Below, piece by piece: positions 1-64,000 of a stretch of 64,000 bases of DNA. The translations under genes and the position numbers were made by a program. The stretch is from the NCBI GenBank assembly GCA_028554795.2, contig CM068842.1, positions 53,209,608-53,273,607 of the forward strand, in the 5' to 3' direction. Each line of letters begins with the position of its first letter. The first letter of the stretch is position 1. A model generated the notes under the pieces. The model saw only the letters and a program-made list of their open reading frames with translations. It searched no databases and was not told the origin of the DNA. Origin of the DNA: Sinohyriopsis cumingii (lineage: Eukaryota > Mollusca > Bivalvia > Unionida > Unionidae).

Positions 1-524
1 ACGAATACGTATCTATGGAGTGCTCGTAACAGCAAAAATGTATTCCCAATCCGATTACCAAGCTGTACTCGATGCCTAGCAAGGATACATTAATTACCAG
101 AGTGGAGTTCGAGACCGTGTTTTCCCCAAAACAGGTTTTTGATTTGCAGGCAGTACAATTGAAGAAACACGTGTGTTAGTGTATATTGATCAGTTTTTCA
201 GTGCATAAAGAACTTCACTTGAAGCTATCGCGGGTTACACCCAACCTAGGTTCACCTAGTATTTATATACATTTGTATACACTTACGTGTGACGCAAGAT
301 TAGTATCATGGGTTATAGAGATTCGGCTCAGTTAAGTAAAAGACATAAACCGGTCATAAAGGTATTACTCCGTGTTTGGGTATAAGTACATTGGGTTATA
401 TTTCACTCCGAAACTTATTAGGACGAAGCAAAGGAAGAACTCCTAATTCAAGCAGATAAGTCTCAACATAACATTAGGTATTATTTAAAATAAGTTAGGC
501 AAATTTTAAATTTTCTGTAAAAGA
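1..524. other. AT-rich intergenic DNA
   Basis: No coding region, RNA gene or repeat that I recognise. It ends where the LINE relic begins. Confidence 0.5.
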
Positions 525-1090
525 AGCCATGAGACTATTTGATGCTATGATCGCACCTGCTTTAACTTATGTCACTGAAACTTGGGGGTATGATTATTCA
601 TATAAAGTTGATTGGTGTTTTCAACACCTTCCAAGACATACTCCCTTAACTACGAGGATAATTGGAAAGATTTTCTCTTTGTTGTAACTATTATTGTAAA
701 TGTATCAAGTATTGGATTATGTTGATTAGAATGGATGATAACGATGTTATATTATGCTTAAAAATATGGGCGAATCACGTAAAGTCACATGTTTTCAATG
801 TTAAAGACATTCAGATATGGATTTGGTTATATTTGGTTCGCACAGGATGTATGAGAGGAAAAATAGTCTTGTTCAATATCAGCCAACGTCTTAAAGACAA
901 TTTAATTTAGGATTGCAATTCTGCTGTTAATAAATCACATAAAGCATAATAAATGTTAGGATATTTTTTTTGTTCAGTTTTAAATAACCATTTATGTATC
1001 CACCCTTATACAAAATGGTTTAGCCAGACTCGGATGTTCCACTCATAATTTAGCTGCAGAGAAAGGACGGAATAATGCATAACTCCAGAT
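525..1090 (+). pseudogene. Decayed non-LTR retrotransposon (LINE) ORF2 C-terminus
   Basis: Plus-strand frames read RLFDAMIAPALTY followed by an ETWGY-like block, then KYWI, WANHVKSH and QRLKDNLI. This order is typical of the region after the reverse transcriptase palm in RTE/CR1-like LINEs (LFD..V.P.LTYG.E.WG, later W..VK and QR.KDQ). Frames shift and stops interrupt it, so it is a dead fragment. The assignment rests on motif order only; no catalytic YADD is present here. The boundaries are approximate. Confidence 0.5.
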
Positions 1091-1447
1091 CAATAGCCAA
1101 AACCAACCATGTCAAAAATAATATATTCTCTAATAAGTCTAGAAACCGATACATAACGTCTCAACTTACACAATAGGTCTTTTCAGCATTTCATTGAAGA
1201 GAGCAAATGTACATGTAACTATATTATTCTTTTATTTACCAACTTGCAATATCACATCTATGCTATTTTCCGTTTCATCTTCCTGCATATTTCTATTGTG
1301 GTTGCTGGATTGTTTCTTTCTTAATATGTTATTTCACTGTATTAAATTAATTTGTAATATGGCGTGTACATTATTGCAATATTGTTGTCACTGTAGTATT
1401 GTGTGTTCATGACTTACAATAAAAAATAAACCGTTATCTTTGCTGTA

Positions 1448-1516
1448 GTAGTAGTAGTAGTAATAATAATAATAATAATAATGATAAAAATTATTATTAT
1501 TATTATTATTATTATT
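1448..1516. repeat. (TAG)n/(TAA)n/(ATT)n trinucleotide microsatellite
   Basis: A run of TAG, then AAT units, then ATT units with one short interruption. Open frames over it are artefacts of the repeat. Confidence 0.9.
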
Positions 1517-1961
1517 TGTGGTCTTTTCCGTTTTCGACCAGCAAGTATTTTACATTTTAAAGAATTTGCCATTGTCGTGTTCTTTATCTCCAATGAATTT
1601 AAGTTTTGTTGCATATCAAGTACATCAAACCTTCGATAGGTCAGTTACTCGAATACTAGATAACATTCAAATGATTAATTCAGTCAGGAGTGGAACATCT
1701 TTTTTCTATTAAATTTGCTAGGGTTTTACATATATCCCAAAATGACCACCAAACATGGTATTAACTTAAATTGTCTTGTATCCTAATAGTTGCCTCCATA
1801 TGCTTACCAAAACTAACACACACACACGCACACAAGCACGCACACACATTCATGTATTTCTGCATGCATATTAACATAGAAAGACCAACCCCAAATAGTT
1901 AGGTTTTGCATGTTTTCGTGAAATTTCATGTGATTTCCTGCTGTGTAAGAATAGGTTAGTT

Positions 1962-2103
<142 letters not shown>

Positions 2104-2806
2104 TGTACAAATCGAAGATTTTTATGCCCATATAAGTAATTATTTCATTGGGTGTATGACTGGTTTCATAAATGCGCCTCACAAATTCTGCATTTCGACC
2201 AGTAATAGGACTTTTGCATTTATCACCTGGTCAAAAGCCATGAGTTTGGATGGGGTAGGAGGATACTCATTGCAAGTCTTTGTCTATATAATATCGACTG
2301 CCGTCATTTCCGCTCCATGCAAACTCTCTGAACGGACCAAACAATTCATGTAAGTTATTTTAACTGAACTTTCATGCAAAAGAGTTGTACATGCTTCCAT
2401 AATTACTAATTTTAGCATTTATTCTGCTGAGAAAAGCGGAAATAGAGAACAATATGTCAGTATGATGTAAAAAGTTAAAAAAGATATATTTGATTCCGTC
2501 ATGCTTTGCGTTAAACGATTAAATACTTGTAACTGAATTGAACGGAATTCATATTTAACAATGTACAACCCTGTCCAAGATGCACGAATCTCTTTGATGT
2601 GGCAAGAACATTCGTATCCTTTACATTCTAGACGGGTTACTCAGATTTAGTATCATTTTAGCTGCAGCTTTATCACCTGTGGCGATGACCTACAAATATA
2701 ACACGAAATTACATTGTATTTATTTCTTGTTAATTGCCAGAACGAGTCACCGATCAGACCATGTTTCCGGAATATGTATATATGGTCAATCTGCTTTTGG
2801 GAAAAG

Positions 2807-2815
2807 TATATAAAA
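2807..2815 (+). promoter_or_regulatory. TATA box of the repeat-protein gene
   Basis: TATATAAAA lies about 30 nt before a likely start site near 2838. A short exon follows that ends at a consensus donor (GTAAGT) after position 2886. The inferred 5' UTR exon (about 2838-2886) joins the acceptor at 3928. Inferred from signals only, without transcript support. Confidence 0.5.
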
Positions 2816-3372
2816 TGCATCGGATTCAATGAGTGGGCAGATCAGGAGGCCGAGAACACGTAACTTCGTTGGCCATATCACCTCATGTAAGTTTAAACAC
2901 TCAATCCTTTCTTTCCTCTTTGCTATTTTTCGTTTCTTACACCTTTTTCTCACCTTTCTTGAAAATTATCAGTCGTAAGCTTTTTCTATAAATTTGCAAT
3001 CAATGTTTTAAAGCAATAATACATGTTTATTCTCCAATGTCTATGATTACGCTACTCAAAATGTTGAGGAATATTTGGCGAACAATACAATAATTGTAAT
3101 CATCGAAAAAGGTAGGTCTTGGAAATGCGGTCAGATATTACGTCATTAATTAAAAATCGTTCCCCTCGTAAATTAATGTGCTTCATTTGACACGTAGCAA
3201 AGCAGTTTAATCTTGTTTTACTAATTTAAATTTTGTCAAAGTCTACTCTAAAAATTTTTAATATAAATGTTACAAAAGAGCGAGATCCTAAAGATACAAA
3301 TAAAACTAGGTGCTGAAACCACCACCACCACCACCACAGCAACAAGAATACGAGTTCATTTAATATTCAGAA

Positions 3373-3375
<3 letters not shown>

Positions 3376-3447
<72 letters not shown>
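3376..3447. repeat. (TA)n microsatellite in intron 1
   Basis: A pure TA run of about 70 bp inside the intron between the 5' UTR exon and the signal-peptide exon. Confidence 0.95.
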
Positions 3448-3454
<7 letters not shown>

Positions 3455-3933
3455 TAATCCTTTAAAGTTCCTCACACCACAACCAACCCACCCTCACATT
3501 CAAGAATGGTAGGAAGTAAATGTATGAGCCAGCGTCAGTCACTACAGAGGTCACACTTTCTTTATACCATAGTTTCTCGATATCAGTTAAATTTGTAGAT
3601 TAGGAATACATATATCTCTTCATAACTTATCGCACCCAATTTCTACATCGTATATTTGTCTACATTTTCTGTCTCATTCCGGTTTACTCGGAATCGTAAA
3701 ATGTCGTAAATTGTAACATATAGACCTATTTTTTAGTGTGTAAACACTATGCCGAAAGAGTTATTTTCAACGAAATCATACTTTCATGTAAGTAGGGTTA
3801 GTGTATTCTGCTAATAGCAAATCAAAGTTTTTAAAGAGACCAGTCAGTTATATCATAATAAGGTAGACAAAGGTATTTTTTAAATCACTTTTCAACAAAC
3901 TTTTCACTTCTGAAACTTTGATTGCAGGAAAGA

Positions 3934-11517
<7,584 letters not shown>

Positions 11518-11613
11518 ATCGTCAAGATTATAAATATAATGAAAATATCACCTGCTGTGATCTGTTGATTTGTTGATGACGTTACTGTTCAGTATTTACT
11601 ATGTAATTCTGAC

Positions 11614-11619
11614 AATAAA
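11614..11619 (+). terminator. Polyadenylation signal AATAAA of the repeat-protein gene
   Basis: AATAAA lies about 97 nt after the TAA at 11515-11517. It marks the likely 3' end of the gene. Confidence 0.6.
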
Positions 11620-11750
11620 ATGGGCTACAATGTAATAATGGCAATCCGAAGATATCTTATTTACTCAAGTTACTGACGAGGACCTCATTTCTAAATGACT
11701 GTCGAGGACATCATTTCTAGATTAAAAACCCGATGCGACTGAGCATAATT

Positions 11751-11811
<61 letters not shown>

Positions 11812-12232
11812 GAGACAGAAGGAGCTCATAGAAGATTAAGAATTCAGATGGGGCCCTATGGATGTTTAAAAACAGGATGAAAATATGAGAATTTGAATGT
11901 AATGGGCCTGTACGGATCCATTTTAAAGTTTACATTGGGCAGTTATGGGGGAATGTGGAAATTGAATATGACTTGACGGTGGGGGTGGGAATATAATGGG
12001 AAGGTATGGCATGTGATGGAAAATTTTACTGATGATGAGACGGAAAAATACACATATAATTACAGACAACACTCACATTTCATAACTGGGGAAAATAATG
12101 GAAAATCCAAGATATGATATAGTTTTCTTCTTCTCGATTAGGAAAGTAAGAATCGCAACACTTGATTAAAACATGGACTGCTCTTTTCGCTATATTCACA
12201 GCTGTTAGTGTCTGTGTGTGTGTGTGTATGTA

Positions 12233-12264
<32 letters not shown>

Positions 12265-12654
12265 AGAAAGAACAAACTTGTACACATTTTAATAATTTTC
12301 AATTTTAATTAATTTTATAAGAAAATAATATATGCGTTGAGTTTCAAATAGAAAATCAAATTCACTAATAAGTTTGTCCTCAAAAATTTACATGGAACAG
12401 GTGTGGTGACGTCACGGTACTGGACTTCGGCAACCATATGGCAAGTTTGTGACCTGAATACGCGCTTTTCTAGGGAGAGACAATAACAGTGGAGATATAA
12501 ACATATATGAAACATATGCATAGATTGATGAACATCAATCTGTCTCACCGAAACTATAAAATCGACTAAACTTGTTTTAGATAAGAGAGTATATATGTTT
12601 AGAGGCAAAGATAAAGTATAAATAGACAATCGATTAAAAATATATTAGGCAAGA
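11620..12654. other. Intergenic DNA with CT, GT and GA microsatellites
   Basis: A (CT)n run lies at 11755-11806 and a (GT)n(GA)n run at 12203-12268. No gene is recognised. The outer end of the older Polinton should lie here, but I find no copy of its terminal repeat. Confidence 0.6.
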
Positions 12655-12681
12655 AAGCAAATCTTTTCGAAGCATATGAGT

Positions 12682-12697
12682 GGCTCTGAAAAGTGCC
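12682..12697 (-). terminator. Histone-type 3' stem-loop after the old small Arg-rich gene
   Basis: The minus strand reads GGCACTTTTCAGAGCC followed by ACTCA. One stem pair is mismatched, as expected in a decayed copy. A CGAAAAGA block follows. It lies about 28 nt past the stop at 12726-12728. Confidence 0.6.
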
Positions 12698-12725
12698 TTA
12701 TTTTTATGTTGTTAACACCATTTCG

Positions 12726-12959
12726 TTAACATAGAGGGTATTGCATAGGTCGTCTTCTCTTCTTCAAACTTCTTCTGACTTCTGGACCGTAGATGAGGAC
12801 TTTCGTCAAACAGCCTTGTCTCTCCACACAGATCCTTCTTTTACAAAAGCTCTCATCGGTGATCCGGATGATTGTACATGGTGATGTGACCTACATGGGT
12901 AAGTCCATACGGAACAGCATTGACGATACGAGAGCTGATGATTCAACGTTAGTCCACAT
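12726..12959 (-). pseudogene. Old copy of the small Arg-rich terminal gene
   Basis: The start reads MWTNVESSALVSSMLFRMD, matching the young copy's MWTTVESSTFVSSMMFRTD (34028-34264). The first frame stops early. Downstream, RQGCL and an Arg-rich stretch matching the young C-terminus continue in another frame to PLC and a stop. It diverges from the coiled-coil gene at 13193, with CCAAT and TGACGTCA motifs between, as in the young element. Confidence 0.75.
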
Positions 12960-13192
12960 CTTCTGATGAGAACAGGTGAAGAGAATGAAGTGAACCGGGG
13001 TTATTTCTGGTGAAAGAGCGGATCGAAACGGGTTGAGTGTTTCACCAATCCTAACACGCATTACAAAATTCATTCTCAGTCTTCCAATCTGTCTGTCTTC
13101 CAATCCGAAGAGAGCTGACTGTGACGTCACATTTCCTACATAGATGTGTTAGCGTCTGTGCTCAGTGAATCAATGCGACGGAGTTTTCAAAC

Positions 13193-13800
13193 ATGACGGA
13201 AACTAAGAAGACGGTGAATTACGGTGCACCGGCCGTGGCGACGAGAAGCGATGGCATAGCAGTGGTAACCAAAGTCAACACAGTCCAACTTCCAGAAGAG
13301 ACTGATTTTATATGGAATTTAGTGGATTTTCTCTTTTCGTCGCAAGAATTTGTTCCGGTACCAGCACCTTCACCACCTTCTCCTTCCTTACGACACGTCG
13401 AGGATTGTAAACAGAGACAATAAGATGAATTGGAGAGAATATTACAGCGGCAGAAAGAAGCAGAACAAGATTTTCTCCTTCAACAACAACATTAACAGCA
13501 ATAAGAAGAGGCAAGAAGAAGGAAATGACAGGAAGAAGAAGAAGCAGCAGAAAAGTAATACTGTCAAGGAGAAAAGTAGGACAGTGAAAGTCAAACAGTG
13601 ACGGTACTCTAAGACATTTTGGCAGCGTATAGGAGTCTGAAACAAATGAGAAAAAGACCTTCCCGAGCCAAACAGCCCAATCCTGTTACTACACCTGAGA
13701 TACCAGCCCTAGTGATTTCTACCAAGTCATCGACAGGAGCAAGTCCAGAAGTAGGCCTTGGCCATGGTAAAGGCTTAAAGCAGTTAAAGCTGATTGCTTC
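13193..13800 (+). pseudogene. Old copy of the coiled-coil gene with GRGKG-like tail
   Basis: It starts MTETKKTVNYGAPA, parallel to MTETQKMIHWGAPA in the young gene at 33257-33808. It has FVDF-like and SQEFVP blocks, then a stop and frameshifts through the former Gln-rich coiled coil, and resumes with RSLKQM, RPSRAKQPNPVT and a GHGKGLKQLKLI tail. The native stop is lost near 13800 and the frame runs on through a poly-T tract. Confidence 0.8.
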
Positions 13801-13863
13801 CTGTTCCTCAGTTGTTGTTTTTTTTTTTTTTTTTTTTTTTGTTAAAGAATAAAAACAGCCAAC

Positions 13864-13879
13864 GGTCCTTTTAAAGGCC
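13864..13879 (+). terminator. Histone-type 3' stem-loop after the old coiled-coil gene
   Basis: GGTCCTTTTAAAGGCC is followed directly by ACCCA, then TCTCTCGAAAAGAGAT. The stem is partly degraded. Position and strand match the young copy's signal. Confidence 0.65.
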
Positions 13880-13991
13880 ACCCACTTCTCTCGAAAAGAG
13901 ATCGCAATCATTTTGCCAAAATCAATTAAAACTCAAAATCTCTTTTTATGTTCCATGATGTGTGTGTGTGTGTGTGCGCGAGTGTAGGTCC

Positions 13992-14556
13992 TTATTCTAA
14001 AAACCAAGAGACACTTACGTTTTCTGTCTCGTCCATTCTGGTAAAAATTTTACAATCCAATTCACAACACAATAATACAAAAAGTTCACAGACTTCTGTG
14101 TATTTGGTCACTCTCTCTGTTTTTTGAATTTCTTCACTTTCACAGGGGCTTCCTCCTCTTCTTCCACACTTTCTCTTCGATTTCTTTTCTTCTAATGTTT
14201 TCTTTCTGGACGTGTATGGGTTCTTCCTTTTGGGAGGGTACCTCTTCTTTTTGTTCGGAACCCCTCTCTTCCTTTTGCTCCTGTTGCTTCTTAGGGCAGT
14301 CTGATGACCAACGTTCTTTCTCTTGACAATAATAGCACGTATCTTGATCTTTGTCTCTTCTGACACCTGTCTTGCCTTTTTGACGATCTGGACATCATGT
14401 AGCCCAATGCCCTTTCGTCTTACAGATATAGCAAGTATATTGACTTTTATCTCGAAAGGATGGGGAGTAGTCCGTCGGCTTGTCTGAAGAATACTTTCGT
14501 ATGACACCTTGCAAAGCTCTTGTCAGAAGTTCGATCTGTGTGGGCTCTTCAATCGT
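13992..14556 (-). pseudogene. Old copy of the CCHC zinc-knuckle gene
   Basis: Frames read SSDKPTDYSPSFRDKSQ, then CYICKTKGHW with a stop just after, then a Lys/Arg/Glu-rich region in shifted frames, ending CCELDCK. This parallels the young gene at 32467-33061. The first knuckle lacks its last Cys because of the stop. It lies head-to-head with the old PolB, as in the young element. Confidence 0.75.
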
Positions 14557-14689
14557 TCTGGTAGGTTTGAGAGTGAAATGAACACTGGAAGGGAAGACAC
14601 TGATCATTTATATAGGGAAGACACTGGTCTAACATCGATTTAGGGACCCATAGCGTTTAATATTTAGTCATTTGACTTTTGCCGTCAAG

Positions 14690-17600
14690 ATGAAACAATC
14701 GCATCATTTCTTGTTGAAAGGAGAAGAAAGTAAGAGGCATACACGTGACTTATCGCCTCGCACAGTAGCTGAAGTCTTGGCTCAAATTCATGCCACCTAA
14801 CCAAAGTTCATCACCGTTAGTAAACCCTGAAAAGTACTACTACTTTATGGAGACCGATAAACGCTTCTCAAGAATATTTAGAACAACGGGTTACAAGTAC
14901 AAGGTGAAGTTTAAAGATTTCAAGTCCGACATATTCCTGGAGAAGCAGGAGAGTTCATCACCTAGGTGTGGGACTCTTTGTTAACCACACTAAAACGACA
15001 ATGTCAAGCCAAAGAAGACGATTGTTTGAGACCTTCCATTCATCACTACAGTTTGAAGTCCCCTGTTTGGATCGAGTTTAGCAGCCTAGCAAAACTGACA
15101 CCTTCCAAAGTCATCGACATGATTCAACACGTGCAACAATCCAGCGAAAAGTTTCACACTATTGATGGAAAAGCGACACTGTTCATTACCCACGTGTATC
15201 TTTCCCAAGGGACAAGACACAAAAAGTTGTTTTTGGTGGACGACCTTCGCATCACCAAAAGGAACCTCTTCCGAATTAACGACCCTCAAGACAAGATGTG
15301 TTTAGCCCGTGCCATCGTGGTGGGACGAACGTATGCCAACAAGAACGACACGGTAGAATGGAAATGAACCTGGAAAACTATTCAAAAATCGAACCGAGAC
15401 AAACAACAAAGAGAAGCAGAACTCTTGTTACAGCAATCGGGGCTATCCAACGACACACCCTGTGGCATTTCTGAAATGCAAAAATTGCAAGATGTCCTGG
15501 CTACACGCAACACCTTTAAAGTGCACCCTCAAGAAGTGCGCTGACCTTTGTTGTTTCGAGGGAAAAATTTCAAAGACGGAACATACATTTACGTCTATCA
15601 TCACGATAAACAGTTTTATACCATTACCAGTATTGGCCCTTTCCTGGGCTACATTTATTACTGTGAGAAATGTGACAATGTCTATAACAATCGAGAGCAA
15701 ACCAAGTATTGTGCATCGAAATGCTCAGGATGTTTGGCCTCTAAACCTTATCTTGACGAAGGAAAGGAACGAGTGCATTACCCTGCTTGTCAGCGCACTT
15801 TTGCCAGCGCCGCTTGTCACCAACAACATCTGAAGACGCAAGGTTCACAACAGAAAGTGCTTGTCAACTCATGAGTTTGTGCTCTACTTGTGGACAAGGC
15901 ATACGTACCAATAATGCCAGGTCTCACCTATGTTCAGGCAAGAAGCGATGTCACATTTGTCACCAAATCGTTGACTTCGAACACGAATGCTACATTCAAA
16001 AATACCATTCAAAACGTGAAGAAGAAGGTGACCAGAAGAAAGACATTTCATCTTTTTCGATTCCGAATGCATGCAAGAGAACGGCATTCACACTCCTAAT
16101 TTCTGCGTGGCATCCAAGACCCTATCTTTAGTCATTGCTTTCACTGCAGCAAGATTCCTGGATGACGTGAAAAAATATTTCGGGACATCGATCATTATGC
16201 AGATTGTCATCGCCACGCCACGATGATGGCTCAGAATTTCTCGGGATACGATGGACAGTTTCTTTTGAGATATTATACGAAACAAAGTACCGAACGTTCT
16301 TAAGCGACTTTGAACGGAGCCAAAATAATCTACATGTAACCGAGTGCAATTTAAAGATTCGATGAGTTACTTGGCTATGCTTAAAACATTCGGAATGACA
16401 GAAATTGCAAAAAGCTTATTTTCCACACTTTTTCAATACCGAAGCCAATCAACACGCTGTTCTGCCTAATTTACCTGAGGCTCACTAATACGATTCCGAC
16501 AACATGCGCACAGAACAACGATAAGCTTTCTTAGCTTTGTACCACACTCACGTCTCAAACCCTTTCAACCTTCAGGAACAAATGTTAAAGTATTGTCTAT
16601 CGGCATCGACATTTTACGGTGTTGGGGATGGAAAATTTAGAGAATTCTTCATGGAGCACGGAGGGATCTATCCTTTGAAAGAAGCCTGCATCATTGCCAA
16701 AACATGTTCCTTTGTGTACCGCCAACGATTCATGCCCGAAAACACCCTAGCTGTCATAGGCCCTCAAACGACTCAAACGACCAACTGTGTCAAACGTCAA
16801 TACGCGGTCAAAGCCCTACGCTGGCTACATTACATGTGCGACAAGGAAGACAAATGGATCCACGTATTAGGTGGATAGCTGAGACTTAGAAAACCCCATG
16901 ACCGTGTACGAGTTTAAAGACTGCTTATTTCACGGATGTCGCATCTACTACCCTCCACGTGACACTAAAAATTAATGTTTACAACGTACCATGGAAGATT
17001 TGTATCAGACCACTTGTCGGCGGCGTTTGAAGTTAGAACAGTAAGGATACCAAGTGATGGAAATGTGGGAACACGAGTACGATCACCGTTTGAAAACCGA
17101 TCTAGAGTTTAAACGCATCGTGGAATGCTACAAGTTGGTGGACCCACTGAACCCTCGGAACAGTTTGTACGGAGGACGGACGAATGCCACCTGTTTTCTG
17201 TACTACGCCAATGATGATAAAGGAGAAGAAATCAAATACATGGGGTGTGCTTGCTGTATCCTTACGTGTGCAAATATTGTCCCGCAGGACTCCCTTAATT
17301 ACTGACGGAACAAATCGACCTGGACAATATTCGACAATACGAAGGATTGATCAAGTGCAAAGTCCTGCCTCCCATGGACTTGTACCATCCCGTTTTACCT
17401 CACCAAAGCCAGGAAAACTGATCTTTCATTTGTGCTGTACTTGTGCCGAAACGTGCAACTAGGACCGACCTTGTCAGCACACCCAGGAAGAACGTGCCTT
17501 GACGGGAACGTGGGTCAGCGTGGAATTGTTTAAAGCTCTGGACCTGGGATATCCTGGGATACCAATTGTTAAAAATGTACGAAATTTACCACTTTCCCAA

Positions 17601-18483
17601 AACAGAAAGATCCCACAATGGTGAGCAAACTCAGAAAGGCATTTTTCGTAGACCATGTGGATGCCTTTGCGAAATTGAAACAAGAAGCCAGTGGCTATCC
17701 CTACTGGTGCCACACTTCCGAAGACCAAACGAAATTCAAAAAGAAATACTGGGAGCAGGAAGGCATCACTTTAGACCACATCGAGAAAAACGATGGCAGG
17801 CCATCGTTTGCCAGAGTGATGTTAAATTGCTTGTGGGGAAAAATGGCAGAACGACCGTGTTTACCTAAGACAGAGTATTTGACAGAACCTTCCCGCTACT
17901 TCCAGATGATTCACGACAAAACTAAATACACAGAACACGTGGTGGTCCTTCATTAGGATTTAATCTTAGTCAGGTATGAAGAAGATCTTGACTTTGTAGA
18001 AGCCGACGAATTTGGAAATGTCATCATTGCGGCTTACGTGAAAGCCCATGCTCGCTTAAAATTCTACGAAGTTTTAGAACTGTTAGGAGATCACTTGCTG
18101 TATTTTGATACAAACAGATCTACATCGATCGCCTGGTTCACTGTTACCCTAAAATCAAGGAAGACTTTTAGGAGCCTGGACGGATGAGCAGCCCGACTAC
18201 AAGATTCTAAGTTTTGCTAGCGGCAGTTCTAAAAAAGAACGGATACTAATACCGGGACAAACAAGGAGAAGTGCACAAAGGGAAAGGATCGACTACCAAT
18301 TATCGCACCAGTCGAGTTGTGAAAACTTTGGCGTGCTGAAAGAAGCGATATGGTTTGGACAGGATGGAAACTGTAAATTGACCACCTACGAACCGCACAA
18401 GATTGAACGTTTACCCACACACCAAATTGTCAGTCGACCTTTGGAAAATGTGTATCAAATAGTGTACCACATGCGAGTGCGGC
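14690..18483 (+). pseudogene. Old PolB pseudogene, interrupted near its 3' end by the young Polinton
   Basis: It begins MKQSHHFLL and keeps recognisable blocks of Polinton-type family B polymerase: the N-terminal LVNPEKYY region, the CX2C cluster, an exonuclease II-like AQNFSGYDGQFLL, GGRTNATCF, and a motif B region ending VMLNCLWGKM near 17840. Unlike the young copy it retains the region with LLYFDTN, which corresponds to motif C (YxDTDS in active enzymes) but reads N for the second D. Dozens of stops and shifts interrupt it. The reading frame resumes on the far side of the insert at 34564 and ends at TAA 34614-34616. Confidence 0.9.
18478..18483. repeat. 6-bp target-site duplication, left copy (TGCGGC)
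   Basis: TGCGGC stands immediately before the left terminal repeat and again immediately after the right one (34558-34563). Six base pairs is the expected Maverick/Polinton duplication length. Confidence 0.95.
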
Positions 18484-18496
18484 AGTAGTTAAGTGG

Positions 18497-18756
18497 GATA
18501 CCCTAGGGACAATGGGACTTAGCATTAAAAAGACCCCTGGGACACTCTAGGGACAATGGAAATTTAACATGGAGAAAAATCGTGGGTCACTCTAGAGACA
18601 ATGGGAATTTAACATAGAGAAAAATCGTGGGTCACTCTAAGGACAATGGGAATTTAACATGGAGAAAAATCGTGGGTCACTCTAGGGACAAGGGGAATTG
18701 AACAAGGGGAATAGAGTTTGGACTTGTCTAGGGACAAGGGGAATTGAATATGGGAT
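18497..18756 (+). repeat. Tandem 45-bp units inside the left TIR
   Basis: Six related units each start with a CTCTAGGGACAATGG-like core (units 1, 5 and 6 are more diverged). The right TIR has four. The extra pair matches the AATCGTGGGTCA-ended unit, so copy number changed within one TIR. Confidence 0.9.
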
Positions 18757-18837
18757 TTTTTTTTTTTTTAAATTTTTTTTTTAAAAAAAAAAAGGGGTAG
18801 GCAATTGAAAGGCTATCTCTTTTCGAGAAATATGGCT

Positions 18838-18853
18838 GGCCCTGAAAAGGGCC
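18838..18853 (-). terminator. Histone-type 3' stem-loop, left TIR (after the 79-aa gene)
   Basis: The minus strand reads AAA-GGCCCTTTTCAGGGCC-AGCCA: a six-pair stem with a TTTC loop, identical in stem and loop to one form of the histone mRNA consensus. CGAAAAGAGA follows about 13 nt later, where the U7-binding element lies in histone genes. It begins about 24 nt after the stop codon of the gene at 18878-19117. Confidence 0.8.
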
Positions 18854-18877
18854 TTTGGCTTTCTTCTGCTTCTTCTT

Positions 18878-19117
18878 CTATTTCCTCCATTTCCTCATCC
18901 ATCCCCTAATCTTTCCCCAAATTCCTTTGTTCTTCCTTTTTTCTTTTTCAGGTAACCAGTCTGGGTGACCCATAGCCCTGAACTTCTCTTGTATCTTGAT
19001 CCAATTGTTGTTGAGTTTGTCAAAGGCCTCTTTTTCCTTTAAGTTTTCATTATCCTTTCGTTCTTTATTCCAAACTATACTCTCCACATACGCTAAGAAA
19101 CAATAAACAAAATCCAT
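18878..19117 (-). CDS. Small basic protein at the left end of the young Polinton (79 aa)
   Basis: I do not recognise the family. It starts with a hydrophobic MDFVYCFLAYVESIVW stretch, then a charged Lys/Glu-rich middle with a likely helix (FDKLNNNWIKIQEKFRAM), and ends strongly basic and Trp-rich (GIWGKIRGWMRKWRK). It is the outermost leftward gene and its 3' UTR enters the TIR, where a histone-type stem-loop stands. Its first 16 codons fall in the first unit of the 89-bp tandem array, so the start region is repeated upstream. The tail suggests nucleic-acid or membrane binding, but that is a guess. Confidence 0.6.
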   Translation of the reverse strand: MDFVYCFLAYVESIVWNKERKDNENLKEKEAFDKLNNNWIKIQEKFRAMGHPDWLPEKEKRKNKGIWGKIRGWMRKWRK

Positions 19118-19428
19118 AATCTACTATCCACACAATCGTACGTGAGCGGATACAAAACCCAAACTATACTCTCCACATACGCTAAGAAACAATAAACAAA
19201 ATCCATAATCTACTATCCACGCAATCGTACGTGAGCGGTTACAAAACCCAAACTATACTCTCCACATACGCTAAGAAACAATAAACAAAATCCATAATCT
19301 ACTATCCACACAATCGTACGTGAGCGGTTACAAAACCCAAACTATACTCTCCACATACGCTAAGAAACAATAGACAAAATCCATAATCTACTATCCACAC
19401 AATCGTACGTGAGCAGTTACAAACACAA
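19072..19428 (-). repeat. 89-bp tandem array, four copies, carrying a gene start
   Basis: Copies begin at 19072, 19161, 19250 and 19339, nearly identical. Read on the minus strand, each contains the ATG and first codons of the 79-aa gene plus upstream sequence with GTACGATTG. Only the copy nearest the gene continues into the full reading frame. The others look like duplicated promoter/start segments. Confidence 0.9.
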
Positions 19429-19559
19429 ACACACAAACACATACCCTCGCACTATGAAAAAAGAGTTAGTGTTTATAATCACACTACTCTACCTACACAC
19501 ACACACACACACACACACATTGGCAAATTAATAGTTATTTCTTTTCTAGAGTATTGGGT

Positions 19560-19575
19560 AGCCCTTAAAAGGGCT
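19560..19575 (-). terminator. Histone-like 3' stem-loop after the 102-aa gene
   Basis: The minus strand reads AGCCCTTTTAAGGGCT followed by ACCCA. The outermost stem pair is A-T and the loop ends in A, so it is a variant. AGAAAAGAAAT follows. It starts about 28 nt past the stop at 19604. Confidence 0.65.
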
Positions 19576-19603
19576 GTTTTTTTTGAACTCCAGATGCACC
19601 TAT

Positions 19604-19912
19604 CTAATGGTTGCACCTTCCTGGCCTGGCGCCACACACGCATCTTCTTCCCCAGTCTCCTTTCACCTTTCTTCTGGGGAGCGCAGAGGGAGGATGATTC
19701 GCTTCAACACCCCAATCCTCTGTCTCGGGAATATTGTACGACATCCTCTCTTCTAGTTTCTTTTCCTCCTCTTCCCTCTGTCTTCTCTCCTCCTCTTCGT
19801 TCTTCATTCTTTCCTCTTCTACTATAGCCTCCGCGGCCAGTTCATTTAATAGGCGCCTGACATATTCCAGATGTATCTGGAGTTCAAGAAGTTTGCTTAT
19901 TCTGTTATTCAT
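19604..19912 (-). CDS. Coiled-coil protein, paralogue of the 121-aa gene (102 aa)
   Basis: The family is unrecognised. The first AUG is at 19912 (MNNRISKLLELQIHLEYV). Residues 5-25 match the start of the neighbouring 121-aa protein in pattern (KL..L.(I/V).L..VR..L), so the two are probably duplicates. The middle is a Glu/Arg/Lys-rich helix likely to form a coiled coil. The C-terminus is basic with CVCGARPGRCNH. A TATAAAT lies about 50 nt upstream, and a motif shared with the next gene lies at 19974-20002. A histone-like stem-loop follows the stop. Confidence 0.6.
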   Translation of the reverse strand: MNNRISKLLELQIHLEYVRRLLNELAAEAIVEEERMKNEEEERRQREEEEKKLEERMSYNIPETEDWGVEANHPPSALPRRKVKGDWGRRCVCGARPGRCNH

Positions 19913-19973
19913 TCTTGTGTTGATCAATCAACAAGGGTAGCTAGACTGCCCAGCGAGTTTCAATTTATAGTGA

Positions 19974-20002
19974 AAGCGCGGACGTGATGGAAAACATCCC
20001 CC
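19974..20002 (-). promoter_or_regulatory. Shared upstream motif of the two coiled-coil genes (copy 1)
   Basis: On the plus strand it reads GCGCGGACGTGA, one or two variable bases, then GGAAAACATCCCC. The same block stands at the same distance (about 60-90 nt) before the neighbouring gene at 20851-20878. A TATAAAT on the minus strand lies between this copy and its gene. Confidence 0.6.
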
Positions 20003-20288
20003 TAAAAAACATAAAATTGATCTTACCTAGATCATAACCAAAAAAAACAACAACGCGCGGACCTAAAAGAAACACTCACTCAATTTTTTATGCTACCCAT
20101 CACTATTTTAAAATTTTTTTATAAATCACTTCAATAGACTATCCACATACACAAAGCAATCCAATCTAACTCCTAATCTACACCTCAAACACCAAAAAAA
20201 AAGACATCATTTTAATCTACTATCCATACCAACCTACTTAACCACTTACAAACACAAATACACAATCACATACCCTCACATTTTTAAA

Positions 20289-20340
20289 TAAAGAGTTAGT
20301 GTTTATTTTCACACTACTCTACCTACACACATTGGCAAAT
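20289..20340. repeat. Duplicated flank shared with 19459-19540
   Basis: AAAGAGTTAGTGTTTAT, then CACACTACTCTACCTACACA, then TTGGCAAAT occur here and at 19459-19540, beyond the 3' signals of the two paralogous genes. With the shared promoter motif this shows that a whole transcription unit was duplicated. The rest of 20003-20288 shows only AT-rich DNA. Confidence 0.8.
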
Positions 20341-20372
20341 CGATGGTTATTTCTTTTCTAGAGTATTGGGGT

Positions 20373-20388
20373 AGCCCTGAAAAGGGCT
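20373..20388 (-). terminator. Histone-type 3' stem-loop after the 121-aa gene
   Basis: The minus strand reads AGCCCTTTTCAGGGCT, then ACCCC, then AGAAAAGAAAT about 12 nt on. The loop is the canonical TTTC. It begins about 32 nt after the stop at 20421. Confidence 0.7.
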
Positions 20389-20420
20389 GTTTTTTTTGTT
20401 TGCTATGGCATTTTTTTTTT

Positions 20421-20786
20421 TTAGTTTCTAAGAATGCGATGTCCTCTGAGGATAGACTTTCTGGCGATAGGTCTGCTTCTTCGGAAAGAGAAGAAGAACT
20501 CTTTGGTGTCGATACGACAATCGACAAAGCCTCTGTCAGCTTCAGGTTGCTGCTGTTGCTGTTGTTGCTGCTGTTGCTGCTGTTGTTGCTGTCTCTGAAG
20601 TCTGTACTTCTCTGTCCATTCTTCTTTCTCCCTGTTCACTTCTTCTCTGAAGAGCTCTTCTATCAGGTCTTCAGTGATTTTTAGCATTCTCACATTCTCT
20701 ATTTCTTCTGGCTTCGGTATCAGACTGTGTCTGACCCTATGCAAATTCACGTAGGCTTCGTTGAGCTTAGCTAGTTTGGAGCACAT
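20421..20786 (-). CDS. Coiled-coil protein with poly-Gln tract (121 aa)
   Basis: The family is unrecognised. The first AUG is at 20786 (MCSKLAKLNEAYVNLHRV). A charged helical region (about residues 30-60) leads into a run of about 16 Gln encoded by CAG/CAA, then a basic tail ending HRILRN. The N-terminus is paralogous to the 102-aa neighbour. An alternative frame after the Gln run is open, but it passes through the stem-loop, so I prefer this frame. A shift within the CAG run cannot be excluded. Confidence 0.6.
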   Translation of the reverse strand: MCSKLAKLNEAYVNLHRVRHSLIPKPEEIENVRMLKITEDLIEELFREEVNREKEEWTEKYRLQRQQQQQQQQQQQQQQQPEADRGFVDCRIDTKEFFFSFRRSRPIARKSILRGHRILRN

Positions 20787-20850
20787 CTTCGTAGGAGGAT
20801 GAGTCGACAATGGATGGTTAGACTGGAAACAACCCGGTTCTTAAAGTCAA

Positions 20851-20878
20851 AGCGCGGACGTGAAGGAAAACATCCCCC
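20851..20878 (-). promoter_or_regulatory. Shared upstream motif of the two coiled-coil genes (copy 2)
   Basis: GCGCGGACGTGA and GGAAAACATCCCCC recur here as at 19974-20002, in the same orientation and spacing to the gene start. The factor that might bind is unknown. Confidence 0.6.
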
Positions 20879-20985
20879 ACACGGTTTTTGAGTCGCAACG
20901 TTTAGTGAGTGTCATGAGAGGGATAGTAAGAAATGAAAGAGCATCAATCCAACATTCTTATAGCTAAACAAAAGACAAAGGCATT

Positions 20986-21168
20986 TTTTTCAAAACACAA
21001 CATTTTTTATTCAAAAATCACTTAACACTAAACAACAACTCTAACATTTTTAACAATAATCCAACAATATAACATCAAACAATTTTTTCAAAACACAACA
21101 TTTTTTATTCAAAAATCACTTAACACTAAACAACAACAACTCTAACATTTTTTAACAATAATCCAACA
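20986..21168. repeat. Two direct copies of a ~97-bp AT-rich block with minus-strand AATAAA
   Basis: TTCAAAACACAACATTTTTT is followed by ATTCAAAAATCACTTAACAC in both copies. Read on the minus strand, each has AATAAA (21006-21011 and 21104-21109). These are the likely polyadenylation signals for the capsid gene cluster ending at 21218. Confidence 0.8.
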
Positions 21169-21217
21169 CTAAAAGTTTCTTCACTAGGTAAAGAGGGAGA
21201 ACAGTCTTCCATGGTTT

Positions 21218-22531
21218 CTAGTAATCTAGGATGACTTCTCTCAAACTGTTGATTTCTATGGTATTATCGAATTCTGCATACAGGATGACGTTCACCGTTT
21301 CATCAGGGTCTCGGTCTTTAAACTGAATTTCCACACGAATCTGGCCGGATTTTATAGGGTGGAAATGTCCCTCGTCGCTGCCTTGGTCTGGAGTGAAATC
21401 GAAAGCCCACAAAGCGTAGCCTCCTGCATAATCCTCGTACGTAATACCGTGACTGGTATTGGTTCCTAACTGTCCGGTGGCTTCGTACAGGGACAAGTAC
21501 GACCTCAAGTAATTCTTCTTGGTAAAGTCAGGTTCGAAAGGTCGGGTACACAAGGTCTTGCCATCGCGACTGACTTCGATTTTGGACACGCCAAAGTGTT
21601 GAAAGTAGAAAGGATTTTTTTCGGCAGTTCCATTGAAGGCTGTATTCTCGACGATACCAACGATCAAACGTTTGGGTAACTGTCCTTGGAACAGATGATC
21701 TTCGATCATGGATCGCTGTCCCTTGGGAATGGTGAAGGTTTTCACTTCCACGCGTCGTATGGGATACTTGGCGGTCGTTCTGCTCAACGTCTGACTGATG
21801 TCGTTTCCCACTTTAGGTAACACTTCCACACGGCGTACGTAGAGTCTGGCTTCTTGGATTTTGGTTTTGTAACCGTCACTATCAGCCAATAAATGGAAAG
21901 CGGTACTGCTACGATTCAGTCTCAGGCGGACATCCATCCCGTTCAGCAAATACTTTTCTTGCAACCACATGTCCAAATGCAAACGATCCATCAGTTCTAA
22001 ACTTGTGTCGGCTCCCGTGATTCTCTTTCTTCGTTCTAGAAATCCATCATTGTTGTCTTTCTTTTCATCAGTTTCCAATATTTCAAACTTGGTAGGTTCG
22101 TCAGCTTCCCATACCACACAGGCATTGAGATGAGTGTTCTTGGCATCTATTCCGTACGTCAAGAGATTTTCCAGGTAGACACGATAAGGGTAAGTATCCA
22201 TGCTGCTACTGACCAGTTTGTTATTCAAGTACAAGTCCACTCCACTGAACAAGGAATGCATGAAATTGTTGACGGGAGCTACTGCTTCATCGTCTATAGC
22301 ACCTCCAGTCTTATCTAGAATTTTGACTTTCAGGTACAAGTAACTGCTATTCAGATCGATGTAATCTTCGGGCTGTCCTTTGATTTCAAACTCGATGGGA
22401 GCGGAATCGGTCAGTGAGAAGACGGAGTGAAATTCCACCCACTGAGATTCTTGCATCGTCATCATCGTGGGGGGCATGGCAAACAGGTCCAGTTCCGTCT
22501 TGGAACAAGCGCAAGATTCTCGGTGCATCAT
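21218..22531 (-). CDS. Major capsid protein, Polinton double-jelly-roll type (437 aa)
   Basis: It matches the F54H12.2-like family of Maverick-derived proteins. Recognisable blocks are APIEFEIKGQPEDYIDLN, SYLYLKVKI, PVNNFMHSLFSGVDLYLN, TYPYRVYLENLLTYG and a C-terminal IRVEIQFKDRDPDETVNVIL. This family is the Polinton major capsid protein with a predicted double jelly roll. I start it at the ATG pair 22526-22531 (MMHRESCACS), 17 nt after the pX-like stop. The same frame is open upstream through the pX region into the penton gene, so it could be read as part of an 892-residue frame; I treat that as accidental or mutational. It is intact. The old Polinton lacks this gene. Confidence 0.9.
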   Translation of the reverse strand: MMHRESCACSKTELDLFAMPPTMMTMQESQWVEFHSVFSLTDSAPIEFEIKGQPEDYIDLNSSYLYLKVKILDKTGGAIDDEAVAPVNNFMHSLFSGVDLYLNNKLVSSSMDTYPYRVYLENLLTYGIDAKNTHLNACVVWEADEPTKFEILETDEKKDNNDGFLERRKRITGADTSLELMDRLHLDMWLQEKYLLNGMDVRLRLNRSSTAFHLLADSDGYKTKIQEARLYVRRVEVLPKVGNDISQTLSRTTAKYPIRRVEVKTFTIPKGQRSMIEDHLFQGQLPKRLIVGIVENTAFNGTAEKNPFYFQHFGVSKIEVSRDGKTLCTRPFEPDFTKKNYLRSYLSLYEATGQLGTNTSHGITYEDYAGGYALWAFDFTPDQGSDEGHFHPIKSGQIRVEIQFKDRDPDETVNVILYAEFDNTIEINSLREVILDY

Positions 22532-22548
22532 TTTTTTTGTCTCTTTTC

Positions 22549-22965
22549 TCAATAATCGAAAACGTCTAAGTCTCGAACGGTTCTTCTTTTCTTGGCCTTT
22601 CTCGCTTGAAGTCTGGTGAAAGGGTGTTTTCTTCGTCGTCTCTTTCTGCCTTGTCCTTGCTGAATGCCTGACTCGGTAGCGTGCAGGGCATTTATAGGTG
22701 TCTCTCGGTGACCCAAAATGTCTTCGCCCGTTTGCAGCAAGACATTTTTGCCTGCCCTCATGAAGGCTTCTTTGGGGTTTTGTTTGTCGATGATGACATT
22801 TTGGAGAAATTCTTTGCCTTGCGTCAGTGCCGCATCTTTCAAGGCGTGCAATCCGCGTGTCACCATCGGTTTCAACACCGGGGCCACCGAACGAAAGGCC
22901 GATTTTAACATGTCTCCTAAGCCGTGTCCTCGCTGTCGAGCAACCCCTCGGTACACTGGATACAT
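22549..22965 (-). CDS. pX/pVI-like basic virion protein (138 aa)
   Basis: It starts MYPVYRGVARQRGHGLGDML, then KSAFRSVAPVLKPMVTRGL, an amphipathic helical region, and a tail with RKRRRRK and KKRR. The GHGLGDxL...P.LK pattern is shared with adenovirus pX-like and Polinton core or minor virion proteins. These probably bind DNA or line the capsid. It lies between penton and major capsid genes, the usual position. Its whole length is overlapped by an open penton/MCP-frame reading. The old copy at 40046 has a stop at codon 6. Confidence 0.75.
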   Translation of the reverse strand: MYPVYRGVARQRGHGLGDMLKSAFRSVAPVLKPMVTRGLHALKDAALTQGKEFLQNVIIDKQNPKEAFMRAGKNVLLQTGEDILGHRETPINALHATESGIQQGQGRKRRRRKHPFTRLQARKAKKRRTVRDLDVFDY

Positions 22966-23896
22966 GACTTACTGACGAGTCGTGAGAGAACCGTTTTCGA
23001 AAATGGAGTTTCACCGTGACTTTTCCTTTGGTGAATGGAATATTTTGTCCCAGATCTCCTTTTATAGCAATGTTGACCGTGTCCAAATACGACTTACTGA
23101 CAGGCAAATAGTGAGGATGTACAAATTCGCGGTGGACGTGGTAAGTGTTTCCACCTTCCTCGTCAGTGTTCGTGGCAGAATCCACTTTGAAAGGAATGAC
23201 ACGCAGTAACGGTACGGAGGTGTGTCCCACCACGTTGTACTCCACCACATCGGAATACACGAACATCAAATTCAGTCCTTGGTTCAGTTCTACCGGGGCA
23301 CGAAATAACTTGCTAAAAGACTCGTTGTCGTAAACGATGGCTAATTCGTTTTTCTTGAGCATGGCCTTTCTCATGTCCATGTCTCCGCCAAACATGTCAA
23401 ACAATTCAGGACAAAATAAAATGGACATGATTTTACTTCGTTCAAATTTCATCAAGAAGCGACGAGCTGTTTTGTGGTATTCCATGGTGACACTTTTGTT
23501 GACATGCTCCAAAGCTTTCAGAAACACGACATTAAACCTGGAGGCTATGGTGCTGACCAAATGTTGACCACTAAAATAATAGCCTGGGGGAATGAACAAG
23601 TGATAGGTGGTGTACTTTTGTGTACGGGTTTTCTTGTCATATTTGACATTGGAATCCATCCACTGTTGCATTTGCTCGTCATGAACTTCCACATCAAAAA
23701 AATTTTGATTGGGAAGGACATTGAGGACTTGGGTCGGGTGAATGATTTCTACTAAAGCCACTTCCCAATGGGCTTCGTGATCTAACTGGATGGCCTGAGG
23801 TAATTTGGCCGTGTAACAGCACAACGTGTTCTTGGGAAACACCTCCATGGAACTGTCACTGGGTAAAGTTAAGTAAAATTGGCTTTGGTGACTCAT
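22966..23896 (-). CDS. Minor capsid (penton-like) protein
   Basis: It begins MSHQSQFYLTLPSDSSMEVF. Typical blocks are WEVALVEIIHPTQVLNV, GYYFSGQHLVSTI, VVEYNVVGHTSVPLLRVIPF and QNIPFTKGKVTVKLHFRKRF. This is the Polinton penton homologue (single jelly roll). Its ATG overlaps the TGA of the upstream membrane-protein gene (ATGA), an overlap kept in the old copy. I end it where homology stops, near the RKRF block; no stop codon exists there, and the frame continues through pX into the capsid gene. An indel near 22975-22990 relative to the old copy may have removed the stop. Confidence 0.85.
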
Positions 23897-24306
23897 AATT
23901 CCAGAGTTCTGTGGCTGTCCGAGGGGTTAGTGGACGTCAGAGGCGTGTCTCTGTCTAAAATGGGGTTCTGGTTGTGGTTGAAGTGGTGACTGGCACTGGC
24001 ACTGGACACAAGGTTCCCGGGGTTCCCGTTCGAGGTGAATTTCAGGGAGGGATTAGGAAGCAGGTAACCGATGCAACTGCTCAATAAAATGGTCCACAAT
24101 TGTTTGTCTCCTTGTTGCAAACTCAAATTGGCGATGGCTGCCCCGATGACACAATACACCACGAAGATTTGGCAGAAAAAGACGATTTGCGTTTTAGGCA
24201 CACGTTCTCCACACCACACCCACAAGGGTTGTTTTTGTAAATCTTGCACAGAAGAACTAGGTGAAGGAGGAGTGGTCGACGTAGCTGCGTCTGTGTGAAA
24301 AGGCAT
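23893..24306 (-). CDS. Small membrane protein between integrase and penton (137 aa)
   Basis: The AUG is at 24306 (MPFHTDAATS). A Ser/Thr/Pro-rich N-terminus is followed by LQKQPLWVWCGERVPKTQ, then a membrane segment (IVFFCQIFVVYCVIGAAIANL), a second weaker hydrophobic stretch (LWTILLSSCIGYLL), and a polar tail. The function is unknown. Relatives of this segment recur in the old Polinton (38756) and in the third relic (near 54940), so it is a conserved family gene. It starts 5 nt after the integrase stop and overlaps the penton ATG by 4 nt, which points to coupled expression. Confidence 0.75.
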   Translation of the reverse strand: MPFHTDAATSTTPPSPSSSVQDLQKQPLWVWCGERVPKTQIVFFCQIFVVYCVIGAAIANLSLQQGDKQLWTILLSSCIGYLLPNPSLKFTSNGNPGNLVSSASASHHFNHNQNPILDRDTPLTSTNPSDSHRTLEL

Positions 24307-24311
24307 GATGG

Positions 24312-25445
24312 TCACGTCTTTTTATAGTCGATGACTTGCGAAGCGTCGATCCAAGAATCAAAACTGGGTGGATATCCTTTCCAACGTACTTTGACTTCTT
24401 TGACACGTCGTTTGCCCACTTTACGGGTTCTGCGTTCGAGAATGCTTTCGATGTCGTACACGTCGTCTTCTTTTTTGGTGACACGTTGTAACTCGGGCAA
24501 ATAAAACGTTCCTTTGAGCACTTCTCCGTTCATGTCTTCCAATTTATAGACGGCAGGATGACGGCCATGCACTCGTCCAGTGACGCGAAACAATTCGGTC
24601 GTCCAGTTAGGTAAGTAACCTTTGTCGAAAGTGCGTTTGGTTTTGCCAATGCGCACCCAATCTCCTACGGCCAACATTCCACTTTTCTTGGGGACAGCCC
24701 TCGTCGGAGACGTACCAAACAGGCGCTCAAACACCAACACTTCGTTGTCGGGAGTCACGTCTTGCGGGGCACGTCCGATGCTTCGATGGTAAGATTGGTT
24801 GTACGCTTGCACCAGGTGCGGTAAGATGTCGATGTACTTCAGAGTGTGGTGATGCGTAAAATATTTCCACATGCGTTCTTTCAAAGTGCGTTGAAAACGT
24901 TCCACGATGCTGGCTTTGGTTTCGGGATTCTCGGTGCTAAAAAAATGAATGTCACGTTTCTTTAATTCTTTTTGGAAAGCTTGGTTCAGAAATTCGGTGC
25001 CTTTGTCCGTTTGCCATCGAAGAGGGTGACGACCGCTTTGTTTCAACACTCGTTGCAGGGCTCGCACTAACTCGCTGCTCGATTTGGAAGTCAAGGGCAC
25101 GACCCAGGCAAATTTGGAAAAGACGTCGATGACACAAAACAAATATTTGTAGCCACGATTGTAGCTGGCCAAATGAGAGACATCGGCTAAATCGGCTTGC
25201 CATTGATGATCGATGCCTTCCACTCGGGTGCGACTTCTGGCAAACTTGCGTCGAATGGGTTTGTGTAAAGTGTAGGTAGCTTGTTCTTGTAACCATCGTT
25301 GCACTTGAGGTAAACGGAGACTTTTCAGTCGCGTTTTGGCAGCACGATACAATTTTTGAACTCCTGCGTAACCTGCAGGATGGGAGGGATCGTAGTAAAT
25401 GCTGGTTGTGTTTTGTGTTGGTTGGTGTGTTAATAAGGCACCCAC
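24312..25445 (-). CDS. INT: Polinton integrase with C-terminal chromodomain (no AUG)
   Basis: This is a retroviral-type DDE integrase related to the F54H12.3 family. N-terminal YYDPSHPAGYAGVQKLYRA; catalytic core with D in WQADLADV (about residue 85), D in WQTDKGTEF (about 147) and E in KASIVERFQRT (about 182). C-terminal chromodomain: DDVYDIESIL, then VRWKGYPPSFDSWIDASQVI. It would insert the element and make 6-bp duplications. Oddity: the frame opens after a TAG and has no AUG before the core; the first usable codon is a GTG at 25445. It overlaps the upstream gene by 16 nt in the -1 frame. Start, splicing or frameshifting therefore remain unresolved. Confidence 0.9.
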   Translation of the reverse strand: MGALLTHQPTQNTTSIYYDPSHPAGYAGVQKLYRAAKTRLKSLRLPQVQRWLQEQATYTLHKPIRRKFARSRTRVEGIDHQWQADLADVSHLASYNRGYKYLFCVIDVFSKFAWVVPLTSKSSSELVRALQRVLKQSGRHPLRWQTDKGTEFLNQAFQKELKKRDIHFFSTENPETKASIVERFQRTLKERMWKYFTHHHTLKYIDILPHLVQAYNQSYHRSIGRAPQDVTPDNEVLVFERLFGTSPTRAVPKKSGMLAVGDWVRIGKTKRTFDKGYLPNWTTELFRVTGRVHGRHPAVYKLEDMNGEVLKGTFYLPELQRVTKKEDDVYDIESILERRTRKVGKRRVKEVKVRWKGYPPSFDSWIDASQVIDYKKT

Positions 25446-26065
25446 TCTTGGAGGATGCTACTCTTTTTCTCTTGGGGTATTTTCTTGGATTGCAATGCTT
25501 TGCGTGTGCGACCGGCAATAGGTGTTGAAGAGGAGGAGGATGTCTGAGCGGGGGATATCGGTTCTTGTTTCACTTCTGTATTCACTTCTGTCTTCACTTT
25601 CTTTTTCTCTTGTGATGAAGAAGGGGTGGCCATCATCTTTTTAATCCATCCAATTCTGGAGGTAGGTGGTGTTGTTAACTTGCGTACTTTTTCTGGTGGA
25701 GTTTGAAACCCTTCTTCTTCTTCTTCTTTTCCTTTTTCTGTCTTGGTCACTGGTACTGGTACTGGTACTGGTGATGGTGCTGGACTTTTCATCAAGGTCT
25801 TAAAATCTTTCAGACTGGGTAGAGCTGTTTCGTCTAAAGCTTTCTGGTGAAAGAGTTGCAGTCGTTGGAAGAGTTGACCGTACTTTTGCGATTTTTCTGT
25901 TTCGGACAAATCTTGGCGATCCATCAAGGACTGCAATTCATGTTGTAACTGGGACATCTCGCTCAAATGGGGATTGGGAGGTAAATGCGGGGTGTGTTGT
26001 TCTTGCCACCGATGGTATTCCATCCATCGTTTGTAAGGCACTAAAGCTAGTTTTCGTCCTTCCAT
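25430..26065 (-). CDS. Polinton protein upstream of integrase, Pro/Lys-rich (211 aa)
   Basis: It starts MEGRKLALVPYKRWMEYHRW. A helical N-terminal half (LQHELQSLMDRQDLSETEKS) is followed by a Pro/Val repeat (SPVPVPVPV), an acidic run and a Lys/Ser-rich tail ending LQEWVPY. A small gene with a KLALVP.-type start before the integrase is common in animal Polintons, but I do not know its role. TATA-like GATAAAAGG lies about 45 nt upstream. Its last codons overlap the integrase frame. It is absent from the old copy. Confidence 0.7.
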   Translation of the reverse strand: MEGRKLALVPYKRWMEYHRWQEQHTPHLPPNPHLSEMSQLQHELQSLMDRQDLSETEKSQKYGQLFQRLQLFHQKALDETALPSLKDFKTLMKSPAPSPVPVPVPVTKTEKGKEEEEEGFQTPPEKVRKLTTPPTSRIGWIKKMMATPSSSQEKKKVKTEVNTEVKQEPISPAQTSSSSSTPIAGRTRKALQSKKIPQEKKSSILQEWVPY

Positions 26066-26113
26066 GGGGTTGTCAGGGGTCGATTCTGAGATCTTGGAAC
26101 TTCCGAGGCCCTT

Positions 26114-26500
26114 TTATCTTGCTCCCACCAGTCCTCCCAACATGGTTCCCAAGACTCCTTTCAGTATGGGGCCTAACAAGAGAGGTAAAATACCTCCACG
26201 TTGTACTAACATCTTCTTCTTTTGACGAATGGGAATTTTCTTTTGAACCATTTGACGAAGAACGTGACGATGTTTGCCTAAGCATTGTTTCTGGTGTTTG
26301 GACAAAGGTATCGTGCCTTTCAAAACGTTCAAACAACATTCGCACACGGTATCGATGACCTCTTTGGAGGCTGTTTGAATGAGTTTTTTTCGTAGGGGTG
26401 GAGAAGCTTTGGACAGGACAGATAACATGTCCCCATGTTTGGCTAAACGTGGTGGCAGTCCTTTCCTTTTCTTTCCTTGGGGTTTTCTGGAAGGTGACAT
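26114..26500 (-). CDS. Conserved small Polinton protein, paralogue of the 27006-27518 gene (128 aa)
   Basis: The AUG is at 26500 (MSPSRKPQGKKRK); the ten codons before it are open but lack an AUG, and the old copy has ATG at the same place. The conserved core is LSVLSKASPPLRKKLIQTAS, KEVIDTVCECCLNVLKGTIP, KKIPIRQKKKMLVQRGGILP, then a hydrophobic Gly-rich tail (GPILKGVLGTMLGGLVGAR) that could be membrane-active. It is widespread in animal Polintons and adintoviruses; function unknown. TATAAAAAAGG at 26557-26566 is a plausible promoter. The core aligns with the neighbour at 27006-27518, suggesting an old duplication. Confidence 0.75.
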   Translation of the reverse strand: MSPSRKPQGKKRKGLPPRLAKHGDMLSVLSKASPPLRKKLIQTASKEVIDTVCECCLNVLKGTIPLSKHQKQCLGKHRHVLRQMVQKKIPIRQKKKMLVQRGGILPLLLGPILKGVLGTMLGGLVGAR

Positions 26501-26558
26501 CTTTGAGTCTTCAGGAGCACCAAAAAACACTGATACCCGACTTGGTCACAGGCCTTTT

Positions 26559-27518
26559 TTATACTGGAACGCGTCGCCACTGATTGTCTTTACGTCGTAT
26601 TAGTTTGAGGACAGGCATGACACGTCGTGCAGGGGTACGTAACGGACTAAATCGAGCCAGTTCTTGCTTGGACAAATCCAGTAAACTTTGTAACATGCCC
26701 GATCTTTCATGGACTTTGATTTTGGGAGAAGGTACTTTGTGAGCAGCAGCCACTGCCACTAAATTGGAAGGTCCTGCCACTGGGGAAGTTCTTTTGGGGG
26801 TCATCAACGGAGAAGTTCTTGGTGTGATCAACGTCTCCAAGTACTCTTCAGTTCTGGGTGTCATTAACGGAGAAGTGGACAAACGTGAGGATGCCGGAGA
26901 CGCAGTCACCGCCGTGGTGGCAGATCGTAGTTTGCGAGTGTAAGGTTGCGTCCTGGCCGAAGTGCCTCTCTTGCGACTAGTTTTCTTCTGTGGACTTTTC
27001 TTTTTCTAGGGACTTTTTTTCTGTCTCTTTTTGTGGGGGCTTCTTTTCTTTTTCCGGGGTGGTGGTGGTGTCTGGTCAGAGGAGGGTCCTGCCACTGGAG
27101 AAGTTCTTCTCTTTGGGGACCTGGTCTTTTTCTTCTTCTTGGGACTTCGTTGGACTTTTGTCTTGGGGATAACTTTGGGGGCATTAGGATCCCATCTTAA
27201 AAGTGAGCGAATGATGACCCCTTCTAGAGTACCGCTCCCTCCAGGTTTCAAAATGATTTGTTTTTTGGTTTGAGTGTCGATGCGGGGATCGGCCAGTTGG
27301 ACCAAAGCGACTTTGTTTCGATCGAAAAAGCGTTTGGTTTGATGAGGAATCTGAATGATTCCTTGGAGTAATTGACGTGCCGTCACCGTGAACCATCGTA
27401 AGACTTCTTTGAGACTAGCTTCTAAGACACGAGCTCGTGTTTGTGGATTTTTTTCTCGACTGATGCCATACAAGGCACGAATCAATTTGACGGGAAGATG
27501 CGACTGAAGGGACGTCAT
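26559..27518 (-). pseudogene. Basic Polinton protein gene split by an in-frame TAG
   Basis: The AUG at 27518 (MTSLQSHLPVKLIRALYG) follows TATAAAAA at 27557-27564. The N-terminal half is paralogous to the 128-aa protein: LIRALYG..., KEVLRWFTVTARQLLQGIIQ, KKQIILKPGG. A Lys/Arg/Ser/Pro-rich tail follows. TAG at 27006-27008 ends it after 170 residues, but the same frame continues 148 codons with the same basic style and a repeated SPVAGPS motif, ending RRKDNQWRRVPV at 26559. The downstream part has no AUG at its own start, so I read one gene with a nonsense mutation. A 170-aa product may still be made. Confidence 0.65.
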
Positions 27519-27592
27519 GTTCACACTGTGTGAGACAGACGAAAAAGGGTCTGAGGTTTTTATAGATTTTTTGATGGGGAGTGAAATGAAGT

Positions 27593-28315
27593 CTAGGACG
27601 GAGACATGTACAGGACAGGCCCTCCGTCTTGGCACCAGTGGTGAAACAAGTGGGTACGAAATCGCAAATCCTCGGGGGTCGTAGGTTTCAAATCGACGAG
27701 TAAATAGGCGTGTGGCGTTTGAGTGGCATCGTCGTACGCCTGAGTCAGCCAAGGCGTTCCTAACTGTTTGGCTAAGACTTGCACTTGCGATTTATCTCGA
27801 GGGCTTTTAAACAAGACCACGTAATGCGCATTGAGACTGATGGTGCGATGGGCTTTACTTTGTTGAAACAAATTTTGGGTAATGTAAACGACACTGGCAT
27901 TACGGTGATGCCCTTTGCGCGTGAACCACAGTTTAATTTCTTCTTCGTCTTCTCCTAACATGTCGTCGAAAATGACCAAATGGGTTTGACGGGAGTCAGA
28001 GACGATGCCGTCGTCTTCTTTAGGAATGCCTTCCACAAACACGATGGAATCGCCTTGACTTTCTCGCAAGAGGCTGTACGCCGATTGCCACTCTTTGTAA
28101 CACCACACGATCCGTTGAGGTGGCCGATCGATCAAATGATGTTTATGTTCGATCAAACGTTTGACGAATTCGGTTTTGCCTGAACCGCTAGGTCCAGCAA
28201 TGAGCATGTTAAAGGGATGGCGAAGATACAAAGCCTCCCAACTGGCACGATCTAAGTGTTCGTCGATGACTTTGACAGTAGAGGAAGAGGGAGCAGAGAC
28301 AGCAGAGGTAGCCAT
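27593..28315 (-). CDS. ATP: FtsK/HerA (A32-like) genome-packaging ATPase (240 aa)
   Basis: Walker A is IAGPSGSGKTEFV (about residues 38-50) and Walker B is HLVIFDDML, followed by ITQNLF, a sensor-type motif. This is the packaging ATPase of Polintons and related dsDNA viruses, which would pump DNA into the capsid. I start at 28315 (MATSAVSAPSSS) because TATATAAAC at 28357-28366 lies about 45 nt upstream and the old copy lines up there. The gene is intact to VLYMSPS. The old copy is truncated at its 3' end. Confidence 0.9.
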   Translation of the reverse strand: MATSAVSAPSSSTVKVIDEHLDRASWEALYLRHPFNMLIAGPSGSGKTEFVKRLIEHKHHLIDRPPQRIVWCYKEWQSAYSLLRESQGDSIVFVEGIPKEDDGIVSDSRQTHLVIFDDMLGEDEEEIKLWFTRKGHHRNASVVYITQNLFQQSKAHRTISLNAHYVVLFKSPRDKSQVQVLAKQLGTPWLTQAYDDATQTPHAYLLVDLKPTTPEDLRFRTHLFHHWCQDGGPVLYMSPS

Positions 28316-28356
28316 TGTGTGAGAAATGTCACTTGTGACACGAAAAACAAACAAGA

Positions 28357-28366
28357 CAAGAGTTTA
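28357..28366 (-). promoter_or_regulatory. TATA box of the ATPase gene
   Basis: TATATAAAC on the minus strand, followed by CTCTTGTCTTGTTTG, is kept in the old copy as GTATAAAAACTCTTGTCTTG near 36210. It decides the ATPase start at 28315. Confidence 0.6.
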
Positions 28367-28375
28367 TATACTTTT

Positions 28376-28774
28376 TCAGAACACGTTTATTGAATGTTTT
28401 TTTTTCAAACATGAATACGAAAGACAAAAAATACATAAAAGCCAAAGGCTTAAGTACAAGAATAAAAGGCACATGATAACCATGAACGTGGAATAAACAC
28501 AAGTGTCTATACAACATGTTTTGGGTAAAGTTCTAACCAGTTCTATAGTAGGGGGTAAGGTCACACAAGTGTCCTCCCGAAAGGGTCTTTCAGGCCTGTC
28601 CACGACAGTCCCGTCCTGGGTGACGGGTTCTTCTGGCACCATCACTAACACGGGTTGAAAAGTAACTTTTTTCCTTGAATAACTCTCGTGCATACTGGGC
28701 CACCTCTTGGGTCCAAGCCAAACCAATCTGGTTTCTTCTTCGTCAACGACATGGTCAGTTACTTCAATGAACAA
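28376..28774 (-). CDS. Small C-terminally anchored membrane protein
   Basis: The open frame reads KKVTFQPVLVMVPEEP, a Pro/Glu linker, then a C-terminal membrane segment (STFMVIMCLLFLYLSLWLLCIFCL) and a short Lys tail. The start is uncertain: this frame has no AUG until 28693, while an upstream AUG near 28752 opens another frame (MSLTKKKPDWFG), so an indel is likely. AATAAA at 28386-28391 overlaps the final codons. TATATAAAAAGG at 28801-28812 is the likely promoter. An orthologue lies at 35817-36180 in the old copy. Function unknown. Confidence 0.6.
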   Translation of the reverse strand: MFIEVTDHVVDEEETRLVWLGPKRWPSMHESYSRKKVTFQPVLVMVPEEPVTQDGTVVDRPERPFREDTCVTLPPTIELVRTLPKTCCIDTCVYSTFMVIMCLLFLYLSLWLLCIFCLSYSCLKKKHSINVF

Positions 28775-28804
28775 TGAACTATTGATCTTGCCTAGGGTTC
28801 CTTT

Positions 28805-31800
28805 TTATATACCGACCAATACCGACGTGACCGTTTGGGCTGTCACGTAAGCCGCAATGATGACATTTCCAAAAGGGTTGTCTTGTACAAAGTCCAGATC
28901 TTCTTCGTAATTGACCAAGATCAAATCCTCTCGAACGACGTCCACGTGTTTCATGTATTTGGTTTTGTCGTGAATCATCTGGAAGTAGCGGGAAGGTTCT
29001 GTCAAATATTCCGTCTTGGGTAAACACGGTCGTTGTGCCATTTTACCCCACAAGCAATTTAACATCACTTTGGCAAACGATCGCCTGCCTTCGTTTTTTT
29101 TCGATGTGGTCTAAAGAGATGCCTTCTTGTTCGTAGTATTTCTCTTTGAATTGTATTTGGTCTTCGGGAGTGTGACACCAGGAAGGATAGCCGCTGGCTT
29201 CTTGCTTCAGTTTCAAAAAGGCATCCACGTAGTCAGCGAAAATGCCTTTCTGAGTAGGGTCACCCTTGTGGTACTGTTGTGTCTTGGGAAAGTGGCAAAT
29301 TTCGTACACTTCTAACAGTTGGTATCCCATGTCCAGAGCTTTGAACAATTCTACGCTGACCCAGGTTCCCGTCAAGGCCCGTTCTTCCTGGCTGTGATGA
29401 CAAGGCTGATCTTGGTTGCACGTTTCGGCACAAGTACGGCACAAGGGAAACATCAGTTTGCCTTGACAATGGTGAGGTAAGACGGGATGGTATAGGTTCG
29501 TGGGAGGCAAAACTTTGCACTTGATCAAGCCTTCGTATTGTCGAATGTTTTTCAGGTCGATGTGTTCCGTCAGCAATTGCGGGTGCCCTACAGGAAAGCG
29601 ACAATATTTGCACACGTAGGGATACAGCGAACACACGTCCAAGTATTTGATTTCTTCTCCTTTCTCTTCGTCGGCTTGGTACAGCAAACAGGTGGCATTG
29701 GTCCTTCCTCCGTACAAACTATCCCTCGGGTTCAGTGGGTCCATGAACTGGTAACTTTCCACGAGGCGTTTAAACTCGGGATCGGTTTTCATACGGTGAT
29801 CGTATTCGTGTTCCCACATTTCCACCACTTGGTATCCTTGCTGTTCTAACTTTAGGCGCCGCTGACAAGTGTCCTGGTACAAGTCTTCCATGGTCCGTTG
29901 TAAAAACTGATTTTTAGTGTCACGGTCAGGGTAGCAGACGGGACATCCGTGAAATAAGCAACCGTTAAACTCGTACACGATCTTGGGGTTTTCTAAGTCC
30001 CAGCCATCGACCGAATACGTTCCGATGGTCTTTTCGCCTCCTCCGTTGCGGGCATGCTGAATCCATTTGTTTTCCTTGTCGCACAAGTAATGTAACCAAC
30101 GTAGGGCTTTGACCGAGTATTGACGCTTGACATAGTTGGTCATTTGAGGACTGATGACAGCCACGGTGTTTTCAGGCATGAATCGTTGGCGGTACACTAA
30201 GGAACACGCTTTGGCAATGGTGCAAGCTTCTTTCAAAGGATCGACCCCTCCGTGTTCCATGAACAGTTCTCGAAATTTTCTACAGCAACGTCGTAAAATG
30301 TCCACGTCGGAACGACAATACTTTAACATTTCTTCCTGAAAGTCGAAAGGGTCAGAGGCGTGAGCCTGGTACCAAGCGTAGAAAGCTTCTCGTTGTTCGG
30401 TACGCATGTTGTCGGGGTCGTAATAGTGAGCCTCAGGCAAATGGGGTAGAACGGCGTGTTGATTGGCTTCTGTATTGAAAAAGTGAGGAAAGTACCCTTT
30501 AGCCATTTCTGTCATTCCAAACGTTTTAGGCATTCGACTCAAAGGCATGGCCAAGTAACTCATCGAATCTTTAAACTGCACTTGTCCCACTTGCATGAAA
30601 ATGATTTTGGCTCCGTTCAAAATCACTTTAGGACGTTCGGTGCCATGTTCCGTATAGTACCTCAAAAGAAACTGTCCATCGTATCCGGAGAAATTGTGAG
30701 CCATCACCGTGGCATGACGATGACAATCTCCGTAACGTTCGATGTCCTCTTGGCTCCACGTCTTGTCGATGGGGTCTAAGACCCATTGGGCAAAATCGGC
30801 TAACGTGTTTGGTCCCCGAAAGATTTTTTCACGCCCTCCGGGAATCTTGCTGCAGTGAGGGCAATGACTGAAGATAGGTTCTTGAATGCACTTCTCGCAC
30901 GCTCGATGAGCCACGCAGAAATTAGGAATGTGAATGCCGGTCTCTTGCATGCATTCGAAATCGAAAAAGATGAAATTGCCTTTCTTCTTGTGACCGTCCT
31001 CTTTCTCTGGTGGGGGTTGGTATTTTTGCACGTAGCATTGGTGTTCCAAGTCCACGATGCGGTGACAAATGTGACATTTTTTCTTTCCTCGACATACGTG
31101 TGCCTTGGCATTATTGGTAAGTATGCCTTGTCCACAGGTAGGGCACAATCTCAGGAGTTGACAAGCACATTTCTTCTGTGAACCTTGCGTCTTCAAATGT
31201 TGTTGGTAACAGGTAGGGCTGACAAACGTGCGCAAACAAGTTGAACAAGGCACTGGTTCTTCGCTCAGACAGGGTGGAGAGGCCAAACGTCCTGGGCATT
31301 TCCATCCACAATGCTTGTGTTGCTCTCGATTGTTATAACCATAATCACATTTCTCACAATAATAACCGTATCGCAGGAATGCAGTGATACTGGTAATGGT
31401 ATCGAAATGGTCATCGTGATGATAAAGGTGAATGTATTTTTCGTCCTTAAAATCTTGGCCTCGAAACAACAGAGACCCACGCATTTCTTGAGGGTGCACT
31501 TTCAAGGTGTAGCGTGGAGCTAGGGCATCTTGCAATTTCTGCATCTCAGGAATGCCACAGGGTGTGTCTTTGGACAGACCAGCTTGTTGCAACAGGAGTT
31601 CTGCTTCGTTTCGTTGTTTGGCTCGGTTCGATTTTCGAATGTTCTCCCAGGTTCTTTTCCATTCTGTCGTGTCGTTCTTGTTGGCATAGGTTCGTCCCAC
31701 CACGATGGCTCGGGCTAAACACATCTGGTCATGAGGGTTGTTAATTCGGACGAGACTTGTTTTGGTGTTGCGAAGGTCGTCCACCAATAACATCTTTTTG

Positions 31801-32372
31801 CGTCCAGTCCCTTGAGGAAGAGAGACGTGAGCCATTTTCAGTGTGGATTTACCATCGGTGATGTCAAACTGGTCATTAGATTGTTGTACGTGTTGAATCT
31901 TGTCCATGACTTTGGAAGGGGTTAGTTCTGCGGGTCTGCTAAACTCGATCCAAACAGGGGATTTCAAACCGTCGTGATCTATGGATAGTGTCAAGCGATC
32001 GTCTTCTTTGGGTTGACATTGTCGCTTGAGTGCGGTGAGCAAAGAATCCCACATCTCGGTGATAAACCCTTCTGCTTTCTCCAAGGGTACGTCGGCCTTG
32101 AAATCTTTAAACTTCACCGTGTATTTGTAAGCCGTGGTTCTAAATTTTCTAGAGGAGCGCTTTTCCGTCTCTCGAATGGAATAGTATTTTTCAGGGTTGA
32201 CTAAGGGTGACGAACTTGGTTTAGAGGTTTCAAATTCTGGTTCACTCATGTCCTCTTCAAAATCACTGGCATGAATTTGTGCCAAGATTTCAGCTCTGGT
32301 ACGAGGCGATAGATCACGTTTCTGCCTCTTACTTTCTTCTTCTTTCTTCTCGAATGAATGGGATCGTTTCAT
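28805..32372 (-). pseudogene. POLB: Protein-primed-type DNA polymerase B, frameshifted and lacking motif C
   Basis: This would copy the element's genome. The main frame (32372 to 29043, 1109 codons) starts MKRSHSFEKKEEESKRQKRD. A CX2C-rich zinc cluster spans about residues 339-447. Exonuclease motifs: FIFFDFEC (I, about 470), NFSGYD (II, about 560), YCRSDVDIL (III, about 685). Palm motif A is DVCSLYP (about 912). At an A8 run (29094-29101) the frame shifts. Motif B (VMLNCLWGKM) and PKTEYLTEPSRYF continue in another frame to 28805. There the sequence jumps from NVIIAAYV almost directly to the last residues VLVGI and a stop, omitting the motif C segment that the old copy retains. Polymerase activity is therefore not expected. 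Confidence 0.9.
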
Positions 32373-32420
32373 CTTGAGTGCAAAACGCCAAATGACTCAA
32401 GTTTAAACACCATAGACTAA

Positions 32421-32455
32421 TTTATAGTCATGGCAGACCAGCGTATATAAAAAGC
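32421..32455. promoter_or_regulatory. Divergent TATA boxes between PolB and the zinc-knuckle gene
   Basis: Minus-strand CTATAAATT stands near 32421-32428 for PolB, and plus-strand GTATATAAAAAG stands near 32443-32454 for the zinc-knuckle gene. The latter is very close to the AUG at 32467, so the second AUG at 32485 may be the start used. Confidence 0.5.
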
Positions 32456-32466
32456 CGAGTACAACG

Positions 32467-33061
32467 ATGGAAGAGACTACCCAGATGGAACGTTTCGTCA
32501 GAGCTTTGCGAGGGTTCATTAAAAAATTCTCTTCAGACCAGCCGACGGACTACTCTCCTTCCTTTCGAGATAAAAGTCAAGATACTTGCTATATCTGTCA
32601 GAAGAAAGGGCATTGGTCTTCAGAGTGTCCAGACCGTCAAAAAAGAAAAAAAAAACAGGGGCTAAAAAAGACAAAAGTCAAGATACCTGTTATTATTGTA
32701 AAGAAAAAGGACATTGGTCTCCAGATTGCCCAAAAAAGAAACAAGAGGAGTCAGAAGAAAAGAAGGATTCTTCAGAAGAAGAGAAGGATTCTTGGAAGAA
32801 GAGAGGGATTCTTGGAAAGAAGAGAGGGATTCTTGAGAGGAAGAAGAGGAAGAAAGAAGACAATTCTATTTAAAAGAAGCAAAGAAACAGGAGAAGAAAA
32901 GAAGAAGGGAAGAAAATGAGGAAAAAACGGTGAAGAAATTCAAAAAACAGAGACTAAACAAGGAGAAAGAAGAAGTCAATGAACTTTTAAAGTGTTCTGT
33001 GGTGAATTGTGAATTGGATTGTAAAAAATGGATAAAAGAATACATGAATGATATAAGGTAA
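32467..33061 (+). pseudogene. Retroviral-type CCHC zinc-knuckle protein, frameshifted
   Basis: It starts MEETTQMERFVRALRGFIKK. A first knuckle, CYICQKKGHWSSEC, fits CX2CX4HX4C. After an A-rich run near 32641-32658 a second knuckle, CYYCKEKGHWSPDC, lies in another frame, followed by Lys/Glu repeats. A third frame gives the end VNELLKCSVVNCELDCKKW to TAA 33059-33061. The old copy has matching pieces, so the gene is real but broken at least twice. Knuckles like these bind single-stranded nucleic acid in Gag proteins and host RNA-binding proteins. It reads opposite to most element genes and faces the coiled-coil gene tail-to-tail. Confidence 0.65.
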
Positions 33062-33215
33062 GTGTCTTTGAGTTTTGATTTTAAAATAAGAAGCTACACT
33101 CGCGCACTCATACAAAAAAGACACGTACTATAAGGGTAAAATGGTTTGATTTTTTTTTGTTGATTTTTGAGTTATTGGCAAATTGAAATTGTATTTCTTT
33201 TCGAGAAATGTGGGT

Positions 33216-33231
33216 GGCCCTGAAAAGGGCC
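33216..33231 (-). terminator. Histone-type 3' stem-loop after the 183-aa gene (best match)
   Basis: The minus strand reads AAA-GGCCCTTTTCAGGGCC-ACCCA: stem, TTTC loop and both flanks match the histone consensus. CGAAAAGAAAT begins about 14 nt after the stem. It starts about 25 nt past the stop at 33257. The intervening 33062-33215 region holds nothing else I recognise. Confidence 0.85.
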
Positions 33232-33256
33232 TTTTTATTTTGGTGTAGGGGTGAGT

Positions 33257-33808
33257 TTAACCAATCAACTTTAACTGCCTTAAGCCTTTGCCACGGCCGA
33301 GGCCTATTTCTGATGATTGGGTTGAAATCACTAAGGGTGGTACGATAGGCTTAGTCACAGGGTTGGCGTGTTTAGCTCGGGAAGGTCGTATTCTCTTCGG
33401 TCGTGATAAAGAAGTCTGATACATTTGTTTCAGACTTCTTAACTCCGCTAAAATGTCCAACAGTACCGTAGCCGTTTGATTTTCACCCTCTTGTTTCTTT
33501 GCTGCTACTTCTTCTTGTTGTTGTTTTTTTCTTACCTCTTCTTGTTGCTGTTGCTGTTGCTGTAGGAGAAAAGCTTGTTCCGCTTCCTTTTGTCGTTGCA
33601 TAAATTTCTCCAATTCTTCTTTCTGTCTCTGTCTAAAATTCTCCACTTGCGGTAATGAAGAAGGTAACGAAGTTTCCGGAACAAATTCTTGCGAGGTAAG
33701 AAAATCCACAAAATCCCAATGTACCTCTTCTGAAAGTAAGTCCGGGTTCCCTTGGGCAGTCTCCCCTGCTGGTGCACCCCAATGGATCATTTTCTGAGTT
33801 TCCGTCAT
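33257..33808 (-). CDS. Coiled-coil/poly-Gln protein with basic GRGKG tail (183 aa)
   Basis: It starts MTETQKMIHWGAPAGE, then has a short FVDFLTSQEFVP block, a Glu/Lys/Gln coiled coil (about residues 55-110) with a seven-Gln run, a leucine-rich helix (LLDILAELRSLKQM), a basic RPKRIRPSRAKHANPVTKP stretch, and ends GLGRGKGLRQLKLIG. The tail resembles the GRGKG motif of histone H4 tails; this is only a short similarity. It diverges from the Arg-rich gene across a 219-bp promoter and ends with a canonical histone stem-loop. Family unknown, but it is kept in the old copy. Confidence 0.7.
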   Translation of the reverse strand: MTETQKMIHWGAPAGETAQGNPDLLSEEVHWDFVDFLTSQEFVPETSLPSSLPQVENFRQRQKEELEKFMQRQKEAEQAFLLQQQQQQQEEVRKKQQQEEVAAKKQEGENQTATVLLDILAELRSLKQMYQTSLSRPKRIRPSRAKHANPVTKPIVPPLVISTQSSEIGLGRGKGLRQLKLIG

Positions 33809-34027
33809 GTTGAATCACTGTCACATAGATTGACTGCACACAAGCGCTAACGAATCTATATAGGCCACGTGACGTCACAGACTGCTCTCTTCGGATTGGA
33901 TGCGAGCTGACTGAATTTTGTAACGCGTGTTCGGATTGGTGAATGAATTCAATCCGTTTCAATCCTTCCTGTACCTATAAATAAGCGCAGTTCACTGCAT
34001 TGATTCACCTATTCTCGTCGCTTCAAG
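33809..34027. promoter_or_regulatory. Histone-like divergent promoter
   Basis: Between two genes transcribed apart there are minus-strand CCTATATAG (33856-33864), an E-box/CRE block CCACGTGACGTCAC (33865-33878), two ATTGG (inverted CCAAT) at 33895-33899 and 33935-33939, and plus-strand CTATAAATA (33975-33983). Each TATA is about 45-55 nt before its gene start. TGACGTCA and CCAAT motifs are conserved in the old copy at 12960-13192. Confidence 0.7.
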
Positions 34028-34264
34028 ATGTGGACCACAGTTGAGTCATCCACCTTTGTGTCTTCCATGATGTTTAGGACGGACATGCTCATGTATGTCA
34101 GGTCCAAGTGGACTGTTGTTGATAGGACAGATACTAGTCAATGGATGAGGAGAGTTTACATAGAAAGACAAGGATGTCTCAAGAGGGTACTTGTGTATGG
34201 ATCGGCAGTTAGAAGGAGTTTAAGAAGAAGAAGAAGAAGATGTGACAGATGCCATCTATGTTAA
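34028..34264 (+). CDS. Small Arg-rich protein at the right end of the young Polinton (78 aa)
   Basis: MWTTVESSTFVSSMMFRTD is followed by MYVRSKWTVVDRTD, RRVYIERQGCLKRVLVYG and a protamine-like tail with RRSLRRRRRRCDRCHLC. It is transcribed outward, its 3' UTR lies in the right TIR, and a histone-type stem-loop follows 24 nt after the stop. The Arg run suggests DNA condensation, comparable in style to viral core peptides, but no family is recognised. An orthologue with the same start survives in the old copy. Confidence 0.65.
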   Translation: MWTTVESSTFVSSMMFRTDMLMYVRSKWTVVDRTDTSQWMRRVYIERQGCLKRVLVYGSAVRRSLRRRRRRCDRCHLC

Positions 34265-34281
34265 TATTAATATTAACATAA

Positions 34282-34557
34282 ACCCAAAGGCCCTTTTCAG
34301 GGCCAGCCATATTTCTCGAAAAGAGAATGACTTTCAATTGCCTAGCACATTTTTTAAACTTTAAAAAAAAAAAAATCCTATGTTCAATTCTCCTTGTCCC
34401 TAGACAGACCCAAACTCTATTCCCCATGTTCAATTCCCCTTGTCCCTAGAGTGACCCACGATTTTTCTCCATGTTAAATTTCCATTGTCCCTAGAGTGTC
34501 CCAGGGGTCTTTTTAATGCTAAGTCCCATTGTCCCTAGGGTATCCCACTTAACTACT
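34282..34557 (-). repeat. Right terminal inverted repeat of the young Polinton
   Basis: Inverted copy of 18484-18858. It has four of the CTCTAGGGACAA units against six on the left, a few substitutions, and the same stem-loop at the inner edge. Confidence 0.95.
34289..34304 (+). terminator. Histone-type 3' stem-loop, right TIR (after the 78-aa gene)
   Basis: CCCAAA-GGCCCTTTTCAGGGCC-AGCCA, with CGAAAAGAGA about 13 nt downstream. Stem, loop and 5' flank match the histone consensus. Confidence 0.8.
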
Positions 34558-34563
34558 TGCGGC
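34558..34563. repeat. 6-bp target-site duplication, right copy (TGCGGC)
   Basis: Identical to 18478-18483 and directly abutting the TIR end CTTAACTACT. Confidence 0.95.
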
Positions 34564-34616
34564 TTCCAAACCACTTCACTTTATCGTACAAACACTCGAT
34601 GTTGGTCAGCATATAA
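34564..34616 (+). pseudogene. 3' end of the old PolB beyond the insert
   Basis: Seventeen codons in frame with the left part (once one TSD is discounted) end SMLVSI at TAA 34614-34616. They align with the VLVGI end of the young PolB, and a shared TATATAAAAAGG-type box overlaps the stop. Confidence 0.85.
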
Positions 34617-34671
34617 AAAGGAAAACGTGCAAAACCAATAGTTCATTGTAACTACACACCAAGTGTGAAAG

Positions 34672-35250
34672 ATGAATACGTTTAAACAGATATCATTCAA
34701 GTTCGGAGATTCTCAAGTAGAGTGCTGTGCTGTACCTTTCCATTGCAGGAATGCCGTACGCTGTGACCCCAGCGATTCAGTATCACATCATGGGAACTTT
34801 GCTATGACTAATACTACCGTTATTACCATACCTCCCATAGAAAGTGAGACGTTGCGTGTCAAAACTGACGGATGCGAAGGCGATGCCACTTGTTATCGTG
34901 GACTCTTTACTGGTTTTCATGGTGGATGTCAACCTCCGCGCGAGACCATTCGTCTACCACTCTACGTATGTCATCCAACCCTGAGTAAACCACCTGCGAA
35001 TTTCACCTTACCCTCATCGAAATGAATATGTGAAAGACGAATATTCGTTCCATGTGCGTTTGCCTGAATACTGCGACTTTTAGAAATTCTTTTTCAAACG
35101 TTCCAAGGAAAGTGACCTAAAGTTCTGGGAGGATCTACCCCCGGAAGAATTAGCCGGAGCCGGATTTTTCTACTTGGGTGAAGGGGAAAAAGTCACGCGC
35201 TTCAGTTGTTGTGTGTCACACTACATCCAATTCCATAGGAAGAGTTACAG
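34672..35250 (+). pseudogene. Decayed BIR-domain (inhibitor-of-apoptosis-like) gene of the old Polinton
   Basis: An open N-terminal frame (MNTFKQISFKFGDSQVECC, 34672-35025) is of unknown kind. After a frameshift and stop, residues LKFWEDLPPEELAGAGFFYL and GEGEKVTRFSCC appear, matching the BIR signature W...P..LA.AGF.Y.G.GD.V.CF.C. The zinc-binding second half (WxxxDxxxxEH...C) is not recognisable. BIR proteins of large DNA viruses block host cell death; a like role here is inference from family. CATATAAAAAGG at 34610-34621 is a likely promoter. The young element has no counterpart. Confidence 0.6.
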
Positions 35251-35400
35251 GATTACCAAAATCTTTTACGCTATCAAATTTTGTATGTAGGGGAAAATTC
35301 TGTGCACTGTGTGGTGTATGAACTAGTGACTAAAATTTGGATTTGCTAATGGAGTACGATCAGTTTTGTGTAAAAAAAATACACTTATGACCTCCGACAA

Positions 35401-35720
35401 GAGAGATATAAAAACGGACTACCATGCCACACACTTTTTCAGTTGTGATACAACATATTCCGTGGAAGGAAATCAATGAGAGTATTCAAACTGGGGAGGA
35501 TTACCAACACTTATTATGAGAACTGTGTCCCATGAATTAGGGTCGACGCGTAATGTGTGTCTTAGTGACTTCCTTTCTGCGATTTCGTTTACCAGCCGAT
35601 TCCTTGTTGACTCTTTAGGAACAGTACCCATCACCAAATAAAACATGAAAGTGGTCCCTTTAAATGTCCACGAACGACACATTCTGTTAAAAGCTTCGCG
35701 TTTTCATCTGGATACTTCTT
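35401..35720 (+). other. Remnant of an unidentified old-Polinton gene
   Basis: GATATAAAAACGGACTACC near 35404 is TATA-like and is followed by an ATG at 35423 opening MPHTFSVVIQHIPWKEINES, which stops after about 31 codons. Nothing matches it in the young copy. A minus-strand open frame also covers this stretch, without recognisable motifs. Confidence 0.35.
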
Positions 35721-35816
35721 GACCTCTACGGGAAAAAAATAATTAATTCAGGTTCAGAAGATGTGTACGACTATTTATGTATGTCTTGTGACTTACACCC
35801 TCACTAGACAGATGAA

Positions 35817-36180
35817 CATGACTGAAAAAGTTGGGGTTTCGTGCCCAAGGGTTGTGATCATAGATTCAAACTTCCAGTGAAAAAACTAACTTTTAAACCT
35901 GTGTTAGTGACAGTGTCAGAAGAAGAACCAGCCACCAAGGACGACCACTCCCTTCAGGACAGGACTGTCATGGACATTCCGGGAGGACACCTGTGTGACT
36001 GTTCCCGATGTAGAGACTGTAAGAACATTACACACTGTCCCTAGGACACCTTTGTTACCAAAAATATATTGTACAGTCACTTGTTTATATTCTACTTTGA
36101 TCGTTTTGATGTGTATTTTATCGCTGTACTTAACCATTTTGCTTTTATGTATATTTGTCTTTCGTGTTGTTTCATTTTAA
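35817..36180 (+). pseudogene. Old copy of the C-terminally anchored membrane protein
   Basis: Frames carry KLPVKKLTFKPVLVTVSEEE and, after a shift, a C-terminal hydrophobic segment (CLYSTLIVLMCILSLYL) matching the gene at 28376-28774. AATAAA follows near 36187, as in the young copy. Confidence 0.75.
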
Positions 36181-36248
36181 AAAGATCAATAAACGTATCC
36201 TGAAAAAAGTATAAAAACTCTTGTCTTGTTTGGCTTCGTGCCAAAAAT

Positions 36249-36853
36249 GACATTCCCTACCCTAAGGCTACCTCTTCTGCATCGGTTCCCTTTTCCTCAA
36301 CTTTTAAAGTCATCGATGAAAACTTAGATCGTGCTAGTAGGGAGTACCTCTATCTTCGCCATCACTTTAACATGTTAATTGCCGGACCCAGCGGTTCAGG
36401 CAAAACCGAATTTGTCCAGCGTGTGATCGAATTAAAAACATCACCGCATCGTGCGGTGGTACAAAGAGTGGCAATCTGTGTACAATCTATTGCGAGAAAG
36501 TCAAAGCGATTTCATCGTGTTTGTGGAAGGAATTCCTGGCGAAGACGACGGGATGGTGTCTAACCCCAGTAAAACCCATCTGGTCATCTTCGACGACATG
36601 TTAGGAGTAGACGAAGAAGAAATTAAACTGTGGTTTACGCACAAAGGGCATCACATCGTAATGTCAGTGTTATTTACATCATTCAAAATTTGTTTCAACA
36701 AAATGAAGCCCATCGCACCATCAGTCTCAATGCTCATTACGTGGTCTTGCTTCAAAACCCTAGAGATAAATCGCTATTGCAAGTCTTAGCCAAACAGTTA
36801 GGAACGCCTTGGCTGACTCATGCGTACGATGATGCCGATTTAATCCGTTGAGA
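36249..36853 (+). pseudogene. Old copy of the packaging ATPase
   Basis: Walker A (IAGPSGSGKTEFV) and Walker B (HLVIFDDML) are intact as words but lie in shifted frames. The 3' end is lost after WLTHAYDDAD, where the sequence jumps to the end of the basic-protein gene (PLRT-like, then VMPVIK at 36854-36926). Confidence 0.85.
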
Positions 36854-36978
36854 ACCTCTCCAAGACGTGTGATGCCTGTCATCAAGTGAACAGGACGTAA
36901 AGACAATCAGTGGCAACGCATTCTAGTATAAAAATACATGCGGTAAAGGATGGGTATCAGTTTTTTTATGCTCCTGAA

Positions 36979-37630
36979 CGCCCAAAGATGTCCACTCAAA
37001 GAAATGCACACCGCTATCACCATCACGCTCTTCTTCCCCCCCCCCCCCAAAAAAAAGGATTGTCTCGTCATCCAAAAATACCACTTAGGCAAGCATCGAC
37101 GTCACCACCCACCCCAGAAAAGACAGTCGTCCAAAAAGAAAGAGTAGAACCAAAGGAGAAGATTTTGTTCAAACCCTCGCAGACAAATAAGATAAAATTA
37201 CGCATGTCAAGCGATGGACGTCAGTGTATTGTTTGCTCCTCAACCAAAAAGATGTCCCCTAAAGTAAGTGCACACCACTCTGGCTAAAATAGAAAAGAAA
37301 ACTAAAGCACTGTCTTTTAGTTTAGCCGAATATTGGGAAATGTTGTCTGTCCTGTCTAAAGCTCGTTCACCCATGCCAAAACAGCTTATTCACACAGCCT
37401 CCAAAGATGTCATCGATACCGTGAGAGAATGTTGTCCAAATGTCTTGAGAGGAACAATATCTTTGTTTAAACACCAGAAAGAATGCACAGCCAAGCATCA
37501 ACACGTTCTTCGTCAAATGGTCCAAAAGAAAATACCCATCCGTCAAAAGAAACAGATGACCTCTTGTAAAAGGAATAGCGGAACCCATGCTGGGAGGACT
37601 CTTGGGATGTGTTTTACTCATGGATCCAAG

Positions 37631-37631
<1 letters not shown>
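36979..37631 (+). pseudogene. Old copy of the conserved 128-aa Polinton protein
   Basis: An ATG and promoter (GTATAAAAATAC near 36926) align with the young start at 26500, followed by an inserted Pro/Lys/His-rich part absent from the young copy. The conserved core LSVLSKARSPMPKQLIHTAS, VIDTVRECCPNVLRG and QKKIPIRQKK follows, then a frameshift before the Gly-rich tail. It is cut by the LINE's AAT tail at 37632. Confidence 0.75.
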
Positions 37632-37692
<61 letters not shown>

Positions 37693-38745
37693 GACTTTGA
37701 ATAGCGCCTAGTCTTTAGAAAGTCTAAGCACTTTACAACATTAGACAACACCTATAACATAAAAAAACATATAATGATATGATTACAAAACATAAAACAC
37801 CATGAAATTACAAAACATAAAAATCATGCTGAAAATATTTAAGGTAGGAAACATGATTAGGTCCTTAAGTTTGTTCTTGCGATCGAAATGAGTGAGTTTT
37901 GAGAGCACTCTTGAATGGGATCAATGTGCCTTTGTGTTTAAGTTCAGTGGGCAATTCATTCCACGTTGCTGGGCCCTGGTATCCAAAAGAACTTTGTCCA
38001 TATGACTTCGTTTTCATAGTGGGGATAATGAGTAAACGATTGTCAGAAGAGGAGCGTAAGTATCTTGCTGGTGTATACACATGGGTGAGGTCGGATAGGT
38101 ATGTTGGACTGGAGTCTGTCAGTGAAACGTAGCACTTCGTGTTTGATTCTGGATCGAATGGATAGCCAGTGTTGGATACAGAGCAGCGGGGAGGTGTGCT
38201 CTGATCGTGGTACTCTAAGTATGATCCGAGCAGCTGTGGTTTGGATTTTTTGAAGTTTCTGGAGTAGATATTGAGATGAACCAGACAGAATTGAGTTACA
38301 ATAGACCAGTCTTGAAAGTACTAATGAACACACAAGTGTTTTAGTGGCATCAACTGAAAGATATCTGCGAATGGAGCTATGACATGTTTGTGCAATGTGA
38401 GAGTACTGTTCAGAGTAAAACCTAGGTTTCGTAGTGACTGTGTGAATTTAATGTTGGTGTTGCTGATATTTATTGTTTGAGGCAAAGGATGTGAATGAGG
38501 AAGTCTTTGTTTTGTGGCCTAAGTTATATCATCATTCGTTTGCAGCTTGTTACATGTCATCCATGATTTCACATCAGAAATGCACCTCTCTACACCTTGG
38601 AGGTTAGCACCAACTTCAGTTGGGTGGCTAGATTGTATATTTGGGTGTCATCAGCGTACAATTGGTGAGACACTGGATGATAATCTATTACACTTGAGAG
38701 CGGATGATTGTATAGAATGAAGAGAACTGGTCAAGGAACAGAAAG
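37632..38745 (-). mobile_element. 5'-truncated LINE inserted in the old Polinton
   Basis: On the minus strand the reverse transcriptase motif YADDTQIY lies near 38647-38660, then SRLVYCNSILSG, LQKIQTTAARIIL, then YGQSSFGYQGPATWNELP and FKSALKTHSF. This order is typical of CR1/Jockey-like LINE C-termini. The 3' end is an ATT-repeat tail (37632-37689 as AAT on the plus strand). No clear target duplication is seen. It replaces the segment where the integrase would be expected. Confidence 0.8.
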
Positions 38746-38755
38746 AAGTGACTAT

Positions 38756-39141
38756 CACACCTTTTAACACAGTTGCATCTACCACTACAACCACGACCAC
38801 TCCGTCGCGCAGTTCTTCTATGCAAGATCTACAAAAGCAGCAACAGTTGTGAATGTGCCGTGGAGAACGTAAATCGTCTTTTTCTGCCAAATCTTTTTGG
38901 TGTATTGTGTCATCGGTGAGGTCATTGCTCATTTGAGTTTGCAACAAGGAGATAAATAATTATGGACCATTTTACTGAGCAGTTGCATTGGTTACCTTCT
39001 TCCCAATCCTTCCCTGAAATACTCTTCTAACGGGAACAACTGGAGTCTTGTGCCCAACGCCAGTCACCCTTCCAACTGTCACCATTCAAACATCAATCCT
39101 CTTTTAGACACTCCTCTGATTTCTGAACTCTGGAATTATGA
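38756..39141 (+). pseudogene. Old copy of the 137-aa membrane protein
   Basis: ITPFNTVAST, SSSMQDLQKQQQ, FWCIVSSVRSLL and NSGIM-type blocks match 23893-24306 with several stops. The GAATTATGA overlap with the penton ATG is kept. Confidence 0.75.
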
Positions 39142-40054
39142 ATAACAACAACCAAGTTTACTTAACCTTACCCAGTGACAGTTCCATGGAGGTGTTTCAT
39201 AACAACACTTTGTGCTGTTTCATAGCCAAATTACCCTATGCGGTCCAATTGGATCGCGATTCCCATTGGGAAATGGATTTCGTGGAAATGATTCACCCTA
39301 CACTAATCAAAAACATCACTGAAAGGCAAAACACTTTTGAGGTCAAAGTTCTGGACGGCCAAGTGCATGAGTACTTGGATAAAATTCCAACTGTAGATGA
39401 CTCTAAGAAACGACAAGTAGCACCCACTACTCCGCGCTACATTTATACTCTGAAAATTCCGACAGACTATTATTTTAGCGATCAATATTTTGGTGGAAAC
39501 GATTGCTGACAGATTCAATGCACTGTTTGGTATTGCCTTGGAGAGAAAACAAAAAGTATAACCCTATAATACCATAAATAGCTCTTCGCCTACTGATGAA
39601 ATTTCAGGATAACAAAACGTTAGCCATTCAATTTTGTCCCAAATTCTTTGACATGTTGGGTGGGAATGTCAAGATGATTATGCCATTCATCACCATCAAC
39701 CTGGATTTGTGAAGTATTTTAGATTTCTTGTAGAACTGAACCAAGGACTACTCTGATATGGTGGGGTACAGCGTGGTGGGACACACCTCCGTACCGTTAC
39801 TTGGTGTCATTCCTTTCAAAAGGAATTTTGGCACGACCGCTGATCAGGAAGGTGGAAACATCTATCGTTTTGACTGCAAATTTGTATATCCTCATTATTT
39901 ACCCGTCAGTAAGTTGTATTTTCACACTGTCAACATTGCAATAAAAGGAGATCTGGGACAAAATATTCCATTCACCAAAGGGAAAGTCACGCTGAAACTC
40001 CATTTTAGAAAACGATTCTCTAACGACTTGTATGTCATGTATCATGTGTACTAA
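39138..40054 (+). pseudogene. Old copy of the penton-like minor capsid gene
   Basis: It opens MNNNNQVYLTLPSDSSMEVF and runs to about 39509, shifts through a degraded middle, and resumes VVGHTSVPLLGVIPF and QNIPFTKGKVTLKLHF to a stop at 40052-40054. It lacks residues present in the young gene around the FDMFGGDMDM region. Confidence 0.85.
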
Positions 40055-40238
40055 CGCGTCTTTCGACAGCGAGGACATGGTTTAGGAGATATGTTGAAAT
40101 CGGCTTTTCGTTCGGTGACATCCGTGTTGAAACCGATGGTGACACGAGGATTGCACGTCTTGAAATATTCCGCTTTGACGCATGGCAAAGAATTTCTCCA
40201 AAATGTCATCATCAACAAACATAACCCCAAAGAAGCCT
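40046..40238 (+). pseudogene. Old copy of the pX-like gene, 5' part
   Basis: An ATG in the same place as in the young gene is followed by a stop at codon 6. RQRGHGLGDMLKSAFRSV and VLKPMVTRGLHVLK continue in frame to NPKEA, where homology ends at the truncation point. Confidence 0.8.
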
Positions 40239-40349
40239 GCGTATTTAGTTTGGAATACGGCATGCATTCAGTTACTTTGTTTCTTGTAGTATATTTTGGT
40301 AACATAATTAAGCATTAAGTAGAATACGAAAATGAGCATATACTAAAAA

Positions 40350-40477
40350 GGTTACTGCATTTTTGTGTGGGAAAATATGAACTCGTTTTGTCGGATGGAT
40401 ATATTGCACTCCCAAGGTCGTGCAGTATTTACATCCGAAAAAACTCGTTCATATTTTCCCATACAAATGCAGTAACC
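40350..40477. mobile_element. 128-bp foldback (MITE-like) element
   Basis: GGTTACTGCATTTTTGTGTG at the left and CATACAAATGCAGTAACC at the right form a long imperfect inverted repeat (GGGAAAATATGAAC pairs with GTTCATATTTTCCC). No transposase. The flanks do not show a clear duplication. Confidence 0.65.
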
Positions 40478-42290
40478 TAATAAGTATAGGTGAAGAGTGT
40501 CTATTCTATTTCAAGATAGTATAGGTGAAGAGTATCTGTTCTACATTAGGCTATTATTTATTTGGCTGTTCTATATTAGGATAGTATAGATGAAGAGTGT
40601 TCTATATTATGATACGGTATTCACATACATCTGGATCTGAAAATGTGATGTCACGCATCAGACAAAAAAAAAAGATCATTATGACATATCATCTACATAT
40701 TATTTAAAATTACATAAAGTTCCGATTCCAGTAACTTTTCACCTATTCTATTAAACTTTTCTGTATGTGCAAGAAAAGAACGCAAAAAATTGCGTACAAA
40801 ACCTGACCGAGTGAAACGCTCTTTTACATTTATTAAAAGTTTGGTAAAGATAGTTTCAGAACTCTACTTTGTTTGCCTTTGCACTCATTTGCCGCCAAAT
40901 TTACAATGCACATATGTCTTGGGAAGAACTCGTTTACTATTGCTTCATACTCGTGTGGCGGTTTTAATTATAACATTCGTTCACATATCGCCACCATATT
41001 TGTACAAAGGATGCAAGGTGTTTGTTTTAAGGATGCACGCTGGGTTGATGGTATTTTATGTACTAATGCTAAATAGTGATGACGTTTTTCCAGGGATTAA
41101 TGAACACTACATTATCATCATCCATTCTATGCAAATTGAGTTTCTTTGCAAGACAGTAACATTTCTTTTTATATTTTACTCTCTGCAATTAGAAAATAGC
41201 AACAAAAATGTTTTACAGACTTTGAAATGGATATTAAATTTTGATAACAAATACGGTACAATATCTCCTATGTGGCAGTCTCGTTCTTTCAGCCATCTGT
41301 TGCCACATCATTATAGACTCTTATTCAGGAATGTTACTGACAGACTTATTGGTCATACATTTATTTTTGTGGAGGGCAGTTAAAATGACAGACTTATTAT
41401 TCATAAATTTACTTTTGTGAAGGGCGTTAAACTGAAAGACACCTGCTTTTCAGAGACAAGATTTTACTTGTTATCTGATATAAAATTATCAGTGACAGCT
41501 CGTAACGGGCCACTAAAAATGACTGATCTTAAAAAAACTTGCGTAGCTGATTAAATAAGACTTTTGCACATTTTAAGAGAAATTGCAACACTTTTAAACG
41601 GAAACAATGTATGGATTTCAACACTTTTAAACGGAAACAATGTATGGATTTCAACACTTTTAAACGGAAACAGTGGAATGTGCTCGTGTAAAGTACTTCC
41701 TAATTAGAGATAGGAATAAGACTGTGTTTGGGGTCTGTTTAATCCTACGTGGTTTGATATACAGATATACGATTAAGAAAGTGCGTGCTGATGAATTATA
41801 TAATTATAAAATAAGAAAGAATACGCAAGTGTGAGATTATATTTTCATTAACGAGTGGTCCTTAGTTTGGTTAGAAGAATATTTTTTGTGGTTTTAGAGC
41901 GTTCAACAATGCTTCAATTGACAACGGCTGTTATGTTGAGATCATTAAAAATAGGGAAACAGCGACCTCAAGCCAAAGTCACGCAATGTGTTCTATATTG
42001 TTGTCGTTTTTCCCGCTCAGTCTTGGTGTGATTATATAATAGCTGCTGTTAGACTATTGGCGTATTGAAGGCTGTGCGTATACTGCAGATTGAAACTCGT
42101 TGAAAATGTACAGCTAGAACATTCAGAATCTAGAAGTTATTTGTTCGAATGTGGTCAACAAAGACATCAACAGGATAACTTAATACATGACTTAAAAATT
42201 CCATCTTTCCATTGTGGTTCACAATATTAGTTTGAGATTTGTAAATGAAAGGTATTTAGTGACATTTTTACACCTTTGTGATACATTTAA
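40478..42290. other. AT-rich DNA with short tandem repeats
   Basis: Degenerate units with GTATAGGTGAAGAGT lie at 40490-40610. A 33-bp unit (ACTTTTAAACGGAAACAATG core) occurs three times at 41586-41684. An open frame of 197 codons at 40790-41383 is hydrophobic, has no recognisable domain and is not called as a gene. Confidence 0.6.
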
Positions 42291-44191
<1,901 letters not shown>

Positions 44192-44370
44192 CAGTGGTTC
44201 CCAAACTTATTTGGGCCACAACCCCCTTGGTTATCCTTAGAATCCTCTACCATACTCCGTACAATGCATTATTCAACATTAGCCTCCCTCCCTCCCCCCC
44301 CCCGCCCCGGTAATGCCACCGCCTCCAAGAAGAACTACTGTTTTTGAGTGAAGTGAATACATTTCAGATA
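44192..44370 (+). mobile_element. hAT-type transposon terminal fragment
   Basis: CAGTGGTTCCCAAACTTATT followed by TGGGCCACAACCCCC is a typical hAT (Charlie-like) terminal sequence. The opposite end and a transposase are not seen. Confidence 0.45.
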
Positions 44371-47300
44371 ATAATTTGCATTGGGTTGCTTTCTGAGTAT
44401 CTGCTGGATTAAGTGTAACAAAATAAAACCAGTTTTAACGTTTCCTTAAACATCTGTACTCTGTTATCGCGACATATTTTCCAGTCATCCTACTGATGGA
44501 GCGGTAATAGATCCACCTTCTCCATAACACTAAGTTTCTGACAAAATGAAACGCTTCATTCTGACTTGTTTTGAAATACCGGTATTTTATGTGGTGATAT
44601 CAAACATCAAACCTTGATGGAAAAAGATGCTATACGTTGACTTTGAATTTTGAAATTGCATTTATGTAATGCATACATGGGAGTCTGTCCCTTTCCCCAA
44701 GTGTCTGTTGGTTTACGTATGAAACTGACGGTATTTTTAGAGTACGAAATCAGTACATATATCTTATGATCATAGTAATGACAGATCACATCCAGTTGTC
44801 AGAATCCGAAAATCCGGATAATCACGAGACTAGAAAAGATTCAAAATTGAACCCATTTTATACAAACTTCATCCGTAATTGAGAACCGAATTACATATTG
44901 ATTGAGTGATACACACTTAAATATCGCAGTTTATGAATCAAATGCTTGAAATAACAGTCAATCATTTGAGTCACTCATTTTCTCTATGATCACTATCAAT
45001 AGCATGATTTCTTCGACGCATGTGGGCAGCACACCAATATACACGATTTACAGTTATTATGCAGTTCTAAAATTCGGCATGGAACATTTAAACAGCTGAA
45101 TGATTATGAAATTTTCTTTCTGATGCCAGAATAAAAGCTGTGTGAGTGGCTCCGACGATGACTTGGCATTTAAAGATATAGTTATTAATTACAACTGGAT
45201 TGGACAAATTGTTCGGATATTATTTGTTATAGAGAATGTTATTCATGTCCGTTTGCATGTCATGTCAGGTTGCAGCATAGCTGTTCACGCCTGCTCAAAT
45301 ATAACCGGGAAAAATTGAGGAAACGGAAGTTCTATCCTAGTTTGCGAGAATATTGATACTGAACAAACAACGAGAGTATCGTTTTTCTACTCCATGAAAA
45401 TGATAGTAAAATTCTGGCTCTTTTCTTGGGTAAAAATGAATAGGTAAATAATAAAAATCCAGCTTGCAGCTGTATATTGAAACATTATTATTCCCCAAAA
45501 ATGGTTAATGTATTTCTTGCGCATTTGAAATGCATTTTAGTTGCGATCAAAGTGCATTTCAAGTGAGTTTCCTTAGCTTCTGTGGTTTAAGCTAAATTGT
45601 CATCATTTATCGCTTAAAAATTCAGCGTTTACCGTTGATGCAGTTCTCTAGAATTTGCGTTAGAGGCATAATCTCTTCGTTTATCGTTTATAACTGGGAC
45701 TTTTACTATTCGCTCGTTTATTTAACATTTTAGTTTAAGCAATAATTTCTTCGTATGTCGTTTCTAATCGGATCGGTTAACGTTCATTAATTATTCAAAG
45801 TTTGCGGTTTTGTTTCAATATATTCATTGCTTGTGTGTTATCTCATCGTTTACTATCAGCACATTTCTTTATTGTTTGGAATTTTACGACAATCTACTTG
45901 CATGTGTTTTATCTTTCGTCGTTTTCCGCACATTATTATTATCATTCTTTTTCTTTTCTTAAGTCAAGTGTTTTATTGCCTAGAGTCATTAATGAATTCA
46001 GAGAGTACAAATGTTATGAAGGAATGTGACAGGTAATTATTTGTAATGCATATTAAAACTGTCAGAGATTGTTTAAATTAAAAAAATTCTGTCTGTGTAT
46101 TTAACTAATGTCGTCTATATAAAACCAAATAATCTGTATACGTGCTCTCCATCTGTGAATTTATTCTCTTTGTCTTCAATTTGCATACATATGTGTGTAT
46201 CTTTTGTTGTCTTTTAAAGTCAGATAATAAACCTGTTGTGTGGGCGATTTGGCGATTAACAAAGATATACACATAACAAATGTATTTCTGTGTCTCAAAA
46301 TGTATTTACCACATAGCCCAAAAATTTACAGTGTGAAGAAAATGGTAATAAATGGATTACTCAGATGAAATCTCAAAATAAAAATAAAAATGGGAGTAGT
46401 TGCCAAAAAAGTGTTCCGCGGAATCCGATGTTACCTTACCAAAACATTAAAATATTTCGCCAAATTAGCGCAAACTTTTACATTTCTTGCGAGTTATAAA
46501 ATCAGCAAAATCAAGGTCGGAAGGAAAGAGAGAGCTCAAGTTGAAATGTCTTACAAATGGTCTAAATTACGAAACACAATTGGTTTATCTTTACCCGAAA
46601 TTCCTGGAAAGCCATGTCCTGATCGTCAGTTAAACAGCATAGTAGTGTAAACATGTGACCTCATGCTAGCAAATAATTACATGAATATATAAATACAGAT
46701 ATATCAATAAAATAAGGTTTAAAACGTTGATATCGCTTCTATTCTTACAGCTTCGTGTGCTCGAATCTTTGGTTAAATTTGAATAAATAAGTGAAATTAA
46801 ATTTGTTTCTATCTACGTATATACTTATGTATTGATACTCATGTTTATTTGTGTCTGGGATAGATATAGACTGGTGCTTGAGCGCAGAGGATCTATACCG
46901 CTGTGCCCAGTCTAGTTTATATTCAGACATGCAAATGAAATTTGGTATAAAAGTCACTGTCAGTTGTGTATGGTATCTCAAGAACAGTACGAAGAACAAT
47001 TAATTTTGTGAATTCTTTTCAGCCACACAATCACATATTCAAATAGCGATTAAGGTGAGACAGACAACAGACAGACATACAGATGCTAACCTGAAGGTGC
47101 CACCTTCTGTTGTATCTTTTTTCCTTTCAAATCACAAATGCAAAAACAGTTCAGGATTTTCTAATATGGAGGGTTTACCTCAGATGATTGAAAGTTATAT
47201 CTTGATGTCAAAAGGTTAACACTATATGCCCATCAATTATGTGTTTGAAATATAATTGTTTCCATGTTCTTTGTTACAATCACAAACAGCAGAAGTACTT

Positions 47301-47954
47301 ATCAACGAATATATGCAGAATAAAGCTTGATTATATATGTTGAATTGTTATTTTGTTTCAGTGAAATTCAAAACACAACTAACTTACTGTCTTTTCAATA
47401 AGAGCTGTTCATAGTGATTAGTATGAATTTATTCTAATTTGGAGGAAGGATGGATGATAATTGGATGAGATTAATAATCGGCAATGCACAGTGGGTAATG
47501 AAGCATTATTACTGATCTTAAAGTGAAATCTGTTACCTACTACTGATTGATTTGTTGACAGTCCAGCCTTTCAAAAAATCCGGTTAACGCATGAAAAGAA
47601 CATCACCGTGAGTTCATATTTGAGGATATTTTAAATTAACATATTATTTATTAGAAACTGGAAACACTGGAAAGTTCAATACTGACAAAAAATGTAGGAA
47701 ATCTATAGGAAAACTGTCATATGAATCCTAGTTGTGATATGACCATGAACACTTAAATTGAACTCCGATGTATATTATTAAAGGCAGACACATGTAATTT
47801 GTAAAGTCTGTGTAAATTGATTTTGCACGTAGATCTTTCAAATTAAAACTCTAAATGTTCCAATTTTCTGCAGAATGTATATGATTAAAATTATTTTTTT
47901 TAAAATTATGCAGATATGCTCATATTTGTCATCTGAATAGGATTGATGCTCATT
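44371..47954. other. Non-coding AT-rich DNA
   Basis: No supported gene. An 86-codon open frame at 46390-46650 has a basic start but no family I know. A 110-bp segment at 47470-47580 is related to one at 51980-52080. Confidence 0.55.
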
Positions 47955-47968
47955 ACTATCATCATGTA

Positions 47969-48222
47969 GGGGCCCCTAGTGGCCGAGTGGTCTAAAGCGC
48001 TCTCCGTCACGGATCACTGCCATCTCACCTCTGTCTGCGTGGGTTCGCGTCTCGGGCTCGGCCAATGTGGATATGTGAGAAAGCTTGCCGGTAGCTTCTC
48101 GTGGGTCGGTGGTTCTTTCCGGGGTTTTCCCGGGTTCTTCCTCCACCATTAATACTGGCCACCATGTATAGCCTATCTTGTGCTGAAAAATGGCGTTAAA
48201 CCCTATAATAACAACAACAACA
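47969..48222 (+). mobile_element. tRNA-derived SINE with 14-bp target duplication
   Basis: The head has a Pol III A box (AGTGGCCGAGTGG...) and B box (GGGTTCGCGTC), then a body with TTCCGGGGTTTTCCCGGG and ACTGGCCACCATGTA, and an (AAC)n tail. ACTATCATCATGTA directly flanks it on both sides (47955-47968 and 48223-48236), so the boundaries are exact. Confidence 0.9.
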
Positions 48223-48236
48223 ACTATCATCATGTA

Positions 48237-49100
48237 TGTATTGCTACAACATGCAAAACTTCAAATTGTGGATAATGTTCAAATTCTATAATAGAAAACA
48301 TCTTTCAAAACCAGAATGAAGCTTTCCTTGAAAAAAAAAAAACAGAGCTTGTTCACGTTGTCTACTAAACCGTTTTATATTGTCAGAGAATGAAAAATAT
48401 CAAAAGAAACATAGGCCAAAGTGATCAAATGTGCTTTCCCCAGCTCCGTTTACCTTAGATGTAGAACATAAAAAAATAAAGTAAGTTTAATACAAAATGG
48501 ATTCCTTGTTATTGTTAATTTAGGTTAAGTCATTGAGTGAAGGAAGTACGTCATGATGACATAAGCTAATATCCCATTCTAATGAACAATTTACATTAAG
48601 TATTATTAATTATTAATAATAAGTGTTAACTGACACTAAAAATGACATCAGAAACGTTCAAATACATCATTTGAATAATGATTAATACAACTTATCATGG
48701 TTTCATGTGACACATTAGCAAATGCCTTTTGTTTTAGAATGTTTTGATATTAGAATTTCACATTCAATACATTATAAATGATCTATTGTTGTCTATAATC
48801 GATCTATTAGGCACACTCTTTGACGGTATGCACATACAATATCCAAAACTGTTATTTCCACCTTGAGTATGCTTATAAATGGTAATCTAGTTTAATTCAG
48901 TACTTAGAGTATGGCATTGCAGTTTTAGCTGATATCGTGTTCTAATGAAAATTTTACTCAATAGTTGTATAAACGACACTCTTTAAAATACACTAGAAAT
49001 GTTCAAACAGATCGTTTGGATTAAACAAGTGAGCATAATAATAAATACATGGTACATATCTCACATTTGCAAATATCAATTTTTGCTTGTAATTGCTAGG
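48237..49100. other. Non-coding AT-rich DNA
   Basis: Two diverged segments (about 48550-48680 and 48920-49020) share a TTCTAATGA core and a GTTCAAA(T/C)A end, suggesting an old duplication. No gene. Confidence 0.5.
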
Positions 49101-50390
49101 GATCAGAATTTCACACCTAGTCGATGTTATATGATTTATTTGTGCGTATATTTGATGATACGTATAGTTGATGTTATAGGATTTATTTGTATGTATAGTT
49201 GCTGTTCTATGATTAATTTATACGTATAGTTGATGATTTAGGATGTATTTATACGTATAGGTGAGGATATAGGATTTATTTGTACGTATCGTGGATAATA
49301 TAGGCTCTATTTGTACGTATAGTGATGTTATAGGATCTATTTGTCCGTTTAGTTGATGTTATAGGATTTATTTGTATGTGTATAGTTGATGTTATATGAT
49401 TGATTTATACGTATAGTTGATGATATAGAATGTATTTGTACGTATAGGTGAAGATATAGCATTTATTTGTACGTATAGTGGATGTTATAGGATCTATATA
49501 TCTGTTCATTTGATGATATCGAATTTATTTGTACGTACAGTTAATGATATAAGATTTATTTTTACGTATAGTTGATGTTATAGGATGAATTTGTGCGAAT
49601 AGTTGATGTTATATTATTTATTTGTGCGTATTTTTTGATGTTATGGGATCTATTTGTACGTATAGTTGCTGTTATGGGATCTATTTGTACGTATAGTTCA
49701 TGATATTGGATCTATTTGTACGTATATTCAATGATATAGGATTTATTTGTACGTTTAGTTGATGTTATATGATCTATTAGTAACGTATAGTTGACGTTGT
49801 AGGATCTAATTTTACGTATAGTTGATGATATAGAATTTATTTATAGGCATAATCGATGATATACAAATTATTTGTACGTATATTTGATGATACGTATAGT
49901 TGATGTTATATGATCTATTTGTACGTTTAGTTGATGCTATATGATTTATTTGTACGTATAGTTGATGATATACGATATATTTGTACGTATAGTTGATGTG
50001 ATAGGACTTATTTGTTCGTATAGTCGATAATATAGGATTTATTTGTACGTATAGTTGATGTTACATGATCTATGTGTACGTATAGTTGATGATATAGGAT
50101 TTAGTTGTATGTATAGTCCATGATATAGGATTTATTTGTACGTATAGTTGATGTTAAATAATTTATATTTACTATAGTCGATGATATAGGCTAGATTTTT
50201 ATGTATAGTTGATGTTATGGGATCTATTTGTACGTATAGTTGATGATTTTGGATCTATTTGTACGTATAGTTGATGATATTGGATCTATTTGTACGTATA
50301 GTTGATGATATTGGATCTATTTGTACGTATAGTTGATATTGGATCTATTTGTACGTATAGTTGTTATTATGGGATCTATTAGTATAACTG
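49101..50390. repeat. 31-bp minisatellite, about 40 copies
   Basis: Units of TTTATTTGTACGTATAGTTG plus ATGATATAGGA repeat with many substitutions for nearly 1.3 kb. The right end (50210-50370) is more uniform, with GGATCTATTTGTACGTATAG units. Confidence 0.95.
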
Positions 50391-53300
50391 ATCTTTGAAG
50401 CACATAATTCCCTCTTTGCACTTGAAATATAAAAACATCATGTATTAGCAAACTTTCGATAATATATTTTAATTTAATACATTGGAACATAACTTCTCTG
50501 TATAGTGGCATCTAGTGATTGTTACAATAACTATAAAATCCACCATACCCACATTGCCTTAAAGTTAAGGATAGCCAGTGAACCTTTTTAGTTATCTACC
50601 CTGTAAATAGCTGAACATACCCTGATAAACATTTTTCTGGAAACTTTATATATGTTTGGGATGAATTGGTACTTAAAATTCGTGTCCATTGCATAATATT
50701 TATGAGTGTAACTATGTTCAGTTTAATGGTCTTTCTTGCGCTTACGCACTTGATGTAATGTTTAAATTTTCATATCTAGAACATTTTCGCTTCATTCATC
50801 TACATCGTACTGATCCGTAAGATTAAGTAACACATGTTATATCATTTCAGGTCTAGCCTGGTATTTGGAACAATAGGGAAGAGTTGGATTAGCATGGAAG
50901 CTCTCCAGAAGTCAGGTGGTAATATCAGGGTCTCGTCAAGATGTTGACACTCTAACCGCCTTAAATTAGCAGGATTAGTTTATGTTAACACACTGGTATA
51001 TAGTACATGAAAGACGTGGATTATGTCTTGATTGACCACTCAATAAGGCAGATACCATCCCAGCCCCCGGGCTATATGTTTCTATTATAATGTTGCCTCT
51101 CGTAGTTATTCAGATTGAAACGCAATACATTTTTGTTATAAATGAGAAATTTGAGTGTGCTATTTATGATAACAAGGTGATGAGTACCCAACACAATAAA
51201 TGTGGAACATACAACTTGCCATTGTTTCTATAATGTGCTCATTACAATAGGCACACTGCAATTTGCTGCAAAAATAAATGTGATCTACATTGCTTCACTA
51301 ATCCTGGACAAAATGTTATAAGTTGCACTGACCCAACATAATGTTTGTTTTAAATACAAGCCATTAGCCAACATTGCCGTCGAAAATTGTCAGTTTTAGT
51401 TTAAATTTGTTATGCATTTTGAATTTTATTTTGAAATTTAATTATAATTTAAAGTTTAATTTTAAATTCTATTAAAATATAATTGGTTAATATTTTTATA
51501 TTCTAAATATATTTGAAGATAGACAAAAATTGTGTTACAATACAGTTTTACTGCTTTAGCAAAATCCATTAATTAAGGAAGATATAGTAAATTTAGTTTT
51601 TGCGTCTCAAACACACTCAGTCTATAACTTGCACCCTGCCCACCACATACTTTCTGACAGTTGTCACACACATTGTTTGCTTTTAAAATAAAAAAGACAT
51701 TTTGAATAAAGATGAAATAAGGTGTGGTGTATAAAGATAAGATATTGGCTAAACCTGGCTATAAATAAGCTGGCCTGATACCATTCAGCTCCGAATTATT
51801 ACTTTCGTGTCAGTGCAACTAATGTAGCCCAGTGTATTTTTAAAATATTTCCTCCTTTCTCAATTGTTTCATGATTTTTAAGTTAGCTTTATGGAATTCT
51901 TAGTATTGATTTAAAGAAAATTGTTTTTCTTTTTTTAGAATATTGTATTATATTAACATTATCTGTATGACTTTGGCAGCAGCGCACATTGCGTAGTGGG
52001 ACATTGTTGCTGATCATGAAGCTAAAAACGTGACCCACTACACCCTGTTACGTTTACAGTCCAGTCTCTCAAAAACTGCTAAATATATCATCGAAAATAT
52101 AGTACTTATATGTTTTCATGCATGAACATCAGACATAAATACTGAAATAGATAAATGCATCTCAATTGTTTTGTTCAGTCGTGCACGCGGGGTCGTGTGC
52201 CTCTTCATCCCCTTTCTCTATGTCTCCTTTGCATGAAGTGAAACTGCTTTCTATAGCAATCAAAACATATTCTATGTGGTAATATTAGTTTTGATACAGT
52301 AATTTTCGGATAGCTTAATTTGAACGTCACTTTGTGATCATGTGCCTTTAAACCATATGACCATTTTTTATTTTAACTATTATAAGCATGCATGATTATG
52401 CAGGACCTACCGATACTGACCACTATGACCATTATGACCACTATGCACAACTTTTGTATGGTTTAGTTACTTAACAACTACACACAGCACTTTACCTTTA
52501 CTTTAGATGTAGACAGTTGTGAAGACTTCTTGTCAAAGCCGTGGTTTCACACTCTTTTCCCCAATTCCATTCACCTCGATAACTTTAATCTTAATTTTTT
52601 TTCTTCGTTCACCCCTTTCTCAGATAGCTAGTGTTATATATTCTTTATATTTATGTTGATTGCTGATATCAACTATTGAATACGTCTCTGTAAATTTAGC
52701 GCGTGCCTTATTTAACATACTGTCTCTCTCATGTACTGACATTTATTATTACAATATCTTATTATAATAACTTCGATCTCCATACATTTCCATTTGTCAA
52801 ATAATACGTACTAGTACAATTGGTAATGATGGCAGTCTTAACAGTCCAGAGGAGTAAACATGTATTTATTGTGTGAAAATGACCTGCCAGTATGTAACAG
52901 AACTTGCAATCTGGCCATAGTTTTAATTAATTTGAAACATGTGCTCTTTTGTTCCATTTGTGCTGGTGTTCAACAATCGGCATAACCTTCAAAGCTATCT
53001 GTGTTTGAAACTCTTCAAAACGGACAAAATATTTTTGAGGGTTCCTTTTCTTGAATCAACGTTATAGTCCTTTATATATATCTTAAAGAAAATTGAGATA
53101 CAGTAATCGAATATTGTATGCAGATAGCAAACTTTTTTTTTATGAATAATGAAAAATGCATGGAACGGTTTTGAAACTGTAGCGTTACATACTACAAAAA
53201 AACTCAACAAGAAAAGTGATGCTATCTTCGTACGCTCGTAACGTTGAGTTCTTTCCTGCTCAAAATAGGTTTCGTTCATCTTCAATTCCATTTACAATAG

Positions 53301-53574
53301 TCTGATTTGCAGTAAATAAGTAATATATACAAAGGAAATGATCATATTTTATTATTGTTTTCATTACTTTCGTCTATTGTCTTCAGCATTCCGTTTATCA
53401 TTTATGATTTCTCTCTTTTTGTTTATAGTTTTTGACGTATCGGTTATGGTTGGACATTTAGCATTTATGCTGTCTCGCTTATCCTTATCATGAATGCCTT
53501 ATGGTTGTGTTTGGGTGTGCATTAATCTGTTTGCCCTGCAACGTCTAACATAGCGCTTATGATTCGGTTACCAT
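50391..53574. other. Non-coding AT-rich DNA
   Basis: No gene or RNA recognised. It contains the partner (51980-52080) of the dispersed segment at 47470-47580. Confidence 0.55.
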
Positions 53575-53830
53575 TCATTTTCCATTCTTTAAGCATTCTA
53601 TTTGCATTTTAGAAAGGTGATCTTCGAAGTGTATGTTAGTCGCTACTTTTCTTAAATCCGTTTTCACGCCAATCAAGGATCTCAACAACAGCAGAAACTT
53701 GAGAAACAATTGTTCATGAAATGTACAGATACTAAAAATAAAAACTTTCACGAACGTTTCTTTCATTATTCTTTGAAAATGTTCAACTATCCTACCTTTG
53801 GTTTCAGGCATTTTTTCGTACACGAATAGA
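53575..53830 (-). pseudogene. Integrase fragment of the third Polinton relic
   Basis: MPETKGRIVEHFQRIMKE parallels NPETKASIVERFQRTLKE of the integrase at 24312-25445, including the catalytic Glu. The flanking residues have drifted. Confidence 0.65.
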
Positions 53831-54289
53831 CGTGATTTATCTTTTTTTTCTTCTTCAATTCATCTAGAATGCGATTAGTGATTAATTCAAATTCACCGAT
53901 ATGTCAGGAAGCGATTCCCCGCAACTCGCCTTAATCACTTAAAATTGTGCACGTTTAGTGATCATCATCAATTTACTTACCACAGTAATGATCTGATTTG
54001 TACGACTAGACAAGTCGTATAGTCAATGCCATGATAGGAGACATATTTAATAGTTTAAAAATCCTTCGAAACACGTTTGACTCTCTATTTCACTACCACA
54101 ACAACAACGTCCAATACGAACTGACCTTGTACAAGAAAAGAAAAAGGTACACTTTCTGCTAATTTTTAATGACATTTTGTTATCTTGTTGTTTTTTTTTA
54201 TCGAAAGACGCACCAGATTTTGCCATATTCATATAATGTTAAAGAATATTTTGTATTGTATGTTCATTCTCCGAATTTATCTTCTCCAT

Positions 54290-54560
54290 TCAATTATTAT
54301 TCTGATGGCTGGACCTACCGGTTCGTGTAAAACCGAATTCGTACTACATTTGATCCAACACAAACAAGTCTTGTTAAATTTTCCTTCGCAACAAATTATA
54401 TGTATATACAAAGACTGCAATTTGTTAGCACGTTATTAAAAGAAATTCAAAGAGAACAAATGTTTGATCGTGTAAGGTATTCCTCGCCAATTCAACGAAA
54501 TGGTGCTTGACTCGACTCCTCATCTTCGATGATCTTGAGGTAAAGATGAGGACGAAATCG
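54290..54560 (+). pseudogene. ATPase fragment of the third Polinton relic
   Basis: LMAGPTGSCKTEFVLHLIQH matches Walker A of the packaging ATPase, with Gly-to-Cys change inside GSGKT. FPSQQIICIYKD and LLIFDD-like words follow in shifting frames. Confidence 0.7.
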
Positions 54561-54899
54561 AAATCTAGCACAATTTAACTTGATCGGTTCTTCTTTCAAT
54601 ATTACTTTAGACATTAATGATTGTGGTAAACATAATGCTTATACTTAATTACTTAGTGTATAAATAAAGATTTTAAGGATACATTTCTTCATTTTGTAAA
54701 TTATTTAGTTAACAAAAACATTTCAATTAGAAGATTAAGCACGTTCTATGGTCATTGATCTGTTATTCTAAATCGCCTATAGCTCTTAATCTGTCAGGAA
54801 TGAACACGTTTTTCTTACACTATATTAATGCTGATAAAATGTTGAAAATTTTCAGATTTGTAGACTACAGTCTAACAAGTCAATAAAAAAAGAAAGAAG

Positions 54900-55110
54900 A
54901 ATTAATGAAAATGTCATTAAAACTTGTGTCCACCTCACAAGTGTTATTACTACAGGAACTACAGAAACGTAAGCAGCAGATAAAAGAACACCCAGTTGTG
55001 TGGTGTGTAGAACGTATCTAAAATAAATTGTAGTTTAGCTGTCGATCATTTTTGTGTATTGAGTAATTAGAGCTGCTATCGGAAACGTGAGTTGTCAGTA
55101 AAATGGTAAG
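54900..55110 (+). pseudogene. Membrane-protein fragment of the third Polinton relic
   Basis: LQELQKRKQQ...PVVWCVERI parallels VQDLQKQPLWVWCGERV in the gene at 23893-24306. A weakly similar hydrophobic part follows. Confidence 0.5.
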
Positions 55111-56339
55111 AAGCTTTTACTCAGCATATTGTCATGTATATTTAATTTAATTGTCTGTCTGTTAGTTTTTTTTTTAAATTTTAATTCCATTACATGCTAC
55201 TGTAATGTAACGTTCTTTACTGGATTGGGCATTGTCAGAATGGATTTTTATATATTTTGTTTAATTTTCGATGTAAACAACTAATAATGAAACATTGTCT
55301 CTATTTACTGACCTTGTTCCAAAATAAGTGACAGTTTGGTAAACAAATTTTGTATTTTTTTATATCTTTCTCACAGTAAGAATCATTAAGATGAGTCAAT
55401 GTCATACCGGGACTAAGTTTCATTAAGCAGTGTCAATCGGTAAATAAACTTCTGTTTATTCCACAAGGATGAATTTTTGACCTACATCTGGGAATCTGTT
55501 TTGCCTCTTAAGTAGTCGTATAATTGATGTTATGATAAATTCTATAATTCGCGCTTTAACATCTAACACGTTTTGTTGTATTATGTTGTGACCAGTTTGG
55601 GTTGGAATTTTATATTTTCTTCAAGTTATTGAATTCAAGTGTAGTTTTCCCTTGAAATACAAAATTGCTCTGATATAATTCTTGGGCAAAGACATTTACT
55701 AGAATTTATACAAAATTAAAAAACCTGGAATAATATTTTCCGTGATTCAACAATAGACTGTTGACACATCAGTACAACGCTGATTATTTCTCACGTCATC
55801 GCCTTCCATCTTGAATTTCATCGGGATTTGAAATGAGATTCACTTAGTACTTTTCATTGATGGGACTTGTGTTTTTTATTCTTGGATTATTTATTGGATT
55901 TAATTCGTAAAACCGTAAGTTCGGTTTGCTCATTTTTCACTTTGTATTCTAGGGAAATAAATGTTAAAGTTTACAAAGGTTGTTGTCTTCACTATCTTCT
56001 GTTACTTATTTTAAGAGCATAGACTCGTAACAATATTTATTGACATTATATTTTTTTAAATCTGCGTTCAAATATACTAACGGTAGTAACAGTACCAATA
56101 ACGGTAACAACCAATATCAACGAAAACAAGTAAAAGCGATACGTTAGAAAGTCAGGGAAGTAGTTATGTGAACTCAGGGGAAATGGACACAAGAAATATA
56201 TAAATATGAAATGCCAGTTATATTTGAATTTGTTTCCAATGAAAAACTGCTTTGTTGAACTGCAAAAAGGCTTTCTATAAAATGTTCTCCGATCTTTTTC
56301 TGTTATTTTGGGTCAAATGCAAATCTAACTTTTGAGTCG

Positions 56340-56800
56340 AATGGCACTATCAACAACTATGGCACAGATTCTTGAACTACGTTTGGAACCTCCATCAACT
56401 AGAACGAATGACTCAACTTTATGTTTATATAGGCAGATGTTATAGAGTACAACGTGGGGACAAACAGCAGCTCAGTTGCAAAGAGTAATGCCATATTTTA
56501 AAATGAATGAGGGGTTACGAAGACGGAGAAATCAGGTATCACACAAATCAATTTCATCTACATTTTCATCCCCTCAATCGCCAGTAAATTTTACTTTGTC
56601 AGTGAGAATATTGGTATTAACGTACTTTGACACTCCGAACTTCGTTATGAAGTTACTTCGACAGTGTGAATATTAGTATAGACGTACTATAACAGTGCGA
56701 ATATTGGTACAAACGGAGGTATTGGACAAGATATTGTATTTGCAAAAGGAAACGTCAACTTAAAGCATTATTTTCAAACATTTCCCTCGAGTATTAAAGA
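56340..56800 (+). pseudogene. Penton fragment of the third Polinton relic
   Basis: ADVIEYNVGTNSSSV (about 56430-56480) parallels SDVVEYNVVGHTSVP, and GIGQDIVFAKGNVNLKHYF (about 56720-56775) parallels DLGQNIPFTKGKVTVKLHF. Frames differ and the middle is lost. Confidence 0.6.
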
Positions 56801-58893
56801 GTATCTCGAGAACTATGATATAGTTCGGGTAGCATGGTAAAGTCTGTCTTTTGAACTGTCGCACAGGTCTCGAAACCTTTCGTCCACCAAGAAATGTCAC
56901 GTCATGTGAAAACAAATCACCTAATTGACATAATTAAATACAGGCATTACTGTGTGAGGACAAAATGGAACCATTGAAACATCTGTGGGGACTCTAAATA
57001 TTTAAGGAAAAGATGCCAGGAGCACACACCTAGATCCTTATATGGTGCGGAAACTCTACACGCTCGGCACATTCAATGACATGTAATTTATTGCCAATGA
57101 TGACGCGGAACACAAACAAAGATTTAACGAACGAAACAAAATATAAAACAAGGTAGTTTGGACTTGAACTTATGACTGGAAAACAAGTATTAGCTGTATC
57201 GAATTGATGTACGTTGAAAACTAAATAAGATTGTCACTGTCTTCCATGACGATTTGAAAGCCACCATCGAATAAGAGAGGCTATAGGTCCAACATATACA
57301 ATTGTGGTAAACTACATCAGCCAGACTATAACCACGAAACTGCCAAATATTCCATGTGACGAGAGGAAGTAAAAACTTTGATCATTTCTGCTATATACTA
57401 TGAGTCAAGGTCGAAGAAATGAGTTACAGGGTCAGTTGTCATAATACATCTTCACTGGCATCGTCAATAATGCTGCCCTTAAGAGAACTATGTCAAAAGC
57501 TTTTTCTATTTCCATGACTCCAAGTCACCCGGTACGGACAGAATTTTTATATCAGTCCTTTTGAACTCAACCTTATCCATAAGAATTATTTAAACACCTG
57601 GTTGGCTATGTTGAAGTCACATGACAATTGGATTGCAATATCAAATACGGCATTTCCTAGGATGACTATGTAAGGTATTACTGTCGTGGGGCTTTTACAT
57701 GAGTTCAAGGTATAATGCCAACCTATAAAAGCGTGACATATGAGTCTGGAAAGTTTGTTTGCTAACGCACTTGACAACACGGTGAACGTTCTAAAATACA
57801 ATCAAAATAATATTCAACAATATCATCAAAATCAAACGTCTAAAGGAAATTATCCCGGGGTATTATAAGCTCAGTCGAGAACAACGTAGTTACGGAAATG
57901 TCAGTGAAATAGACGATCGTAGTCAAGAGCACCAAAAAAGGAATTAAAAAAATGTAAAAGGTGTAACAGTTCAAAATACAGAATGCATTGTTTAACGTTT
58001 TCCTAAATATCTTGAGATGAGAATTGCACTACCTACTAGATAATAGTATTATAGACACGAGGTCGATCATTACTGGAAATATTTCCTATTGTGGGTCCTT
58101 CGCGAAAGTAATGAGCGTTTCACCCTCTCGATGAATTATATCCGCTATTTACCCGATACAAGCAGATATCTTGTATGCAAATGACATGTAAAGGTCCTCA
58201 GTGTCTCTAGGAAAGAATGACACATTCTGATATTTGTTACATAAAAGTGTCTCTTGTTAAGACATTCTTTGTCATAGAAGTGCACATCATCATGCTGATT
58301 TTCCTTCAAATCCTGATAAATAAGTTACTTAGAAATAATGCAAATTTATTCGTATTAAACATTTAATGCAAAGTAGACTGTAGTTATGCAATTAGTATGC
58401 ATGCATTATATTGGCGCCAAAGAAAAATGTCTTGAACCTCAGACATTTCGGATTATGAAGACAGAAAGACAGCTTGTCATTGGCAATTAAATAAGAATTT
58501 ATGAGATTTCTTTTTTGATAAATGCTTTGTAAAGTGAAACTTTATATACATTAATATGACTGAGTCATGGAAATGAAGGGCATTTGACACAATCTCGCAT
58601 CTTGTCGTCAATTGTGCTGGCCATTATCTGACACGTATGTGTAGTTTATTTCATAAGTTGCATGTGTGACATGCTTTATGTGCATATTTATGATCAGTCA
58701 TGCGTAATTGGTTGTAGTGTTTTTTTTTTAAAGGACAAGATCAGTATGAGGAAGCAGAAATACATTTTTTTGCCATTTGACAAGCAACACGAAATACTTA
58801 GGGTATAAATATGGCGTAGTATACTTAAGATTTCATCTGCTTGATACATTGGACACTTATAGAACGTTCCACATAGAAACCAATTCAGGCAAG

Positions 58894-58956
<63 letters not shown>

Positions 58957-59149
58957 AACATACAAACACACACTTTTCAGCAGTTCACAAACTTCGATTT
59001 AACTATCACAATAATATTACATCTGTTTTATTGTTTATTTCATGCCTTGATTGGCAGTGTGTCGTTTGGTAATATTATCTAATTATTAAGTTAATGTATA
59101 TTTTCTTCTTCTCTTCCCTGAAATTTGTTTCACCACTTAGCTGCCAGCA

Positions 59150-59202
<53 letters not shown>

Positions 59203-60003
59203 TCTGTGTACATTTCGCCAATAGGAAGAAATAGAACCAGTAAGCTGCAAAAACATTCTTCCTATCCTTTCTCACATAAACTAGTTCTAGATTTAATTAC
59301 TTCATGCAAAAAATTGTTGCAACTTAAATATTTATCTGGGGGTGGGGGCAATGAAGCTTAAAAACTTTAATGTACAACTGATTTTCATCAAGTTTGCAAT
59401 TTAACTAAAATGACAAAGAATCTGACTGTTCTACAACTTTTAAATTAGGAAAAGAATATGTTGGGTGATTGCGATTCATTCCACATAAAACACATCACAC
59501 AGATATTGACTAGAACAAAAAATGCTGTTAAACAAGCCGATATTTTTTTAATGAAAATAAGTGTTAAGATGCTTGCATCTATGTACTTATTGTCTGCTTT
59601 CGTAAAAAAATAAAAAAGAATTAAATTAATCTATAAGTAATAAGATTTAATATTTTTAAAATTTCATTTTATTTCAATTTTCATGATTTAATATCTTAGG
59701 ATGCAAAGTTTTTTGTTCCAGAGTCGATGGCATTATTTAAGTATCATACATTTCAGGTAGTTCTGTACCTATAAATGGATATTGTCTACCATGTTTGCAT
59801 TGCTCAATAATAATGTTCACACAACAACGGTAAATACATGGATTCGGTAGACATATGTGTTATAAAAGATTTAATTATATGTACATCCTTCCAGCTACAA
59901 GCAGTTTAATTATGTTAAATATCGTTCATGAATCGTTCTGTTGACAATTTGGATAAGAAATAATTGTTTCCAGATATTCAAGTTTACTTTATACACTTTT
60001 CAG
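56801..60003. other. Non-coding DNA with CT/CA microsatellites
   Basis: (CT)n(CA)n lies at 58893-58970 and (CT)n at 59154-59199. A few reverse-transcriptase-like words on the minus strand near 57450-57510 are too weak to call. Confidence 0.55.
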
Positions 60004-60008
60004 GGAAA

Positions 60009-63000
60009 ATGGTTTCATTGAAAATTTACCTCATAGCTTATTTCCTGGCGGCAACAAGATCCATATATGGATATAACTATGCAGGTAAGAGCAGCGCAAC
60101 AGTCCTTATTGAACAAACTTATCAAACAAATATCATTTTGTTACAAAGTATACCATACATGAACCCGAAGTTTGGGGTTTCAATTTTATATTACAATTCT
60201 AAACAAAGTATGCTTCAATGACATGTTATGATCTCTTAAGAATCTTATAAAAAATATTCCATTACGGAGTAAATTATGCAAATATTAACCAGAAGGTTAC
60301 TATCTATCTCTCGAAATAATAAATCTAATAAATCTAATTTGCTTTTGTTGCTGTTAACATCACTTTGTTACATTAATGACTGTATCATGTCGAGGAAATG
60401 CGAGTTAAGTGTCCTTCTCTGGGACACACCAAATTAGCCAACCAGAGCTGTGCGATGATATGATAATCAGCGCACTTGCTTTACAAATTGGGTCTTACAC
60501 GTTCGCGTGTCCTTGTGCTGTCGCGTGTATCTTCACTACTTAAAATTCGTTATATTTATATCACCGGAATCTAGAAAAGTATAGATTCTGAAACTTGTCC
60601 AGATGTGACGAGTCTTGGAGAATAAGTCCCGAAACATGTTCAAATGTCACGAGTCTAGGATTGTATGTTCTAAAACTTGTTCAAACGTTACGAGAGTAGG
60701 AGAATAGGTCATGAACCTTGTTCAGATGTTACGAGTCTAGGAGATTTGGTTCTGAAACTTGTTTACATGTGACGAATCAAGAAGAGTATGTTATGAAACT
60801 TGTTCAGATGTGAGGAGAATACATTTAAATAATCAGTTTAACGTTTTCACAGTACGATTGAATATTGCGTGTGTGTGTGTGTGTGTGTGTGTGTGATTTT
60901 GATTTTTAACGTAGCTTTAACAATTTTTCAGTCATATCGCTACGATATCTGCAATGTGGCAGTTTATAGTGATGTCTAGCACTGGGGCATCATGCTGCAG
61001 ACATGTAGCATGATGTCCCACCCAGTCATATTATCCTGACACCAGGCCGACCAGTCCTAACACTAACCTCTTAATGCTGAACGCCAAGCGAGGCAGCTGT
61101 TAGTACCATTTTTTAAGTCTCTGGTATGATTCGGCCGGGGATCGAAACCACGACCTCCCGCATCTGAGGCGGACGCTCTAACCACTAGGCCACCGGAGCG
61201 GTCATTGAATATTGAAAATTGTAGCTTCTAAGCTGATTCCACTTTGCTCTATCACTCGCCTGAATATCATATAAGACAAATAATCTTTCTCATTTACAGT
61301 TAATATAGTATGTAATAAATACATTTATACGAGAATATGTTTCAAAACTAATTGCTCGTGAAGGAATAATTTAATTTCAAATTTTAATACAGCCTACTTA
61401 GCATAAGGCACAACATTCAGGCACATCACATTGTAAGAACAAGCACTGGGAAGACTTCCAGAATGAGAGATTTCATAATTGGTAGATTTGTATTTTTTAT
61501 CTAGCAGTGAAAGATTGATTGTTACTAACCCACCAGGTATAGAATAAACTGTTTCTTTTCAGTTCATTTAGGTAATCTTCGTGGAGGATTCGAAACCGGA
61601 GCAACTCGTGGGGCGATGAGGCGTGGAGGGTTATTCAACGGCCTTGTTGGTGTTGGGCTTGGTGGAAATGCCCTGGGAGCTGAAGGATTTTTGGCGGGAC
61701 AGGGCGGTTTTGGTCGAGCCGTCAATAGTAGAGTCATAAATACGAGACCTTTTGACAGCGCTGCTGGAAGGGCTGGTGGCGTATTAGGTAGTGCTTTTGG
61801 CGGAGCTAGGGGAATTATCGGACCTTTGAATGGCGGACTTAAAAGTCGTGCTAATGGAGCGATAGGCGGAGTCGGAGGTGTCGACGGAGGTTTTCCTGGT
61901 GGAGCGAACGGACCTAGAGGAGAATTTAACGGTGGAGCTTTGATAGATGAACGAGGTCGACTTGGAGCTTCTGTTGGAATACAAGGCCTAAATGGAGGAG
62001 ATCTCGGTGGAGCTGGAGGATCTGGAGATGCATTGAATGTTGTTCTTTTGAATGGTGGCTTCGGAGGTCTTGATGGTGGATTAACGGGCGGACGACCCCG
62101 TGGAGATGGAGATTCCCAAAATGGAGCTCGCTCATTCGGAGATAGACTTCAAAATATAGGCCAAAATGGTGGATTTGGAAACTTCAGATCTAGAATGGTT
62201 GGTGGCGTAAGAGATTTCAATGAAGCAGCTCTCGGTTCATGGGATATTGGCTCCAACGGGGTATCTGGGGGCATATCTAGAGGCGTCAATTTGCTTGGTG
62301 GTTCCGCACTCAGTGGTCTTGTCAACCGCGATCAAGCCAACAATGTTGACTCCAGTGGACAATTTGGTCGCCTTGGTACATCTAACTTCGGAGTTAATGG
62401 TCTTCAGAGCAGTGGTCTTAGACAAGGTGAGACTTCTAATATGTTATTCTATAATATTATAGCTAGCTACTTTTATTTAACTCTGCGACACGTACATTTC
62501 GATTAAGAATAATTATTAGTGGAGACAGCGCTTGAAAATATACGATTGTCTTGAGAGACACATATGTCAGATATTTTAAAGTCTACAAATTATATCTACC
62601 CTTATTGAATTTTAGTCTTATTGATGTTTCTTAGCACTCAGTGGAATTAACAGGTTAGACCACGTCTTAATTACTTTTTTACAGTTATCCTCAATAGTTT
62701 TTTCGCGTGTGCAAACATCTCTCTAACCGCTGGAAGGTTTTTGCTATCAATTATATACATAATTCTGATGGATTTACATTTAGAAATGTATTATTTACAA
62801 ATGCATGGTACATACACACATATATATGGTACTGTAAACCAACTTTAGCGGTATGCGATTTATTTCTGGATTCCACATTTTATATTTGTGTACTTTACAA
62901 TATGAAACAAATTCATAGAGACTAAGAAAGAAAACTATGGCTTAGAGCAGTACTATTCCTTCCACACAATAACCAAACCAGATGTATGTTTGTTAGGCAT

Positions 63001-63169
63001 GAATGCCTACATTAACAAATACGTTCCATCCTGTTTATTCGATTTGCGGCTAGAATAAAGGTGGTATGGATGGTGGTGTGTTTACCAAAGGCCATGGGTG
63101 AGATAAATCGCAGACGCGGTGACAGATCTCAGATTGCAGCATATTATAATTCATTCTCTAACCTGTATG

Positions 63170-63202
<33 letters not shown>

Positions 63203-64000
63203 GTATATTTTGTAGGCGAATTCAGCGTTGAGCAGTTGAACTTTGTAAACAAATTCTGGGATATATTGATAAGTTTACGTCCGTAATTTATTGTCTCTAT
63301 TTAACATGTATTCTGCTTTCACCCTCTCTTTCTCATTCTACAGTTTAGAAAATAGCATTCAGCAACGTGCAAAAGAAATCTTGCAGTTTCTCGCTAGCCT
63401 CAAAACTACGGTGAAACATTCTCATTTTCGTAGAATTTGAGAAGGCGTAAGAAACTCGAGTGGCGTTGTAAACATCGGTTTAATTTGAACAATCGACCAT
63501 GGTAGGAGATAAGCCATACCAGTTAGTCAGATTATATTTATGTGAGAAACATGCTGTAGACCAAACAAGAAATATTGTCGCTAAGGGTTGATGTCAGAAC
63601 GATAATTTTTTGAGTTGTGTGATCAATATATCTACTGATCTATCAAAGTGAATGAAGAATTCATTGCTGTTGACTTTGTCCGATATAAAAGTTAATATTT
63701 TTAAATTTATTTAGGTCGCATTAGTGGAGGATTCGATGACGGAGCAGCGAGTGGGACCTTCGCAGGAGGATTAGGAAATGGCGGCGTTGATTCTGGACTT
63801 GGGGGACAAGGTGGTTTTGGTGGAGGTGTCAATAGCAGAGCTTTAAATGGCGGATTTGGGCGTCTTGCAAGTGGGGGGACTGGCGGGTCCAGAGGTATTG
63901 ACAGAGGAGAATTTGGTGGAGAGAGCGGACCCGGACAAGGATTTAATGATGCAACGTTACTTAATCGACCTGGATCTGTTGCTGGAGTAAGGGGGCTAAA
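60009..64000 (+). CDS. Second secreted Gly-rich repeat protein (partial at window end)
   Basis: Exons are read at 60004-60084, 61563-62426 and 63715 to the window end, all phase 1 with GT/AG junctions. The first encodes MVSLKIYLIAYFLAATRSIY, a signal peptide. The second and third are Gly/Asn/Arg-rich and related to each other: both have a GGF(E/D)xGA start and GQGGFG followed by VNSR, so the gene grew by exon duplication. No globular domain is visible. Signal-peptide exon plus phase-1 Gly-rich exons is the same plan as the gene at 3934-11517; a matrix or structural role is inferred. The 3' end is outside the window. Confidence 0.7.
60571..60817. repeat. 41-bp minisatellite, about six copies, in intron
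   Basis: Degenerate units contain TGAAACTTGTTCAGATGTTA then CGAGTCTAGGAGAATA. A (GT)n run follows at 60869-60894. Confidence 0.85.
60905..61204 (-). mobile_element. tRNA-derived SINE in intron (minus strand)
   Basis: The minus strand reads CCGGTGGCCTAGTGGTTAGA (A box) and GTGGTTTCGATCCCC (B box), then a body with GACTGGTCGGCCTGGTGTCA and ATATGACTGGGTGGGACATC. The 3' limit is approximate. It lies in the intron of the second Gly-rich gene. Confidence 0.8.
62427..63714. other. Intron of the second Gly-rich gene
   Basis: Donor GTGAGA at 62427, acceptor ATTTAG before 63715. It contains a (CT)n run at 63172-63198 and no other recognised feature. Confidence 0.6.

Follow-up and report, generated by a model that had tools for sequence, protein, structure and literature searches.

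Metazoan replication-dependent histone mRNAs end in a 6-bp stem with a 4-nt loop of the UUUC or UUUA type, which is preceded by an A-rich flank and followed by an ACCCA-like flank and by a GAAAAG element at +14 or +15, and they combine short ORFs with a short 3' UTR. As far as is known, no other protein-coding mRNAs of animals carry this stem-loop at their 3' end. The second system of relevance here is the family of Polinton/Maverick elements and adintoviruses, which carry genes for PolB, an A32-type ATPase, capsid proteins and a chromodomain protein between AG-ended TIRs with a 6-bp target duplication. No histone-type gene ends are named in the parts of the Polinton, Maverick and adintovirus literature that were searched; the portion of PMC11071296 consulted does not use the term "stem-loop", and both of its mentions of "histone" refer to genes for histone-like proteins. 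Here, we describe a Polinton with gene ends that share all of the above features of histone mRNA ends, while the genes themselves, unlike those of histone mRNAs, encode no histones and belong to a virus-like mobile element.

The window, a 64-kb stretch of host DNA that was analysed as a whole, contains a young Polinton at 18484..34557. Its AG-ended TIRs span 18484-18862 and 34280-34557, and the outer ends at 18484 and 34557 are both flanked by TGCGGC, the 6-bp target-site duplication. Like the known family members, the element encodes a viral-type PolB (PF03175, E 8e-39) and a packaging ATPase (PF04665, E 6.5e-8), and homology (1030 homologues at E ≤ 0.001) predicts a Polinton/Maverick-type major capsid protein as part of the late gene cluster (21218..22462, minus strand). 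As to a retroviral-type integrase, Pfam finds a chromodomain alone (24312-24872) and no match in the adjoining ORF, and the 186-aa piece matches a distant Polinton locus (L001) at 51%.

Five short ORFs occupy the arms of the young Polinton, and a Pfam scan found no histone family in any of them, so that the terminal genes do not encode a histone. On the left arm, the terminal gene g79 (79 aa, 18878..19117, minus strand) has protein-level matches in 14 of the 75 host loci that were fetched (a pair of these matches spans just 16 residues), and 89-nt tandem repeats upstream of and across its start. The neighbouring g102 (102 aa, 19604..19912, minus) has matches in 20 of the 75 loci, while g121 (121 aa, 20421..20786, minus) has nine database homologues, seven of which are 68-76% identical and cover 88-95% of its length. 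We rejected the idea that g102 and g121 are paralogous proteins because their sequences give no alignment, although both genes have duplicated regulatory blocks on the 5' and the 3' side. On the right arm, g183 (183 aa, 33257..33808, minus) has 20 database homologues, and its host-genome copies are 96-100% identical among the best 150 of 28,531 candidates, a level that is expected because the best-scoring candidates were the ones scored. The divergently oriented g78 (78 aa, 34028..34264, plus) shows 59% identity over 70 aa to an older copy of the element in the same window.

The initial annotation had placed a hairpin behind each of these five genes and two more in the old copy, and all seven are located where it claimed, with matches on the sense strand to RF00032, the Rfam histone 3' stem-loop model (Histone3; gathering score 34). 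Two of the five young sites exceed the gathering score, namely the site behind g183 (33216..33231, minus strand; 41.2 bits, E 9.6e-9), which is the top RF00032 match of the window, and the site behind g79 at the inner edge of the left TIR (18838..18853, minus; 35.6 bits). The other three have E values of 2.8e-6 to 1.5e-4 against all families; they lie behind g78 at the inner edge of the right TIR (34289..34304, plus; 33.9 bits, slightly below the gathering score), g102 (19560..19575, minus; 31.1 bits) and g121 (20373..20388, minus; 29.3 bits), the last two with an A-U first pair. As had been claimed, the young hairpins begin 24-32 nt past the stop codons (24 nt at 18838, 28 at 19560, 32 at 20373, 25 at 33216 and 24 at 34289). 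The GAAAAGA block also sits at a near-fixed spacing, starting at +14 after the stem in six of seven sites, including that of g79, and at +15 behind g121. All seven sites contain AAAGA and three contain AAAGAG exactly; the part of PMC7026596 consulted gives AAAGAG as the purine core for mouse H2A, and the Polinton core agrees with the way mouse U7 is described to pair there. The proposed ACCCA flank was confirmed in part, as it is exact in three of the seven sites but reads AGCCA in the TIR pair, ACCCC(A) at g121 and ACTCA at old-copy site 12682.

The old-copy orthologues of the g78 stem-loop (12682..12697, minus; 24.9 bits, E 0.0064, one position unpaired) and the g183 stem-loop (13864..13879, plus; 21.4 bits, E 0.14, stem weakened but AAAGAG element retained) are weaker matches, and their sense orientation is based on same-strand matches to g78 and g183. 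They were correctly recognized as orthologues; however, the description of this copy as old needs revision, since at ~65% identity over the right arm it is better seen as a member of another subfamily than as an aged version of the young Polinton.

The seven sites are not due to chance. An oriented 21-base pattern with up to three mismatches matches the window seven times with 0.00 expected (100 shuffles), and five of the six perfect, GC-rich 6-bp/4-nt hairpins in the 64 kb are the named sites (30 shuffles: mean 1.2, maximum 4). In addition, R1, a model built from Polinton sites only, scores the g79, g102 and g121 sites at 80.7, 77.1 and 72.5 bits; apart from the Polinton sites, neither the window nor four distant Polinton loci contain a match exceeding 15.2 bits. 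The five young sites correspond to roughly three independent cases within the window, because 18838 and 34289 are two copies of one TIR-internal segment with an identical stem-loop region, and 19560 and 20373 have a duplicated 147-nt 3' block in common that is 80% identical.

The location of the identical 18838 and 34289 sites at the inner edges of the TIRs is what one would expect if the hairpins acted on the DNA level, as a cruciform or a replication or transposition signal of the Polinton, and resembled histone hairpins by chance. We regard this as extremely unlikely. Three more copies are internal and stand behind genes; the loop, the flanks and the fixed-distance GAAAAGA in sense orientation are single-strand features that would be superfluous in a DNA palindrome; and sense-only placement behind genes, a match to host histone ends and promoter blocks matching those of host histone genes are all observed, as described below. 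A TIR palindrome acting solely as DNA was rejected on the internal copies and the host histone match.

We compared the Polinton sites with the host's own histone 3' ends, as the initial annotation had suggested. In the histone cluster units examined in the 2.9-Gb host genome, the H3, H4, H2B, H2A and H1 genes all end in the same type of hairpin. The GAAAAG element is present in all five (+14 in three, +15 in two), and a TGCC/TGTC block follows at +35 to +37 in four of the five, similar to the downstream block of the Polinton. R1 recovers all ten host histone sites tested in two units (43.6-60.1 bits), and up to 82% of positions are the same when a Polinton 3' end is compared with that of host H2B (57 nt). 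Host U7 was searched for with RF00066, giving no match among the 65 scored of 801,960 candidates, but the control likewise had no match anywhere, so that this negative carries no information. Since any 3' hairpin may protect an RNA, the stem-loops could merely stabilise or terminate transcripts with no involvement of SLBP or U7; we give this very little credence, because the hairpin fits the histone consensus in its loop and flanks, and a U7-type element stands at fixed spacing in 7/7 window sites.

The likeness to histone genes extends to the promoters of the left arm. The g102 promoter block (19965..20002, minus) contains 24 nt identical to an upstream block of host H2B and has a 14-nt run in common with host H1, a second upstream block of g102 (20052..20072, minus) has 21 nt identical to an upstream block of host H4, and the g121 promoter block (20841..20878, minus) is 92% identical to that of g102, with a 13-nt run in common with host H2B and H1. 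The sequence GTCCGCGC occurs three times in the window, each time in sense orientation upstream of g102 or g121, and three times in host histone unit L110, again always in sense orientation, before H4, H2B and H1. The GTCCGCGC block begins 81-108 nt before the ATG in these host genes and 76-160 nt before it in g102 and g121. In 23 left-arm loci it occurs 57 times in sense and 0 times in antisense orientation, and 52 right-arm loci have none; the arms were sorted by terminal-gene protein matches, and L059, which has no such match, was placed with the left arm. ACGTCCGC resembles what we take to be the HINFP motif. The part of PMC5706932 consulted describes an H4 subtype-specific element that is bound by HiNF-P, which recruits NPAT. 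Unlike histone promoter elements, the Polinton block precedes non-histone genes of a mobile element. These blocks, common to host H2B, H1 and H4, extend the idea of histone-pathway use from the 3' end to the promoter. Two observations count against it: the divergent g183/g78 promoter region of the right arm (33809..34027) has a TATA-like box on each side but no GTCCGCGC, and the GTCCGCGC core is also missing at host H3 and H2A in unit L110.

Further copies of the element were found with RF00032 in the 2.9-Gb genome, where a first look gave 589,472 candidates; 75 of these were scored and all 75 passed the gathering score, mostly outscoring the host's own histone sites. In the corresponding 75 fetched regions, 74 have protein matches to the terminal genes and none has a match to the four core histones. 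When gene ends were picked independently of their own hairpin and counted once each, a sense stem-loop was present in 71 of 72 (g183 26/27, g78 25/25, g102 20/20), the exception being one g183 end (L031). The stem-loop lies 18-36 nt past the stop in 69 of the 72, in agreement with the sense-strand placement soon after stops that had been expected in relatives; two g102 gaps are negative (-41) owing to a differing reading frame there. This count leaves aside ends for which the protein alignment does not include the last 20 residues (g183 in L017, g78 in L031). A stem-loop was also present in 20/20 further g183 copies picked by protein match, and in one further candidate search 150 of 662 were scored.

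Across 71 second sites, again picked independently of their own hairpin, the mean major-base frequency is 97-99% for the stem-loop and GAAAAGA versus 55-61% in the 30 nt upstream. This set consists of 49 minus-strand and 22 plus-strand sites, excluding plus-strand sites that score <30 (L035, L053); the plus-strand group is mostly left arm, with L017 and one L065 site as exceptions. The conservation of the module partly reflects common descent, because many copies are recent and alike; divergence among copies comes from the old one, at 65% identity, together with the mixed L005-L079 copies. Covariation within the stem is slight, as a single pair has two-sided changes: the first pair is G-C or A-U depending on the gene class.

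Such conserved modules might have been captured with their flanks from a host histone gene and passively carried since, the mRNAs actually being polyadenylated. The resemblance to the 3' end of host H2B agrees with this, and the histone-like promoter blocks are consistent with the capture of a whole histone cassette. The poly(A) signals bear on it as well. No AATAAA or ATTAAA occurs within 250 nt for g79, g102 and g78, and for g121 these signals occur only downstream of the stem-loop; in g183, however, AATAAA lies 18 nt past the stop, immediately before the stem-loop, so that an alternative poly(A) route is possible for this gene. The same AATAAA precedes the stem-loop in 17 of 20 other g183 copies but is missing in three that keep the stem-loop. 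In contrast, the capsid gene 3' region (20982..21137, minus) has two AATAAA signals without a stem-loop. Because the module is conserved while the adjoining upstream 3' UTR drifts, follows each of the window's five terminal ORFs and has been retained in a 65%-identical subfamily, we consider passive carriage quite unlikely. Capture from a host histone gene is nevertheless the likely origin of the module, and is compatible with its present use.

The stem-loops are not a property of all Polintons examined. RF00032 has no match at E up to 5 in four distant Polinton-bearing contigs, which are filed under MAGs and came from a capsid-family search of the contig collection; this is a weak negative, as no TIR-like long inverted repeats were seen in them and they may lack the terminal genes. 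A third Polinton in the window, a distant one at ~54.2-57.7 kb, likewise has no match at E up to 10, and may lack its terminal genes too. IMG/VR gave no matches for the stem-loop pattern, PolB, the g183 family or the capsid family, and the genome contig collection gave none for the g183 family.

Taken together, each terminal gene in the window ends in a host-histone-type module of stem-loop, spaced GAAAAG and TGCC-type block, which is conserved across diverged copies. The proposal that these virus-like genes tap the histone pathway gains support from the host histone 3' match, the sense placement in other copies and the common promoter blocks. On this sequence evidence, we think it highly likely that the short terminal genes of the Polinton are built like host replication-dependent histone genes, with U7/SLBP-processed, S-phase-linked ends, next to a separate, polyadenylated capsid set. 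U7/SLBP processing and S-phase expression of the terminal genes are what we infer strongly. In such a mechanism, U7 snRNP would pair with the GAAAAG element and SLBP would bind the hairpin, CPSF73 would cleave between the two, and the resulting mRNAs would have no poly(A) tails and be made and kept mostly during S phase, with the histone locus body as a possible site. Capsid mRNAs would be polyadenylated, and the type of mRNA end would then divide an 'early', replication-coupled gene set from a late set. We lean, with some reserve, towards a more specific version in which the early genes imitate histone genes at both ends, with a histone-type promoter on the left arm, a poly(A)-less 3' end on both arms, and S-phase transcription and processing perhaps in the histone locus body, while the capsid genes would go through poly(A); here, capture of a complete histone cassette would have been followed by replacement of its coding part.

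Because the 75 scored RF00032 matches are nearly all Polinton-derived and mostly outscore the host histones, RF00032 could mislead annotation that relies on it to mark histone genes, and poly(A)-selected RNA-seq would, if our reading is true, overlook the early genes that these elements carry. The common upstream blocks suggest that the host lineage has a histone promoter element, and the terminal-gene mRNAs would provide SLBP and U7 with natural substrates other than histone mRNAs. Since histone hairpins stand behind several genes and a histone promoter block at some, the Polinton is probably plugged into the DNA-replication-linked gene programme of its host, and would couple its expression to host DNA replication by a route that is new for viruses and transposons.

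The young Polinton has its TIR ends at 18484 and 34557 (terminal AGTAGTTA, with TGCGGC on both flanks), codes for PolB, an A32-type ATPase, a chromodomain protein and capsid proteins, and is nested in an older relative; the right arms of the two are 65% identical. The initial annotation placed histone-type stem-loops behind five of its terminal genes, at 18838 (g79), 19560 (g102), 20373 (g121), 33216 (g183) and 34289 (g78), and behind two orthologues in the old copy, at 12682 and 13864. All seven match RF00032, the Rfam histone 3' stem-loop model, two of them above its gathering score. The proposed placement shortly after the stop was also borne out (24-32 nt, measured at the five young sites), as was the U7-type downstream element, with GAAAAGA at +14/+15 of the Polinton sites. 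An oriented sequence pattern gave seven matches in the window versus none expected. The 64 kb contain six perfect GC-rich hairpins with a 6-bp stem and a 4-nt loop, and all but one of them are young Polinton stem-loops. When the seven 60-nt modules were built into a covariance model, they scored 56-81 bits with it, and no other place in the window or in four distant loci exceeded 15.2 bits. The first stem pair, G-C at five sites and A-U at two, is the sole pair with a two-sided change. Within the window the five young sites are not independent: 18838 lies at the inner edge of the left TIR and 34289 at that of the right, and 19560 and 20373 share a duplicated 3' block. Upstream of g79 and over its start lie about four 89-nt tandem repeats, 97% alike (18981-19512).

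The host's own histone genes, arranged in tandem units ~8.27 kb apart, carry 3' ends of the same kind in stem, GAAAAG spacing and, for most, downstream block. In two units, H3, H4, H2B, H2A and H1 each gave an RF00032 match (35.0-39.4 bits); four of the five stems are GGCCCTTTTNAGGGCC, the same as the common Polinton form, and the GAAAAG element lies at +14 or +15. In 4/5 histone genes, TGCC or TGTC stands at +35 to +37, and TTGCC(A/T)A lies ~34 nt (30-35) after the Polinton stems. The stop-to-stem gap is 27-38 nt in the histones versus 24-32 nt in the young genes. R1, a covariance model made from Polinton sites without histones, finds 10/10 host histone sites.

In the 2.9-Gb host assembly, which contains the window, RF00032 was used to score 75 of 589,472 first-look candidates, and all 75 passed the gathering score, the top element hit reaching 45.6 bits versus at most 39.4 for host histones. 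By protein comparison, 74 of the 75 regions are terminal regions of this Polinton family and none has a core histone match; the single region without a protein match, L059, has the left-arm promoter motif. Because these regions had been picked by their own stem-loop, their other genes were tested, each gene end counted once. A sense stem-loop was present at 26/27 g183, 25/25 g78 and 20/20 g102 ends, and at 69 of the 72 it lies 18-36 nt after the stop. At second sites (49 minus-strand, 22 plus-strand), mean major-base frequency is 97-99% in the stem-loop and GAAAAGA, and 61% and 55%, respectively, in the 30 nt upstream. Among g183 copies picked by protein alone, all 20 whose 3' ends were fetched have the sense stem-loop. 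A large recent expansion of g183 is suggested, because the protein search gave 28,531 candidates, the best 150 of which, the only ones scored, are 96-100% identical with few noted to have internal stops.

Database homologues number 20 for g183 and nine for g121; the g78 protein is kept in the old copy (59% identity across 70 aa), and g102 and g79 have matches in 20 and 14 of the 75 fetched loci. In the late cluster, which reads leftwards and spans PolB through the capsid gene, sense AATAAA signals lie at 28386 and, past the capsid gene, at 21104 and 21006; the covariance model search of the window found no stem-loop in this cluster. An 892-codon open frame (21218-23896) holds a penton-like protein, a stretch overlapped by a 138-aa ORF, and a capsid protein. 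Among the 120 capsid matches listed, the named relatives belong to Mercenaria, oysters and a Thiodiazotropha MAG, which makes a bivalve the probable host. A contig of a Bathymodiolus symbiont MAG has a twister-P1 ribozyme-like match (L002 11644-11708) close to a Polinton capsid gene; at 28.9 bits it falls below the gathering score of 67.2. A third, much more distant Polinton at ~54.2-57.7 kb has ATPase, penton and capsid matches at 24-38% identity and no RF00032 match.

Likeness to histone genes extends upstream. The g102 block shares 24 identical nt with that of host H2B (starting 86 versus 108 nt before the ATG), a second shares 21 nt with H4 (160 versus 81 nt), and a run of 13 nt is common to g121, H2B and H1. 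The Polinton blocks, with 13-24 nt identical to histone blocks, lie on the minus strand at 19965-20002, 20052-20072 and 20841-20878, and those of H2B, H1 and H4 at 2593-2616, 5993-6018 and 1764-1784 of the histone unit L110. The window has three copies of the core GTCCGCGC, all sense and ahead of g102 or g121; L110 also has three, all sense and before H4, H2B and H1, and in that unit it is absent from H3 and H2A. The 23 left-arm loci together yield 57 core sites in sense and 0 in antisense orientation, spread over 22 loci, and 52/52 right-arm loci have none. We take ACGTCCGC to resemble the HINFP motif. The regulatory blocks of g102 and g121 are common both upstream and downstream (19440-20060, 20270-20940) and the encoded proteins are unrelated, as though one coding part in a cassette had been swapped for another. 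HiNF-P is described as binding the H4 subtype-specific element and as necessary for the recruitment of NPAT, which activates histone genes in S phase (PMC5706932).

In summary, the analysis shows the sequence, placement and conservation of the Polinton 3'-end module and its agreement with host histone signals. The stem-loop/U7 mechanism itself is already known from histones; judged by titles or abstract openings, the open-licence papers listed in literature searches included none on a virus or transposon using histone-type mRNA ends. The host U7 search gave no match among 65 candidates scored, and neither did its own control. In histone processing, the U7 5' end is reported to pair with the downstream element, in which the purine core AAAGAG is important, and cleavage by CPSF73 to fall between stem-loop and element (PMC7026596). 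AAAGAG is exact at 3/7 window sites and AAAGA is present at 7/7, which, together with that mechanism, leads us to infer U7/SLBP processing. Against a tail-less end stands an AATAAA before the g183 stem-loop, also found in 17 of 20 other g183 copies. On the sequence evidence, the terminal genes would produce U7/SLBP-processed mRNAs, coupled to S phase and without a poly(A) tail, and the capsid mRNA would be polyadenylated.
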